From contig CACYVC010000018.1 in NCBI GenBank assembly GCA_902777835.1, forward strand, positions 1 through 54,935: a DNA stretch of 54,935 nt, in the 5' to 3' direction. The notes beneath the pieces are model-generated. The model was not told the origin of the DNA. It worked only from the letters and a program-made list of their open reading frames with translations, and did not search any database. The position numbers and the translations under genes were made by a program. This stretch comes from an uncultured Bacteroidales bacterium. Its GTDB lineage: Bacteria > Bacteroidota > Bacteroidia > Bacteroidales > Muribaculaceae. Positions 1 through 54,935 of the stretch are shown in pieces; positions within the stretch are counted from its first letter, which is position 1; the number at the start of each line of letters is the position of its first letter.

Positions 1-403
1 TATTGATGACTATGAGGGATTGCTCGCAGTAGGTGCTGGTAACATCAACGCTCCCGAGGGATTCTATATGGTAGAGGCCGACATTGCCAACTTGAGCTAT
101 AAGCTCACTCCTATCACAACTATTGGTGTGATTGGTGGCTTCAACGGTTGGGCAGGCGACTATGCTAAGCTCACTTACAACACCCAGACTAGTGCTTGGG
201 AAGGCTATTGCGATATTCCCGCTGGCACTGAGTTCAAGTTCCGTGCTAATGAGGACTGGGCAATCAACTGGGGTGGTGACATGAACAACCTCAGCTACGA
301 TGGTGGTAACCTCAAGTTCGACGTTGACGGTAACTACTTCATCCAGCTCTTCATCACCTACGAGGGAAATTTCCATGTTATAATGATTCCACAAGCTAAT
401 TAA
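1..403 (+). CDS. SusE/SusF-like outer-membrane starch-binding protein, C-terminal part (5' truncated by window)
   Basis: The reading frame is open from the first bases of the window (codons start at position 2) to a TAA at 401-403, so the gene begins upstream. The visible ~133 residues form one beta-sandwich module of the SusE/SusF carbohydrate-binding type: an IGGFNGW-like strand, a W-rich ligand face (WAGDY, WEGY, DWAINWGGD) and a closing strand with GNFHVIM. In this family such modules are surface-exposed, lipid-anchored glycan-binding proteins that work with SusC/SusD importers. The signal peptide and other modules lie outside the window. The module resembles one in the secreted protein at 45352-47184. 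Family call is from pattern recognition of the module; the ligand cannot be predicted. Confidence 0.75.
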   Translation, partial: IDDYEGLLAVGAGNINAPEGFYMVEADIANLSYKLTPITTIGVIGGFNGWAGDYAKLTYNTQTSAWEGYCDIPAGTEFKFRANEDWAINWGGDMNNLSYDGGNLKFDVDGNYFIQLFITYEGNFHVIMIPQAN

Positions 404-539
404 AGTGTGAAACGGAAAATCACCTTCCGCGCCGACGACGAAAACATTCCACACACCACTAATGTAGCGATAATTTGACGGATAAATAAAAAAGTTATCT
501 TTGTAAGCTAGAAAATAATAAAAAAACACTAATATTATT
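404..539. other. Intergenic gap holding a promoter
   Basis: The gap between the SusE/F-like gene and the first L,D-transpeptidase. Apart from the promoter listed at 474-503 I see no hairpin with a T-tract and no short gene here. Confidence 0.5.
474..503 (+). promoter_or_regulatory. Bacteroidota-type promoter for the L,D-transpeptidase run
   Basis: TTTG at 474-477 and TATCTTTG at 496-503 with an 18-bp spacer match the Bacteroidota primary sigma-factor consensus (TTTG, 19-20 bp, TAnnTTTG). The box ends 36 bp before the ATG at 540. It probably drives the co-directional genes from 540 onward. Confidence 0.6.
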
Positions 540-1169
540 ATGAGAAAAATTTTCACTTTATTGCTGCTTTGCAGCCTTGTAATGGGTGCTAGCGCGCAGA
601 TTGTTGACGCTGAGCTTGCTACTAAGGCTGCCGACAAGACAGTGTTTTACCAAACACCACAAATCGAGAAAAAGAACACTTTTATTGTGGTCTCCAAAAC
701 CGAACTGCGACTTTATGTCTATGGTACAGTGGGCAAAGACACCGTGTTAATGGCGAAGTTTCCTGCCTGCCTGAGCCGCAACAAAGGTCAGAAGCAGCGC
801 AAGGGCGACAACAAGACTCCCGAGTGCAAGCAGAGCAAGCCATTCCATATCCAGGCGATTCGCAACGCCTCGGCATGGACCCACAACTTCCATGATGGTC
901 GTGGCAATATCAAGGCCTATGGGGCGTGGTTCCTGAGCCTCTACACTCCAGGACACAGTGGCATCGGCATCCATGGCAGCACCAACAATGAGAGCAGTGT
1001 GCCTGGACGCGCCAGCGAGGGCTGCATCCGCCTGCGCGACCCCGACATTATCATCCTCAAGGAGAGATATGCCTACCTCAACATGCCAGTGATCATCAAA
1101 AGTGAAACCGAGGGTCCATGGGGCTGGGAACTCAAGGCTCATGCTAAAGCGGTTGAAATTAAGGAGTAA
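540..1169 (+). CDS. L,D-transpeptidase (YkuD domain), secreted
   Basis: 209 residues with an N-terminal signal peptide (about residues 1-19, ending ASA|Q). The rest is a YkuD catalytic domain. The signature is clear: His145 in GIGIHGSTN and, about 17 residues on, SEGCIRL with the nucleophile Cys162. Family members form 3-3 cross-links in peptidoglycan or attach proteins to it in the periplasm, using a thioester at the Cys. The next gene is a paralogue with the same motif block, so this is a tandem duplication. The stop codon TAA at 1167-1169 is also the first three bases of a 7-bp repeat array. A promoter lies at 474-503. Exact cross-linking role is inferred. Confidence 0.88.
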   Translation: MRKIFTLLLLCSLVMGASAQIVDAELATKAADKTVFYQTPQIEKKNTFIVVSKTELRLYVYGTVGKDTVLMAKFPACLSRNKGQKQRKGDNKTPECKQSKPFHIQAIRNASAWTHNFHDGRGNIKAYGAWFLSLYTPGHSGIGIHGSTNNESSVPGRASEGCIRLRDPDIIILKERYAYLNMPVIIKSETEGPWGWELKAHAKAVEIKE

Positions 1170-1201
1170 GTGTTAAGTTTTAAGTGTTAAGTTTTAAGTT
1201 T
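1167..1201 (+). repeat. Five 7-bp repeats (TAAGTGT/TAAGTTT) starting on a stop codon
   Basis: Units at 1167, 1174, 1181, 1188 and 1195 read TAAGTGT or TAAGTTT. The first unit contains the TAA stop of the upstream L,D-transpeptidase. The same unit in reverse complement (ACACTTA) recurs at 21275-21309. Confidence 0.85.
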
Positions 1202-1218
1202 GGGACGGCGCAACCACC

Positions 1219-1300
1219 TTCCACCTTTAACTTTCCACCTTCCACTTTCCACTTTCCACCTTCCACTTTCCACCTTCCACCTTCCACGCGCTGAAAGCGC
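1219..1300 (+). repeat. Ten 7-bp repeats (TTCCACC/TTCCACT) ending in a GCGC hairpin
   Basis: Heptamers run without a break from 1219 to 1288; one unit is TTTAACT and the rest are TTCCACY or TTCCACG. They end in a hairpin GCGCT-GAA-AGCGC at 1288-1300, followed by a run of A and the next start at 1317. The same heptamer family is found at 4180-4240. Confidence 0.85.
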
Positions 1301-1316
1301 AAAAAAAGATTTTAAC

Positions 1317-1940
1317 ATGAAAAAGATATTCACTTATATAATGCTTGCAGCTGTCGTCACTGCGTTAACCTGCTGTGGCGGCAAGAAGGACGATGAAGAA
1401 AGTAAGTCTTCATCGGCACCACGCGAGAAGAAAGAAAAATATAAGGACATCTACAAGGGCGAATACGATAAGAGCAAGACGTTTATCGTAATCTCCAAGA
1501 AGGACCTACTGCTCACTGTTTATGCACCAGTCAAAGGTGACACAGTGCCAGTGGCGCAGTTCCCTGTGTGCCTAAGTCTTAACAAAGGACAAAAGCAGAA
1601 ACCAGGTGACATGCGCACTCCTGAGAGCGAGCCTGGTGAACCATTTGTTATTGATGCCATTAAGCCCGCAAAAGACTGGACTCACGACTTTGGCGACGGA
1701 CGAGGGGCTATTCTCGCCTATGGCGACTGGTTTTTGCGCCTCAAGACTCCAGGACACAGTGGCATCGGCATCCATGGCAGCACCAACAACGACAATTCTG
1801 TGCCCGGTCGCGCCAGCGAGGGCTGTATCCGCCTCCACGACCCCGACATAATCACCCTCAAAGAGCAATACGCCCGTGTTGGCATGCCTGTAATCATTAA
1901 GCAAGAAGATCAAGGGCTAAAGTCTTTTGAGAAGAAATAA
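1317..1940 (+). CDS. L,D-transpeptidase (YkuD domain) lipoprotein
   Basis: 207 residues from the ATG at 1317. The frame is open further upstream, but that part translates the repeat array, and the chosen start gives a proper lipoprotein signal (MKKIFTYIML...LTCCGGKK, lipobox Cys near residue 20). A charged Lys/Ser linker leads to a YkuD domain with GIGIHGSTNN and SEGCIRL, so the catalytic His and Cys are both kept. It is predicted to be a periplasm-facing anchored enzyme acting on peptidoglycan, alongside its secreted paralogue at 540-1169. The two genes are nearly identical over about 44 bp around the catalytic His, which points to recent duplication or gene conversion. Confidence 0.86.
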   Translation: MKKIFTYIMLAAVVTALTCCGGKKDDEESKSSSAPREKKEKYKDIYKGEYDKSKTFIVISKKDLLLTVYAPVKGDTVPVAQFPVCLSLNKGQKQKPGDMRTPESEPGEPFVIDAIKPAKDWTHDFGDGRGAILAYGDWFLRLKTPGHSGIGIHGSTNNDNSVPGRASEGCIRLHDPDIITLKEQYARVGMPVIIKQEDQGLKSFEKK

Positions 1941-1951
1941 AACTAAATAAA

Positions 1952-1996
1952 TCTAGAATTTCTAGAACAACTAGAATCTCTAGAACTTCTAGAACC
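1952..1996 (+). repeat. Five 9-bp repeats (TCTAGAANN)
   Basis: Units at 1952, 1961, 1970, 1979 and 1988 are TCTAGAATT, TCTAGAACA, ACTAGAATC, TCTAGAACT and TCTAGAACC. The core TTCTAGAA is self-complementary. The array sits between the L,D-transpeptidase stop (1940) and the prolyl oligopeptidase start. Sister arrays lie at 15281, 15998, 28109 and 38282. Confidence 0.85.
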
Positions 1997-2018
1997 ATAC
2001 CTCCAAGAAAAAATAGAA

Positions 2019-2060
2019 AACTGAAAACTCAAAACTATAAACTATGAACTATAAACTATT
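2019..2060 (+). repeat. Six 7-bp repeats (AACTGAA/AACTATR) overlapping a start codon
   Basis: Units are AACTGAA, AACTCAA, AACTATA, AACTATG, AACTATA and AACTATT in unbroken register. The ATG start of the prolyl oligopeptidase (2044-2046) is the end of the AACTATG unit, and the next units encode the first residues NYKLF. Confidence 0.82.
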
Positions 2061-4152
2061 TCTCATGTGCGCAGCACTCACTATTGCTGGCTCGGCAGTA
2101 GCACAGCAAAAAATCAACTACCCCAAGGCAAAAACCGTTGATGTCACCGATGACTATTTCGGCACTAAAGTTGCCGATCCATATCGTTGGCTCGAGGATG
2201 ACAACAGTCCCGAGACTGCCGAGTGGGTAAAGGCCGAGAACGAAATTACACAAGCCTACCTGAAAAAGATTCCTTTCCGCGATAAGGTGAAGAAACGCCT
2301 CACCGAACTCGCCAATTACCCCAAGATGGGTACGCCATTCTATGTAAAGGATAAAATCTACTACTTCAAGAACGATGGCCTGCAAAACCAGAGCGTGCTT
2401 TACACCAAAGACAAGCTCGACGGCGAGGAACGCATGGTTTTTGACCCCAACACACTGAGCAACGACGGCACCGTGGCACTGCAGAGTCTCAACTTCTCGA
2501 AGGACGGACGCTATGCCGCCTATACCATTACCCGCAACGGTAGCGACTGGAACGAGATTATCGTCCATGACCTGAAGACCGACAAGATGCTCAACGACCA
2601 CATCATCTGGGCTAAGTTTACCGATGCGCAGTGGTTGGGCGATGGTTTCTTCTACAGCGCCTACGACAAGCCCGAAGATGCCAAGTCGTCAAAGAACGAG
2701 TGGCACAAGGTGATGTACCACAAGCTGGGCACACCTCAAGAGGAGGACTACCTTGAGTTCCGCAGCTATGAGGATCCACTTCTCTTCAACCAGGTGGGCG
2801 TTGATGAGAACGAGCGTTTCGTCTTCATTCTGCAAAGTGCAGGTGAGGGCAACTCGCTCTTTGTAAAGGACCTCAAGGCTCTCAACCCACATTACGTGAA
2901 GATTGCCGACGATGGCGAGTATGCCTTCTCCCCCATTGGTGTGGACAACGGCAAGATTTATGTGATGACCAACCAAAACGCTCCATGCTACAAGGTGCTT
3001 GCCTATGATGCTGAGAACCTTGGCGCAAAGAACTTCACCGAGTTCATCCCCGAGAAAAAATGGGTGCTCAGCGGCATTCAGATGAGTGACCACAAGTTCA
3101 TCGTCACCTACGACCGCGACGCCAGCAGCCATGCCTATCTCTATGACAAAAACGGCAAGGAGCTGCAAGAGATAAAACTTCCAACGCTTGGTTCAGTTGG
3201 GTTCAGCAGCAAGAACACTCGCAAAGAGGTGTTCTACAACTTTACTTCTTACACCTTCCCAAGCACTATCTACAGCTACAACCCCGAGACCAACGAATCG
3301 ACACCGTTCTTCCAGCCAAAAGTGGCGCTTAATCCTGAGGACTATGTCACCGAGCAGGTGTTCTACCCCAGCAAGGACGGCACAAAGATTCCTATGTTCC
3401 TCATCTACAAGAAGGGCATGAAGAAGGACGGCAAGCGACCAGTATTTCTCTATGGATATGGTGGCTTCAACGTGTCGATGAATCCAGGTTTCAGCTATGC
3501 ACGCACTCCATTTGCCATGATTGACAAGGGCGGCATCTGCGCCTACACTAACCTGCGTGGTGGTGGCGAGTATGGCGAGGAGTGGCACAAAGCTGGTACC
3601 AAGATGCAGAAACAGAACGTGTTTGACGACTTCATTGCCGCTGCCGAGTGGCTCATAGACCAGGGCTACACCAAGAAAGGCAAAATCGCATGCAACGGCG
3701 GTAGCAACGGCGGACTCCTTGTGGGTGCCGTAGTGAACCAGCGTCCCGACCTGTGGGGTGCTGCTGTACCTCAAGTGGGCGTGATGGACATGCTTCGCTA
3801 TCACCTTTTCACCATCGGCTGGAACTGGGCACCTGACTACGGTCGCAGCGACGACAGCAAGGAGATGTTTGAATACCTCAAGGACTACTCTCCATTGCAC
3901 ACAATCAAGAACGACGGCACACCCTACCCACCCATCATGGTTACTACCAGCGACCACGACGACCGTGTGGTACCCGCCCACTCGTTTAAGTATGCCGCTC
4001 AACTCCAAGCCAGCAACACCGGCAATGCCGTGAAACTCATCCGCATCGATGTTAACGCCGGCCACGGTCACGGTAAACCCATGAGCAAAGTAATTGAGGA
4101 ATACACCGATATCCAATCGTTTATCATGTATAACCTCGGCGTAAAACCATAA
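2044..4152 (+). CDS. Prolyl oligopeptidase family serine peptidase (S9A), secreted
   Basis: 702 residues, close to the family's usual ~710. A signal peptide (residues 1-20, ending AVA|QQ) is followed by the N-terminal cap, a seven-bladed beta-propeller (about 75-420) and an alpha/beta-hydrolase domain. The triad is visible: Ser554 in GGSNGG, Asp640 in DHDDRV and His674 in AGHGHGKP. The GGFN and LRGGGEYG segments typical of the family are present before the Ser. It should cleave short proline-containing peptides, here in the periplasm or outside the cell. The start codon lies inside a heptamer repeat, so the first residues (NYKLF) come from repeat DNA. Upstream neighbours are L,D-transpeptidases; the lolD-like gene follows across another repeat element. 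Confidence 0.92.
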   Translation: MNYKLFLMCAALTIAGSAVAQQKINYPKAKTVDVTDDYFGTKVADPYRWLEDDNSPETAEWVKAENEITQAYLKKIPFRDKVKKRLTELANYPKMGTPFYVKDKIYYFKNDGLQNQSVLYTKDKLDGEERMVFDPNTLSNDGTVALQSLNFSKDGRYAAYTITRNGSDWNEIIVHDLKTDKMLNDHIIWAKFTDAQWLGDGFFYSAYDKPEDAKSSKNEWHKVMYHKLGTPQEEDYLEFRSYEDPLLFNQVGVDENERFVFILQSAGEGNSLFVKDLKALNPHYVKIADDGEYAFSPIGVDNGKIYVMTNQNAPCYKVLAYDAENLGAKNFTEFIPEKKWVLSGIQMSDHKFIVTYDRDASSHAYLYDKNGKELQEIKLPTLGSVGFSSKNTRKEVFYNFTSYTFPSTIYSYNPETNESTPFFQPKVALNPEDYVTEQVFYPSKDGTKIPMFLIYKKGMKKDGKRPVFLYGYGGFNVSMNPGFSYARTPFAMIDKGGICAYTNLRGGGEYGEEWHKAGTKMQKQNVFDDFIAAAEWLIDQGYTKKGKIACNGGSNGGLLVGAVVNQRPDLWGAAVPQVGVMDMLRYHLFTIGWNWAPDYGRSDDSKEMFEYLKDYSPLHTIKNDGTPYPPIMVTTSDHDDRVVPAHSFKYAAQLQASNTGNAVKLIRIDVNAGHGHGKPMSKVIEEYTDIQSFIMYNLGVKP

Positions 4153-4153
4153 T

Positions 4154-4240
4154 GCGCCTTCGGCGCGTGAAATGAAAAAGGTGGAACGTGGAATGGAATC
4201 CAGCCTTCCACTTTCCACCTTCTACTTTCCACCTTCCACC
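4154..4240 (+). repeat. GCGC hairpin plus inverted TTCCACY heptamers
   Basis: A hairpin GCGCC-TTC-GGCGC (4154-4166) is followed by GGTGGAA/CGTGGAA/TGGAA units (4180-4197), then the opposite strand form TTCCACT, TTCCACC, TTCTACT, TTCCACC, TTCCACC at 4206-4240. The two arms are complementary and could fold. The array stops 5 bp before the ATG at 4246. Confidence 0.82.
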
Positions 4241-4245
4241 AACCA

Positions 4246-4908
4246 ATGATAGAAGCAAATAACATAACAAAACGCTATGGTGACCTTGAGGTCTTGAAAG
4301 GGGTCTCGGTCACCATTAACGACGGCGAGATTGTTGCCATCGTTGGACCTAGTGGCGCAGGAAAGACCACGCTGCTGCAAATCATAGGCACACTCGACGC
4401 GCCACAGGGCGGGCAGGTGCTCTATGACGGTACCGATGTGCTGAAACTCAAGCAGCGCGATCTGGCACACTTCCGAAACCGCAACATCGGGTTCGTGTTT
4501 CAGTTTCATCAGCTGCTGCCAGAGTTCACCACCCTTGAGAATGTAGCTATTCCTGCACTTATAGGCGGCGACAAGAAGAACGATGCCTACGAGCGGGCAC
4601 GACAGTTACTCGACCATCTAGGACTTGGCGGCCGTCTTGAGCACAAACCAGCACAGCTCAGTGGTGGCGAGCGGCAACGGGCAGCAGTGGCACGCGCCCT
4701 TATTAATAATCCCAAGGTGATTCTCGCCGACGAGCCCTCGGGTTCGCTCGACTCGCAGAACAAACAGGAGTTGCATCAGCTCTTCTTTGACCTGCGCAAG
4801 GAGTTTAACCACACCTTTGTCATAGTCACTCACGATGAAAGCCTAGCTGGAAACAGCAATGTAGATAGAGTGCTACACATGCGCGACGGAATAATTGAAA
4901 ATGTATAA
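4246..4908 (+). CDS. ABC transporter ATP-binding protein, LolD/MacB type
   Basis: 220 residues, a single nucleotide-binding domain. Walker A GPSGAGKT is at 34-41, the signature LSGGERQ at 138-144, Walker [10 protein letters not shown] around 158-166 and the switch His in VTHDES near 199. The [21 protein letters not shown] stretch is typical of the LolD/MacB/FtsE subgroup, which powers lipoprotein release from the inner membrane or related mechanotransmission. No permease gene of the LolC/E type is adjacent, so the partner must be encoded elsewhere. Start ATG is just after the repeat array. Transport substrate is inferred from subfamily only. Confidence 0.85.
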
Positions 4909-4919
4909 TCTTGATTTAA

Positions 4920-5603
4920 ATGCGTAATCTACTTTACATATCAATGGCGATTGTGATTCTTGCCGCTTGCGACCGTAGTCATGACGGGACGCTCGACGAG
5001 GCTTTTGAGACTCAGGTGGTGGATATAGTCACCTATACTGGTCTTGACGACAACAACCACGCTACATTCCGCCTTGACGGACGCGACGACGAGCCCGCTG
5101 TGATGCTTTACTCTATGGTTGGTGCCCCCGATAAGGTGAAGGAAAACGAACGTTTGCTCCTCACTTATGCCATTGACCACCGTGCTAATGACAATTCCTA
5201 TTGGAACATCAATGCCGTTGGTTTCTCACGAATTATCAATGACTCGTTAAGAGTGAACGCCAATCCTCTTGACACCTATCAGATGCGCCCCATCAAGCTC
5301 ATCAGCGCATGGCGCACTGGCGAGTTCATCAACCTGCATGGACAGGCCGAGACGACTGGGAAAAACCGATTGCTCTACATGATGATTGACGGTGAAACCA
5401 AGTATGACGAAACAGTTGATGCCTACCTCGTCCATGACTTGCTTGGCACTTCCAGCGACAGCATATTCCAATGGCGCGAGTTCTACATGTCGATTAATGT
5501 ATCGGCCCTGAAAAGCCCCAATGCTCCCTGTCACACCCTGCGCCTCCACCTCAACGACGAGGCCAATCATAAAATTACCTATCGTGACTTCCACATAAAG
5601 TAG
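4920..5603 (+). CDS. NigD-like lipoprotein
   Basis: 227 residues. The N-terminus (MRNLLYISMAIVILAACDRS) is a lipoprotein signal with the lipobox Cys at 17. The body has the small N-terminal beta domain and larger C-terminal domain seen in NigD-like proteins of Bacteroidales (conserved ...YxMVG...ERLLLTYxI... and a C-terminal TYRDFHI strand). Family function is unknown; the founding gene was reported near a bacteriocin locus in Prevotella nigrescens. It follows the lolD-like gene by 11 bp and is probably co-transcribed with it. Placement in the family is by recognition, not alignment. Confidence 0.65.
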   Translation: MRNLLYISMAIVILAACDRSHDGTLDEAFETQVVDIVTYTGLDDNNHATFRLDGRDDEPAVMLYSMVGAPDKVKENERLLLTYAIDHRANDNSYWNINAVGFSRIINDSLRVNANPLDTYQMRPIKLISAWRTGEFINLHGQAETTGKNRLLYMMIDGETKYDETVDAYLVHDLLGTSSDSIFQWREFYMSINVSALKSPNAPCHTLRLHLNDEANHKITYRDFHIK

Positions 5604-5655
5604 ATTTTTAACCCATTAGTTGTTGAGAGACGACACCGCGCCGTCTAAAGAAAAA

Positions 5656-5687
5656 GTGCCTCGAGACTATCGTCAGTCCCGAGGCAC
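5656..5687 (-). terminator. Hairpin terminator between convergent genes
   Basis: GTGCCTCG at 5656-5663 pairs with CGAGGCAC at 5680-5687, and an inner GACT/AGTC extends the stem. On the minus strand it is followed by TTTTTCTTT (5647-5655), so it best serves the long minus-strand gene; it may also stop the plus-strand NigD-like transcript. Confidence 0.7.
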
Positions 5688-5725
5688 ACATGTAATTAAG
5701 TTTGGGTTTATTTAGGCATAATTCT

Positions 5726-8700
5726 TTACTGAGCCGTGAATGAGGTGAACGATGTTGTTCCCTGGTGTGTGCTACCCAAATATACTCCGTGCCATGCTGT
5801 AGTAGCATTGGTTGGAGCAGTGGTGCTATACTTGATGGTGTAGCTCTGGTTCTTAGTCATGCCCTTGGCAGTGAACAGAGACAGAGAACTAGACACGCCA
5901 GCCTCAAAGCTATAGGTCATGAGGTTAGTACCGCTGCTGTTGGCGATTGTGTAGTAGCGACCTGTGCTATAGCTCAATGAGCTGGTGCTAAGGTAGTAGC
6001 CTTGCACTGCGCTGCCGATGCCACTTGAGCCGCCCCAGCCGCCACCGCCTTGGCTGCCGCCAGCGCTGATGGCATAACCAGTGCCAGTGATGGTGATGTA
6101 GCTGTTGTTATCGCAGTCGAGACCTTCCTCAGGACCACCTGCGCTGGTGTAGGCAACAATACATCCGTTGCCAATCTCTACAGCTCCTGTGCGTCCGTAG
6201 TTGCTATCCACAGCGTCGTTGCCGTTAGAATATACAACTGTCACGCCGCCAGCAAACTTGATGGGGCCGGCGCAGTTCATACCGTCGTCGTAGGCTTTAT
6301 AGTAGTGGTTACCGCCATTGACGGTGATGCTGGTCTTAGACTCGATGCCCTCAGCGCCATTGGTAGCAGTAGTGACTTCGCTCTGACCACCATTGATGGT
6401 AATAGTACCCATTACCTTGATAGCTTTGGCGCTGCCCGAACCGCTGGACTGGCCACCGCCAGGCCAGCCGCCACCGCCGCTGTTGCCTCCTGCTGAGCTA
6501 CCAGTAGTGATTACAGTAAGTGTTGGGCCTTCACCACCGCTCACGCCTTGCACGTAGTTACCGTTAACCTTGATGCCCTTGCCACCAGTACCGGTCATCT
6601 TGATGTAGATGGTGCCACCCAGCATATTCAGGTTGCCGTCGGTCTTGAAGCCCTTGGCTGTGTAGTAGTCACCAGATGATGCCGACTGAGAAGTGCCAGT
6701 GTTATTGATGGTGATAGAGCCGCCATTAGTAGTGATGTTGTTTGTAGAAACACCTTTACCAGCCACGCCACTCGAGTTAATCTTCAGCTCGCCTCCGTTC
6801 ATCACGAAGTCAACAGCCTTGATGCCGCTACTGTAGCTTGCATCGCTATTGATAACCTGCATAGCACCGCTTGGAGTGAGGGTGATGTCGCCACCATTAA
6901 TGGTTACGGTTGCCTTGCTCTTGATGCTCTTGCTCATTGAGCCGTTGTTGGCAACGGTGATAGTGCCGGCATCGATAGTGATGTTGCCGTCGGCTTTGAT
7001 GCCTGCAGCGTTGTAGCTTGTGCCAGTGTCCTCGCTGATGTCGCTTGTGCCACCATATTGTGATGTAACATTACTAATCGAATAGACACGTGGATTGGCA
7101 CCCTGACTATAGCTGTTGGAAATCATGTAATAAACATCTTGTCCTGAGGTTGGACCACTAAATGTGGCAGACTGAATGCCAACAGTACCACTCCAACTGC
7201 TGTAATTGTCACCCTTGATATAATAGGTGTCACTGCTTGCTTGTCCAAAGTCATAGTAGTAGAACGTGGTAGTAGTGTAACCCGAAGTTTTTTGAACGGT
7301 GTTGTTGGTGATATTTGCCACTAATGTTCCATCGCTCTTGTAAAGATACATACTAGAATTGGTCCACGCATTGCTGCCACCACCAGGACCACCTGAGCCA
7401 CTTGTGGGTTTTGCCACATAAACCTTGTAAGATTGTGGAGTCTCTCCGCCACCACTTGAGCTGCCAGCCTCGGCAGTACCGCCTTGACCGTTGGCCTTGA
7501 TGTTGATGGTTGTAGTAGTGTTAGCCTCATCGATGGTGATAGTGCCATCGGCATTCAGACCCTTACCGCCTTGAGCGGTGTTGGTGAGGTCAACGTTACC
7601 ACCGTGGATAAGGATGTCGCCACCTGTCTTCACGCAAGTGCCGTAGTCGATGTCGCCGTCGCCAGCCACGAGATTACCGCTCTGAACCATCTTAAGGGTG
7701 CCTTTGAGCATGATAAAGTTAGAAGCTGCCTTGATGCCCTTGCCACCAGCGCTTGTCATAGTCATATCGAGAGTACCGTCTTTGAGAGTTACCTCGCCGG
7801 TGTTCTCTTCATCTTCTACAATCTGGTCGTTGTCGTCGGTCTCATAACTTACCTGGATGCCGTCGTCGGCAACGTTCTTGATAGTTACCTTACCGCCATT
7901 CTGCAGATAGTACTGGTTGATGTTGAAGCCGTCGCCCTTAGAGCCAAGGATGTTAATCTCTCCCACGGTCTTCTTCACCTCTACATACTCCTTGCCCCAG
8001 AAAGCGTGGCTTGAGTTACCGGTGATATTAAGGATACCAGCGCCCTTGAACTCGGTGTGACCCTTTACAGCGAAACAGCCCTTTTGTGAACCGTTAGTGC
8101 CGTCAGTAAGGTTGTTGGTAGTACCTTCCACGAGTTCCACAGCGATGCGTTTGCCGTCACGAATGTTGATGGCAGCGCTGTCGGGGTTATTAAGTGTCAG
8201 GCCGTTAAGGCGCACGGTGGCTTTAAATTCGCCGTCCTGATAGAACGAGCCGTTGGTGGAGTTACCAGCGAGGGTGTAAGTAATCTCGTCGGCCACATCT
8301 GCACTTTGCAGAGCCACCACATGAGCGCCATTTACACTGGCGGTCATGTACTTGGCGATGTTACCAGCCACAATCACCTGAGCGGTGTTGCCGTTGTAGG
8401 CCACATCCACAGTGTTGTCGGCTACAGGCTCATTGTTCACATAGATTTGATCAACATCGGCAATGTTGAAGGTCTTGCCTTGTGCGGTGAACGAAGTGCC
8501 GTTGCTATAAGGCATAGTTTCGAGTTGCTCGGTGGTGAACGCCCATTTCACGTTGCCAGTAACTACCCACATAGTCTGGTAGCCATCGGTAATCTCGCCC
8601 GATGAGCGGCCTGTCGAACCCAAAAGGATGTTATAAACTACAGTTACATCACTTGCGGTGATCTCACCATCGTTGTTCTGGTCACCATTGACGAGCGCGC

Positions 8701-9034
8701 TGTCGTCACTGTTGAGCAGCCAGTTGTAGAGTGCAGTCACGTCGGCACTGGTTACCTCACCGTCACCATTCACGTCGCCGGCAACAGCAGGATTTTCGTC
8801 GCCTCCTAAGCCGAATACCATGTAAAGCACATTGCTCAGGTCGTTAGACCCCAGCATTGTGCCGCCATTGGAAGCCACAAGCTTCCCATTCTCAAAAGTC
8901 AATGTCAGGCCATCTGTTGCCGGATATGAAGTCTCCGAGCCGCCCGACAGTCCCACATTCAGATAGGGGTAGATAGCCGCCGAGGCCACCATAACACCAG
9001 TAAGAATGAGGATTGATAATAAAGTTTTTTTCAT
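5726..9034 (-). CDS. Secreted carbohydrate-binding beta-helix protein (Cthe_2159-like) with N-terminal dockerin-like module
   Basis: 1102 residues from the ATG at 9034, which begins a clean signal peptide (MKKTLLSILILTGVMVASAA); the frame is open 25 codons further but that part has no signal. Residues ~86-139 are two dockerin-type Ca-binding repeats (DVNGDGEVTSADVTALYNWLL and a partner starting DQNNDGEITASD). From ~225 to ~1000 the protein repeats TINGG/ITVNGG/GKGIKxxG turns and DG(I/M)xxxYE/DD segments, as in the calcium-dependent cellulose/pectin-binding Cthe_2159 (DUF4353) family, with two Gly/Ser-rich linkers. The C-terminus has a separate beta domain. It is predicted to be extracellular and to bind acidic or plant polysaccharide. 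A terminator-like hairpin is at 5656-5687. Confidence 0.8.
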   Translation of the reverse strand: MKKTLLSILILTGVMVASAAIYPYLNVGLSGGSETSYPATDGLTLTFENGKLVASNGGTMLGSNDLSNVLYMVFGLGGDENPAVAGDVNGDGEVTSADVTALYNWLLNSDDSALVNGDQNNDGEITASDVTVVYNILLGSTGRSSGEITDGYQTMWVVTGNVKWAFTTEQLETMPYSNGTSFTAQGKTFNIADVDQIYVNNEPVADNTVDVAYNGNTAQVIVAGNIAKYMTASVNGAHVVALQSADVADEITYTLAGNSTNGSFYQDGEFKATVRLNGLTLNNPDSAAINIRDGKRIAVELVEGTTNNLTDGTNGSQKGCFAVKGHTEFKGAGILNITGNSSHAFWGKEYVEVKKTVGEINILGSKGDGFNINQYYLQNGGKVTIKNVADDGIQVSYETDDNDQIVEDEENTGEVTLKDGTLDMTMTSAGGKGIKAASNFIMLKGTLKMVQSGNLVAGDGDIDYGTCVKTGGDILIHGGNVDLTNTAQGGKGLNADGTITIDEANTTTTINIKANGQGGTAEAGSSSGGGETPQSYKVYVAKPTSGSGGPGGGSNAWTNSSMYLYKSDGTLVANITNNTVQKTSGYTTTTFYYYDFGQASSDTYYIKGDNYSSWSGTVGIQSATFSGPTSGQDVYYMISNSYSQGANPRVYSISNVTSQYGGTSDISEDTGTSYNAAGIKADGNITIDAGTITVANNGSMSKSIKSKATVTINGGDITLTPSGAMQVINSDASYSSGIKAVDFVMNGGELKINSSGVAGKGVSTNNITTNGGSITINNTGTSQSASSGDYYTAKGFKTDGNLNMLGGTIYIKMTGTGGKGIKVNGNYVQGVSGGEGPTLTVITTGSSAGGNSGGGGWPGGGQSSGSGSAKAIKVMGTITINGGQSEVTTATNGAEGIESKTSITVNGGNHYYKAYDDGMNCAGPIKFAGGVTVVYSNGNDAVDSNYGRTGAVEIGNGCIVAYTSAGGPEEGLDCDNNSYITITGTGYAISAGGSQGGGGWGGSSGIGSAVQGYYLSTSSLSYSTGRYYTIANSSGTNLMTYSFEAGVSSSLSLFTAKGMTKNQSYTIKYSTTAPTNATTAWHGVYLGSTHQGTTSFTSFTAQ

Positions 9035-9078
9035 AAAAAATATATTGTAAGATTTATGTTTTTTTTCGTTACAAGCAA

Positions 9079-9086
9079 CAAAATTA
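9079..9086 (-). promoter_or_regulatory. Probable -7 box for the beta-helix protein gene
   Basis: CAAAATTA on the plus strand reads TAATTTTG on the minus strand, 45 bp before the ATG at 9034. No clear TTTG lies 20 bp upstream, so this is a weak match. Confidence 0.35.
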
Positions 9087-9186
9087 TTAATCAAGAACGA
9101 AGTAGGCAATTTTTTTCAACAAATGTGATTGTTTTTTAAGCCAAAACAAGTTTATGACCAAAAAATGAAGAATTGTGATTAAAGAT

Positions 9187-9247
9187 AAAGGATTAGAGAA
9201 CTTTTAGCTAATCTCTAATCCTTAATCCTTAGTCAGCGCAATGCGCT
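9187..9247 (-). repeat. 7-bp ATCCTTA-type inverted array plus GCGC hairpin; possible mgtE terminator
   Basis: GGATTAGAGA (9190-9199) pairs perfectly with TCTCTAATCC (9212-9221). The right arm continues as heptamers CTAATCC, TTAATCC, TTAGTCA and ends in the hairpin AGCGC-AAT-GCGCT (9235-9247), 5 bp after the mgtE stop on the minus strand. Same layout as the elements at 1219-1300 and 4154-4240. The stem could also terminate mgtE. Confidence 0.7.
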
Positions 9248-9252
9248 ACGTG

Positions 9253-10641
9253 TTATCCTAACGTCATCAAATGGATGAGTTGTGTGCTGATGAACATATA
9301 GATGAGCATGCCCACGATATCGTTGGTCACCGTCACAAACGGTCCCGTAGCAATAGCTGGGTCAATCTTCAGCTTTTCAAGGACGATGGGCACCATAGTG
9401 CCAAATACCGAGGCAAAGAGCACCACGGCAAACAACGAAATAGTCACTGCCAGCGAAGTGGCCATGGCTTTTTGTGAATCGCCATCGGCAGGGAATATCA
9501 AGTTATAAATGAATACCAGTCCGGCAATGAGCACCGCATTGAGCATAGCTACAAAGAACTCTTTGAGCAAGTGCTTGCCTGCCTGCTTTAGTTCCAGACT
9601 GCCGTTGGCAAGACCTTGCACCACGATAGCACTCGACTGGGTGCCCACGTTACCGCCAGTGCCACCAATCAAGGGGATAAACATTGCCAAACCTGGGAGC
9701 ACCGTCTGCCATTCACCATTATCTCCTCCTTCAAGAATCAAGGCATTGGCTATACCTCCCACTATACCTATCAAGAGCCAGGGGAAACGGGCTCGGAATT
9801 GCGTCCACACGCTGTCGCCAGTTTCCACGTCGGCAACGAGACCAGTCGCCAATTGGTAGTCGCGCTCGCTCTGCTCACGCACCTGGTCCATGATATCATC
9901 GACGGTGATACGTCCCACGAGGCGACCTATGGAATCGACCACTGGCATCGCCACGAGGTCATATTTCTCGAAGTCGAGCGCCACATCCTCGATGGGCGTG
10001 TCGGTCCTTACGGAGATGGGATTAGGTTCCATCACATATTTTATCTTATTGGCCGACGGGTTGGTGATAGTGGTCTTGAGGGGGAACACTCCCTTGAGGC
10101 GGTGGTCATCGTCAACAACATATATGTTGTAGATCTCGTCCATGTCCTCGGCTTGCTCACGCATCGTCTTGATGCAGTCGGGCATCGAGAGGTTCTCGTT
10201 TACGACAATCATCTCGGTTGACATGTGACCACCAGCGGTGTCTTCGTCATATTGCAGCAGGTCAACGATGTCGCCTGCCTGCTCCACGTCATCGATGTGC
10301 TTGATTACATCCTCCTGATCGTCTTCATCAAGTTCCTGGATAAGGTCAACGGCATCGTCGGCATCCATCTGCTCCACGGTGCGGGCGATGGTCTCGTTAG
10401 GCATTATCTCGAGCAAGTCGGCACGCTCGTCCTCGTCGAGCTCGGCAAGCACGTCGGCCACCGTCTCATCATCGAGTTGCTGCAGCACAAACAGCGCCTC
10501 GTCGGCATCGTCAAGCTCGTTGATGAGTTCGGCGATATCGGCGGGGTGCATATCCTTTATCTCAGTTTTGAGCTGCTCTCCGTTTTTTGCCTCAATCAGT
10601 TCTTTCAACTGGTCGATATTGTCGATATTAAATTCTTTCAT
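9253..10641 (-). CDS. mgtE: Magnesium transporter MgtE
   Basis: 462 residues with the standard MgtE order: an N-terminal superhelical acidic domain (to ~130; DMHPADIAELINEL, repeated LDDE/LDEDE), two CBS domains (about 130-255; TAGGHMSTEM and VMEPNPISV openings) and a C-terminal five-helix membrane pore (about 280-462) with the GGTGGNVGTQSSAIVVQGLANG signature. Family members are dimeric Mg2+ channels of the inner membrane gated by cytosolic Mg2+ binding between the N and CBS domains. It lies 74 bp downstream of rsmA on the same strand, with a small octamer repeat in the gap. A pairing of ksgA/rsmA with mgtE is common in Bacteroidales. Confidence 0.95.
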   Translation of the reverse strand: MKEFNIDNIDQLKELIEAKNGEQLKTEIKDMHPADIAELINELDDADEALFVLQQLDDETVADVLAELDEDERADLLEIMPNETIARTVEQMDADDAVDLIQELDEDDQEDVIKHIDDVEQAGDIVDLLQYDEDTAGGHMSTEMIVVNENLSMPDCIKTMREQAEDMDEIYNIYVVDDDHRLKGVFPLKTTITNPSANKIKYVMEPNPISVRTDTPIEDVALDFEKYDLVAMPVVDSIGRLVGRITVDDIMDQVREQSERDYQLATGLVADVETGDSVWTQFRARFPWLLIGIVGGIANALILEGGDNGEWQTVLPGLAMFIPLIGGTGGNVGTQSSAIVVQGLANGSLELKQAGKHLLKEFFVAMLNAVLIAGLVFIYNLIFPADGDSQKAMATSLAVTISLFAVVLFASVFGTMVPIVLEKLKIDPAIATGPFVTVTNDIVGMLIYMFISTQLIHLMTLG

Positions 10642-10651
10642 AGTTATTTAT

Positions 10652-10686
10652 AGCTAACAAGCTGACAAGCAAACGAGCTAACAAGG
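10652..10686 (-). repeat. Four 8-bp repeats (AGCTAACA type)
   Basis: On the plus strand the units are AGCTAACA, AGCTGACA, AGCAAACG and AGCTAACA. The array is between rsmA and mgtE. A looser copy (GGCTAACT...AGCTGACA) follows the RNase H gene at 28828-28849. Confidence 0.65.
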
Positions 10687-10715
10687 CAATAGTAGCCGTT
10701 TTCTGTTTCTTGATA

Positions 10716-11534
10716 TTACTCTTTTATTGTCACGCTTTGAAGGTTCTTTATTATGTTGGTCAACTCCACAAATTCGCTCACGCTCAGTTGTTCAGGCCGT
10801 CGTTTGAACATGTCGCCATGATGCTCATCGAGTGTTGGCAATGCTTCAGGAGGTATCATGCCGCGGAGCGAGTTTCGCAAGGTCTTGCGGCGCTGGCCAA
10901 AAGAGGTCTTCACCACGCTCTTGAAAAGGCGCTCGTCGCAGTCCAGATGAGTGACATTGTTTCGCACTAGCCTGATGACGCCGCTCTTGACCTTTGGTGG
11001 CGGGTCAAAGACGTTTTCATCAACGGTGAACAGGTATTCGATGTCGTACCACGCCTGCAGCAGCACGCTCACGATGCCGTAGGTCTTGCTGCCCGGGCCA
11101 GCAGCGATGCGCTGAGCAACCTCGCGCTGGAACATTCCACTGCAGCACACCACTTGGTCCTTGTAGTCGAGCACGTGGAACAAGATTTGTGACGAGATGT
11201 TGTAAGGGTAGTTGCCTATTACTACCATCTCGCCGTCGCCGCATGCTTCACGCAGGTCAAGTTTTAGGAAGTCCTTCTCGATGATGCGCCCGTCGAGTGC
11301 AGGGAAATGCACTTTAAGGTAATCAACGCTCTCGCCGTCGAGTTCCACCACCTTCAAATTGTGGCCGTTCTCGAGCAGGTATTGAGTGAGCACTCCCATA
11401 CCAGGCCCCACTTCGAGCGCAGGTAAGTGCTTGTAATTATCGATAGTAGCCGCAATGCGCTGCGCCACATCAAGGTCGATGAGGAAATGCTGTCCCAGTG
11501 ATTTTTTTGCTCTTACCTGCTGCATAAGATTCAA
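10716..11534 (-). CDS. rsmA: 16S rRNA dimethyladenosine methyltransferase RsmA (KsgA)
   Basis: 272 residues, the usual size. It dimethylates the two adjacent adenines in the 3'-terminal helix of 16S rRNA, using SAM, late in 30S assembly. Visible motifs are KKSLGQHFL at the N-terminus, the SAM motif EVGPGMGVLT (about 42-51), the acidic VVELD, and catalytic NYPYNIS (about 108-114). The C-terminal helical domain has the FGQRRKTLRNSL segment. The ATG at 11534 was taken; a second ATG three codons on (11525) is equally possible. A good minus-strand promoter lies at 11561-11591, and mgtE follows. Confidence 0.95.
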   Translation of the reverse strand: MNLMQQVRAKKSLGQHFLIDLDVAQRIAATIDNYKHLPALEVGPGMGVLTQYLLENGHNLKVVELDGESVDYLKVHFPALDGRIIEKDFLKLDLREACGDGEMVVIGNYPYNISSQILFHVLDYKDQVVCCSGMFQREVAQRIAAGPGSKTYGIVSVLLQAWYDIEYLFTVDENVFDPPPKVKSGVIRLVRNNVTHLDCDERLFKSVVKTSFGQRRKTLRNSLRGMIPPEALPTLDEHHGDMFKRRPEQLSVSEFVELTNIIKNLQSVTIKE

Positions 11535-11560
11535 TTTATTTGCAATATTTTTTCAAAACG

Positions 11561-11591
11561 CAAAATTACAGAAAAATGCGTGAAAAACAAA
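11561..11591 (-). promoter_or_regulatory. Promoter of rsmA
   Basis: Read on the minus strand: TTTG (plus 11588-11591 CAAA), 19-bp spacer, TAATTTTG (plus 11561-11568). It ends 26 bp before the rsmA ATG. Confidence 0.6.
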
Positions 11592-11717
11592 ATTGGCACA
11601 ATCTTTTTGCGTGAGCACCACCATTTTTGTGTGTCTCAAGCAATTTGTAGCACATTGCTTGAGAGGCTTAAATTAACCCTACGAAAAAGTGAAATTTGCA
11701 AAAAAACACCAAACGGC

Positions 11718-11748
11718 TTGGTGGTTTAAAGATTTTGACGTAACTTTG
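11718..11748 (+). promoter_or_regulatory. Promoter of the CAU tRNA
   Basis: TTG at 11718-11720, a 20-bp spacer and TAACTTTG at 11741-11748, the textbook Bacteroidota spacing. The tRNA begins 31 bp downstream. Confidence 0.7.
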
Positions 11749-11778
11749 CAGTCGCTTTTCGGCCAAGTGGTCGTGAGC

Positions 11779-11852
11779 GGTCCCATAGCTCAGTTGGTTA
11801 GAGCACCTGACTCATAATCAGGGAGTCCTTGGTTCAAGCCCAAGTGGGACCA
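11779..11852 (+). tRNA. tRNA with CAU anticodon (Met, or lysidine-type Ile2)
   Basis: 74 nt with a complete cloverleaf. The acceptor stem GGTCCCA/TGGGACC is perfect, with discriminator A. The D arm has AGCTCAGTTGGTTAGAGC, the anticodon loop is CTCATAA between CTGA and TCAG, and the T arm contains GGTTCAAGCC. It lacks the initiator features (GGG/CCC anticodon stem), so it is not tRNA-fMet. CAU can mean elongator Met or, after lysidine modification, Ile for AUA; the sequence alone does not decide. No CCA is encoded. Its 3' end faces the restriction-modification operon. Confidence 0.93.
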
Positions 11853-11856
11853 CGAG

Positions 11857-11892
11857 AAAAAGCACCTACAAATGATTTTTGTGGGTGTTTTT
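11857..11892 (+). terminator. tRNA terminator
   Basis: AAAAAGCACCTACAAA (11857-11872) pairs with TTTTGTGGGTGTTTTT (11877-11892) apart from one bulged G and a G-T pair; the 3' arm and following bases are T-rich. It starts four bases after the tRNA. Confidence 0.75.
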
Positions 11893-11929
11893 CTTATTTT
11901 ATTTAGCATTGAGAATGTTTATATATATA

Positions 11930-14900
11930 TTATGCCGTCTGTGGGATGATGACGGTGTGGATGGTGTCGATGTATTTGGCGAGGGGCAGCATGTAGGGGG
12001 TGAATACCGCCAGCCTTTCGTCGAATGGTGCTTCGTTAACAACGATTTCTTTGGTGATGTCGCCGTTCTCGCAGACGTAGGAGATGATTGTCATTAAGAA
12101 GTCTTCTTGGTCGGCGTTCAACTCGTTTCCCGAGATGAACTCCGAGAACCGACGTACAGCGTTCTTGCGGTCAACTCCCAATATCGAGCGAATGAAGATT
12201 GCAACATTGCTGCCACAAGGCATACCGTTGGTGAACTTGTTGTAATCCTCTTTGCTTCCAAGCTCTTGCCACAAGATGCGTTCGAGTTCTTTGACATCAG
12301 CCACAGTGAGTTGCTCCATGTCGTAAATCTTTTGCAGCACTGGCAAGTTACGGTTCTGAGACAGGAAGTCGAGAACACTCTGCTTGTAGGTCACACGAGG
12401 TGTGATACCATCGATTGTTCCCTCGTCGCTGATTGTGTCCTCAATGTCAACCGAGAACCATTTATTGTCGCCACCCATCAAGAACTTCACCAGGTCTCGA
12501 AGGTCTTTCCTCACCTTTTCAAGCCAGTTGAGCGACACATTCTGCCAAGCGACATCGCTCAACACCTCTTTGATGGTGGCCATCTTGGATTGCACTTGTG
12601 GCAGTGTGGCTTTCTCTTGCAGTTTCTCGGCGATGGTCTGCACGTTTTGAACAGCCTTGACACAGTTGGTCTCACCGTCAAGCAGTGATAACTCGATAAG
12701 CATTGTCAACACGTCAAACTTCTTGGCACTCTCATCGAGGGTGTTCTTGGGCAGCAATGGTGCTATGTCATTGCTGAGGGTGTTAACGTCAACCTCAGAG
12801 ATATAAACCCAATTCTCATCATTCTTGAAATGGCTGACATCAGCCCACTTCTCTCTAACGGATATATGGCTGTCGCTGAGTGCTGCCACCTGTTCTTTAA
12901 GCACTGACTTAGTCTCGTCGTGCAGTTGCTTGGCAAACTCATCCTCTTGCCATTTCTGATGTTGCAATTGGAACGCTATCCTTGAACGCAGTGAGAATAT
13001 CCTCTCAGTAAGCGACTGAACTGTCTTAGCCTTGTTGCCATCGGGATTCTTGTCAAAATACTCAAAGTTGCGACACCAATCGAAGATATAGAAGAATTCT
13101 TTGTTGTGTCCTGGACCGAATACATCCTTTGACAGACGAGTTCCTCGACCAATCATTTGCATAAACTTGATTTTGCTCTTTACAATCTTGAAGAAAACAA
13201 GGTTCAGCACGTCAGGAACATCGATGCCAGTGTCGAGCATATCCACACTGACGGCTATCTGTGGATTACCGTCACGAATCTCGAACTTGTCGATTAGGTC
13301 TTTGCTGTAGGTGACATAGTTATCAATTAGGGCGCAGAATTCGCTGCCTTCGCTTGCATACTCGGGATATAAGGCGTAGAAACGCTCAACTATCATCTCA
13401 GCATGGCGATGGTTGTAGGCAAAGATAATGGTCTTGCCAATGCGCTCTCCACTCTGTACCTTCAAGCCGTTCTCCATCAGGTCTTGCAGCACATGGTCGA
13501 TGGTGTCGAGGTTGAAGATATACTTGAAAATCTCGTCACTGCGAATGTCGCGCTTGGCACTATACTCTCCACCGCCGTCAATAGCCTTTTTCGCTTGTTC
13601 ATATTCCCAAACCTTTTCAAGTTGCTCCTGTTCCTTTGGGCTGAGGTCTTTGTACTTGATGCCGTCTTTCAATATCAGTGAGCCACGCTTGAAACCACGA
13701 TAGTTCACGAGGTAGCCCTCAGAAACAGCATCTTGAAGCTCATAGGCATAGTTTGGCACACCTTGTTCCATCTGGAATGTCTCGTAGGTGCTGCGGTCAA
13801 CCTCATCCCTGGGTGTCGCTGTCAAGCCCACGAGAAGAGCATCAAAGTAGTTAATGATTGCAGTATATTTGCCGAAGATTGAACGGTGAGCCTCGTCAAT
13901 GATTATCAAGTCGAAACGACCAACCGAAAACGCTTTCTCATCTCTATCAATGTAGTTAATCATCGTTTGATAGGTCGAGAACGTTATTCTTGCTGTGGTG
14001 TCGGGGTCTTTATCCTCGCTCAGCACCGATGTTGTCATGTGTGGCAGCAGCTTCACAAAGTTCTTGTGGGCTTGGCTTACTAATGGGATGCGATCGGCAA
14101 GGAACAGCACGTTCTTAACCCATCCGTTGCGTGCAAGCACATCGACGAGCGAGATTGAAACCCTCGTCTTTCCTGTTCCTGTCGCCATCACAAGCAGTCC
14201 ACGACGATGCTTCGAGTTGAAATGCTCACACACGCTCTTAATTGCCATCTTCTGATAATGGCGGTCGGTGATATTGTCCTTGACGCTGAAGTCGGTTATG
14301 TCGTGTCGCTGACGTTGCTGGATGAGCAACTCAAGGTCGCTCTCGGTGTGGAACGCATAGAGCCGACGAGGTGGATAACCTAAACCATCGATAATATAGG
14401 TCTCAAAGCCGTTGGTATAATATATTACAGGTCTAATGCCATACCGTTTTTCAAGGCACTCGGCATAGAGTTCGGCTTGGTGCTTGCCCTTGATGGGTGA
14501 CACGCTTGTGCGCTTAGCTTCAACAACGGCGAGAGGCAGACCGTTGGCAGCAAACAGCACATAGTCGCAGTAACCGATGCCCTCGTTATTGGGCATGCCC
14601 TCAACCTCGACTTCAATGCAAGCCTTTGAGGGCTGTATTGCTCCTTCGGTATCGAGTACTTCCCACCCTGCTTCTTTGAGCATTAGGTCGATATAGAGTT
14701 TGCGAGTTTCAGCCTCGCTGATGTCAAGTGCTATCTCTTGCACAGGAGTCTTGTCCTCAACAGCCTCTTTGTCGGCAGCCTTGACGACAGCAGACTCAGC
14801 ATTCACCTCAACAACCTTAGGCGCAGTAACGATTGAGGCTTGTGGTCTGTTGGGTATTAAGGTCTTGTCAAAAGGAGCAATCTCCTTGATTACCCTTAAC

Positions 14901-15265
14901 TTGAGCAAGATTGCAGCAACAACATTATAGATATTGAGCAAGCAGAAGAAAGACTCACGCTTGGTCACTGGCGTGTTGTGAGCAGCGTTATTACCCACCT
15001 TGCGTACATAGTGGACAGACATCATCACACGGTCATCACCGATAAACTCCCGGAACGTTTCACCATCTACAAGTTCAAAGAGCGATGCCCTCTCGGGAAT
15101 CTCAACGTTCTTCATCAGGTAGAGCGCACGGACAATATACTCCAGTGCCTTTCTCGCACTCACGGCACTGAGTTCGGGATTGCTCACTTGCAGTTCCTCG
15201 GCTGTGGAGCAGAACTTGTGAAGGTCGTTAAGGCCTAATTCTTGTAGATAGTCAAAGTTGCGCAT
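11930..15265 (-). CDS. hsdR: Type I restriction enzyme, R subunit (HsdR)
   Basis: 1111 residues. Residues 1-125 are a helical DUF4145-like domain. The nuclease core follows, with Asp234 (GYCDYV) and Glu249-Lys251 (VVEAKR) forming the PD-(D/E)xK site. The DEAH-type translocase has Walker A ATGTGKT at 361-367 and DEAH at 457-460, then a second RecA-like lobe ending in MQMIGRGTRL. The C-terminal part matches the EcoEI-type assembly domain. It pumps DNA past the methyltransferase complex and cuts it remotely when sites are unmethylated. It is the last gene of the operon, separated from hsdS by a frameshifted small gene and two nonamer repeat arrays. No internal stop or frameshift is seen. Confidence 0.95.
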   Translation of the reverse strand: MRNFDYLQELGLNDLHKFCSTAEELQVSNPELSAVSARKALEYIVRALYLMKNVEIPERASLFELVDGETFREFIGDDRVMMSVHYVRKVGNNAAHNTPVTKRESFFCLLNIYNVVAAILLKLRVIKEIAPFDKTLIPNRPQASIVTAPKVVEVNAESAVVKAADKEAVEDKTPVQEIALDISEAETRKLYIDLMLKEAGWEVLDTEGAIQPSKACIEVEVEGMPNNEGIGYCDYVLFAANGLPLAVVEAKRTSVSPIKGKHQAELYAECLEKRYGIRPVIYYTNGFETYIIDGLGYPPRRLYAFHTESDLELLIQQRQRHDITDFSVKDNITDRHYQKMAIKSVCEHFNSKHRRGLLVMATGTGKTRVSISLVDVLARNGWVKNVLFLADRIPLVSQAHKNFVKLLPHMTTSVLSEDKDPDTTARITFSTYQTMINYIDRDEKAFSVGRFDLIIIDEAHRSIFGKYTAIINYFDALLVGLTATPRDEVDRSTYETFQMEQGVPNYAYELQDAVSEGYLVNYRGFKRGSLILKDGIKYKDLSPKEQEQLEKVWEYEQAKKAIDGGGEYSAKRDIRSDEIFKYIFNLDTIDHVLQDLMENGLKVQSGERIGKTIIFAYNHRHAEMIVERFYALYPEYASEGSEFCALIDNYVTYSKDLIDKFEIRDGNPQIAVSVDMLDTGIDVPDVLNLVFFKIVKSKIKFMQMIGRGTRLSKDVFGPGHNKEFFYIFDWCRNFEYFDKNPDGNKAKTVQSLTERIFSLRSRIAFQLQHQKWQEDEFAKQLHDETKSVLKEQVAALSDSHISVREKWADVSHFKNDENWVYISEVDVNTLSNDIAPLLPKNTLDESAKKFDVLTMLIELSLLDGETNCVKAVQNVQTIAEKLQEKATLPQVQSKMATIKEVLSDVAWQNVSLNWLEKVRKDLRDLVKFLMGGDNKWFSVDIEDTISDEGTIDGITPRVTYKQSVLDFLSQNRNLPVLQKIYDMEQLTVADVKELERILWQELGSKEDYNKFTNGMPCGSNVAIFIRSILGVDRKNAVRRFSEFISGNELNADQEDFLMTIISYVCENGDITKEIVVNEAPFDERLAVFTPYMLPLAKYIDTIHTVIIPQTA

Positions 15266-15280
15266 AGTGTTTATTTTTTT

Positions 15281-15325
15281 TCTAGAATTTCTAGCCCCTC
15301 TAGAATTTCTAGAGCCTCTAGTTTA
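15281..15325 (-). repeat. Five 9-bp repeats (TCTAGAATT type) running into a stop codon
   Basis: Plus-strand units TCTAGAATT, TCTAGCCCC, TCTAGAATT, TCTAGAGCC and TCTAGTTTA fill the gap between hsdR and the upstream small gene. The last unit includes the TAA stop (minus strand) at 15323-15325. Confidence 0.8.
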
Positions 15326-15984
15326 TTTCGTTAATCTCGAGTTTTCTTCTTTCAGTTGAGCGATTATTGTGTTGAGCCTTTGTATCTCGGCTTTTAGAGT
15401 TGCTATTTCTTGCTTGGCGGCGACGAGTTCTTCTTTCTTGTCGGCACGGTAGCCAAGTCGTGCCGCTGTCATTCGTTCTTTAATGCCGCCTTCGGTCACG
15501 AAGTCGCTTTCAAGATTTGTGATATATGTCATCATCATCTTGTCGGTCATGCGGCACAGGGTGTAACCGATATTTGCCATTTCCTCATCGCTCCAGGAGT
15601 CTCAACATCGTTGTGCTCACGGCAAAACTCAAGCATCCCATCGAAGCGGTCATGGCTTGAATCCCATAGTGGGAGTTTGTGGCTGAGAAGATAGTCGCTA
15701 TAGTCCTCCTGGAGCTCTTTGATGCTGGAGCGGGCCACATTGAGGAGCTTGATTTCCATCTCGGCAGAGGTTACGCCGTCGGCGGAACCATCAACGATGT
15801 TCTGCTTGCCCGAGCGGGCAGCTTGCACCATCTGATCGACGGTGCGGTCGCCATGCAGAGGCAAGAAACGCTTGGTGAAAACCGTCGTGAGCTGAAACAC
15901 TGTCAACGCCTTGCGGTAAAACCACAAGTTTTGCCAGTTAACCTGCTTGCGAAGGATTTTATATTTTTTATCTTTATTGTCCAT
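15323..15984 (-). pseudogene. Four-helix-bundle (S23/23S IVS-like) protein, split by a frameshift
   Basis: Two overlapping frames encode what looks like one protein. 15547-15984 gives 145 residues opening MDNKDKKYKILRKQVNWQNL; it contains the four-helix-bundle core (SADGVTSAEMEIKLLNVARSSIKEL) and then runs into an unrelated tail. 15323-15580 gives the missing end (NIGYTLCRMTDKMMMTYITNLE, FVTEGGIKERM, AARLGYR), which is the usual suffix of these proteins, and a coiled coil. Joining GAG ACT CC to TGG AGC GAT (near 15597-15600) restores the frame, so one base is missing. There is no obvious slippery heptamer, so a mutation or a sequencing error is likelier than programmed frameshifting. Function of the family is unclear. 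It lies between hsdS and hsdR. Confidence 0.75.
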
Positions 15985-15997
15985 TTTATTTTCTATT

Positions 15998-16056
15998 TCT
16001 CTAGTTTATCTAATGTTTCTAGAAGTTCTAGTTTTTCTAGAAGTTCTAGCCCCTAG
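15998..16056 (-). repeat. 9-bp CTAGAANTT-type repeats running into the hsdS stop
   Basis: Plus-strand units such as TGTTTCTAG, AAGTTCTAG, TTTTTCTAG, AAGTTCTAG and CCCCTAGCC repeat every 9 bp. The last includes the hsdS stop codon (CTA on the plus strand, 16053-16055). Confidence 0.75.
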
Positions 16057-17198
16057 CCAAACCAATAATCCATGCGGCTGTCAAAGAGCGTCTGCACCTC
16101 GTCAACAGATTGTTGAATTAGTGTCTTCTGTCGCTCTATTGCCTCAATCTTTGAGGCAAACTCTTGTTGAAGAGGGAGAGGGGGAAGAGGAATTTTTATT
16201 TGTTCAATTTTTTTAATCGTTAAACGTGTAATTGCAGCACCTCCCATATTACTTCGAATAACATCATACATTTCATTGTTATTTAACACATCTCTCAAAT
16301 ATCTATTATTCAAATTTGTTTTTGGTTTTAATAACGCAACACTTGATAAGAGGCTAAATTCTTCATTTAATGTATTAATCATAGCAATACCTGTAGTCGC
16401 TCCATCTTTTATATATAGTACATCTCCATACTTTGGAGAACAGCGTGAAAAGATTGCTTTATGGTCAATTTCATTCAAGAAAGAAATATTAGAAAAATCA
16501 AATCCGTCTTTTTTTATGTTTTTAGCTGTTACATACTTATAAGGACCCTTTTCAAAACTTTTAGGAGAATTGTGAGTGCCATCTGTTATTTGCAAACAAA
16601 CCTCTCCCAATTTCTTTACTTCCCAGCCTTTTTCATTGGTGATTGGGTCGCCAAACATATCATAGAAGATGGATTGAGCGAGTTGGTCAAGTTCTTTGAG
16701 TTGTGCCTTTTTCTTCTCTATAATGCTGCTCAACAAGTCCAATTCCGCAACTATCCGCTCCTGCTCAGCAAGAGGGGGAATGGGGAGAACTGTATTAATA
16801 ACAACTTTTGATGAAATAGCCTTAAATGTTGAACCAGTTGAATTTTTATCAAAATATGCTTGCTTTTGTGTCAGTGCATAGAAAAGGAATGGCATAATAA
16901 TTATGTCATTAGGTTGTATAGAACAAAGTCCTCGACCGATACAAATCCTGCGTGGTGTAATATTTACTGTTCCAACGGGAGCTCTAACGCAAAGTAAAAC
17001 GGAATTAGGCTCGGCAATTTTTGATGGTTGCTCAGTAAATGAGTTTGAGACATTAAGATATTTTTCACCAAAGAAAACTTTTCCTTGATGAAACTCTATG
17101 CCGTTGGTATCATTTACAGAATTGCCATTAGGAGATTGCCCCATTATCACTTTACAGACCTCCCCCAATTTCTTATATGTCCAATTGTTCTTATCCAT
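16053..17198 (-). CDS. hsdS: Type I restriction-modification specificity subunit (HsdS)
   Basis: 381 residues in the classic two-half layout. Each half has a target recognition domain (about 1-120 and 190-310) followed by a long helix that sets the spacer: LPIPPLAEQERIVAELD...LKELDQLAQSIFYDMFGDP in the middle and IPLPPLPLQQEFASKIEAIERQ...FDSRMDYWFG at the end. TRD openings WTYKKLGEVCKVIMGQSP and WEVKKLGEVCLQITDGTH are typical. Each TRD reads half of a bipartite DNA site. The gene is AT-richer in its TRDs than its neighbours, common for exchanged specificity modules. It starts 7 bp after the Fic gene stop. No second hsdS or recombinase is in the window, so there is no sign of phase-variable shuffling. 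Confidence 0.94.
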   Translation of the reverse strand: MDKNNWTYKKLGEVCKVIMGQSPNGNSVNDTNGIEFHQGKVFFGEKYLNVSNSFTEQPSKIAEPNSVLLCVRAPVGTVNITPRRICIGRGLCSIQPNDIIIMPFLFYALTQKQAYFDKNSTGSTFKAISSKVVINTVLPIPPLAEQERIVAELDLLSSIIEKKKAQLKELDQLAQSIFYDMFGDPITNEKGWEVKKLGEVCLQITDGTHNSPKSFEKGPYKYVTAKNIKKDGFDFSNISFLNEIDHKAIFSRCSPKYGDVLYIKDGATTGIAMINTLNEEFSLLSSVALLKPKTNLNNRYLRDVLNNNEMYDVIRSNMGGAAITRLTIKKIEQIKIPLPPLPLQQEFASKIEAIERQKTLIQQSVDEVQTLFDSRMDYWFG

Positions 17199-17205
17199 TG
17201 TCCGT

Positions 17206-18090
17206 TCAATCTTCTTGTTCGTAGTAATAAGAGTAGTCGATGCCTTTCATAAAGGTTTCTCGGTCCTTCACTTTGTCGGTCAAGGCACCTTGTAAAAGAT
17301 GATGAAGCATTGATGAGTCGGTTGCGCTCAGCACCATAGCAGTGAGATAATCACGCTTTGAGATGCGACTCCAATCCACGCACTTGTCAAGACGATTCTT
17401 GAGCAGAAGGTCAAGCCAGAGCCGTGTGCTTCGCCCATTGCCCTCCGCAAACGGATGTGCCACGTTCATCTCCACATACTTTGCGACAATCTCATCGAAG
17501 GTGTCATCGGGCATACGGTCGATGTCGCGCAATGCTTGAGGAAGATAGCGCGCACGGCAAAAGGTAAAATCGCCTTTCGATATAGTGACGGTGCGCACTT
17601 GTCCAGCAAAGTCATAAAGACCTCCAAACAAATATCCATGAATCTGTTGTAAACCACGAGTGGTGCCTATCTCTACGCTCTCCATGAGTCCGCTTTCCCA
17701 CAAGGCGTAAGCCTTCTCTCGGCTCTTGCCGTCGATGCTCTCGCTGTCGCTGGCAAACCAGTGGACAAATCGAGTGGCATTGGTGTTTGGGATGTTTTGA
17801 GCCAGCAACATCACGCCGTCATAGTCGAGCACATCGGTTAAGCGATGTTTGCCGTCGGGTGCGAGCAGTTTCAACTGGTTAGTGACACTAACCACTTCGC
17901 TGCCCTGCTTGCGCAGCTTGGTCTTGAGGTACTTCCAGTAGTTACGGGTGCGGGAATAGTTGTCCTGCTCGTTGATAGCCCCTATCACATCAAGCACCGA
18001 GAACCACCACTTGCTCTGCTCGTCATCCCACACGGCACGCACTTCGCGGTCGTTGTAGAAACGGATTGATATTTTGCGACGTTCAGTCAT
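17206..18090 (-). CDS. Fic-domain protein with N-terminal Bro-N-like domain, inside the RM operon
   Basis: 294 residues. Residues ~5-115 resemble the Bro-N/phage antirepressor domain of Bacteroidales (KWWFSVLDVIGAIN, YWKYLKTKLRKQGSE, NQLKLLAPDGKHRLTDV). Residues ~140-290 are a Fic domain with HLFGxLYDxAGxxRT-like YLFGGLYDFAGQVRTV and the full active-site motif HPFAEGNGRSTR at 212-223, so catalytic His212 and the anion-binding GNGR are intact. Fic enzymes usually transfer AMP to a Ser/Thr/Tyr of a target protein. I find no clear inhibitory (S/T)xxxE(G/N) helix in the protein. It is 13 bp from hsdM and 7 bp from hsdS, so it is co-transcribed with the RM genes. Target and role are unknown; the chain could be a toxin, a guard or a regulator. 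Confidence 0.88.
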   Translation of the reverse strand: MTERRKISIRFYNDREVRAVWDDEQSKWWFSVLDVIGAINEQDNYSRTRNYWKYLKTKLRKQGSEVVSVTNQLKLLAPDGKHRLTDVLDYDGVMLLAQNIPNTNATRFVHWFASDSESIDGKSREKAYALWESGLMESVEIGTTRGLQQIHGYLFGGLYDFAGQVRTVTISKGDFTFCRARYLPQALRDIDRMPDDTFDEIVAKYVEMNVAHPFAEGNGRSTRLWLDLLLKNRLDKCVDWSRISKRDYLTAMVLSATDSSMLHHLLQGALTDKVKDRETFMKGIDYSYYYEQED

Positions 18091-18103
18091 AGAAGTTCTT
18101 CAA

Positions 18104-19597
18104 TTACAGGTACTTCTGTTTAAACTCAGCCATCGCGTTGTTTATCTCGTCTTGCAGTGAGGCGATTTTGCTATAGATGACATCGGGGGCTTCGTATTCG
18201 ACCTTTACGCGCTCCACTTCCTTGTACTTGTTGATGCTGAGGTCGTAGTCGTTATCTTGAATGTCCTTGACGGGAACAAGGAACGATTGGTCTTTGCGTG
18301 TCCTTGATTCCTCGCCTTCCAAGTTCTTGAAACGAGCAATCACGTCGGGGATGTCGTTCTCGGCACACTCGGTGCGCTTTTGGTCAAGGGTATAACCATC
18401 GGCTTTCATATCATAGAACCACACCTTATCGGTTCCTCCTGCGTTAGTCTTGGTGAAAATCAAGATAGCAGTCGAGACTCCCGAATAGGGTTGGAACACT
18501 CCACTTGGCATTGAGATAACCGCTTGCAGGCGTTGGTTATTGACCAACTCTTTCCTCAACGCTTTGTGGGCTGTACTATTGCCGAACAGCACACCGTCGG
18601 GAACAATCGAGGCACAGCGACCACCCATTTGCAGCATACGGATGAACAGACTCACAAACAGCAACTCGGTTTTCTTTGTCTTGGTGATTGCAAGCAGCGA
18701 TTTGCTCACTGCCTCATTGTCGAGGCTTCCTGTGAAGGGTGGATTGGCAAGACACAAGGTGTAGCGGTTCTCATCGGTGTTGTCGGTTGAGAGGCTGTCA
18801 CGATACTGAATGTCGGGATTATCTACTCCGTGCAGCATCAAGTTCATAGCACCAATGCGCAGCATTGTGAAATCGGTGTCGAAGCCGTGCAGCATGTGGT
18901 TCTTGTAATGGTCGGCATTCTCACGCTTGAGCAGTTCGCTCTTGTAATGCTCTTGCACATACTTGGCACTCTCGACAATGAATCCTGCGCTACCCATAGC
19001 AGGGTCGCAGATGGTGTCTTTCAATGTGGGCTGCATCAGTTCGACCATCATGCGGATAATGTGCCTAGGGGTGCGGAACTGGCCATTGTTTCCTGAGGCT
19101 GCCATCTTGCCAAGCACATACTCATACACGTCGCCCATAGTGTCACGGTTGTTCATGTCGAGGTGGTCGATCCCCTCAACTATCTTGGTGAGCGTGCGAG
19201 GACTTTGGATAAGGAAGGTGGCATTCTCCATAAAACGGCTGTAGGCACTCTCCTTGCCCTCATTGAGCGTCTTGATATAGACAAACACGTCTTTGCTCAC
19301 GAGACGGAACATCGTTTCTGGGTCCTTGTTCTTGAACACGCTCCAGCGCAAATCGTTGAAAGGCACGTCACGGTCGGTCTCGGGATTGTGCCACGAGCCA
19401 TACTTGAAAGTGGGTTCACTCACCGCAACGCCAAAGGCATTGGCGTTAGCCTCACGAGTGCGCTGTGCATCGTCGAGCATTTTCATGAAGAACAGATAGG
19501 TCATCTGTTCGAGAATTGTTATGGAGTTGGTAATACCGCCTGTCCAAAAGGTATCCCAAATGCTGTCTATACGGTTTTTGATTTCGCCAGTAATCAT
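18104..19597 (-). CDS. hsdM: Type I restriction-modification DNA methyltransferase (HsdM)
   Basis: 497 residues. An N-terminal helical HsdM domain (1-140) precedes the N6-adenine methyltransferase domain. The SAM-binding motif DPAMGSAGF is at 198-206 and the catalytic NPPF at 285-288. The C-terminus (about 430-497) is the helical region that contacts HsdS. It methylates adenines in the site chosen by HsdS and is needed for both modification and restriction. It is the first gene of the operon, followed at 13 bp by the Fic gene. A weak promoter is present upstream. Confidence 0.96.
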   Translation of the reverse strand: MITGEIKNRIDSIWDTFWTGGITNSITILEQMTYLFFMKMLDDAQRTREANANAFGVAVSEPTFKYGSWHNPETDRDVPFNDLRWSVFKNKDPETMFRLVSKDVFVYIKTLNEGKESAYSRFMENATFLIQSPRTLTKIVEGIDHLDMNNRDTMGDVYEYVLGKMAASGNNGQFRTPRHIIRMMVELMQPTLKDTICDPAMGSAGFIVESAKYVQEHYKSELLKRENADHYKNHMLHGFDTDFTMLRIGAMNLMLHGVDNPDIQYRDSLSTDNTDENRYTLCLANPPFTGSLDNEAVSKSLLAITKTKKTELLFVSLFIRMLQMGGRCASIVPDGVLFGNSTAHKALRKELVNNQRLQAVISMPSGVFQPYSGVSTAILIFTKTNAGGTDKVWFYDMKADGYTLDQKRTECAENDIPDVIARFKNLEGEESRTRKDQSFLVPVKDIQDNDYDLSINKYKEVERVKVEYEAPDVIYSKIASLQDEINNAMAEFKQKYL

Positions 19598-19622
19598 GGG
19601 TGGTCTTTTTTAGTTTAACCTA

Positions 19623-19655
19623 CAAAGATACACATTTTTTGAATTCATTTGGACA
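19623..19655 (-). promoter_or_regulatory. Possible promoter of the RM operon
   Basis: Minus-strand TATCTTTG (plus 19623-19630) lies 25 bp before the hsdM ATG. A TTG at plus 19653-19655 is 22 bp upstream, a little far from ideal. Confidence 0.4.
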
Positions 19656-19839
19656 AGATGATAATAATTCAGTCAAAATGAAATCATAATTGAGGTTAGC
19701 GAACTAAAAGACCATAAAAAAGCACCCTCAAAAAATGCTGGTTTGCTCAAAAAAATAGCAATTATGTCTCATCAGTGATTGTTATTCCTATTGTCGTTTA
19801 TCATTCCTCTTGTGATTGTGGTCATTTAGCGATGTCGCA

Positions 19840-20670
19840 TCAATCTATCAATTCTTGTGGTATCAGAGCATAGTCGAACATCACTTCGGAGTGGTTGTTC
19901 CAGTGTAGCTTGTGTTCTGTTACATTGCCTGTGGCACGGTCGATGGTGTCGCGGTAGATTTTTGAGACGCGATAGAGTTTGCCGTTGGGCTCTTTATGGA
20001 AGTGGTGACCTTCTTCCACAATGCGATAGGTGGTAGGGTAGTGGGCGGTGGTGCGCAGCTCGGTCTTGAGGATGTCGCCATCGCACCAGGCACACAGCTG
20101 TACAGGTTGTTGGGTATCGTTGCGGAAACGGTAATCGACAAAGTTGTAGTTCACCGACGTGCCAGCGCTGTAGGGTACTCGTTTGCCATCGGGGTCGGGT
20201 GCAAGGGCGTCGCTGTGGTGGTGCAGCTCGGTGATGGTCATGGGGCTGTGTAGCACCACGAGGTTGATGGTGTTGGCAAGGTTGCACAATCCACCTCCCA
20301 CGCCAGCAATGAGCTTGCCGTTGGCGATGATTCTGCCCTCGGTGAACCCGTTTTTCTTTGATGTCTTTCCCACATATCTCCAGAAAGAGAATGATTCGCC
20401 TGGCTTGATGATAAGTCCATTAATCTTGCTGCATGCGAGTCTTATATTGTCGGCTTTATTAAGTTGCAGCTGAAGGTCGATGCCAGGTCCGCGCTTTATC
20501 ATGTCGCTGCTGTGCGAGGCCACCATCACTGATAGTTTCTCCTCATGGAAGGTCTTTGCCCATTTTTCCTTACCCAAGAAGTTCTTGATGTGGCGTGTGA
20601 CGATTTGTTTCCTCAGTGCAATGGCGTAGGTGGTGGGGCTTATTTCGCAGAATAGTTTTCTCTTTCTCAT
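19840..20670 (-). CDS. VanW family protein
   Basis: 276 residues with a VanW domain at about 85-225. The signature is clear: NGLIIKPGESFSFWRYVG, GFTEGRII, GVGGGLCNLANTIN and a C-terminal YNFVDYRFRNDT strand with CAWCDGDIL. VanW was named from a glycopeptide-resistance cluster, but its biochemical role is not known and chromosomal copies are not evidence of resistance. No signal peptide or membrane segment is evident. The next gene (YqeG-like) ends 20 bp upstream of this start, so the two probably form an operon. Confidence 0.87.
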   Translation of the reverse strand: MRKRKLFCEISPTTYAIALRKQIVTRHIKNFLGKEKWAKTFHEEKLSVMVASHSSDMIKRGPGIDLQLQLNKADNIRLACSKINGLIIKPGESFSFWRYVGKTSKKNGFTEGRIIANGKLIAGVGGGLCNLANTINLVVLHSPMTITELHHHSDALAPDPDGKRVPYSAGTSVNYNFVDYRFRNDTQQPVQLCAWCDGDILKTELRTTAHYPTTYRIVEEGHHFHKEPNGKLYRVSKIYRDTIDRATGNVTEHKLHWNNHSEVMFDYALIPQELID

Positions 20671-20690
20671 GGTTTTGTGATTTGTGATTT

Positions 20691-21206
20691 TCAGAATAAT
20701 CGATGCTGATAACGCTTGCTGTGAGAATAAAACCAGAGCACTATCTTCTCAAGGTTGCGGCGGATGCCTTTCTTCTCTTTTTTGTAGTAGCCAATGTACT
20801 TGACAAGAATGCTTGGCAAATGACTGCGGTTGGCACCATAGATATCGGTAAACAGCTGGTCGCCAATCACCACCACTTCGCTCGTGGTGAGTTGCATCAT
20901 CTCCACCGCTTTAATGTAGCATGCAGGATGCGGCTTACCGGCTTCCTCAATGTAGAGCGTGTGTATGTTGGCGGCGAAGCGCTCAATGCGCTGTCGGTTG
21001 TTGTTGGAGAGCAGCAGGGTGGTGAACCCCATCGAGTTGAGTTTGGCAAAAAGGGCATCAACTTGCTCGGTGGAGTCGGCGCCATGTGGCACGAGAGTGT
21101 TGTCGATGTCAATTATCAACCCCTTGTAGCCCTTGTCACTAAGAGCTTTGTAGTTGATAGAAAAGACATCTTCAACATATTCGTATGGATAAAAACACTT
21201 GAACAT
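20691..21206 (-). CDS. YqeG-family HAD IIIA-type phosphatase
   Basis: 171 residues. The HAD motifs are visible: DIDNTLVPHG (nucleophile Asp of DxDxT, near residue 33), LLSNNNR as motif II, KPHPACY with the motif III Lys and VVVIGDQLFTDIYGA as motif IV. Size and motif spacing fit the YqeG/GEP4-like group (phosphatidylglycerophosphatase in mitochondria; bacterial substrate unsettled). It lies 20 bp upstream of the VanW gene on the same strand. Confidence 0.85.
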   Translation of the reverse strand: MFKCFYPYEYVEDVFSINYKALSDKGYKGLIIDIDNTLVPHGADSTEQVDALFAKLNSMGFTTLLLSNNNRQRIERFAANIHTLYIEEAGKPHPACYIKAVEMMQLTTSEVVVIGDQLFTDIYGANRSHLPSILVKYIGYYKKEKKGIRRNLEKIVLWFYSHSKRYQHRLF

Positions 21207-21258
21207 GAGGAAGTTGCGGTGTATTGATTATCTTAAATCGCAATCGCGGTCCCCTATG

Positions 21259-21309
21259 CTGCGACAAGTCGCAGTAACTTATCACTTAACACTTAACACT
21301 TATCACTTA
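21259..21309 (-). repeat. Hairpin plus five 7-bp repeats (ACACTTA type) next to a stop codon
   Basis: CTGCGAC-AA-GTCGCAG (21259-21274) is followed by TAACTTA, TCACTTA, ACACTTA, ACACTTA, TCACTTA up to 21309, two bases before the glycosyltransferase stop (21312-21314). The unit is the reverse complement of the TAAGTGT array at 1167-1201. Confidence 0.8.
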
Positions 21310-21311
21310 AC

Positions 21312-22448
21312 CTACGCTTTGCCTCTAGCTTGGTCGTAGGTAAGCATAGTGCTTTGCGCCAGATTATGCTGGGTGAATGCTGCAGCGAGTTCTTTTCCCT
21401 TGTCGGTCAACGCCTTGCATCTATCGGGGGAACTTAGCACGGTGTTGATGTGCTTGGCGAGTTGTTCCTCATTCTTAGGATCGAAATAGAGGGCAACATC
21501 TTTTGCAATCTCGCGGTGGCATCCGTCATCACTGGTGATGAGTGGTGTGCCGCTAATCATCGCCTCGATGACGCACTGTCCCATACCGTCGGCAATTGAG
21601 GGGTCGATAAAGGCTTTTGAAAGCGCATACAGGCACATGAAGTTGTGCTTGTTCACACTCGATACTCTCACTATGCGCTCCTCGATGTTGAGTTTCTCGG
21701 CGAGACGCTTGAGTTGCCTATATCGATCATTCTTCTTGCCAATGATGACGAGGTCGATTTTCTTGTCATCAATTTTAGCGAAAGCCTTATATAGAGTCTC
21801 CATGTTGCTCAAATCCCCAAAGTCGGTGACTGCAAGAATGAAGTTAGACGGCAGGTTGTATTTTCCCTTAGTGTTCTGGATGAAAATAGGGTCGTTTAGG
21901 TTCTCGATATACTCATCGCGGTAGGCAGTATAGATGACATCAATCTTGTTGGCACTGGTGCCATACTTCTTGATTATAGAGTCCTTGATATACTCGCTGG
22001 TGGCAATGATGCGGTCGGCTCGCTTGCAGGCATGGCCTATGCGGGAACTACGCCTTAGTTTTTCAAACCAAGTGTAGTCGTTCATGAATCGCTTGAAGGA
22101 GAGGTCGCGCACGGTGGTCACCATTCTCACTTTCTCCTTGCCATGCCCCGAGGGCAGCACTGAGTCCAGGCCGTGAAACACTTTCACGCCATGACGGTGG
22201 AAGTCGGTGAAAATGCCGCTGCGGTTGCGCCATAACCATTTGCTGAAAGCCTTATATGGAGTTTTCAGGTGTACACTCGATATAGAAAGCAGCCACGATA
22301 GGCCACGGTCACTAGAGTTTTCGGGAGTATATACCATAAAAGAGTCTCTAGGATATTCCATACCTAGCGACGAAATCAAGAGACGGTCGTAATAACACAG
22401 TTGGGAATTACTGTTTACCGTTCTTATACCATCAAAACCTATTGTCAT
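21312..22448 (-). CDS. Glycosyltransferase family 4 (GT-B) protein
   Basis: 378 residues. The C-terminal half has the GT4 donor-binding pattern: LAVTDFGDLSNMETLYKAF, IIGKKNDRYRQLKRLAEKL, then the SKAFIDPSIADGMGQCVIEAM segment with the E-x7-E-type region and GTPLITSDDGCHREIAKDVALYFDP. The N-terminal half has a GFDGIRTVNS start. Such enzymes transfer sugars from nucleotide donors to glycans or lipids in the cytoplasm. Donor and acceptor are not predictable. Terminal residues after the GT fold are few. It is followed by a repeat array. Confidence 0.85.
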   Translation of the reverse strand: MTIGFDGIRTVNSNSQLCYYDRLLISSLGMEYPRDSFMVYTPENSSDRGLSWLLSISSVHLKTPYKAFSKWLWRNRSGIFTDFHRHGVKVFHGLDSVLPSGHGKEKVRMVTTVRDLSFKRFMNDYTWFEKLRRSSRIGHACKRADRIIATSEYIKDSIIKKYGTSANKIDVIYTAYRDEYIENLNDPIFIQNTKGKYNLPSNFILAVTDFGDLSNMETLYKAFAKIDDKKIDLVIIGKKNDRYRQLKRLAEKLNIEERIVRVSSVNKHNFMCLYALSKAFIDPSIADGMGQCVIEAMISGTPLITSDDGCHREIAKDVALYFDPKNEEQLAKHINTVLSSPDRCKALTDKGKELAAAFTQHNLAQSTMLTYDQARGKA

Positions 22449-22511
22449 TTTATATTATAAAAGGTGTTGTGTTAATGTTAAAATGTAGTTCTTTACATCA
22501 GTACAAGTTTG

Positions 22512-22519
22512 CAAAGTTA
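22512..22519 (-). promoter_or_regulatory. -7 box for the glycosyltransferase gene
   Basis: CAAAGTTA on the plus strand reads TAACTTTG on the minus strand, 63 bp before the ATG at 22448. No TTTG is at the ideal distance. Confidence 0.4.
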
Positions 22520-22600
22520 GATATAATCCATAGAAATAGAGACATAAATTTAATTAAAATTTTATAAAATAAGGTTTTGTGGCATATTTTTGCTGTCTCG

Positions 22601-25282
22601 TTATTTCTTTTTTGCTTTATCTGATGAAGTTCCTGCCACCTGCTTGATGTAAATGTCGCGTTGTGGGAAAGGAATCTCAATACTGTTGTCCTGCAAGGTG
22701 TTGTAGATGGTTTCTTTAACCTTGTAAACGAAATTAATCTTCTCTTCGACTAGTACCCAGAATGCCACAATGAGATCTACTGAGCTTTCGCCAAAGTCGC
22801 CGAAGAACACCTTGAAGCCTTGTTTCTTCTGTATCACAGGGCGTCCAGTGACACTGGTGGTGTCGTTGAGGGTATTAAGATTGGTCTCGAGCAATTCTCT
22901 AACTTCATCGACTTTTACTCCGTAGGCCACACCAATGGGTAGTTTCACATACTCGTAGCTATGGTTCTTTGTGAAGTTTTTGAAATTCTTGTTAAACAGC
23001 GAGGTGTTGAGAAACGCTATAATACTGCCATCGAGGGTTACAATCTGAGTGCTCTGGTAGCCAATGCTCTCCACTTTTCCCAAGATGCCGTCGCACTCGA
23101 TATAGTCGCCCACGCGCACACGTCCCGACATCAGCGAGAGTCCATAGATAAAGTTCTCGAGAATGTCTTTCATGGCAAATCCGAGACCAGTCGCCAAGCC
23201 AGCCGAGATTAGCGATATGCCACTCTTGGGCACCTTGAAGAGCACGAGAGCAAAGATGAAGAAGCTACCCCACACCACAATGGTGATGATATTGTTAGCA
23301 AGGGTAATGTTGGGGCGGCGGGTCGAATCGGTCTTGGCAAACTGCTTGAGTTTATATCGTCGGTATAGCGAGTGAGCCACGTAGTTGATATAATAGAACA
23401 CAAAGAACAGCGCACTCACGAGCACAATCTTGTAGAGTGAAATCTGGATGATGCCTTGCTGGTCGATGAAATTGTGGTAGAAATATTTCACCAGCAATTG
23501 CTTCATGTCAAACATGTTGACAGCAAATAGAATGCTTATGAGCACCGAGAGAACCGCCAGCACAGGCAATACCACCTTTATAAAGATGTCGTAGGCCCAA
23601 GTTTGGTTGATATAGTCACCATTTTTCTCTAGAGATAAAATCTTGTTAAAGAGTTTTTTCTCGCTATTTTTCTTGTTTTTGCCTTTAAGTTTCGCGGTCT
23701 CATCTTTCATGATGCGCTTGACGATATATCTTTCGTTAAACATCTTGGCGAGATCGTAGAGGCACACGATGGTTTGGACGCAGGCCAGCTGGAACGACCA
23801 CCACACCATGATTTGCACGGCAAGCAGTGTGTAGCCTATCCAAGCCAGGATGCACGAAGCAATCATGGCAATTAGCGATATGGTAGAGAAAATGATATCT
23901 ATTGTAGGAATCTTCACGTGGCGCTTCTTGACGACGATAAATTGCCAAATAGTGAACGCCAGCATGAGTGGTGGGAAGATGAGGTTAACAACATTGTTAG
24001 GGATGAAAATAATGCGGAACACTATTACCACAAACGCCATGAGCATGAAGGGGGTATATACCATCACACCAGCATTAATCTGCTTGCTGCTTAGCCTGAT
24101 GAGCAGTGACAGCAGAATAACAAACAGCAGCCAGGAATAGTCAAGTGTTATGCCTATTGCCATAACTATGAAGTTGTGGTGCATGAGAGAATTGGCAATG
24201 GTGATGAACACCGAGAAGAGGAAAACGCCACAGGCGAGGCCTATCATGGTGCGACGGCGCTTGTAGCTGGGGTTGTTCCTTATATTCTTGGGAAGGCACC
24301 ATCTCAGGATAATGGCGCTCAATACCGTTGCGATGAAGATATAAAAAAGGATGAAAACCGATGTCATAATGATTACCGGTCCTCGCCACTGGCTTTTGAT
24401 ATTGGTTTTCCCGCCATCGCGGTTGAGTTCTTGGTATTTCTCTCGTAGTTGGGTATTTATCCTGCCGTAGTTGTTTCCAAGCGATGCAAGCACTTGGAAA
24501 TAGTTGTTGCCCCCGTTGCGGAAGATGCTGTTTTGCAGATTTTCATATTGCTTTAAAGCATAGGAGTTGAGCGCGTTGAGTTTTTCAGCCACTTCGTCGT
24601 AATAACGTTTGTCGGCGCTCATCTTTTCCTTAATCTTTATGTTGTTGTTGCGCAACGCTTCGGCATAGAAGATACATCTTTCTCTTATCTTAATTTCCTT
24701 GTCATTAAGCACATAGAGTGCCGCATTCTCCACATCAAGTTTGGGGTCATTAATGGCATCATGGTTGAGTGTGCTGCCATTGCCTTCGGCTTGTTGCACC
24801 TGCATGATGCTGTCGGCGACCTCGGTCAGTGAGCTCTTCTCGTTGTTCTCAATAGCAGGAGAGATGTGCTTGAGCACATTGATGAGGCTGTCATATCTCT
24901 CGATTTCGGCATCCATCCTTGACATTATCTTGTCGAAGGGCACATGGGCGATATGTGAGTTGTTATACAGGTCGGTAGCTTGCTGACAAGCGTAGGCCAT
25001 GTCGAAGGTGAAATCGCTGTTTTGTGAGTACAGGATAAGCGATATTTGGTCGATTTGCTGCATGGTGGCGACAAGTCTTTCATGTTGCTTTTGTGCCCGC
25101 AGTTCCATCTCTTTCATGGTTTGTTTCTGCTGCTTATACTTCATCTCAAGTTCGGCGCACAGCACATCTATTGTCTTGCCAAAGTCGCGCTCCTTGAACA
25201 CGGCATGCGCCTGGGTGGCGCTGATTACCAGTACTATCACTAGGAGTAAAAATCTATTTTTTCTAAAAAGGTTTTTTGTCAT
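22601..25282 (-). CDS. Large mechanosensitive channel, MscS/MscK type
   Basis: 893 residues from the ATG at 25282 (an upstream in-frame TTG is not needed). A signal peptide (VIVLVISATQAHA) leads to a periplasmic helical/coiled-coil region (about 30-310). About eleven membrane segments follow, ending in the MscS pore helix GLATGLGFAMKDILENFIYG (near residue 705). The beta domain has VRVGDYIECDGILGKVESIGYQSTQIVTLDG and the C-terminal alpha/beta domain closes the chain with a Lys-rich tail. Such channels release solutes on hypoosmotic shock. A promoter at 25305-25336 would give a very short leader. Confidence 0.9.
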   Translation of the reverse strand: MTKNLFRKNRFLLLVIVLVISATQAHAVFKERDFGKTIDVLCAELEMKYKQQKQTMKEMELRAQKQHERLVATMQQIDQISLILYSQNSDFTFDMAYACQQATDLYNNSHIAHVPFDKIMSRMDAEIERYDSLINVLKHISPAIENNEKSSLTEVADSIMQVQQAEGNGSTLNHDAINDPKLDVENAALYVLNDKEIKIRERCIFYAEALRNNNIKIKEKMSADKRYYDEVAEKLNALNSYALKQYENLQNSIFRNGGNNYFQVLASLGNNYGRINTQLREKYQELNRDGGKTNIKSQWRGPVIIMTSVFILFYIFIATVLSAIILRWCLPKNIRNNPSYKRRRTMIGLACGVFLFSVFITIANSLMHHNFIVMAIGITLDYSWLLFVILLSLLIRLSSKQINAGVMVYTPFMLMAFVVIVFRIIFIPNNVVNLIFPPLMLAFTIWQFIVVKKRHVKIPTIDIIFSTISLIAMIASCILAWIGYTLLAVQIMVWWSFQLACVQTIVCLYDLAKMFNERYIVKRIMKDETAKLKGKNKKNSEKKLFNKILSLEKNGDYINQTWAYDIFIKVVLPVLAVLSVLISILFAVNMFDMKQLLVKYFYHNFIDQQGIIQISLYKIVLVSALFFVFYYINYVAHSLYRRYKLKQFAKTDSTRRPNITLANNIITIVVWGSFFIFALVLFKVPKSGISLISAGLATGLGFAMKDILENFIYGLSLMSGRVRVGDYIECDGILGKVESIGYQSTQIVTLDGSIIAFLNTSLFNKNFKNFTKNHSYEYVKLPIGVAYGVKVDEVRELLETNLNTLNDTTSVTGRPVIQKKQGFKVFFGDFGESSVDLIVAFWVLVEEKINFVYKVKETIYNTLQDNSIEIPFPQRDIYIKQVAGTSSDKAKKK

Positions 25283-25304
25283 AGTTATCAAGCTTTTACC
25301 GACG

Positions 25305-25336
25305 CAAAGTTATATAATAATGCCGTTTTTTTCAAA
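25305..25336 (-). promoter_or_regulatory. Promoter of the MscS-type channel gene
   Basis: Minus-strand TTTG (plus 25333-25336), exactly 20-bp spacer, TAACTTTG (plus 25305-25312). It lies inside the gap to the next upstream gene and supports the ATG at 25282 as start. Confidence 0.7.
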
Positions 25337-25342
25337 AATTTG

Positions 25343-25783
25343 TCAGTGCAGAATCTGGTTGATTGCGAGGATGGCGAATCCAGTGATAAGGATTGCGAGA
25401 AGGATCTTGTAGATTGTGCTGCTCACCATGCGCTCAAGCATGAGGTGGAGAGTTTCGAGGTTAGCGACTTTGCCGTGGCAGCATTGCTGGGCTATGGTAG
25501 CAAGGCGCTTGCTGCTGAGGGTGCTGAAGGGGATGACATAGCGTAGGACGTGACCATAGTTGATGATGTTCTGCGCCTCATCGCTGCTGGCGTCAACGAT
25601 TCTCACGTGCTTGCCATCGCTGCTAAGCTCTATCGACCGGATGTTGAGAGAGTGGCCGGTGCTGCCGCTATCTCTCCACTCGATAAGAGCCTCAACCAGT
25701 GGTTGCAGCAAGCTATACAAAGCACGCGGTGAGATGCTTTTCTCGCCGCGTGCCAGTATTTTGTCCAGAGGAATGAACTCCAT
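25343..25783 (-). CDS. Small tail-anchored protein, possibly a degenerate protein-kinase C-lobe
   Basis: 146 residues; I do not recognise a firm family. The C-terminus (about 124-143, KILLAILITGFAILAIN) is a single membrane anchor. The middle (SPRALYSLLQPLVEALIEW, then SIELSSDGKHVRIVDAS) is reminiscent of the helix-E/catalytic-loop/DFG stretch of Ser/Thr kinases, but the HRD, the metal-binding Asn and DFG are not preserved, so any kinase activity would be lost. This is speculative. It follows the zinc-ribbon membrane protein by 31 bp on the same strand, and the two are probably co-expressed. Its stop lies a few bases past the mscS promoter. Confidence 0.55.
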   Translation of the reverse strand: MEFIPLDKILARGEKSISPRALYSLLQPLVEALIEWRDSGSTGHSLNIRSIELSSDGKHVRIVDASSDEAQNIINYGHVLRYVIPFSTLSSKRLATIAQQCCHGKVANLETLHLMLERMVSSTIYKILLAILITGFAILAINQILH

Positions 25784-25814
25784 AATTGTGTTGAAGGTTT
25801 TGCTTGCAGTAGTG

Positions 25815-27131
25815 TTAAGGAGCCTTTGGTTCTTCTTTCTTTTGCTCCTCCTTCTTGGGTTCCTCCTTCTTCTCGGGTTGAGGAGCAGCCTCGGTGTTAA
25901 CGATTTGCCCTGTGTTGAGGTTTACTCGCTTGCGAGTGTCGTCGTTGTTGCGAATGCTGATGATGCCATTTGCAGTGTCATAGAAGCCAATGTCCTTAGC
26001 GCCACCGCCATGTATCTTAGAGTTTTGGCCAGTAGCTGTATTATAACTTACCACGCTACCGTTTTTAAGAAGCATAACTTTGAAGTTTCCAGCACGCACG
26101 GTCTTAGCGACATCTTCAATCTTGAACATTGCGTCGTCTTTGTCTTTAACCTCGGTCACTGCCGAATTCTCGGGTTGCTCAGGCTTAACTTCCTCAGCTG
26201 GTTTCTCTTCTTCAACAGGTTGTTCCTCCTCTTTCTTCTCTTCCTCTTCGGCTTGTTGTTCCTCGCCCTGGAAGCGAATGATGCGTATGAAGTTGCGTGC
26301 TGTCTCGTTCATCCATTTCACTACCTCGCTAGAGCCAGTTGCCGGGTTGCAGACGATCACCCTCTCGCTGTTGACGTTCTGGAATTCACCCTCGTAGGTT
26401 GCGGTGGTGATGGCGCGAGTCTCAACGTCATACATGTTGAGCACCACCTGTGCTTTGCTTTGATCGCCCGAGGGAGTTTGCATAAAGGCATAGAAGAAAT
26501 ATTTCTTTCCGCCTATCGTCACCACTTGTGGAATGATATCTCGGCCAGCCATCATCTTGTCTTGGTCGAAGGTCACGTCATAGCCTGCTGTGGAAATTTG
26601 CTTGATGTTCTCGGGATCGATGGTCCACTTGCCTTCTTTCTTGGTGAGTTTGTAGATTTTGTAGAACTCGCCAGTCTTTTGTGTGATACCCACAATGACA
26701 TCGTTGGTGCCAGGCTGTGAGCCTGTAACGCGCGAAGCATAGACTATGCGCGCTCCGTCGCCCACATAGTTAAAGTCGTTGAGGGCGCGTTGCAGCGTGT
26801 CGGCACAGGCGGCTGCACTCTCGTCAACGGTGGTCAGAGGACCAGCTTGTCGAGTGGTCTTGTTGCAGCGTGTGCAATAAACTAGAGTGCAGAAACCTAT
26901 CACAGCAAGAGCAATGAGTGCATAGATTGTATAGTTCTTGCCACCATTGTTCTTCTTGTTGTTTTGGCGTTGCTCAATTCTAGTTGTATGAGCATTGTTC
27001 CAGTCGTCATCTTGTTCATAACGGCTGTTTCTGCTATAGTTTTCGGGTTCAATTCTGTTGCCGCAGCGGTTGCAAAAAGCAGAGCCTTCGGGCACTGAAT
27101 TCCCACATTTGGGACATGTGATTTTACTCAT
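25815..27131 (-). CDS. Zinc-ribbon, single-pass membrane protein with Glu/Lys/Pro-rich tail
   Basis: 438 residues from the ATG at 27131 (an upstream TTG is in frame). A zinc ribbon opens the chain, CPKC at 6-9 and CNRC at 20-23, then a polar linker, one membrane segment (about 69-88, IYALIALAVIGFCTLVYC) and an extracytoplasmic domain of about 200 residues. A Glu/Gln/Pro-rich spacer (about 285-330) and a further beta domain follow, ending in EEPKKEEQKKEE. No enzyme motif is seen. Function unknown; zinc-ribbon-TM proteins of this sort are common in Bacteroidales. The low-complexity tail creates a long antisense frame that is not a gene. It leads an operon with 25343-25783. Confidence 0.75.
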   Translation of the reverse strand: MSKITCPKCGNSVPEGSAFCNRCGNRIEPENYSRNSRYEQDDDWNNAHTTRIEQRQNNKKNNGGKNYTIYALIALAVIGFCTLVYCTRCNKTTRQAGPLTTVDESAAACADTLQRALNDFNYVGDGARIVYASRVTGSQPGTNDVIVGITQKTGEFYKIYKLTKKEGKWTIDPENIKQISTAGYDVTFDQDKMMAGRDIIPQVVTIGGKKYFFYAFMQTPSGDQSKAQVVLNMYDVETRAITTATYEGEFQNVNSERVIVCNPATGSSEVVKWMNETARNFIRIIRFQGEEQQAEEEEKKEEEQPVEEEKPAEEVKPEQPENSAVTEVKDKDDAMFKIEDVAKTVRAGNFKVMLLKNGSVVSYNTATGQNSKIHGGGAKDIGFYDTANGIISIRNNDDTRKRVNLNTGQIVNTEAAPQPEKKEEPKKEEQKKEEPKAP

Positions 27132-27169
27132 ATACAAGTTTTATTTTTAGTAATTCTTATTTTTCTTTG

Positions 27170-27201
27170 CAAAAGTAAGATAAATATCTAAGTCACGCAA
27201 A
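27170..27201 (-). promoter_or_regulatory. Promoter of the zinc-ribbon protein gene
   Basis: Minus-strand TTTG (plus 27198-27201), 20-bp spacer, TACTTTTG (plus 27170-27177), 39 bp before the ATG at 27131. Confidence 0.7.
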
Positions 27202-27268
27202 AAAAGTTGCATGTTTTGTGCTTTTTTCATGGCAAGTTTTGGAAAATTGTGTGAAAACCTGCAATGGC

Positions 27269-27299
27269 TTGCACAATATTAATAAATGTCCTACCTTTG
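27269..27299 (+). promoter_or_regulatory. Promoter of the SDR gene
   Basis: TTG at 27269-27271, 20-bp spacer, TACCTTTG at 27292-27299. It sits just upstream of the ATG at 27322 and inside a longer in-frame extension, so it settles the start. It is divergent from the promoter at 27170-27201. Confidence 0.72.
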
Positions 27300-27321
27300 C
27301 AAGGCTTATAACTTGATAATT

Positions 27322-28047
27322 ATGAAAAAAGCTATAATAATAGGAGCCTCATCGGGACTGGGATACGAAGTGGCAAGATTGCTGCTTGAGCAGGGGTGGA
27401 CCCTTGGCGTGGCAGCGCGCAGGCTTGAGAAGCTGGAACAGTTGCGCGACACCGCCCCCGAAAAGGTGCAGACACAAGTTATAGATGTTACGAGCGATGA
27501 TGCCCCAGCGCATCTGCAGGAGCTTATCGACAAAGTTGGGGGCATGGATCTTTTATTCTATGCTTCGGGAGTCGGCAACCAGAATATGGAACTGGAGCCG
27601 GACATAGAGCTCAAAACAGTGAATACCAATGGACTGGGTTTTGCGCGTATGATAGGGGCTGCCTATCGCTACATGGCAGCGCATGGTGGAGGGCACATAA
27701 CCGCCATCAGCAGCATTGCTGGCACTAAGGGACTTGGCGCGGCACCTTCTTATTCTGCTACCAAAGCTTTCCAAGGCACTTATCTGCAAGCTCTCGAGCA
27801 GCAAGCCAATATGCGTGGACTGAACATCCGTTTTACCGATCTGCGGCCAGGTTTTGTCGCTACGCCATTACTTGGCGACAACCCTAAATACCCTATGCTC
27901 CTCGACACTAAAAAAGTGGCGCGGGAAATAGTGCGTGCCATCAACAAGGGCAAGCATGTGCATGTCATCGACTGGCGCTGGCGCATCGCCACAGCCATGT
28001 GGCGCCGCATCCCAAGATGGATATGGAGAAGGCTTAAAGTGAAGTAG
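27322..28047 (+). CDS. Short-chain dehydrogenase/reductase (SDR)
   Basis: 241 residues with the classical SDR core. The cofactor motif IIGASSGLGYEVA (about residues 4-16), the NTNG-like segment VNTNGLGFA, the catalytic Ser (ISSIAGTKG) and YSATK (Tyr and Lys of the YxxxK active site, about 148-152) are all present. It should reduce or oxidise a small carbonyl/alcohol with NAD(P)H; the substrate is unknown. A basic C-terminal helix (WRWRIATAMWRRIPRW) is unusual and may contact a membrane. Translation start is chosen at 27322 because the promoter lies upstream of it. The stop TAG overlaps the first unit of a heptamer array. Confidence 0.9.
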   Translation: MKKAIIIGASSGLGYEVARLLLEQGWTLGVAARRLEKLEQLRDTAPEKVQTQVIDVTSDDAPAHLQELIDKVGGMDLLFYASGVGNQNMELEPDIELKTVNTNGLGFARMIGAAYRYMAAHGGGHITAISSIAGTKGLGAAPSYSATKAFQGTYLQALEQQANMRGLNIRFTDLRPGFVATPLLGDNPKYPMLLDTKKVAREIVRAINKGKHVHVIDWRWRIATAMWRRIPRWIWRRLKVK

Positions 28048-28101
28048 TTCATAGTTCACAGTTCATAGTTAAGAGTTCACAGTTAAGAGTTCATAGTTGA
28101 G
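28046..28101 (+). repeat. Eight 7-bp repeats (AGTTCAT/AGTTCAC/AGTTAAG) starting in a stop codon
   Basis: Units in unbroken register from 28046 to 28101. The first begins at the second base of the SDR stop TAG (28045-28047). This is the left arm of a composite element that continues to the next start codon. Confidence 0.85.
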
Positions 28102-28108
28102 TTTAGAA

Positions 28109-28144
28109 TCTAGAAATTCTAGATTTTCTAGAAGTTCTAGAAAA
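28109..28144 (+). repeat. Four 9-bp repeats (TCTAGAANN)
   Basis: TCTAGAAAT, TCTAGATTT, TCTAGAAGT and TCTAGAAAA form the centre of the composite element between the SDR and RNase H genes. Confidence 0.82.
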
Positions 28145-28165
28145 ACTGATAATTGATAACTATAT
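28145..28165 (+). repeat. 7-bp repeats (ACTGATA type) overlapping a start codon
   Basis: ACTGATA, ATTGATA and ACTATAT; the last unit contains the first two bases of the ATG at 28164. These resemble the reverse complement of the AGTTCAT arm at 28046-28101. Confidence 0.7.
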
Positions 28166-28820
28166 GTCGAGTAATAAGAGAAAATGGTATGTTGTGTGGA
28201 TAGGCACCGAGACGGGCGTCTGTGATACTTGGGCTGAGTGCCAGCTGCGTACAAAGGGCTATCCAGGAGCACGTTACAAGAGTTTCGACAGTCAAGAGGA
28301 GGCTGTCGAGGCTTGGCGCAATGGATATGAAGAGGAGGCGCGGCAAGTGTTGCGTGCAATAGCCAATGCACCCCGTCGCAAGGATGAGGTGGATTACACC
28401 CAGATTCCTGAAATTATCCCTGGCAGTTGGGCGGTAGATGCGGCGTGCAGCAAGAACCCAGGTTTGATGGAATATCGTGGTGTGGATGTATATACCGGTG
28501 CACAGATTTTCCACCAGGGACCCTTTGAACAAGGCACCAACAACATTGGTGAGTTCCTTGCCATAGTACACGCCTTAGCAATGCTCTACAACCGTGGCGA
28601 CAGCACTACAGCCATCTATAGCGACAGCCTCACAGCACAGATATGGGTGCGCAAGCGCAAATGCGGCACAAAACTCGAGCGAACCGAGAAGAATGCACGA
28701 CTGCTCGACATCGTGTTGCGCGCCGAGCAATGGCTGCTGACACACCAAACGCAAAATCCCATCTATAAATGGCAAACCGACAAATGGGGTGAAATTCCCG
28801 CCGACTTCGGACGGAAGTGA
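28164..28820 (+). CDS. Ribonuclease H family protein with viroplasmin-like N-terminus
   Basis: 218 residues. Residues 1-55 form a caulimovirus viroplasmin-like domain (KWYVVWIGTETGVCDTWAEC, GARYKSFDSQEEAVEAW), an RNA/hybrid-binding module often attached to type 1 RNase H. The RNase H domain starts near 85 with the active-site Asp in SWAVDAACS, then Glu in NNIGEFLAIVHAL, Asp in YSDSLTAQIW and a final Asp in the TDKWGEIPADFG stretch. It would remove RNA from RNA-DNA hybrids in the cytoplasm. It is the next gene after the SDR across the composite repeat and may be co-transcribed. This type is widespread in Bacteroidales. Confidence 0.92.
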   Translation: MSSNKRKWYVVWIGTETGVCDTWAECQLRTKGYPGARYKSFDSQEEAVEAWRNGYEEEARQVLRAIANAPRRKDEVDYTQIPEIIPGSWAVDAACSKNPGLMEYRGVDVYTGAQIFHQGPFEQGTNNIGEFLAIVHALAMLYNRGDSTTAIYSDSLTAQIWVRKRKCGTKLERTEKNARLLDIVLRAEQWLLTHQTQNPIYKWQTDKWGEIPADFGRK

Positions 28821-28901
28821 GATGGCAGGCTAACTAGGGACAAGCTGACAAGAAAACAGTGTTTTAAAGGACAAGAATACAGAGGAATTTCAAGCAAAAC
28901 A

Positions 28902-28936
28902 AAAGAGAGCCAACTCTTAACGAGCTGACTCTCTTT
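28902..28936 (-). terminator. Terminator of tRNA-Gln
   Basis: AAAGAGAG (28902-28909) pairs with CTCTCTTT (28929-28936). On the minus strand the second arm runs into TTTTGTTTTG, so it terminates the minus-strand tRNA transcript. A short inner CTC/GAG pairing is also possible. Confidence 0.55.
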
Positions 28937-28939
28937 GTG

Positions 28940-29010
28940 TTGGCCTACCCGGATTCGAACCAGGAAATGCGGCACCAAAAACCGTTGTGTTACCGTTACA
29001 CTATAGGCCA
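28940..29010 (-). tRNA. tRNA-Gln (TTG anticodon)
   Basis: 71 nt on the minus strand. The acceptor stem TGGCCTA/TAGGCCA is perfect with discriminator A. The T arm has GGTTCGAATCC, and the anticodon loop reads TTTTGGT with TTG at positions 34-36. The U1-A72 pair and overall length are typical of tRNA-Gln. A promoter is at 29049-29080 and a hairpin terminator follows the 3' end. CCA is not encoded. Confidence 0.92.
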
Positions 29011-29048
29011 ATCCTAACATCATGAGACCAGAAGTCCCAAATGCGGTG

Positions 29049-29080
29049 CAAAATTACACTAGTTTGCGCAATCTACCAAA
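29049..29080 (-). promoter_or_regulatory. Promoter of tRNA-Gln
   Basis: Minus-strand TTTG (plus 29077-29080), 20-bp spacer, TAATTTTG (plus 29049-29056); the tRNA begins about 38 bp downstream. Confidence 0.7.
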
Positions 29081-29195
29081 TTTTTCGCAATTTTTTTTGT
29101 TTTTGTTATATGAATTACAAACAAATTCAGTCAATTTATCCATTAGCAAATAGGGCACAAATTTTTTACCTAATAAAAAATAAGTATATATATGT

Positions 29196-29227
29196 TTTGT
29201 GGTTTACTGTTTTTTTTGTTATTTTTG
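29196..29227 (+). promoter_or_regulatory. Promoter of the first BspA-type gene
   Basis: TTTG at 29196-29199, 20-bp spacer, TATTTTTG at 29220-29227, 50 bp before the ATG at 29278. Confidence 0.7.
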
Positions 29228-29277
29228 CAAGCTATTAGTTGACAATCGATATCAATAACCATCTAAAATAAACAAAA

Positions 29278-32142
29278 ATGAAGCAATTATTATTACTCCT
29301 AATTATGGTGCTTCTTGCCATGACTGCAAGTGCCCAAACGACTTTCAACGACGGCACTTTCAACTATGAGCTCACGACGCTTAACACCACAGGTGAAACC
29401 GTAGCCAAGATTACCAGTTGGCATGCCATGCCGTCGGGTACTAACGTTACTGTAAATGTGCCTGGCTATGTCAATTACAACGGCACCCGCTATCGGGTCT
29501 ATGAAATCGGCATTATGGGACTTGCAGCCAATGACAACTCCCCAAACACCAATATTCGATCGATAGTGGTGGGGTACGGAGTTCAACGCATCAACAATTA
29601 TGCATTCCGTAGTCTGAATAATTTATATATGGTTCAACTACCAAGCTCTGTCAATTATTTAGGTTATGACATTTTCTGCAAGAACTCTGTTTTAACTTAT
29701 GTACTTTATGCAGGAGAAAATGTGCCTACTATCAGCAGTGGCACTTTCACAAGTGGCGCTTCTTCAAAAACATGTTCCACTGCAACCTATCGTGCGGCAA
29801 ATGCGCTGAAAGCCAACAGCCTGTGGAATGCGGCCTTCAGTACTATTGCTCGACATCGTGGCTACACAGTGGGTGATTTCAAGGCTTACAATTCCACCAA
29901 CGGCTGCTGGCAATACTACATGATCAAGAATGGCATCCCCTATAACGGCAACAGCAGCAACCCATCATTGCGCTCATCGTGCGTGCTGGTGGGAGCCACC
30001 TTTACCGACGGCTCAAACTATAGAATCAGTTTGCCCCAAAGTGTGGGTAATTCTGACAATAATTCACCAGGCGGCTATAAGTTCTATGGCGTTGCCGACA
30101 GCGCGTTCATAGGCAATACTTCCATCACTCAAGTGACTAATAATAGCACTATGGGCTATAGAATCGGTAACGCGGCATTCCGTAACTGTACCAGCCTACA
30201 AAGTGTGGATGTGCCAGTCGATACCATAGATATGTTTGCATTCTATGGTTGCACCAATCTTTACTCTGTTAATTTTAACAGCAGCTTGTGTAATCTGGTA
30301 TATTTGGGCAGTTATGCTTTTGGCAAATGTAATCTCTCGAGTGTGACAATTCCTCAAACAACCAAGTATATTGGATATGCACCTTTTTATGATAACTCAT
30401 TAATGACAAATATCACAGTCAATGCAAATAACCCAAATTATTGCAGCTATTTTAATGCTTTGTACAATAAGTCCAAGACCATACTCTATCAACTACCTGG
30501 TAATTGGCAGGATGGTGTTTTCGCCGAGACTCTGCAACGAGTGTATCAATATGCTGCAACAGGATGTAAATTTTCTACGCTCTATTTGCCTTATAATCTC
30601 AAAATCCTTGAACAATACGCATTTCAAAACTGTAAAAACTTAAAACTTGTACATTTCCCGTCGTCGGTCACTACAGTAAACGCTAATACCTTTGCTGGCT
30701 GCGATGCAATCAATCAGGTTGAATTTAACACGGTGACACCACCAGCAGGCGATATTTTCCCCGCAGTGACCGATAAAAGCAGTGTGGAACTTTACACACC
30801 GCATGAGGCATATTCTGCCTATGCCGCTAGCTCCATCTGGTCGCAATATAACCGCAAAACCGGCATCTTTGACCACCAGAACTGTTGGGATATAAGAAAT
30901 TATAATTTTAGATATACAGTAACATCCAACTCTCCCTATAGTAAAAATGGCTTCTCTGGCGATGGTACGGTTAAGGTTGTCAAGATACCTTCAAGTGGCT
31001 CTTTTTCCATTCCTTCGTCTCTTTCATATGCCGGCAAGAATTATGTGCCTAATGAGGTTGGGTATAGGGTAGGCCAACTCGTTGATGATATCATCATTAC
31101 TCAAGACCCAAGTATTACAACGATAGGCGATAATGCTTTTGAATATACATATCTGAAAAAAATGCCTTTTACAAATGTTGAGATTATCGGAAAACGTGCG
31201 TTCATGAATTGTTATAAGTTGAGTGTGGATTTAGGAACTGGTAGTACGCCATTGCCACATCTCAAGAATATAATGGAAGAGGCCTTTTCGGGGTCAGGAA
31301 TCACGGCATTTACAGCTCCAACTTGTCTTGAATATATTGGTTATAGTGCCTTTTCTAATTGTGACGATCTTCATGAGATTTTCCTGCCGCATATTGATGG
31401 CAAGCACACTCTCACCTGTGGCGACTACTTCTTTCATAATAACGCCAGCGACTTCAAGTGCTGGGTGGATTACCGACGACTGAATGACTTTATCAATAGT
31501 CTAATCAACTTGGATGAGTCAAAGGTGTTTCCTCATGCAAAGCTCGACAGCGAGTGGCAGACATTTGCATGCGTCAAACCTATCGACTTTGAGGGTTCAG
31601 GTTTGACGGTCTACACCGTGACAGCCTACAACCAGAGCGAAAAGAAAGCTATATTAAGCAATATCAATACATTAAAAGAACACCATGGTGCTGTGGTACA
31701 TGGCGAAGCCGATGGCACCTATTACAGGTTGAAATATTCTAGCTTGCTAAACAACCCCACTTCTGAATTTCTCCAAGGCGTCACTTATGACCAAACTGTA
31801 CACTCTGACAACACAACGAGTTGCTTCAAGTTCAATGCCAACTCTCTTGCGTTCGACAAGGTGACAACCAACACTGACTTTAATCGTGGTTATGCCTATC
31901 TCAAGATTCCAACTAGCCAGACTGGTGGCGCAACAACCATTATCACCAACCTTAGTGGCTCTGCGGTTGTTCCTGGTGACGTGAACGGCGACGGCGAGGT
32001 GACCGCGGCCGACATCACAGCGCTCTATGACGTGCTGCTCAACAATGACTACAGCCAAGTAGTCAACGGTGACCAAACTGGCGACGACATCATCACCGCC
32101 GCCGACGTGACTGCAGTTTACACTATCTTGCTGAGCAATTGA
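29278..32142 (+). CDS. BspA-type LRR_5 surface protein with C-terminal dockerin-like module (copy 1)
   Basis: 954 residues. A signal peptide (MKQLLLLLIMVLLAMTASAQ) is followed by two blocks of LRR_5 repeats of the TpLRR/BspA kind (IGNAAFRNCTSLQSVDVP, LGSYAFGKCNLSSVTIP, LEQYAFQNCKNLKLVHFP), which form a curved binding surface. The C-terminus (about 897-954) is a pair of dockerin-type Ca-binding loops (DVNGDGEVTAADITALYDVLL, then a second starting DQTGDD). Proteins of this kind act as adhesins or binding scaffolds on the cell surface. A paralogue follows at 32280. The two share near-identical DNA blocks within otherwise divergent sequence. No cohesin is in the window. A promoter lies at 29196-29227. 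Confidence 0.87.
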   Translation: MKQLLLLLIMVLLAMTASAQTTFNDGTFNYELTTLNTTGETVAKITSWHAMPSGTNVTVNVPGYVNYNGTRYRVYEIGIMGLAANDNSPNTNIRSIVVGYGVQRINNYAFRSLNNLYMVQLPSSVNYLGYDIFCKNSVLTYVLYAGENVPTISSGTFTSGASSKTCSTATYRAANALKANSLWNAAFSTIARHRGYTVGDFKAYNSTNGCWQYYMIKNGIPYNGNSSNPSLRSSCVLVGATFTDGSNYRISLPQSVGNSDNNSPGGYKFYGVADSAFIGNTSITQVTNNSTMGYRIGNAAFRNCTSLQSVDVPVDTIDMFAFYGCTNLYSVNFNSSLCNLVYLGSYAFGKCNLSSVTIPQTTKYIGYAPFYDNSLMTNITVNANNPNYCSYFNALYNKSKTILYQLPGNWQDGVFAETLQRVYQYAATGCKFSTLYLPYNLKILEQYAFQNCKNLKLVHFPSSVTTVNANTFAGCDAINQVEFNTVTPPAGDIFPAVTDKSSVELYTPHEAYSAYAASSIWSQYNRKTGIFDHQNCWDIRNYNFRYTVTSNSPYSKNGFSGDGTVKVVKIPSSGSFSIPSSLSYAGKNYVPNEVGYRVGQLVDDIIITQDPSITTIGDNAFEYTYLKKMPFTNVEIIGKRAFMNCYKLSVDLGTGSTPLPHLKNIMEEAFSGSGITAFTAPTCLEYIGYSAFSNCDDLHEIFLPHIDGKHTLTCGDYFFHNNASDFKCWVDYRRLNDFINSLINLDESKVFPHAKLDSEWQTFACVKPIDFEGSGLTVYTVTAYNQSEKKAILSNINTLKEHHGAVVHGEADGTYYRLKYSSLLNNPTSEFLQGVTYDQTVHSDNTTSCFKFNANSLAFDKVTTNTDFNRGYAYLKIPTSQTGGATTIITNLSGSAVVPGDVNGDGEVTAADITALYDVLLNNDYSQVVNGDQTGDDIITAADVTAVYTILLSN

Positions 32143-32175
32143 GGCAATGCATAATTGGGCTGCCCCTGACTTTTT

Positions 32176-32205
32176 AAAGAAGAAAATGGGCAAAAAATCT
32201 TCTTT
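32176..32205 (+). terminator. Weak hairpin between the two LRR genes
   Basis: AAAGAAGA (32176-32183) pairs with TCTTCTTT (32198-32205), followed by TATT. It may terminate or attenuate the first LRR gene; it lacks a GC-rich stem, so it is a weak candidate. Confidence 0.4.
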
Positions 32206-32279
32206 TATTGCCAGTTTACTTATTATTCACTATATTTTCACATCGTTAGCAACAAACAATAAACAAAAATAAAACCATC

Positions 32280-35195
32280 ATGAAGAAATTATCATTACTG
32301 CTAATTATGGCGCTTCTTGCCATGACGGCAAGTGCCTATACCTTCTATAGCAACGTTGAGATAGGCAACTTCAAGTACTCTCAACTGGCTTTAGGTTCTT
32401 CGTCAAGTGAGGAGAATATTGCTTATTTGAAGGGGCTTTCCAGTACAGCAAGCACTTCGCTCACTACACTCGACATCCCGGGCTATGTGGTTTATAACGG
32501 CGACCGCTACCGTGTTACACAAATCAATCAACAGGCCTTTGAGAACAACACCAAGATCACAACTGTGAACTTTGGCTACGGAGTGGAGAATATTGGCGGT
32601 TATGTATTTAATGGCTGCACCAGTCTCAAATATGTGAATCTGCCGAGCTCGGTGAAAGAGATTGGGCAGTTCACGTTCCAGAACTGCACTAGTCTTCTTG
32701 TTGTGGCCTTTGCCGGAGAGAAGGCACCAAAGATTTATGACTACACCTTCAACCTGTCGAGCATATCAAAAAAGGCCTCTACAGCGACCTATCGAGGCAT
32801 GAACGCCCTGAAGGCCGACAGCAAGTGGGTGGCGGCTTTTGGCTCCAGCAACATCCTGCGCCATTATAGCTACAAGGTTGGCGATTTCAAGGTTTACAAT
32901 TCCACCAACGGCTGCTGGCAATACTATACCATCAAGAACGGCATCCCCTATAACGGCAACAGCAGCAACCCGTCGGTGCGCTCATCGTGCGTGCTGGTGG
33001 CAGCCACCTTTACCGACGGCTCAAACTATAGAATCAGTTTGCCCCAAAGTGTGGGTAATTCTGACAATAATCCTCCAGGCGGCTATAAGTTCTATGGCGT
33101 TGCCGATAGTGCGTTCATGGGCAATACTTCCATCACTCAAGTGACTAATAATAGCACTATGGCATATAAAATAGGCGTGAGATCGTTCTACGGCTGTTCA
33201 AGCCTCACAAGTGCCGATGTTCCGGTCGATACCATCGGCGATTATGCCTTCTATAATTGCTCCAATCTTGCCACTGTTAATTTTGCCAGCAACTTGTGTA
33301 ATTTGGCTTATCTGGGTAACTTCGCCTTTGGAAAATCTGGGCTCACTGGCACAGTGAACATTCCCGCAACAACAAAGTATATCGGTACAGCTCCTTTCTA
33401 CTACTGCCAATCATTGAGCAACATTGAGGTGGATGCCAATAACCCCAATTATTCCAGCGATGGGGTATCTGGTGTAATTGGAGGTATGCTCTATAATAAA
33501 GCCAAAACCGAGGTTATTCAAATTCCTGGCAATTTTGTTGATGAATACCATCGTCCATATTTTAATACGACGGTTCAACGGATACGTACTTATGCTGCTG
33601 CAGGGAGCAGTTTTAAAGAAATTGTTTTTGCGTATAATCTCAAACAAATTGACCAATATGCATTCTTGGACTGTAAAAACTTGAAAAGAGTGCACATCCC
33701 GTCATCACTGACTACTGTGGCATCAAATGCCTTTGCTGGCTGCGACGCAATCAACCAAGTGGAATTAAACTTAATGACCCCACCTGCAACAGACTACTTC
33801 CCAGCGGTCACCAACAAGAGTAGTGTGGATCTTTACATGCCATACGATTCATATCCAGCCTATGCCGCCAGCTCCATCTGGTCGAAATATAACCATAAAA
33901 CAGGAACTTATGACCACACTAACTGCTGGGACTTCTCCTACAGTAGATCAGATTTAACAACTGATTACTTTACTGTGACCTCAACAGAACCTATTAATGC
34001 TGAAGGCTATTGGTGTGACGGCACGTTAAAGGTTGTCAATTTGGTAGGCAATACTGATAGAGACATTCCTTTTGCAATACCCTATGCTGGAAAGTTCTAT
34101 GTGCCTACCGTTATTGGACGTTATGCATTTAAGGGGTACGGTGCTCTTGAAATTACTGGAGCCCCCACAATATTAACATTGGAGGAATTTGCTTTTGCCA
34201 ACTCAACTTTGCATGGTTTTCATTACGCTCAATTCCTTAATAATATTGGACCAGGTGCATTTTATAATTGTACTGATCTTACGCATGTGGATGGCCTCGG
34301 TAGTGTAGAACATATTGGTGCCTATGCGTTTTATAATTCAGGATTATTAGAATTTGATGTGAGCAATTGGACGACAAATATTGGCACTTACGCATTTTAT
34401 AACTGCCATAACCTTAAAGAACTTTTTATTCGTAACCAAGATTCTGAACGCACACTCACCTGTGAAGAGAATTTCTTTGGCAATAATGCGAGCGACTTCA
34501 AGTGCTATGTAGATTACCGGCAGCTGGCTGATTATATAAATTCTTCCAAGTGGGATGGTTCTAAGATTTATCCACATCTCTTATATAATAGAATTAAAGG
34601 CTTGATGTCTTTTTCATGCGTGAAGCCCATCAGTTTTGAGGGCACAGATTTGGAAGTATATACCGTAGCAGAATACGACCAAAGCGATAAGACTGCCCAT
34701 CTTATCAAAATCCAAAATCTGGCAGCCAATAATGGTGCCGTGATACTTGGCAAGAATAACTTGGAGAAATCTTATCGCCTGAATTATGCGACAAGCGGTA
34801 CTACTTCATCGTGGATGGTGGGAACTGCTGAAGGCGCTCAGACAGTGAACTCCAACAGCACAACGAGCTACTTCAAAATCAACAAGGACAATTTGAAGTT
34901 TGACAAGATAACCAGCAACACCACATTTAACCGCGGTGATGCCTACCTCAAGATTACCACCAACCAAACGGGCGGAGCGACTACAATCTACACCAACTTT
35001 TATCATTCTTCTTATGATGTGATTCCTGGCGACGTGAACGGCGACGGCGAGGTGACCGCTGCCGACATCACAGCACTCTATGACGTGCTGCTCAACAATA
35101 ACTACAGCCAAGTAGTCAACGGTGACCAAACTGGCGACGACATCATCACCGCCGCCGACGTGACTGCAGTTTACACTATACTGCTGAGCAATTGA
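32280..35195 (+). CDS. BspA-type LRR_5 surface protein with C-terminal dockerin-like module (copy 2)
   Basis: 971 residues, the tandem paralogue of 29278-32142. It has a similar signal peptide (ending MTASAY), two LRR_5 blocks (VENIGGYVFNGCTSLKYVNLP, IGQFTFQNCTSLLVVAF, ID-QYAFLDCKNLKRVHIP), and the same dockerin-like end. About 95 residues around YNSTNGCWQYYTIKNGIPYN are nearly identical to copy 1 although flanking repeats differ. The dockerin end is identical down to the bases after the stop. It is predicted to be surface-exposed. A strong bidirectional terminator is at 35243-35271. No clear promoter of its own is visible, so it may be read with copy 1. Confidence 0.87.
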   Translation: MKKLSLLLIMALLAMTASAYTFYSNVEIGNFKYSQLALGSSSSEENIAYLKGLSSTASTSLTTLDIPGYVVYNGDRYRVTQINQQAFENNTKITTVNFGYGVENIGGYVFNGCTSLKYVNLPSSVKEIGQFTFQNCTSLLVVAFAGEKAPKIYDYTFNLSSISKKASTATYRGMNALKADSKWVAAFGSSNILRHYSYKVGDFKVYNSTNGCWQYYTIKNGIPYNGNSSNPSVRSSCVLVAATFTDGSNYRISLPQSVGNSDNNPPGGYKFYGVADSAFMGNTSITQVTNNSTMAYKIGVRSFYGCSSLTSADVPVDTIGDYAFYNCSNLATVNFASNLCNLAYLGNFAFGKSGLTGTVNIPATTKYIGTAPFYYCQSLSNIEVDANNPNYSSDGVSGVIGGMLYNKAKTEVIQIPGNFVDEYHRPYFNTTVQRIRTYAAAGSSFKEIVFAYNLKQIDQYAFLDCKNLKRVHIPSSLTTVASNAFAGCDAINQVELNLMTPPATDYFPAVTNKSSVDLYMPYDSYPAYAASSIWSKYNHKTGTYDHTNCWDFSYSRSDLTTDYFTVTSTEPINAEGYWCDGTLKVVNLVGNTDRDIPFAIPYAGKFYVPTVIGRYAFKGYGALEITGAPTILTLEEFAFANSTLHGFHYAQFLNNIGPGAFYNCTDLTHVDGLGSVEHIGAYAFYNSGLLEFDVSNWTTNIGTYAFYNCHNLKELFIRNQDSERTLTCEENFFGNNASDFKCYVDYRQLADYINSSKWDGSKIYPHLLYNRIKGLMSFSCVKPISFEGTDLEVYTVAEYDQSDKTAHLIKIQNLAANNGAVILGKNNLEKSYRLNYATSGTTSSWMVGTAEGAQTVNSNSTTSYFKINKDNLKFDKITSNTTFNRGDAYLKITTNQTGGATTIYTNFYHSSYDVIPGDVNGDGEVTAADITALYDVLLNNNYSQVVNGDQTGDDIITAADVTAVYTILLSN

Positions 35196-35242
35196 GGCAA
35201 TGCATAATTCATAATGCACAATTCTTGTTAGGTGTAAAAAAA

Positions 35243-35271
35243 TTAGCGGGCGAGTCAGTCTCGTCCGCTAA
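35243..35271. terminator. Bidirectional terminator between LRR gene and tyrS
   Basis: TTAGCGGGCGAG (35243-35254) pairs with CTCGTCCGCTAA (35260-35271), 12 bp with one G-T pair. The plus side is followed by ATATTTTC; the minus side by seven T. It serves both convergent transcripts. Confidence 0.8.
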
Positions 35272-35306
35272 ATATTTTCACGATTCCCGTTCTTCGTGCT
35301 ATGTGC

Positions 35307-36599
35307 TTATTTTGCGATGAGCAGGAAGTAGTTCTTCTTGCCGCGCTGGGCGAGGATGTATTTGTCGTTGAGGAGCATCGAGCTGTCGATTACCATGTTC
35401 TGGTCGGTGACTTTCTCCTTGTTGATGCTCACGCCTCCACCCTGAGTCATCTTGCGCATCTCGCCTTTGCTGGGGAAGACGGCAGCGTTCTCGGTGAGCA
35501 GCACGATGGCTGGCACACCCTCGTTGAGAGCCTCGCGGCTTACCTCAAACTGTGGCACACCCTCAAATACCGACAGCAGAGTGTCCTCGTCAATCTTGTG
35601 GAGGATATCTTTTGCCTTGTTGCTGAAGAGGATTTGTGAAGCTTCTACAGCCATCTCATAGTCCTGCTCGCTGTGTACCATGATTGTGATTTCTTTGGCA
35701 AGGCGCTTCTGCAATGGACGCATGCCTGGGTCACGCTCCTGCTCTTCCTCGAGGGCTTTGATCTCCTCTTGTGGCAGGTCGGTGAAAATCTTGATATACT
35801 TAGCAGCGTCGGCGTCGCTCACGTTGAGCCAGAACTGGTAGAATTTGTAGGGTGAGGTGCGCTTGGGATCGAGCCACACGTTGCCGCTCTCGGTCTTGCC
35901 AAACTTGCCACCGTCGGCCTTTGTGATGAGTGGGCAGGTGATGGCGAATGCCTCACCGCCGGCGATGCGGCGAATGAGCTCGGTGCCGGTGGTAATGTTT
36001 CCCCACTGGTCGCTGCCTCCCATCTGCAGGCGGCAACCCTCGTGCTCATAGAGGTAAAGGAAATCGTAGCCCTGGAGCAACTGGTAGCTGAACTCGGTGA
36101 ACGACATGCCGTGGTCGGCATTGGCTGCCAAGCGCTTCTTCACGCTGTCCTTAGCCATCATGTAGTTGACGGTGATGTGCTTGCCAATGTCGCGGATGAA
36201 GTTCAGGAACGAGAACTCCTTCATCCAGTCGTAGTTGTTGACGAGGATGGCATGGTTGGGAGCGTCGCTGTCGAAGTCAAGGAAGTGCGACAGCTGCGCC
36301 TTGATGGCCTCCTGGTTGTGGCGAAGGGTCTCCTCGTCGATGAGCTTGCGCTCCTGCGACTTCATAGAGGGGTCACCAATCATGCCAGTAGCACCTCCCA
36401 CAAGGGCGATAGGACGGTGTCCAGCACGCTGGAAGTGCTTGAGCATCATTATGCTTACCAAGTGACCAATGTGCAACGAGTCGGCAGTAGGGTCAATGCC
36501 CACATAGGCCGATGTCATCTCTTTATTCAACTGTTCTTCAGTACCAGGCATGATGTTGGCAATCATGCCTCTCCAAGTTAGTTCTTCTACAAAATTCAT
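35307..36599 (-). CDS. tyrS: Tyrosyl-tRNA synthetase
   Basis: 430 residues from the ATG at 36599. A longer in-frame reading to 36647 would include the promoter at 36645-36652, so the shorter start is chosen. Class I motifs: HIGH as [10 protein letters not shown] and the KMSKS-type loop KFGKTESGN. The Tyr pocket appears as [28 protein letters not shown]. The C-terminal S4 RNA-binding domain (about 360-430) includes [22 protein letters not shown]. It charges tRNA-Tyr in the cytosol. Orientation is convergent to the LRR genes, divergent from obg. Length matches the bacterial TyrS of the ~420-residue class. Confidence 0.97.
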
Positions 36600-36644
36600 C
36601 GATTTATAATGTGTTTTTGGTGAATATTCTTTGTATAACGGCTG

Positions 36645-36652
36645 CAAAGGTA
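36645..36652 (-). promoter_or_regulatory. -7 box of the tyrS promoter
   Basis: Plus CAAAGGTA reads TACCTTTG on the minus strand, 45 bp before the tyrS ATG at 36599. A TTTC sits at the -33 distance. Confidence 0.55.
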
Positions 36653-36943
36653 GTAAAAAGTTTCATATTTGAGAAATCAGGTTTCATATTTTGCAGAAAG
36701 CTTTGTTGTTTATGCTTGCCAATAAGTGAAAAATGTCTAGTCATTGTTGTTAATCCCGAATCGGTCATTAGGCGACGAAAGGCTGTTTTTTTAGGTCTAT
36801 TTATGCCATAACAGTTTTTTGTCGGCATCTTATTGCCAATGTCATTTCGCCATTGCCAGCTATGTCTTCAATGGCATTGTTACAATCTGCTCAACAAAAA
36901 TTCTGTTCTGACATAAATCCTAATGACAGATTTGGGTTAATTG

Positions 36944-36977
36944 TTTGAGAAACTTAGAGAAAAATGTAGTAACTTTG
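36944..36977 (+). promoter_or_regulatory. Promoter of obg
   Basis: TTTG at 36944-36947 and TAACTTTG at 36970-36977 (22-bp spacer), 48 bp before the ATG at 37026. It excludes a longer in-frame start upstream. Confidence 0.6.
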
Positions 36978-37025
36978 CACCCCGAAATAAAACCAGCGAG
37001 CAAAGCGAGCGACAAAACTATCATT

Positions 37026-38249
37026 ATGGCTGAGAGCAACTTTATTGATTATGTGAAGATTATGTGCCGCAGTGGGCATGGCGGAGCAGGGTCAAAGCAC
37101 CTGCACCGAGCAAAGTATATACCCAAAGGAGGTCCCGATGGTGGCGATGGCGGCCGTGGTGGGCACATCTTCCTGAAGGGCAACCGCAACCTATGGACAC
37201 TGATTCACCTGAAATATCAGCGTCACATCTTCGCCACCGACGGCGCACCAGGTTCTGAGAACCAGTGTACTGGCAAGAAGGGCGAGGACCGTACTATTGA
37301 GGTGCCTTGCGGCACTGCTGTGTATGATGCCGAGACAGGCAAGTTCCTGTGCGACGTGACTAAAGATGGTCAGGTGGTGCACCTGCTCAAAGGCGGCCGC
37401 GGCGGCTTGGGCAACGTGCATTTCAAGAGCGCCACGCGCCAAACTCCCCGTTTCGCTCAGCCTGGTGAGAATGGTGTGGAGAAGACTATCATCCTTGAGT
37501 TGAAGCTGCTTGCCGATGTAGGTCTTGTGGGGTTCCCCAATGCTGGTAAATCGACGCTTCTCTCGGTAATTAGTGCCGCTAAGCCAAAAATCGCAAACTA
37601 TCCCTTTACTACCCTTGAGCCCAACTTGGGCATCGTTACTTATCGTGGTCAGCAGTCGTTTGTAATGGCCGATATCCCTGGCATCATTGAGGGTGCCAGC
37701 GAGGGTAAGGGCCTGGGACTCCGCTTCTTGCGACACATTGAGCGTAATGCCGTGTTGCTATTCATGATTCCGAGCGACACCGACGACATCAAGCGCGAAT
37801 ATGAGATACTGAGCAACGAGCTTGCAACTTTCAACCCCGACCTGGTAGAGAAACCTCGTGTGCTTGCCATTACCAAGTGCGACCTCATCGATGAAGAGCT
37901 CAAAGAAATGCTTCGCGACGGACTTCCCAGCGACGTACCAGTGGTGTTCATCTCTAGTGTGGCTCAGCAAGGCCTGACCGAGCTCAAAGACATCTTGTGG
38001 CGCACCATCAACGATGAGCACAACCGCATCCCCGACACCGTTGCCCTACATGATCTCGACGCCCAGCATCGTGTGCAAGAGGAGGATGACTTCATCTTCG
38101 CCGCCGAGGATCCCGACTACGACGAAATGCCCGACGCTGGCGGCAAGATGATAGTAGATGAGCAAGAATGGGACGACGAGTTCTGGGAAGAGAAATATAA
38201 GGATACCGACCGCGACTTCCAAATCATCAATGACGAAGAGGAAAAATAA
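37026..38249 (+). CDS. obg: GTPase Obg (CgtA)
   Basis: 407 residues. The N-terminal Obg fold (1-160) shows the Gly-rich [27 protein letters not shown] and [13 protein letters not shown] turns. The G domain has G1 GFPNAGKST (about 168-176), switch [16 protein letters not shown] and the NKxD-type KCD in AITKCDLID. An acidic C-terminal tail ([16 protein letters not shown]) is long but typical of Bacteroidota. Obg binds ribosomal particles and acts in 50S assembly and stress control. It starts a + strand group with the LOG gene, separated from it by a composite repeat element. Confidence 0.96.
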
Positions 38250-38253
38250 TTTT

Positions 38254-38281
38254 AGTTCATAGTTCACAGTCTATAGTTCAC
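38254..38281 (+). repeat. Four 7-bp repeats (AGTTCAY)
   Basis: AGTTCAT, AGTTCAC, AGTCTAT and AGTTCAC, four bases after the obg stop. Left arm of the second composite element. Confidence 0.82.
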
Positions 38282-38326
38282 TCTAGATAATCTAGAACTT
38301 CTAGAAAATCTAGAGATTCTAGGAAA
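38282..38326 (+). repeat. Five 9-bp repeats (TCTAGAANN)
   Basis: TCTAGATAA, TCTAGAACT, TCTAGAAAA, TCTAGAGAT and TCTAGGAAA follow the heptamers without a gap. Confidence 0.82.
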
Positions 38327-38361
38327 ACTGAAAACTCACAACTGAAAACTGACAACTCAAT
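38327..38361 (+). repeat. Five 7-bp repeats (ACTGAAA type) abutting a GTG start
   Basis: ACTGAAA, ACTCACA, ACTGAAA, ACTGACA and ACTCAAT; the array ends one base before the GTG start at 38363. Confidence 0.82.
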
Positions 38362-38362
38362 A

Positions 38363-38950
38363 GTGGCTTCTGAAAAAATCAATATATGTGTCTTTGGCGC
38401 TTCGAGTCGTGACTTGGAGCAGGCTTACGTTGACGCGGCCTATCAACTTGGCGCGCTCATGGCGCAGCGTGGATGGACATGCTACAACGGTGCCGGCTGC
38501 GAGGGACTGATGCGCGCTGTGAGCGACGGTGCGCTCGACACTGGTGGCGAAGCCATTGGCGTGATACCGAAGTTTATGGTAGATAATGGATGGCACTACG
38601 ACCGTCTCACACGCATTATCACTACTGCCGACATGCACGAGCGCAAACTCACTCTTGCTCAGATGACGCAGGCCGTGATTGCTCTGCCTGGCGGTTGCGG
38701 CACCCTTGAGGAACTGCTCGAGGCCATCACCTGGCGGCAGCTCAACCTTGCGCCAAAACCCATCGTGGTGCTCAATACACTGGGCTATTACAGTCACTTA
38801 GCCGCTATGCTCGACACTGCTATAGAGCAAGGTTTCATGCGCAAGAGTCATCACCGATTGGTGCGGTTTGCCGACACTCCCGAGCAAGCCATTGCCGCTG
38901 TTGAGAGCGAGCTCCAGTCAGTTCCCGAACCCATAGAATCAAAGTACTAG
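38363..38950 (+). CDS. LOG family protein (TIGR00730; cytokinin riboside 5'-monophosphate phosphoribohydrolase-like)
   Basis: 195 residues from a GTG start (the next in-frame ATG is much later and would remove the first strand ICVFGASS). Rossmann-like fold with the family's LPGGCGTLEELLEAITWRQL, i.e. PGGxGTxxE, and TADMHERKLTL before it. These proteins hydrolyse nucleoside 5'-monophosphates to release bases; they were long mis-annotated as lysine decarboxylases. Physiological role in Bacteroidales is not settled. It follows obg across a composite repeat; the DUF4271 gene begins 11 bp after its stop. Confidence 0.88.
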   Translation: MASEKINICVFGASSRDLEQAYVDAAYQLGALMAQRGWTCYNGAGCEGLMRAVSDGALDTGGEAIGVIPKFMVDNGWHYDRLTRIITTADMHERKLTLAQMTQAVIALPGGCGTLEELLEAITWRQLNLAPKPIVVLNTLGYYSHLAAMLDTAIEQGFMRKSHHRLVRFADTPEQAIAAVESELQSVPEPIESKY

Positions 38951-38961
38951 ACAACAGAGCG

Positions 38962-39828
38962 ATGCCTACCGATAACATTCAAAATATCACCGACACCACT
39001 TTGACAACTGTGCACGATACTGTTGTTGCACCAGTGCTGCATAAAGCTCAATATCTCAACGGCTTTCCTGCACCTCAGGGCAATGACACCACTACTGCCA
39101 ACATCGCACAGATGCCCGTGATTGAGGTGCCTAAAGGCAGCAACGCTCGCACCCATAACTCGTCGCCACTGCACGACACAGGGTCGATGATTATGCTTCT
39201 GCTCTCGTGTATGTTCCTCATGACGAGTTATCGCTTGGGGCGCTCCTACATTTACAATCTTGGTCATTATTTGTTCTCTCCAAAGGGAAAGGACGACCTC
39301 TTTGCTGAGCACACCAGCAGCGACGCTCGCATCATTATCGCCATGATTGCCAACACCTGCCTCATGGGAGGAATCATGTTGTATTACGGCTTGCTGTGGT
39401 ACAACCCGTCGCTCACTGTGGTGCTGCAGAACTCGGTGTTCCTGCATGTGCTTGTGCTCACACTTGCCATGGCAATCTTTGTCACCTTGCAATTGCTGTT
39501 GTATCGCCTGATAGGCTACACTTTTGCTACTGAAAACCTAACTGATATGTGGGTGCAAGGCTTTTTGGCGTCGCAGGCGGTGCTCGGACTGCTCCTCTTC
39601 CCAGTTGCCGTGATTACTCTAGTTTTCCCGAGCACCATAAAATTGATGGTCACGATAGCGATTATCCTATACATTTTGGGGAGAATAGTGTTTATTTCTA
39701 AGGGTTTTAGAATTTTTTTCAACAATTTGTCCTCAAGTATTTATTTTATTTTGTACCTTTGCGCCGTCGAAATTGTACCCCCTCTCCTGGCTCTTGCCGG
39801 TACAGTTTATGTGTGCACCATATTATAA
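38962..39828 (+). CDS. DUF4271 domain integral membrane protein
   Basis: 288 residues. A soluble N-terminus (~70 residues, Thr/Asp-rich, no clear signal peptide) is followed by about seven membrane helices (for example SMIMLLLSCMFLM near 75 and the last at 270-288). The family is restricted mostly to Bacteroidota, has no known function, and is commonly found directly before a uroporphyrinogen-III synthase gene, as here. It starts 11 bp after the LOG gene. A -7-like box (39755-39762) lies near its 3' end, probably for the next gene. Confidence 0.82.
   Translation: MPTDNIQNITDTTLTTVHDTVVAPVLHKAQYLNGFPAPQGNDTTTANIAQMPVIEVPKGSNARTHNSSPLHDTGSMIMLLLSCMFLMTSYRLGRSYIYNLGHYLFSPKGKDDLFAEHTSSDARIIIAMIANTCLMGGIMLYYGLLWYNPSLTVVLQNSVFLHVLVLTLAMAIFVTLQLLLYRLIGYTFATENLTDMWVQGFLASQAVLGLLLFPVAVITLVFPSTIKLMVTIAIILYILGRIVFISKGFRIFFNNLSSSIYFILYLCAVEIVPPLLALAGTVYVCTIL
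39755..39762 (+). promoter_or_regulatory. Possible internal promoter for the hemD-like gene
   Basis: TACCTTTG within the last codons of the DUF4271 gene, 85 bp before the GTG start at 39847. The best TTTG (39727-39730) is 24 bp upstream, longer than usual. Confidence 0.4.
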
Positions 39829-39846
39829 ATGTAAAATATTGAAACA

Positions 39847-40842
39847 GTGAAGATTAAGAAAATCTTGGTTTCCCAACCGAAACCATTATCTGAAAAATCT
39901 CCTTATTTCGATTTGGAAAATAAGTATGGCGTTGAAGTGGTTTTCAGGCCATTTATTAGAATTGAGGGGTTGACATCAAAGGAATTCCGACAGGCAAAAA
40001 TCCCTATCAATAACCACACAGCAGTGATTTTCACAGCTCGTACTGCCGTGGATCACTACTTCAGGCTGTGTAAGGAGCTGAGTTTCAAGGTTCCCGACAC
40101 AATGAAATACTTTTGTGTGAGCGAGACAATTGCCCACTATCTGCAAAAGTATATCATCTATCGCAAGCGCAAGATTTTCTACACCGAGACAGGACATGCC
40201 GAGTCGCTGTTGCCACTGCTTGCCAAGCACAACAAGGAGACTTATCTCTACCCAATCAGCGATGTCCATGACCAGAAACTCCACATCCCCGAGGACGGAA
40301 GCATAAAGTTCACTAAGGCTATAATGTACCGTACCGTGAGCAACGTGATTCGTAACGACGAGCCGTTTGATTACGACATGATTATTCTGTTCACTCCTTC
40401 GGGCGTGAAGTCGCTCCTTCAGAGCTTCCCACACTTTGAGCAAGGAAACATAGCGCTGGGAGCTATGGGAGGAAAGACCATTGAGGAGATTAAGAACAGC
40501 AACCTCAGGCTTGACCTTACCACATCGTCCAAGGCGCCATCAATCGCTGCCGCTATGGACCAATACATAGCAGAGCACATCGATGACCCCGACGAGCCTC
40601 GCATCGAGCAAGAGCGTTACAAAGAGCCCATTCCAGAGCCCAAACCAAAGCCCATTTCTCCAGCCAAAGTGCACAGACCTAAGGTAGAGGAGAAAGTTGA
40701 GGAAAAGAAAGTGGCGAAAAAAGCTCCAGCCAAAAAGGCTCCTGCTAAGAAGGCGGCAACTGCCAAAAAAGCCACTACAGCTAAGAAAGCAACAGCTAAA
40801 GCCGCCCCAGCAAAGAAAACCACCAAGAAGACCGACAAATAA
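39847..40842 (+). CDS. Uroporphyrinogen-III synthase family protein with Lys/Ala-rich C-terminal tail
   Basis: 331 residues from a GTG start. Residues 1-240 show the HemD fold: KILVSQPKP at the start, NHTAVIFTARTAVDHYF, YPISDV, ILFTPSGVKSLL and IALGAMGGKTIEEI. This enzyme closes the linear tetrapyrrole to uroporphyrinogen III. After a Pro-rich hinge (EPKPKPISPAK) comes a tail of about 60 residues of KKAPAKKA/KKATAKK repeats, like the basic tails of histone H1- or AlgP-type proteins. That tail is not needed for HemD activity. It lies 18 bp after the DUF4271 gene. A strong terminator follows. No other heme genes are nearby, so the tetrapyrrole role is inferred from the fold. Confidence 0.8.
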   Translation: MKIKKILVSQPKPLSEKSPYFDLENKYGVEVVFRPFIRIEGLTSKEFRQAKIPINNHTAVIFTARTAVDHYFRLCKELSFKVPDTMKYFCVSETIAHYLQKYIIYRKRKIFYTETGHAESLLPLLAKHNKETYLYPISDVHDQKLHIPEDGSIKFTKAIMYRTVSNVIRNDEPFDYDMIILFTPSGVKSLLQSFPHFEQGNIALGAMGGKTIEEIKNSNLRLDLTTSSKAPSIAAAMDQYIAEHIDDPDEPRIEQERYKEPIPEPKPKPISPAKVHRPKVEEKVEEKKVAKKAPAKKAPAKKAATAKKATTAKKATAKAAPAKKTTKKTDK

Positions 40843-40865
40843 CGCGATTCTTGCACAATCAATAA

Positions 40866-40904
40866 ATCCCCATAACTCAATCGCAGTTATGGGGATATTT
40901 TTTG
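40866..40904 (+). terminator. Strong terminator after the hemD-like gene
   Basis: ATCCCCATAACT (40866-40877) pairs perfectly with AGTTATGGGGAT (40885-40896), 7-nt loop, followed by ATTTTTTTG. Confidence 0.9.
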
Positions 40905-40951
40905 TATCGGCGGTCACTTGTGACCAGCGTTATTCACACCATTGCGGTGCA

Positions 40952-41824
40952 TTATCTTTGGTCTGCTCCCCAGAGGAGTTTCTCGCGGAGGGTGCTGGCG
41001 AAGTTGTGGTCGCTGCGCTGGAGCACTGTGAGTCGGTAGGGGGCTCTCGCAATCTTCACGGTTGTGCCGCTGGGGAGAGTCATCGCCATGCCATCGACAC
41101 TCACCTGTATCCACTTTGCACGAGTGTTGATGGTGACTTCTATCAACGAGTCTTCGTTAACCACGATGGGGCGCATGGTGAGCGAGTGTGGTGAGATAGG
41201 GGAGAGCACCAGGCAGCTTGTAGAGGGGTTGATGATGGGACCGCCCACGCTCATATTGTAGGCTGTGGAGCCTGTTGGGGTGCTTATCACGAGACCATCA
41301 CCTTTGTAGGTGGTGAGCATGGTGCCATCGATGGTGGTGGGGATAGAAATCATTGAAGTGGTGTCTTGACGCAGGATTGCTATCTCGTTGAGTGCAACCA
41401 CATTGTCGCATGGTTTTCCATCAATTTCGAGCAGTTGCAGCATGGTGCGCTGTTCGCGTCGGCACTCGCCTTGCGCTATCCTTTCGATGATATCGCTTGC
41501 CTCGTTGATGCGTCCGGCAGTGAGATATCCCAGATGCCCCGAGTTGATGCCCACTACAGGTGTGTTGTGCGCTGCTAAGCGTGCCGCATTTCTCAGCATA
41601 GTGCCGTCGCCTCCAATGCTCACCGCCAGCGATGCTCCCTCAAACGTGTTGCGGTCAAACTCCCACTCTTGGCTCACGTCAACACCTAATGACCTTAGAT
41701 AGCGAGCAAAGTCACGCTCTACCATAAGGGTTACGCCGTCTTTCTTCTGCAAGTAAGCGATGAGGTCACAGAGCTGGTCTTTATATTTCTCTTGATAACT
41801 ATTTCCAAAAAGTGCAATGTTCAT
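40952..41824 (-). CDS. nadK: NAD kinase
   Basis: 290 residues. It phosphorylates NAD to NADP using ATP or polyphosphate. The GGDGTMLRNAARL motif (about 71-83) carries the catalytic Asp, followed by VVGINSGHLGYLT and the second conserved block GDGLVISTPTGSTAYNMSVGGPIINP. The N-terminus (MNIALFGNSYQ) is the usual Rossmann start. Convergent to the hemD-like gene, divergent from pdxJ; in many Bacteroidales nadK precedes pdxJ in this same arrangement. Confidence 0.96.
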   Translation of the reverse strand: MNIALFGNSYQEKYKDQLCDLIAYLQKKDGVTLMVERDFARYLRSLGVDVSQEWEFDRNTFEGASLAVSIGGDGTMLRNAARLAAHNTPVVGINSGHLGYLTAGRINEASDIIERIAQGECRREQRTMLQLLEIDGKPCDNVVALNEIAILRQDTTSMISIPTTIDGTMLTTYKGDGLVISTPTGSTAYNMSVGGPIINPSTSCLVLSPISPHSLTMRPIVVNEDSLIEVTINTRAKWIQVSVDGMAMTLPSGTTVKIARAPYRLTVLQRSDHNFASTLREKLLWGADQR

Positions 41825-41928
41825 AGTAAATGCAGTGTTCTTGCCACCATAATGGCCTCGAATTTGTGAAAAACGTTGAAAAAACTCTTTAAAGTGCTAT
41901 TTTGTTTTTATTTCTCACTAATATCTTC

Positions 41929-41936
41929 TACTTTTG
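41929..41936 (+). promoter_or_regulatory. Possible promoter of pdxJ
   Basis: TACTTTTG, with TTTG at 41901-41904 (24-bp spacer, long). It is 117 bp before the pdxJ ATG. Confidence 0.4.
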
Positions 41937-42052
41937 TAACACGATATATTGTGAGGTTTCTCATAACTGACGGCAAAATTAATAATTTTTGCTCACATTT
42001 ATGCACTAATATGAGAAAACAACACGTTATTAATTAACATAACTAAGTTTTT

Positions 42053-42766
42053 ATGATAAACCTGAGTGTAAATATAAATAAGGTTGCTACACTGCGCAAT
42101 GCTCGCGGAGGCAATCTGCCCAACGTGCTGCAAGTGGCTTTAGACATAGAGCGCTTTGGCGCCGATGGAATCACCGTGCATCCTCGTCCCGACGAAAGAC
42201 ACATTCGCCGCAGCGATGTTTATGAGCTCAAGCCTGCTTTGCACACCGAGTTCAACATCGAGGGTTTTCCCGACAAGCGATTTATGGACATGGTGCTCGA
42301 AGTGCGTCCACACCAGGCGACTTTAGTGCCCGACGCACCCAGTGTGCTTACCTCGTCGCAGGGATGGCCTGTGGCCGAGAATATGGACTTCCTTAAGACT
42401 GTGGTGGCGCGGCTCAAAGAGGCGGGCATCAGAGTGAGCATCTTTGTTGATGCCACCGAGGAACGCGTGCGTCAGGCGGCAGAGGCAGGAGCCGATAGGG
42501 TAGAGCTCTACACCGGTCCCTTTGCCCAGATGTTCTCCACTGCCCCAGACCAGGCAGTGGCACCCTACACCCTTGCCGCTAATGTGGCTCATGAAGTGGG
42601 ACTGGGACTGAACGCTGGTCACGACCTCAACCTCTTAAACCTCAAGTTCTTTAAGGACAACGTGCCTTACCTTAATGAGGTGTCGATAGGTCATGCCCTC
42701 ATCAGCGATGCCTTATATCTGGGACTAGAGAAAACCATCAAGGCTTACCAGAAATGCCTTGTTTAA
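42053..42766 (+). CDS. pdxJ: Pyridoxine 5'-phosphate synthase
   Basis: 237 residues, the standard length. A TIM barrel that makes pyridoxine 5'-phosphate from 1-deoxyxylulose 5-phosphate and 3-amino-2-oxopropyl phosphate. Motifs are the N-terminal [31 protein letters not shown] (active-site His and Arg), EFNIEG, TLVPD, the phosphate-binding GLNAGHDLN and [11 protein letters not shown] at the end. It sits between nadK (divergent) and the exb/tonB set, a familiar order in Bacteroidales. Its stop is followed at once by a long heptamer array. Confidence 0.97.
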
Positions 42767-42831
42767 AGTTCACAGTTCATAGTTCACAGTTCATAGTTCA
42801 CAGTTCATAGTTCACAGTTCATAGTTCACAG
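42767..42831 (+). repeat. Nine 7-bp repeats (AGTTCAC and AGTTCAT strictly alternating)
   Basis: AGTTCAC and AGTTCAT alternate from the base after the pdxJ stop (42764-42766) to 42829, then AG and a run of seven T. A 14-bp tandem, the most regular array in the window. Confidence 0.92.
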
Positions 42832-42925
42832 TTTTTTTACTCTCCCCTCTTCCCTCTCACTACTTACCTAATAAAACGAGATATAGAAACGAAAATAATA
42901 ATTTAACCAATAAGACACAATCATT

Positions 42926-43636
42926 ATGACATTTTTAAACGTGATACTTGCCGCTGAGACGGCAGCTCAGGGTGCTCAAGGCGCTCAATCACTATCGGTT
43001 TGGGATCTCACATTAAAAGGCGGATGGCTCATGATTCCACTGGCACTGCTGTTGCTCGTGAGCATCTACATCTTCTTTGAGCGACTCTTTGCAACAAGCC
43101 GTGTGACAAAGGCCGACAACAACTTCATGCAGCAAATCAAAAGCCTCATCCAGTCGGGTAAAATCGACGAGGCAAAGCATCTGTGCGAAACTACCAATAC
43201 TCCTTACTCGCGCATGATTGAGAAGGGCGTGAGCCGCATTGGCCGCCCCATGAACGACGTGCTCGTGGCTATCGAGAATGTGGGTAACATGGAAGTCGCC
43301 AAGATGGAAAAGGGCTTCAACTGGCTCGCCACAACCGCAGCTGGAGCCCCAATGATTGGTTTCTTGGGAACAGTTACTGGTATGGTGCAGGCGTTCTACC
43401 AACTCGCTAGTGCTGGTCAGAACAGCAACGTGAGCATCCTCGCAGGAGGTATCTACGAGGCTTTGGTAACCACTGTTGCCGGTCTTGTGGTGGGTATCTT
43501 GGCGCTGTTTGCCTACAACTACCTTACTTCTCGCGTGAACAAAATCATGAACCGCCTCGAGCGTAGCACAATGGAGTTTATGGACCTGCTCAATGAGCCA
43601 GCCAAACCAAATAACAACGCAACGCTAAGTAAATAA
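42926..43636 (+). CDS. exbB: ExbB/TolQ-type proton channel (MotA/TolQ/ExbB)
   Basis: 236 residues. One N-terminal membrane segment (about 30-50, GGWLMIPLALLLLVSIYIFF) and two more near 135-155 and 175-200, with the cytoplasmic loop between the first two. The family stretch TTAAGAPMIGFLGTVTGMVQAFYQLA and EALVTTVAGLVVGILALFAYNY are unmistakable. With ExbD it forms the inner-membrane motor that uses proton flow to energise TonB. ExbD begins 2 bp after its stop, and a TonB-like gene comes third, so the three form one operon. Confidence 0.93.
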   Translation: MTFLNVILAAETAAQGAQGAQSLSVWDLTLKGGWLMIPLALLLLVSIYIFFERLFATSRVTKADNNFMQQIKSLIQSGKIDEAKHLCETTNTPYSRMIEKGVSRIGRPMNDVLVAIENVGNMEVAKMEKGFNWLATTAAGAPMIGFLGTVTGMVQAFYQLASAGQNSNVSILAGGIYEALVTTVAGLVVGILALFAYNYLTSRVNKIMNRLERSTMEFMDLLNEPAKPNNNATLSK

Positions 43637-43638
43637 TC

Positions 43639-44265
43639 ATGGCACTAAAGAGACAACACGAAACACAGTCGGTGTTCAGCATGGCATCGATGACCGACGT
43701 CATCTTCTTGCTGCTCATCTTCTTTCTGGTGACATCGACGTTTGTGTTCCCTTCGGCAATGGAGGTGAATCTGCCACAAAGCGGCGAGCAGACCGCCATC
43801 AAGCCCACCACACGCATCTACATTGGCGAAGACAGTAAAATTTTTGCCCAGCAAAATACCGAGACCACACAAGGCGATCTTAAAGAGATAGTATCTCCTG
43901 AGGAGCTCAGGGGATTTATGCAGGCCGTCAAGGATAGCGACTCGTCACAATATATAGCTCTGCATGCCGACGAGGCTGTGCCCTATGGCAAGATAGTAGA
44001 AATTCTCGATATGGGTGCTCAAGTGGGCATAAAAGTGGTGCTCGCCACCAAGCCTAGCTCTGGAAACTATAAGGCTCCCGATGCCGTAGCCGAAGAGGCC
44101 ACTCCCGAGCAACAGCCTGCACAGTCTGGGCAAGAACAGCCCGCCGCTACTCAGCAGCAGCCCGTGGCTAATGGCAACACCACAGTGACTACCACTTCAG
44201 GCGATGCTAACGCAGTACCCGCTCCCAGCAACTCAAAATCACAAACCACTGTCACAGTGCAGTAA
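43639..44265 (+). CDS. exbD: ExbD/TolR-type biopolymer transport protein
   Basis: 208 residues. A single membrane helix near 15-37 (SMTDVIFLLLIFFLVTSTFVFP) contains the proton-path Asp of the MTDVIF motif. The periplasmic domain follows (about 45-155, with YIALHADEAVPYGKIVEILD), then a long Gln/Ala/Thr-rich tail not found in typical ExbD, probably a flexible linker. It works with ExbB and TonB. Only one ExbD is seen, whereas many Bacteroidales operons carry two. Confidence 0.9.
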   Translation: MALKRQHETQSVFSMASMTDVIFLLLIFFLVTSTFVFPSAMEVNLPQSGEQTAIKPTTRIYIGEDSKIFAQQNTETTQGDLKEIVSPEELRGFMQAVKDSDSSQYIALHADEAVPYGKIVEILDMGAQVGIKVVLATKPSSGNYKAPDAVAEEATPEQQPAQSGQEQPAATQQQPVANGNTTVTTTSGDANAVPAPSNSKSQTTVTVQ

Positions 44266-44283
44266 ACGATTCAGAGCGACTCA

Positions 44284-45138
44284 ATGGCAAAAGACAACGA
44301 AAAAGATAATAAGAGCAAACTACTCTCGGCACTGCTCACGCTACTGCTGGGAGCAGGCATTGTTGCTACTCTGTTCGTCACCAGCCTGCACTACGACTAT
44401 CCGCCAAAAGACGCCTTGCTGCAACAGATGCAGGACCCCATCGAGTTTGGAGGAGAAGACGAAGAGTTTGTGCAGTTTGAGGAGATGCTAGCCAATGCCG
44501 ATGATGAGTCGGCAGAGCAGGGCGAACCTATTGAGCAGGAACAACCCACCGAAGACAATCCCCCACAAGAGACTGGGCAGAACGAGATGGATAATCAGGG
44601 CACAGTTAATGAGCCACCACAACCACCCGTAGCAACCAAAGCTGAATCGCCCATGAAGGTGCCGGAGCAACCGAAAAAAGACACTAAGCCACAGAAGGAA
44701 TCTACTCCCGAAGCAACAAAAACCAAGACTAAGGGAGAAAACAAACCACAGACTCCTCCCACCAATAACCAGAAATCGGAGGCTCAGAAAAAAGCCGAGC
44801 AGCAAATGAGTAATGCCTTCAATAAAGGCAACAACGGCAATGCTCCTGGTAGCAATCCTAATGGCACTATGGGAAAACCCACCATTGGCGGAGGGCTTGG
44901 GGGATATACAGCAGAGAATTTCCCCACAGCACCAAGTCCAGGTCCAGGAACTGTGGTGGTGCAAGTGGTAGTAAGTCCCACAGGCAAGGTTTCCAAAGCA
45001 ACCGTAACGGGAGGAACCCTCAAGGGGAATGCAAGGGCATGTGAAATTTGCCGTTCACTAGCACTTAGGTCAACATTCAAAGTGCCAAAAAACACCGCAG
45101 TAGAACGCACCGGCACACTCACTTATACGGTGAAATAA
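44284..45138 (+). CDS. TonB-type energy transducer
   Basis: 284 residues. A cytoplasmic Lys-rich start, one membrane helix (about 13-35, LLSALLTLLLGAGIVATLFVTSL), and a long Glu/Gln/Pro/Lys-rich periplasmic spacer to ~175. A Gly/Asn-rich hinge leads into a C-terminal TonB-like domain (GTVVVQVVVSPTGKVSKATVTGGT, FKVPKNTAVERTGTLTYTVK). It would span the periplasm and contact TonB boxes of outer-membrane receptors such as the one at 47697. It is the third gene of the exbB-exbD-tonB operon, 18 bp after exbD. A hairpin follows at 45161-45196. Confidence 0.87.
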   Translation: MAKDNEKDNKSKLLSALLTLLLGAGIVATLFVTSLHYDYPPKDALLQQMQDPIEFGGEDEEFVQFEEMLANADDESAEQGEPIEQEQPTEDNPPQETGQNEMDNQGTVNEPPQPPVATKAESPMKVPEQPKKDTKPQKESTPEATKTKTKGENKPQTPPTNNQKSEAQKKAEQQMSNAFNKGNNGNAPGSNPNGTMGKPTIGGGLGGYTAENFPTAPSPGPGTVVVQVVVSPTGKVSKATVTGGTLKGNARACEICRSLALRSTFKVPKNTAVERTGTLTYTVK

Positions 45139-45160
45139 TGCGAATACTCAAAAACTTAAC

Positions 45161-45196
45161 TCAAGTTCTTGATGCTCTAATGCATTAGGAACTTGA
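45161..45196 (+). terminator. Hairpin after the exbB-exbD-tonB operon
   Basis: TCAAGTTC (45161-45168) pairs with GAACTTGA (45189-45196), with an inner ATGC/GCAT pair. A T-rich stretch (TGTTTATTGTTT) follows. Confidence 0.55.
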
Positions 45197-45351
45197 TGTT
45201 TATTGTTTGGCAAGCATGTTGTTTTTTATTAACACGTGCTAATGCCATAATTATACAAAAAATGCTATAGATGTGGTTAAAAATTTGAATATTATAGAAT
45301 TTTTATTTACTTCGCGGTGAAAAAGAAAATTAATAACCAAAAAAAGAGATT

Positions 45352-47184
45352 ATGAGAAGATTTTACATGACCTTAGCAATGGCATTGACTATTGCCGTTG
45401 CATCGTTTGCACAAATGATTCCCCAGGGCAGCACTGTGCCCTATACAGGAATGAAGAGAAACACCGCTAATGTCACGAAAGACGATGTGCTGGTAACCCC
45501 TCCCGAAACTGCCGTAATTGAGGATGATTGGGCTATAGACGCCATCTACTATTATGGCGAGAACAACATCCCTTATGTTAACGACAACCCCATTTCGGTT
45601 GCATTCGATGGAGAGGACGTCTATTTCAAAGGTGTGGTTTTAAGTTGTCCAAATGCTTGGATTAAAGGAAAGTTGCGCGACTATGTAGCCAGTTTCACCA
45701 ATGGACAATACTGTGGCGAATATGGCGACTATAGCATCTATGCCTGCGGCTCGAGCGATGCCTACTCTTTCGACGCCATCAAGTTTCAGTATGATCCGAA
45801 TGACAATTCGTTCACGCTTGCCAACATCTATATAGAGACTATCTCTCCTGACCAGATGACTTTCTTGCTGTTTTGCTACAGCATGAAACTGTATAAGGAC
45901 ATAAAGGTTCCTACACCTACCGACTTGGCTGTAGTTCCCGATGTAAACACTGCCGATGTGTCGTGGACTAGCGATGCCCAAGCTTTCAACCTGCGCTACC
46001 GCAAATATGTAGATGTGTCGGACAATAACCGCTTCTGGGACTTCGAGGATGCCGACCAAGCAGGAGAGTTCACACTTGTTGATGCCGATGGCGACGGCAA
46101 AGGCTGGACATGGATTAACGACAAGGTGAAGGCACATAGTGGCGCTGGCGTAATGTACTCGGCAAGTTATGACACTAGTGGCGCTCTCACTCCCGACAAC
46201 TGGATTATCACTCCAAAGGTGAAGCTTGGCGGGCAATTCTCATTCTGGGCAGTAGCACAAGAAAACATGACTACCTATGCCAACGAGAAATTCCAAGTGT
46301 ACCTGTATGAAGGTGACGAGTGGACTTCGGTTGATGATTTTGTTGCCATCTCCGACATCTATACCACTACTGTCGATTACCAGCAAGTGGTTGCCGACTT
46401 GAGCGCCTACGAAGGCTATGGATATCTCGCCATCCGTCACTTCAATTGTACCGACCAGTTCTGGCTCGACATCGACGATATCGAAGTGACCGTTCCTGGT
46501 GCTTCCGATGCTGTACAACCCGAGTGGACTACGTTTGAAGAAGTGTCCAATCCTTACACTATCAGGTACCTTGACCCCGAAACCCAATATGAAGTTCAAG
46601 TGTGTGGAGTTACTGAGGGCGCGACAAGTCCATGGACTCAGAGCGTATTGTTCACCACCCTGCCCGAAGGCGGTGTAGTACCCACAATCGATGAGCTCTA
46701 CCTCGTGGGTAGCTTCAATGGCTGGAACTGGCAAAACGCAGAAGGCCGTGTGCCAATGACGCTTGAGAATGATGCGTTTACCGTAGAAATCGTCCTTGAG
46801 GACGGTGCTGAGTTCAAGCTTATCACTCCCGATGAAACTTCGTCAAATGGTTGGAAGTGGTTTGGTGGTCTTGACGAGAACCAAGTTGGCTATTTCGAGA
46901 TAAACGACAATCTGCTCAACCAGCCAATTGAGCTCGTTGACGGAGCAAACTTCAAGGTTGCCGGTGCTGGCAAGTACACCATCACTGTTACTCAGTTTAT
47001 TACCCCTGACGGTAGAGGACTTGCCGAGCCTCTCGTGATGACAGTATCGAAGGATGCTACTGGCATCAGCACCATTGTTAGCGATAAGGCTGATAACCGC
47101 ATCTTCGATCTCCAAGGCCGCGAGCTCAAGAGCGTGCCCGAGCACGGAATCTACATCAAGAACGGACAGAAATATGTTAAGTAA
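45352..47184 (+). CDS. Secreted multidomain adhesin-like protein (choice-of-anchor J, FN3, SusE/F-like module, C-terminal sorting-type tail)
   Basis: 610 residues with a signal peptide (ending VASFA|Q). An FN3-like strand region (about 185-220, PTDLAVVPDVNTADVSWTSD) is interrupted by a choice-of-anchor J/cleaved-adhesin jelly roll (about 225-385, FWDFEDAD...GWTWIND...WIITPKV...FWLDIDDIEV). The FN3 fold then resumes (YTIRYLDPETQYEVQVCGV...FTT). Residues ~445-560 are a SusE/F-like glycan-binding module (LYLVGSFNGWNW). The end is a RIFDLQGREL...GIYIKNGQKYVK tail, the type seen at secretion-system cargo C-termini of Bacteroidota. Substrate unknown. It is probably a surface glycan- or protein-binding factor. 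Confidence 0.72.
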   Translation: MRRFYMTLAMALTIAVASFAQMIPQGSTVPYTGMKRNTANVTKDDVLVTPPETAVIEDDWAIDAIYYYGENNIPYVNDNPISVAFDGEDVYFKGVVLSCPNAWIKGKLRDYVASFTNGQYCGEYGDYSIYACGSSDAYSFDAIKFQYDPNDNSFTLANIYIETISPDQMTFLLFCYSMKLYKDIKVPTPTDLAVVPDVNTADVSWTSDAQAFNLRYRKYVDVSDNNRFWDFEDADQAGEFTLVDADGDGKGWTWINDKVKAHSGAGVMYSASYDTSGALTPDNWIITPKVKLGGQFSFWAVAQENMTTYANEKFQVYLYEGDEWTSVDDFVAISDIYTTTVDYQQVVADLSAYEGYGYLAIRHFNCTDQFWLDIDDIEVTVPGASDAVQPEWTTFEEVSNPYTIRYLDPETQYEVQVCGVTEGATSPWTQSVLFTTLPEGGVVPTIDELYLVGSFNGWNWQNAEGRVPMTLENDAFTVEIVLEDGAEFKLITPDETSSNGWKWFGGLDENQVGYFEINDNLLNQPIELVDGANFKVAGAGKYTITVTQFITPDGRGLAEPLVMTVSKDATGISTIVSDKADNRIFDLQGRELKSVPEHGIYIKNGQKYVK

Positions 47185-47292
47185 TTAGCGTGTTACGATG
47201 GCGTCTATTTCGTTGAGGTTCAAACCTACAGCGGCTCCCGCGCCATCAAGCAAATCCTCAAACGATAGAGCACACATTGCTCCGAGCATACT

Positions 47293-47331
47293 ACACACCA
47301 AGAGCTGGCCCAAAGCCAGCTCTTGGTGTGT
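47293..47331. terminator. Perfect 17-bp inverted repeat after the adhesin-like gene
   Basis: ACACACCAAGAGCTGGC (47293-47309) pairs exactly with 47315-47331 across the 5-base loop CCAAA. It has no T-tract, so intrinsic termination is uncertain; it could stabilise the mRNA end or bind a protein. Confidence 0.6.
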
Positions 47332-47505
47332 ACTGATATAGGTTGAAGTGGCTTATACATTAGGGAATCAACAATACTCTTTGCATATATGTATACAATA
47401 TGGTGTTTTACATATATTTTTCTATGATAACAAAAATCTTAGTCTTTTCGCACTTCTTATTGGAACTTTCAAACTTTCACAGTTCATCTAAAGAAATGAT
47501 ATTAT

Positions 47506-47536
47506 TTTGAATATGATGAAATAATGTGTATATTTG
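47506..47536 (+). promoter_or_regulatory. Promoter of the TonB-dependent receptor gene
   Basis: TTTG at 47506-47509, 19-bp spacer, TATATTTG at 47529-47536. About 150 bp of leader separate it from the GTG at 47697. Confidence 0.65.
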
Positions 47537-47696
47537 CAGTTGGAAAAAAGATTCATTAAAACCAAATTTTATGAAATGATTATTTAAATCTTGTTTTTTC
47601 ATGTTACGTTAGTGCCATAAGATGTTATGGCTTATATTTTCTTGAAGTGTATTATAATATCTAACTTTTTACACCAAAACCAAGAGATTTCTTTTT

Positions 47697-49742
47697 GTGC
47701 TAAGGAGATTGTTGTATATTACTTTTCTTATGTGCCGACTGTTAGGATATGCCTATCAGCCTACCGACACACTTCCACCTTCGCTTAGTGATACTATTGA
47801 AAACTACGAGCTTGAAGAGGTGATAGTGAGCAAAAGTATAAGTAAAGCCTCTCCCAACGTTCTTAGCCGTGGCAAAGTGAGTTGGGAAATGAGTTCTATT
47901 TCTTTATTACCTCAGTTTTTAGGTAATGCAGATCCCATGCGTTATGCCCACACTCTTGCAGGAGTGCAAACAAATAATGACTATGACAGTGGGATGCATA
48001 TATATGGCTGTGACAACTCTCATAATATGGTGAGCATAGAAGGCGTGCCCATCTACAATGCTAATCATCTGCTTGGTTTGTTCTCCACATTCAATCCATC
48101 GCATTACAGTCGATTCTCCATAGATAAAACGGCCACCAATGCAACTTTTCCAAATAGATTGGGAGGTAATCTGCAGTTTGAATCACCTCACACAATTGCC
48201 AATTCCATTAGTGGTAATCTGTCGCTCGGTCTTATATCATCACAAGGAACTTTACGTTTACCAACTGGGAAACATTCTTCTTTAATCATATCAGGACGTG
48301 GCAGTTTCATTAATCTTCTATATGGTTATGCATTGAAGTATGAAGAATCACAGATGAGATACTCATTTGCCGACACCAATATATCTTGGGATTGGAAGCC
48401 TAGTGATGAAGACCATGTATGTGTTGATTCTTATTGGGGTGGAGATTGGTCAAAGCTGCACGAACAACGCTATAGTGCCGATTTAAAGCTTAATTGGGGT
48501 AACTTTATGATTTCTACACATTGGAAACATTCTTTTAGTGCAACATCAAGGATGAAGCACTCAATTTTTTTCACTCGCTACAGCAATGATTTCTTACTTG
48601 ATTACCCCTCGCTTAAAGTCATTATGAACTCATCAATTCAGAATTATGGCTATGCTGGTCAATGGCAAGGCAGAACTATGAGAACAGGTGTAAATCTGAA
48701 TATCTATAGAGTTGTTCCACAGTCTCCATTGGTCATGAGAGGCTACAATCAGCGAAACGATGAGCCACAATCACCACTAGTGGCACAAGAGTACTCCCCT
48801 TATGCTGATTATTCATTGGCATTATCACCTGATATTACAATGACAGCAGGAGTACGTGCAACATTGTTCATAGATGCAAATCATGCAGCACATTTCAACA
48901 TCGACCCATCTCTTTCCTTTATGATAACAAAATCCAAATGGGAACTTGCTTTAACAACATCAACTCGACATCAATATTTGTTCCAAACTGGATTTTCATC
49001 TATGGGACTACCCACAGAATTCTGGTCTTTGCCTGACAAACAACACAAGCCACAATCGGCCGTAAATGTGTCGGGGTCATTTGCCATCTCATTGTCAAAC
49101 TATAAAATAGTACTTGAGGGGTACTACAAATCACTGAAACACATAATCGAATATAATGGTTCGATTTTAGACTTTGTGACAATTGAATATGCTCTCGACA
49201 ATGTGCTATTACATGGTAAAGGTCACAATTTAGGATTGAGCGTGTCGATTATTAAACCTGAGGGACGACTCACAGGTTGGATCTCATATAGCATAGGACG
49301 AACTATCAGACGATTTGATTCAGAAGAATTACCAGGGAGCTATCCCGCCAATCATGACCGCATTCACGAACTGAATGCAGTGGCATCTTTCGATGTGAAC
49401 AAAAAAATTAATCTGTCAGGCAACGTGGTGCTTGCATCTGGAACTCCCTATACATCGGTCAATAACTTATATCTATTTGCTGGACACATCATATCAAACT
49501 ACAACAACTATAATGGCTCTCGTTTAAAACCATACTTCCGATTAGACTTGTCGGCAACTTATCGAATTAAAATGGATGGGAAAAAAGAACATGGTATTAA
49601 TCTCTCGGTCTATAATGTGTTGGCAACCAAGAATGAGTTGTTTTATTCATGGAAGTACACAAAAAACAAAGAGTTGAATTATACGCCCAAGTCTTTTTTA
49701 GTCAGCATATTGCCATCGGTTAGTTATTATTTCAAATTCTGA
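47697..49742 (+). CDS. TonB-dependent outer-membrane receptor
   Basis: 681 residues from a GTG start. The N-terminus (MLRRLLYITFLMCRLLGYAYQP) is a signal peptide. A TonB-box-like stretch (YELEEVIVSKS) precedes the plug domain (about 50-165; LAGVQTNNDYDSGMHIYGCDNSHNMVSIEGVPIYNANHLLG). The barrel fills the rest and ends with an aromatic residue, SVSYYFKF. It lacks the N-terminal carboxypeptidase-like domain of SusC and no SusD gene follows. Instead a DUF4249 lipoprotein follows at 5 bp, a pairing seen in other Bacteroidota. It takes up an unknown ligand and would use the ExbB-ExbD-TonB system upstream. Codon use is AT-rich compared with the housekeeping genes. Confidence 0.85.
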   Translation: MLRRLLYITFLMCRLLGYAYQPTDTLPPSLSDTIENYELEEVIVSKSISKASPNVLSRGKVSWEMSSISLLPQFLGNADPMRYAHTLAGVQTNNDYDSGMHIYGCDNSHNMVSIEGVPIYNANHLLGLFSTFNPSHYSRFSIDKTATNATFPNRLGGNLQFESPHTIANSISGNLSLGLISSQGTLRLPTGKHSSLIISGRGSFINLLYGYALKYEESQMRYSFADTNISWDWKPSDEDHVCVDSYWGGDWSKLHEQRYSADLKLNWGNFMISTHWKHSFSATSRMKHSIFFTRYSNDFLLDYPSLKVIMNSSIQNYGYAGQWQGRTMRTGVNLNIYRVVPQSPLVMRGYNQRNDEPQSPLVAQEYSPYADYSLALSPDITMTAGVRATLFIDANHAAHFNIDPSLSFMITKSKWELALTTSTRHQYLFQTGFSSMGLPTEFWSLPDKQHKPQSAVNVSGSFAISLSNYKIVLEGYYKSLKHIIEYNGSILDFVTIEYALDNVLLHGKGHNLGLSVSIIKPEGRLTGWISYSIGRTIRRFDSEELPGSYPANHDRIHELNAVASFDVNKKINLSGNVVLASGTPYTSVNNLYLFAGHIISNYNNYNGSRLKPYFRLDLSATYRIKMDGKKEHGINLSVYNVLATKNELFYSWKYTKNKELNYTPKSFLVSILPSVSYYFKF

Positions 49743-49747
49743 GTGTG

Positions 49748-50635
49748 ATGAAATTACTACCTACACTTTTTTGCTTGTTTATTGTTATTGCCGTTTCAAT
49801 GGCATCATGTGACCGCCAAGATAATCAGGTGTTTTTACCGCAATTGGTCATTGAAGGATACATCGATGACCAAGATTTCCCGGTTGTAATGCTAACCACA
49901 TCTGTTGCCATACAATCAGAGTATAGTGAGCCATTCGATAGCCTAGCAAGCCATCTGCTGCGTTGGGCTCGTGTAGCCATCAATGATGGCGAAAATGAGT
50001 ATGTTTTGACAGGAAAATTCGACAATTCTTATTTGCCGCCTTACATATACACAACAACGCACTTTCGTGGGCAAGTAGGGAAAACCTATACACTTACTGT
50101 AGATTATAAAGACTACCATGCTACCGCAGTCACAACAATTCCACCGCGTCCTGAAGTGGACTCTATCTGGGTGAAGCCAGTCATTGGTGATTCGTTATGC
50201 AGCATTATAGTCACTTTCTCAGACCCATCTAATGAAGTTAATTATTATAAGGCTTTCGTTCGACGAGGCATGACTGGACTACAGTGGTTGCCATCTTATT
50301 TAGGTACAGTAAGTGATGACGTTCTTAATATAACTTCTAATGAATTGATTGTTAATCGTGCTGGCTTGGTAACCGACACATTAGATTATATCCCCTATTT
50401 CAGTTATAACGATACTGTAAGTGTCAAGTTTAGTCAAATCGACCAAGCATCTTATATTTTCTGGCATGACTTTGATGACCATACCAATTTCTCTCGTAAT
50501 CCTTTTCTTCTTGTCACTGCCAATCTGCATGGCAACATTGTAGGCGGGTTTGGATGCTGGTATGGTTGTGGCTCAGTTACAAAATCTTTCATCTTAAAAG
50601 ATTATCTGCCCCATCAGAATCATCCAGCCAGATAA
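49748..50635 (+). CDS. DUF4249 lipoprotein
   Basis: 295 residues from the ATG at 49748 (a GTG one codon earlier is also in frame). Lipoprotein signal with Cys near residue 21 (VSMASCDRQ). The beta-rich body has LVIEGYIDDQDFPVVMLTTS at the start and repeated YTLTVDYKDYHATAVTTIPPRP, characteristic of DUF4249. Such proteins sit at the outer membrane and are usually encoded right after a TonB-dependent receptor, as here, suggesting a partner role like SusD. Ligand unknown. A 15-bp stem hairpin follows at 50652-50692. Confidence 0.83.
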   Translation: MKLLPTLFCLFIVIAVSMASCDRQDNQVFLPQLVIEGYIDDQDFPVVMLTTSVAIQSEYSEPFDSLASHLLRWARVAINDGENEYVLTGKFDNSYLPPYIYTTTHFRGQVGKTYTLTVDYKDYHATAVTTIPPRPEVDSIWVKPVIGDSLCSIIVTFSDPSNEVNYYKAFVRRGMTGLQWLPSYLGTVSDDVLNITSNELIVNRAGLVTDTLDYIPYFSYNDTVSVKFSQIDQASYIFWHDFDDHTNFSRNPFLLVTANLHGNIVGGFGCWYGCGSVTKSFILKDYLPHQNHPAR

Positions 50636-50651
50636 TCTAATCAGAAGAGAA

Positions 50652-50692
50652 AGAGAGGGTGATTTTCATTCTTGCGAAAAATCACCCTCTCT
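50652..50692. terminator. Bidirectional terminator hairpin
   Basis: AGAGAGGGTGATTTT (50652-50666) pairs with AAAATCACCCTCTCT (50678-50692), 15 bp perfect. It separates the + strand DUF4249 gene from the - strand lipoprotein gene. Confidence 0.8.
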
Positions 50693-50716
50693 AATATCTA
50701 TCTTATCTGAACCAAA

Positions 50717-52093
50717 TTACCAATTTATGGTTTCGTCAACAAGACTGGCATATCTATTAGCTAAATGCTTGAAGTTATCAATTGTCTTCTTGAAATTAGT
50801 GTCGTTGAAAAATGCCTCAAATGTGCTATATGACGAGCCATCAAAGAACACAATAACTGGCTCAACAGTCCAATAGTCTTTACCATTCCAGCTCCAATCA
50901 ATGAATGGCTCTAATCTTATATTGGCTTGTTTTGCAGCTTTTCCATCGTAAAACACATTGACATCCATTAAAGAATTAGCATTATTAATAAATTGCTTGT
51001 ATTTAGTCTCATTAGAATAGTTGTCATCAGCATCCTGAAGATCCTCAACAAAATTCCTCACATCGTTAACCTTACCTTGAATTTGAACTTTACCCAAAAT
51101 ATCAATTTTAACATAAGGGTTGAAAGCGTTAGCATTATCAGTATTATAGTCATCAATGTCGAAGTCGTTGGCAAATGCGCTTGCATTACATGCAGGTATT
51201 CCGCTCAATGTGCTTGATGCTGCTAAAGTGACCATTTCTTTTCCGTTCTTGGTCATGACAAAACTTGTAGAGGCCTTTTGATTAGCCTTATACGACACTT
51301 GCGAGAGGTTAAATTTGTAGCCATTATTTAATTCCACAAGAGTCGTCAACGACAGATTGTTTTTACTGATATCAAACTCTTCACCGCTCAAGCTCTCCAA
51401 ATCGATTTTCACAGTTGTTTTTACAACTTCTTTAGAACCTTGTGTGAGAGTGACAACGATGTTCTCAGGAACTCCAATTGTACAATTAGTGCGGTCATAA
51501 TATTCGGTAGAGCCTTGATAATACTGATATTCATCAATACTGCCTGCATGCACTTTTGTGATGTGACCGCTTGTAACCAGTTTCAGCACACAGGTAGTGC
51601 CATTTTGGTCATCGAAGATAAACTGAAGGTCATTGGCATCAGTGCGTCTCCAGGTGCCATTCTTAGCAGTGAAATGTCCTGTGAAATTTGAGGCCATTAA
51701 AAGGGAGTTAAAATTGGTATATGCAATTGTATATCCCCAACGACTTTCTCTATCGGTAATGCCTGTAGCTTGCTTTGTGTCGTCCCACAAATCTCGGGCC
51801 CAGTCACCAACACTTTCCCAATCATAGTCCTCTCCATAGTTGTTTCGTATGTAATTACCCAAAGTGCTAATGTCATCAAAATCGCTTGATGGTAATTGGT
51901 TCATAAACTCAATGGCCACATTCTCTAACTTCTCTTTTTGTTGAGTAGGAGTCATCGCTTTATCGGGATCTGGAGTAACAGGGGTGATTGTGGGAGTTGG
52001 TTCATCTTTTGTGTTATCGCCACCACAACTAATTGTTAAAATCGAGAATACACAACATGCAATAATTCCAAAAGACTTCAAGTAAACTTTCAT
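50717..52093 (-). CDS. Large lipoprotein of unknown function
   Basis: 458 residues from the ATG at 52093, which gives a clean lipoprotein signal (SFGIIACCVFSILTISCGG, Cys at ~24); a 12-codon upstream extension is not needed. A Thr/Pro-rich linker (TPTITPVTPDPDK) follows. The body has an acidic region with DYDWESVGDWARDLWDD, a beta section (TGHFTAKNGTWRRT...LQFIFDDQNGTTCVLKLVTSG) and a C-terminal helical/Trp-rich part (IDWSWNGKDYWTVEPVIVFFDG). I do not recognise the family. It is transcribed against its neighbours from its own promoter. Confidence 0.72.
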   Translation of the reverse strand: MKVYLKSFGIIACCVFSILTISCGGDNTKDEPTPTITPVTPDPDKAMTPTQQKEKLENVAIEFMNQLPSSDFDDISTLGNYIRNNYGEDYDWESVGDWARDLWDDTKQATGITDRESRWGYTIAYTNFNSLLMASNFTGHFTAKNGTWRRTDANDLQFIFDDQNGTTCVLKLVTSGHITKVHAGSIDEYQYYQGSTEYYDRTNCTIGVPENIVVTLTQGSKEVVKTTVKIDLESLSGEEFDISKNNLSLTTLVELNNGYKFNLSQVSYKANQKASTSFVMTKNGKEMVTLAASSTLSGIPACNASAFANDFDIDDYNTDNANAFNPYVKIDILGKVQIQGKVNDVRNFVEDLQDADDNYSNETKYKQFINNANSLMDVNVFYDGKAAKQANIRLEPFIDWSWNGKDYWTVEPVIVFFDGSSYSTFEAFFNDTNFKKTIDNFKHLANRYASLVDETINW

Positions 52094-52198
52094 AAGATAT
52101 ATTGTGTGGACACACAGTGATAAGAACAATCATCTAATGATTCATAGGTGGTGTCCACTTTTAACACCCATGAACCATTACCTTTTTTGTTGAGACTA

Positions 52199-52230
52199 CA
52201 AAGATATAAACAATCTGTTAGGTGCACAAC
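52199..52230 (-). promoter_or_regulatory. Promoter of the lipoprotein gene
   Basis: Minus-strand TATCTTTG (plus 52199-52206) and GTTG (plus 52227-52230) with a 20-bp spacer, 105 bp before the ATG at 52093. Confidence 0.55.
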
Positions 52231-52371
52231 TTTTTGTCAGATATTATTGAAATTTCTAAAATAGATTGCCCAAAGCTGTATTACTATGACAAAGTTGATG
52301 AACAAAATCGGAAATATAGTTGCAGTCTTGATTTTATTATTCATTAGACTAAAAAAACAAGACTTTTTATT

Positions 52372-52379
52372 TACCTTTG
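52372..52379 (+). promoter_or_regulatory. -7 box of the C10 peptidase promoter
   Basis: TACCTTTG, 37 bp before the ATG at 52417. No clear TTTG lies at the -33 distance. Confidence 0.5.
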
Positions 52380-52416
52380 TAGTTGTAATGTCTTATATTT
52401 TATTTGTATTTGAATT

Positions 52417-54078
52417 ATGAAACATTTTGTCCTATTGATTACGATTATGGTTTTGGCTATATCGGATGTCAATGCAGCAAGTGTTAGTGTTGCTCAGGCG
52501 CAGGCTGCTGCGCAACGTTTTACTCAAGAAAACAGGTCACGTTTTGCCTTGGGTAATACCGGCGAAAGCCTTCAACTGGCCTTTACAGCTACTAGCAATG
52601 GAATTGATGCCGATTATTATGTGTTTAACCTGAATGCCGATGGCGGGTACGTCATAGTTGGTGGTGATGACATGGCTCAACCTATTTGGGGCTACAGCAC
52701 TCATGGCATGTTTGATTTCGACAAGTTGCCTGAGAATATGCATTGGTGGCTATCAGAGTATCAGCGTCAACTGAATTGGCTGCGCCAATATGCCAAAGCT
52801 GGTGCTCGTCAATTTATCACTCTCTCAAAAAGTGTGGAGCCTTTATTGTCGTCAACTTGGGGTCAGAACGCACCTTTCAACAGATATTGCCCACACATTG
52901 GCAATAGCATTGCCCCTACAGGATGTTTGGCTACTGCTATGGCTCAAATTATGTATTATTATCGTTGGCCCTTGCATGGCACTGGTAGCCATAGTTACAC
53001 TTTTGAGCCTTCTGTTGGCAACGAAATTACACTCTCGGCTGATTTTTCACAGTCAACCTATGATTGGAACAATATGATAGATAACTATCAATACAATTCT
53101 TATGATGAGGTACAAGCCGAGGCTGTAGCTAAACTGATGAGCGACGTGGGCATTTCTATTGACATGGCATATAACACTTATGTGAGTACTGCCTATTATA
53201 TTAGAGTCATTGAAGCTTTTATGGCTTATTTTGATTACTCGCCTTCAATGGGTTATATGTTAAGAAATAAATATTCTGGCGACTGGGATGAGATGCTGCG
53301 CAGCGAAATAGATGCAAATAGGCCTGTTTTCTATTTTGGACAGAATCCAGACAACTCTGGCCATGCTTTTGTCATAGATGGTTATGACGATAATGGCTAT
53401 TTTCATGTAAATTGGGGATGGAATGGCTGGTATGATAATTATTTCTTGACTAGCCTACTTCGTCCATTTTCTAATGAAGACAACCCTGATGAATATAATT
53501 ATAGTTATAGCCAAGGGGTGATTGCTGGCATTCATCCCGATGACACCGGTAGCGGCGCTATCGTCATGAAAACTAGCATCATCCCAAAGGCATCAACAAT
53601 GCCCGCTAGTGATGTTAAGGCCTCTTTTGACATTGAGGCGTTGGGAGGTCCATATAATGGAACCTTGAAATTTGTTGTTTGTTCTAAAACAGGCGAAGAC
53701 AATTATAGTTGGTATACAAACAATGTTGTTACAATCAACGTGTCACTCGCTGAGGGAGAGAGGAAGACCATTAAGGTAAATCGTTCGTTTAATTACTTGA
53801 ACGAGGGAGAAACTTATTATTTCTTCCTAATTAATCCATATATTACCATTGCCAACTATTATTGGTGTAAACCAACTGCGTTTGTGGTTGGTGATTGGCC
53901 TTTTGTCACAGGCGATGTGAATTGCGATGGAAACATTACCGCAGCCGACATAACCGAACTCTACAACTACCTGCTCAACAGTGATGAGACCTACTACGAC
54001 ACTAGCGACATCAACGGAGATGGAATTATCACTGCCGCCGACATCACAGCAATTTATAACTTATTATTTGAGAAATAA
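52417..54078 (+). CDS. C10 family cysteine peptidase (streptopain-like) with C-terminal dockerin-like module
   Basis: 553 residues. A signal peptide (residues 1-20) is followed by a SpI-like propeptide (about 21-125, with YVFNLNADGGYVIVGGDD) and the peptidase domain. Catalytic Cys170 is in PTGCLATAMAQIMYYYRWP and His316 in SGHAFVIDGYDDNGYFHVNWGWNGW. An Ig-like/beta region (about 385-490) leads to a dockerin-type pair at 497-553 (DVNCDGNITAADITELYNYLL and a second starting DINGDGIITAADI). It would be secreted as a zymogen and activated by propeptide removal. The dockerin module is of the same kind as on the LRR and beta-helix proteins in this window. Confidence 0.92.
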   Translation: MKHFVLLITIMVLAISDVNAASVSVAQAQAAAQRFTQENRSRFALGNTGESLQLAFTATSNGIDADYYVFNLNADGGYVIVGGDDMAQPIWGYSTHGMFDFDKLPENMHWWLSEYQRQLNWLRQYAKAGARQFITLSKSVEPLLSSTWGQNAPFNRYCPHIGNSIAPTGCLATAMAQIMYYYRWPLHGTGSHSYTFEPSVGNEITLSADFSQSTYDWNNMIDNYQYNSYDEVQAEAVAKLMSDVGISIDMAYNTYVSTAYYIRVIEAFMAYFDYSPSMGYMLRNKYSGDWDEMLRSEIDANRPVFYFGQNPDNSGHAFVIDGYDDNGYFHVNWGWNGWYDNYFLTSLLRPFSNEDNPDEYNYSYSQGVIAGIHPDDTGSGAIVMKTSIIPKASTMPASDVKASFDIEALGGPYNGTLKFVVCSKTGEDNYSWYTNNVVTINVSLAEGERKTIKVNRSFNYLNEGETYYFFLINPYITIANYYWCKPTAFVVGDWPFVTGDVNCDGNITAADITELYNYLLNSDETYYDTSDINGDGIITAADITAIYNLLFEK

Positions 54079-54099
54079 AATACATAATCACATGTCATT

Positions 54100-54249
54100 A
54101 GAGGGTGTGTCATTGATAAAAACAACTGATTCTTCTGAAAAATCTGAAATAATGAAAATTATAATCTTTTGAGAATCAAATTCTAAAATATCATAATATT
54201 CAGAGATTTCAGTTGTTTAAAATTTGAGTTTGAATTTGACACACCCTCT
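54100..54249. mobile_element. MITE-like element with 13-bp terminal inverted repeats
   Basis: AGAGGGTGTGTCA (54100-54112) is exactly mirrored by TGACACACCCTCT (54237-54249). Inside, AAACAACTGA (54120-54129) is mirrored by TCAGTTGTTT (54209-54218). The 150-bp, AT-rich centre encodes nothing. The termini resemble those of insertion sequences of the IS1182-like type, as far as I recall; no target duplication is clear. No transposase is in the window, so it would move only in trans. Confidence 0.6.
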
Positions 54250-54402
54250 TGTTGGATTGTCCATGTGGAGTTCAGGAGTTGCGATATTGCTGCATTGTGA
54301 CCATGAGGGCTTTTAATAATGTTTGGTTTTTATAGAATTGTATTTTGCACCCTCAGATGACATAAGCAAACATTCAGTGATTTTGTGAAATAGTCACAAC
54401 TA

Positions 54403-54433
54403 TTGTATAATTCATTTTTGTTTACTATTTTTG
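54403..54433 (+). promoter_or_regulatory. Promoter of the last BspA-type gene
   Basis: TTG at 54403-54405, 20-bp spacer, TATTTTTG at 54426-54433, about 150 bp before the ATG at 54584. Confidence 0.6.
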
Positions 54434-54583
54434 CGACGTTATTTTTACCATTTCATAAACTAAGATACCTTTTTAAAAATAAAGAACAGACATAAAGACA
54501 TCTGATTTGCAATTACTGCAAGGATTATTCAGCATTCTCAAAATATATTAGAGCTATTAACTAACCAATAAATAGGATTTCTT

Positions 54584-54935
54584 ATGAAGCAATTTAAATT
54601 TCTTAAATCGTTATTGCTCGCTTTAGTAGCGGCGATGCTGCCGCAGTTGGCGAGCGCTCAAGACTTCGTGGTCGATGGGATTGCTTATTACTTTAATGGA
54701 GACGGATCTAGCGTGAGTGTGGCGTGGGGAGGTAATTACACTGGTGATATCACTATTCCCTCAAGTGTGACTTACAATGGCTCTATCTATTCTGTGACCT
54801 CGATTGGCGACTGGGCCTTCGAGAATTGCACTGGCTTGACCTCGGTTGAAATCCCCAACTCAGTGACCTCAATTGGCGATGGTGTCTTCTCTGGCTGCAG
54901 TGGCTTGACCTCGGTTGAAATCCCCAACTCGGTGA
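54584..54935 (+). CDS. BspA-type LRR_5 surface protein, N-terminal part (cut by window end)
   Basis: The frame is open from the ATG at 54584 to the window end, 117 codons plus one base. A signal peptide ([25 protein letters not shown]) is followed by a short beta section ([25 protein letters not shown]) and the first LRR_5 repeats ([19 protein letters not shown] and a second near-identical one with [11 protein letters not shown]). Its repeats are more regular than those of the LRR proteins at 29278-35195. Surface adhesin or binding role is inferred from the family. Length, C-terminus and any dockerin module cannot be seen. Confidence 0.85.

Follow-up and report, generated by a model that had tools for sequence, protein, structure and literature searches.

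Two unlike kinds of repeat array occupy the gaps between genes in the window, i.e. the whole analyzed stretch of 54,935 nucleotides from an uncultured gut bacterium: period-7 arrays (heptads), which are homogenised, and period-9 (TCTAGA-N3)n arrays, in which the spacers between the boxes are not homogenised. A sequence-only reading had merged these, together with a lone 8-bp array, into one kind of element of period 7, 8 or 9; the periods themselves were seen again, but they do not belong to one kind of array. The preferred reading, to which a probability of about one half is given, is that the two kinds are unrelated, the heptads arising by tandem duplication combined with selected orientation and the TCTAGA boxes being under selection.

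All 13 places at which arrays had been listed were re-read, and their fit to periods 7, 8 and 9 was compared with that of 200 dinucleotide shuffles each; the arrays proved to be real, twelve scoring best at period 7 or 9 and the one at 10652 at period 8. Period 7 was best at 1167, 1219, 2019, 4154, 9187, 21259 and 28046, where none of the 200 shuffles was as good, and at 42767 (1/200). Period 9 was best at 38254 (0/200), 15998 (3/200), 1952 (5/200) and 15281 (20/200, which is weak on its own). The 8-bp array at 10652 (16/21 bases, 0/200 shuffles) stayed under the threshold of the genome count and is isolated, not a third array class. By the gene calls, all 13 places lie between co-directional genes, as had been described, and several arrays indeed take in a codon of a neighbor (the gene stops at 1169 and 28047 and the start at 2044). 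The small GCGC hairpins were also recovered, e.g. at 4153-4167 (Table 1). When Rfam models were run at gathering score, the matches in the window were two tRNAs and no array was matched.

Table 1. Arrays and hairpins of the window, with their gene context.
Feature	Position	Strand	Context
Heptad array TAAGTKT	1167..1201	+	Starts with stop TAA of YkuD-domain gene 540-1169
Heptad array TTCCACY, start-side type	1214..1287	+	Upstream of gene at 1317
Small hairpin GCGCTGAAAGCGC	1288-1300	+	After TTCCACY array, before gene at 1317
(TCTAGA-N3) array, 5 boxes, one variant	1952..1993	+	11 nt past stop at 1940
Heptad array AACTNNN	2016..2059	+	Spans start ATG at 2044 of prolyl oligopeptidase gene
Small hairpin TGCGCCTTCGGCGCG	4153..4167	+	Directly past stop of oligopeptidase gene
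GTGGAAN units, then inverted TTCCACY units	4180..4240	+	Between oligopeptidase gene and ABC-transporter ATPase gene
Heptads GGATTAR, partly inverted	9177..9231	-	After minus-strand stop at 9253
Isolated 8-bp array AGCTRACA	10652..10685	-	
(TCTAGA-N3) array, 5 boxes, two variant	15281..15322	-	
(TCTAGA-N3) array, 4 boxes, two variant	16018..16050	-	
Heptad array TTAAGTG	21277..21311	-	Directly past stop of glycosyltransferase gene
Heptad array TAGTTCA	28045..28098	+	First unit is stop TAG of short-chain dehydrogenase gene
(TCTAGA-N3) array, 4 boxes	28109..28141	+	
Degenerate AGTTCAY heptads	38253..38280	+	Just past stop at 38249
(TCTAGA-N3) array, 5 boxes, one variant	38282..38323	+	
Heptad array AACTNNN	38323..38357	+	Before start at 38363
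Heptad array, AGTTCAC/AGTTCAT alternating	42767..42833	+	Perfect 14-bp period, directly past pdxJ stop

Arrays were counted in a genome sample of 41 stretches (0.84 Mb, with 468 gaps and 728 kb of coding sequence), leaving out gaps <20 bp or >1000 bp; genes were called with a purpose-built caller, whose calls have a 3.5-kb hole at 47.2-50.7 kb. Many of these stretches had been picked because they held AGTTCAY matches, and the stretches of the relatives G045, G042 and G011 were likewise picked around such matches. A less selected subset, the window plus 21 contig-start stretches (some also with AGTTCAY matches), contained 45 arrays in 474,935 bp, and its gap classes ranked as in the full sample. 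Strict period-7 arrays numbered 104 in gaps and 1 in coding sequence, period-8 arrays 2 and 0, and period-9 arrays 8 and 5; the gaps held none at periods 4-6 or 10-13. Periods at multiples of 7 and 9 appeared in the count as well. Shuffling the whole gap set 20 times gave a single period-7 array and none at period 8 or 9. The arrays are thus far from equally common inside genes, and they are absent neither from the rest of the genome nor from close relatives, where they mostly have other units. Heptads were found in 66/319 co-directional, 11/70 convergent and 11/79 divergent gaps, which is no significant enrichment (p=0.16); since convergent gaps did not differ significantly, the proposed preference for co-directional gaps fails for the heptads and holds for the TCTAGA arrays (34/39, p=0.006 against the gap share).

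The heptads are oriented with respect to gene ends. On the stop side, AGTT/AAGT-type (outward) units prevailed 48 to 9, and on the start side AACT/ACTT/CCAC-type units 38 to 3, in the 98 of 141 lenient arrays covered, ≤30 bp from a gene end (p=4.5e-15); this motif list was chosen after viewing the arrays and so is not blind, 'other' families being classed by composition. Near starts, the AACT family was found 19 times forward and once in reverse. Among relatives the motif polarity was weaker (p=0.047; outward-type 10 to 4 on the stop side and 3 to 8 on the start side, with 13/38 arrays undecided), and none of four groups showed significant polarity by composition (p 0.16-1.0); polarity is therefore given by the motif-based counts.

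Of 51 stop-side arrays, 23 start at -5 to 0 nt relative to the stop-codon end. The stop codon is in step with the units in 20/51 arrays, compared with 69/618 genes, and 13/27 AGTT arrays follow a TAG stop, as do 103/618 genes. Tandem stop codons were considered as the cause of the stop-side orientation and rejected, since the two strands of the units carry stops alike (34 vs 36 of 51). Leaders are A-rich and G-poor, and Shine-Dalgarno sites showed no excess (24/614 vs 19.4 in shuffled sequences). Neighboring AACT-N3 units resembled each other at starts (lag 1, 0.66; lag 2, 0.70; random pairs, 0.38) and at stops (0.61, 0.73 and 0.52, respectively), random pairs being matched by gene end, which fits the prediction of tandem duplication.

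In sister species whose flanking proteins are 92-97% identical, orthologous gaps often contained unrelated arrays or none. The AGTTCAY array after pdxJ is replaced by GGTGGAA in G045, by GGGGATC in G042 and by a trace in G001, and no array was found in this gap in the other 26 relatives compared. In the gap after 38249, arrays were recognized by reading in 5/8 sisters (2/8 by the period-7 detector) with stop-side units other than those of the window, and none was found in the remaining 3/8. Arrays were also replaced in the oligopeptidase gap of named MAGs. The TTAAGTG array at 21277..21311 belongs to the same family in G001 and G045, and TCTAGA boxes with other spacers are found in G045 and G042 in the gap of the 28109..28141 array. 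This replacement between species argues against explanations that are tied to one sequence, such as a quadruplex or a single binding protein.

In the preferred reading, heptads would originate by slippage-like tandem duplication with a step of 7 bp or, often, 14 bp, from gene ends inward to the gaps, a process that would keep making, mutating, replacing and losing short intergenic arrays. Purifying selection is proposed to remove them from coding sequence, so that many begin at a stop or end around a start. Selection would then sort their orientation: before starts, A-rich and G-poor sense units of the AACT/ACTT/CCAC type may be suited to a leader free of structure where the genome lacks Shine-Dalgarno sites, and after stops the opposite type would be kept. 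This proposal is at its weakest in explaining why the opposite type is preferred at stops.

Slippage could also be entirely neutral, with removal from coding DNA as the sole selection. The turnover of arrays and the homogenisation of neighbors agree with this, as do the unrelated functions of the ten scanned genes flanking window arrays, and authors cited in the consulted part of PMC4692102 had suggested polymerase slippage for heptamers. With regard to the surface-structure genes that go with phase-variation repeats, these ten genes give a mixed picture, pdxJ and RNase H standing beside cell-wall and sugar enzymes. However, background composition predicts polarity at starts only: array-free gaps are G-poor on the start side (skew -0.19) and have no skew at stops (0.02). 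By the sign of G-C, stop sides of co-directional gaps in the own genome showed no polarity (17 vs 19) because AGTTCAY is nearly neutral, and a composition-based account therefore fails to explain the stop side. A polarity of 48:9 against 3:38 requires a directional force, selective or mutational, and a purely neutral origin is considered unlikely. Rho-site avoidance and transcription-linked mutation were considered as further candidate explanations.

AGTTCAY x3 occurs in at least about 34 places of the own genome among the matches listed and in 5/61 genomes of the genus, own included, so that some dispersal beyond independent slippage seems to be needed. A mobile or gene-conversion process might copy arrays beside gene ends, using start and stop codons as microhomology, which would also agree with the stop codons found in unit register. 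The TCTAGA arrays, however, have no more spacer order in common between loci than expected, and such copying is regarded as improbable.

Heptads might instead be sites of a sequence-specific protein; candidates are omega-like ribbon-helix-helix proteins and, among RNA binders, S1, cold-shock and RRM proteins. A plasmid partition protein reportedly binds rows of 7-bp sites, which would favor this. For the TAACTGA repeats, MacGregor proposed S1, Csp or Csr as binders (PMC4679880, as far as consulted), and an RRM protein as reader was suggested by parts of PMC11697453 and PMC12119571. The RRM candidate was dropped: RRM_1 (PF00076) had no match in the own genome, which is 90% complete, and matched in 2/14 genomes of the control set. 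Since closely related species have different units at equivalent positions in several gaps, a dedicated binding protein appears quite improbable.

The least probable alternative is an intercistronic hairpin terminating or processing the mRNA, with the stop-side and start-side arrays of a gap as its arms. In its favor, the orientations at the two gap ends are opposite, some gaps contain inverted pairs that are clear by reading (window 4180-4240, loci L075 and L079), and the arms of convergent gaps that carry arrays do pair (7 gaps, p=0.022). For co-directional gaps it is largely refuted, since in 64 such gaps with arrays (60-300 bp) the own arms reached -11.4 kcal/mol and permuted arms -13.1 kcal/mol (p=0.99). 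Array-free gaps do pair, both co-directional ones (the first 100; -13.0 vs -11.5 kcal/mol permuted) and convergent ones (39; -18.3 vs -13.5 kcal/mol), each with 0/2000 permutations as good. No arm pairing was found in divergent gaps with (6) or without arrays (49), and leaders and trailers of the same gene did not match (p=0.44, 6 genes only).

The (TCTAGA-N3)n arrays keep an exact 9-bp step. Box distances in the own stretches were 9 (30 cases), 18 (19) and 27 (10), with one each at 7, 16 and 36, and among the 64 palindromes compared no other had more than one pair at distance 9. Adjacent spacers were no more alike than random ones in the own genome (0.26 vs 0.36) or in relatives' arrays (0.39 vs 0.37), the latter picked by exact matches to three or four boxes. 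Spacer orders common to different loci did not exceed expectation (0 vs 0.9 in the own genome, 7 vs 8.1 in G055). A fixed step with free spacers, as in operator boxes, was therefore found; the constancy of the boxes in the own scan is partly built in, because that scan accepted at most one mismatch per box. The arrays were detected in 47/61 genomes of the genus, own included, and in 1/118 other genera sampled in the order. They fold better than shuffled sequences (median z -2.4 and -3.6), so that RNA structure may play a part. The gene upstream of the array at 16018 has distant matches only.

The (TCTAGA-N3)n arrays look like rows of recognition boxes rather than products of slippage. Tandem palindromic operator boxes are known, e.g. 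the met boxes of MetJ, in which short palindromes follow one another at a fixed, short distance, and the (TCTAGA-N3)n arrays would be analogous in both respects. Known tandem-box operators control few operons and lie near promoters, whereas (TCTAGA-N3)n arrays, which are candidate boxes without a known binder, have a 9-bp step, number dozens per genome by extrapolation and lie mostly between the stop and the start of co-directional genes. Selection would keep the palindromic boxes in intercistronic space and leave the spacers free, and a putative protein or RNA may read them.

The statement that no such element had been described does not stand for the heptads, since intergenic heptameric repeats near start and stop codons, in outward orientation, have been published (PMC4692102, PMC4679880). 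According to the consulted parts of PMC4692102, GGGAATC and GGGGA(C/T)T repeats in Xanthomonas and Nostoc are intergenic and mostly lie ≤50 bp from gene ends, some overlap stop codons, they differ in length and sequence among closely related species, their unit strand faces away from the gene next to it, and the G-rich unit studied forms G-quadruplexes in vitro. The heptads share their period, intergenic position, outward orientation and placement at gene ends; they differ in their many units, in the whole-family replacement between sisters and in main units without G-runs. By reading, AGTTCAY, TTAAGTG, AACTATG/AACTGAN and TTCCACY contain no GGG on either strand, the exception being GGGGATC of G042. 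As described in the consulted portion of PMC4679880, marine Beggiatoaceae, cyanobacteria and five Bacteroidetes have TAACTGA direct repeats that are mostly intergenic and lie forward just upstream of starts, with few Shine-Dalgarno sites; in F. litoralis one set lies reversed after a stop, and direct repeats are rare among the related heptamers of BOGUAY. Rotation of TAACTGA gives the AACTGAT unit found here, which makes up 6 of the 141 lenient arrays, among which 54 consensus heptads were counted (close variants apart); unlike in the TAACTGA system, heptads of many kinds occur side by side, and arrays lie at stops as well as at starts. Heptamers were also the most abundant intergenic tandem repeats, with no clear functional clue in the part consulted, when SPADE was applied to 7006 prokaryotic genomes (PMC6344855); these are alike in period and position, and that work is a survey only. 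New for the heptads are the many units in one genome, the motif polarity, and the unrelated or absent arrays in orthologous gaps of sisters.

A bolder reading, held as a tentative possibility, is that gaps in this genus are standing targets of an active process writing fresh outward arrays of period 7, 9 or 10 and of nearly arbitrary sequence, from the stop codon onward, in each species, next to a private TCTAGA-N3 code read by a factor for dozens of operons. With tens of species in one genus, a given gap can be examined in versions that carry an array, lack it or carry other units, so that the effects of period, orientation and sequence become separable and the puzzle of seven-letter repeats in bacteria becomes testable. 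The (TCTAGA-N3)n arrays would add another element, specific to the genus, and their pattern predicts a reader.

Repeat arrays of period 7, 8 or 9 had been claimed at 13 places of the window by a sequence-only reading, and when these places were re-read and scored, arrays were present at all of them. Their frequency was determined in 41 stretches of the same genome, the window included, which comprise 838,828 bp with 640 predicted genes and 468 gaps between 20 and 1000 bp long. An array was called strict when no fewer than 17 in a run of 21 bases matched the base one period further on. The gaps contained 104 strict arrays of period 7, eight of period 9 and two of period 8, and none of periods 4-6 or 10-13, whereas in 728 kb of coding sequence one, five and none of these were found, respectively. 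Twenty dinucleotide shuffles of all gaps yielded one period-7 array in total and none of period 8 or 9. The arrays in gaps thus exceed chance; among the three periods 7 is dominant and 9 real, but 8 is rare. It is concluded that the period-7 and period-9 arrays are a real and strong feature. The period-7 arrays (heptads) reach a density of ∼95/Mb in the window and the contig-start stretches alone, which extrapolates to ∼270 per genome. The assembly (2.89 Mb, 90% complete), of which the window is contig C18, likely belongs to the Muribaculaceae. Its prolyl oligopeptidase (2044-4152) shares 97% identity with a protein of RUG378, an uncultured rumen MAG filed under Prevotellaceae, and 91-96% with those of several MAGs filed under Muribaculaceae, Prevotellaceae, Porphyromonadaceae or Bacteroidales.

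Each array had also been described as lying between co-directional genes. Heptads are not specific to such gaps: they were present in 66 of the 319 co-directional gaps, but also in 11 of 70 convergent and 11 of 79 divergent ones, with no significant difference over the 468 gaps (p = 0.16), and the impression arose because most gaps are co-directional. The described contact with start and stop codons was confirmed. Of 51 stop-side arrays beginning at most 12 nt past the stop, 23 began -5 to 0 nt from its end, and by reading, the start codon at 2044 is enclosed in an AACT array. Of 27 AGTT arrays, 13 followed a TAG stop, compared with 103 of 618 genes overall; therefore, the stop codon is often contributed by, or contained in, the array.

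The heptads are oriented relative to the gene end. On the sense strand, mostly AGTT or AAGT units were found near stop codons, and their reverse complements AACT or ACTT, or else CCAC or ACGA, near start codons, so that at either end the AGTT-type strand runs from the nearest gene into the gap. Of 141 lenient arrays, 98 lay no farther than 30 bp from a gene end. Scored with a motif list drawn up after the arrays had been inspected, these showed the two orientations in a ratio of 48:9 next to stops and 3:38 next to starts (p = 4.5e-15), and the 43 farther ones gave 8:6 and 6:23 (p = 0.03). The AACT/AGTT family alone gave 26:2 and 1:19, and the rule extended to convergent gaps (11:3) as well as divergent ones (1:5). 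Among the nine exceptions at stops, five were AATGC-type arrays, scored by composition and all of one orientation. When only the sign of G-C was used, the stop side was split 17 to 19, without separation. In relatives the polarity was weaker (10:4 and 3:8, p = 0.047; 13 of 38 arrays undecided), and by composition it was not significant.

Neighboring AACT-N3 units were more alike than units drawn at random from gene ends of the same type, with values at stops of 0.73 for next-but-one, 0.61 for adjacent and 0.52 for random units, which is a signature of tandem duplication in increments of 7 and 14 bp. In 15 co-directional gaps both ends carried arrays, compared to 6.3 expected (p = 0.0003); therefore, some gaps are more array-prone than others. 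At 42767-42833, AGTTCAC and AGTTCAT alternate perfectly as a 14-bp unit. Next-but-one units exceeded neighbors in likeness in two sets, the AACT-N3 arrays and a set, mostly from this genome, of TCTAGA arrays.

The latter, (TCTAGA-N3)n, have a nine-base period. In the 41 stretches, TCTAGA pairs were spaced by 9 bp (30 pairs), 18 bp (19) and 27 bp (10), with one pair each at 7, 16 and 36 bp, and the 63 remaining palindromic hexamers each had at most one pair at 9 bp. This class is enriched in co-directional gaps, with 13 of 14 arrays here and 21 of 25 in G055, another genome of the genus (34 of 39, p = 0.006 against the gap share). By a laxer definition, 17 arrays were found in the stretches, of which 15 were co-directional, one convergent and one inside a predicted gene. 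In 20 arrays, 17 of them from this genome, there were 89 boxes, of which 86-89 retained the inner letters CTAG, 82 the leading T and 76 the final A, an upper view, as boxes with more than one mismatch were left uncounted. The spacers were nearly free (31 distinct among 69), and adjacent ones were no more alike than random (0.26 vs 0.36; next-but-one 0.45). A set of 22 co-directional arrays was taken from relatives, all but one from G055. In this set, adjacent spacers scored 0.39 against 0.37 for random ones, and the arrays lay at a median of 12 nt past the stop and 28.5 nt ahead of the start; the box may here be extended to ATCTAGA, since on the sense strand the third base of the spacer was A in 76 of 104 cases. 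No spacer order shared between arrays of different loci was found, and in the gap behind 28047 three species have boxes with differing spacers and a fourth has none. Three successive units were matched in 47 of 61 genus genomes including this one (up to 165 matches per genome; the reversed control in one). Outside the genus, 118 genera of the order were sampled, and only one gave a match. Unlike that of the heptads, this pattern is as expected for boxes under selection; RNA folding of the palindromes is a possible alternative.

The heptads differ between related species. Fourteen genus genomes were sampled, each by one or two stretches no longer than 20 kb, with three short pieces excluded. 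Eight of them had strict period-7 arrays, 24 in all, and all other periods from 5 to 12 together gave one array. Many of these heptads consist of other units, e.g., TTTAGGC, CTAACGA or CACTCAT, and three successive AGTTCAY units, matched 105 times in this genome, were found in five of the 61 genus genomes including it. In named relatives, 17 period-7 arrays were counted in 8.3 kb of gaps at the ten nearest loci, eight in 6.2 kb at the next fourteen and one in 30 kb at 56 more distant loci.

Orthologous gaps were compared directly. Behind pdxJ (42766), the AGTTCAY array corresponds to a GGTGGAA array in G045 (protein 96% identical), a long row of GGGGATC/GAGGATC units in G042 (97%) and, by reading, only a degenerate trace in G001 (97%); from 60 matches, 26 further relatives were fetched and showed no array, among them G010, G011 and G030 with gaps of 40-54 bp. 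Eight sisters were compared behind 38249, where the proteins are 92-97% identical: arrays can be read in five, of which the period-7 detector picked up two, and three have none; the AACTGAC of G045 resembles the start-side array of the window. In the gap between the oligopeptidase and ABC genes (oligopeptidase DNA 83-89% identical), no array was found in L076, L077 and L094. The AGTT array behind 28047 occurs only in this genome among the species compared. The TTAAGTG family behind 21312 is common to three species; therefore, replacement is not universal. Taken together, the compared gaps indicate that arrays arose or were replaced at several of them within the divergence of these species.

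Repeat units at two orthologous gaps (G, other genomes of the genus; L, oligopeptidase loci of named MAGs)
Gap	Source	Repeat
Behind 38249	G042	TTAAGTG-like units
Behind 38249	G011	AAGTAGC units
Behind 38249	G030	GAACTATAA, period 9
Behind 38249	G001	AAAGGARKT, period 9
Behind 38249	G045	short TAAGTG trace, plus AACTGAC before start
Oligopeptidase to ABC	window, L072, L073	GTGGAAN/TTCCACY
Oligopeptidase to ABC	L071	TAATGCN plus TCTAGA
Oligopeptidase to ABC	L074	10-bp array
Oligopeptidase to ABC	L075	AGAGTGG/CTCTCACC
Oligopeptidase to ABC	L079	TTTATCG plus others
Oligopeptidase to ABC	L078	hairpins

A third class, of period 10 (TAGYYAYTCN, inner degenerate positions C or T only), was observed in L074 and, behind the 21312 orthologue, at loci L214 and L216. 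It is present in four of 61 genus genomes (G030, 43 matches; G045, 25; G001, 4; G011, 2) and absent from this one. Adjacent genes at 540-1169 and 1317-1940 both carry a YkuD L,D-transpeptidase domain and may have arisen by tandem duplication; they are separated by 147 bp with arrays in the window and by ∼10 bp in L071 and L072. At 47697-50635, two long ORFs with GTG starts (681 and 296 codons) and atypical codon use were rejected as genes by the codon model and were perhaps acquired.

Hairpins formed by the gap's own arms do not explain the arrays of co-directional gaps, as in array-bearing gaps of this kind the arms paired no better than permuted ones. Own-arm pairing was found in array-free gaps, both co-directional and convergent, the positive control of the test, and also in the seven array-bearing convergent gaps (p = 0.022). 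Because pairing was seen in array-free and not in array-bearing co-directional gaps, arrays may replace or exclude terminator-like hairpins there. Small G+C-rich hairpins, of the GCGC type and others, adjoin arrays at 1288-1300, 4153-4167, 9235-9247 and 21259-21274, and differ among species in the oligopeptidase gap (e.g., L078). Besides two tRNAs, no Rfam family was found in the window. An RRM_1 protein as reader was not supported, as the 90% complete genome gave no match while the Synechococcus and Bacteroides controls were positive.

Intergenic heptameric repeats are already known, and their nearness to start and stop codons and outward orientation are described across PMC4692102, PMC4679880 and PMC6344855. 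The outward rule published for Xanthomonas and Nostoc heptamers (PMC4692102) is common to them and the heptads studied here. Neither many unit families per genome sharing one polarity, nor the exchange of one family for another in orthologous gaps while polarity is maintained, nor TCTAGA-N3 arrays were met in the literature searched, mostly without subscription journals, and a single limited check on TCTAGA repeats in Bacteroidales gave nothing relevant. As a mechanism, it is proposed that array birth would be driven by duplication, the half that is supported, and that orientation would then be selected at mRNA ends, which we infer. Most of the feature belongs to a known but unexplained kind of repeat, and one component, (TCTAGA-N3)n, may be a new element.
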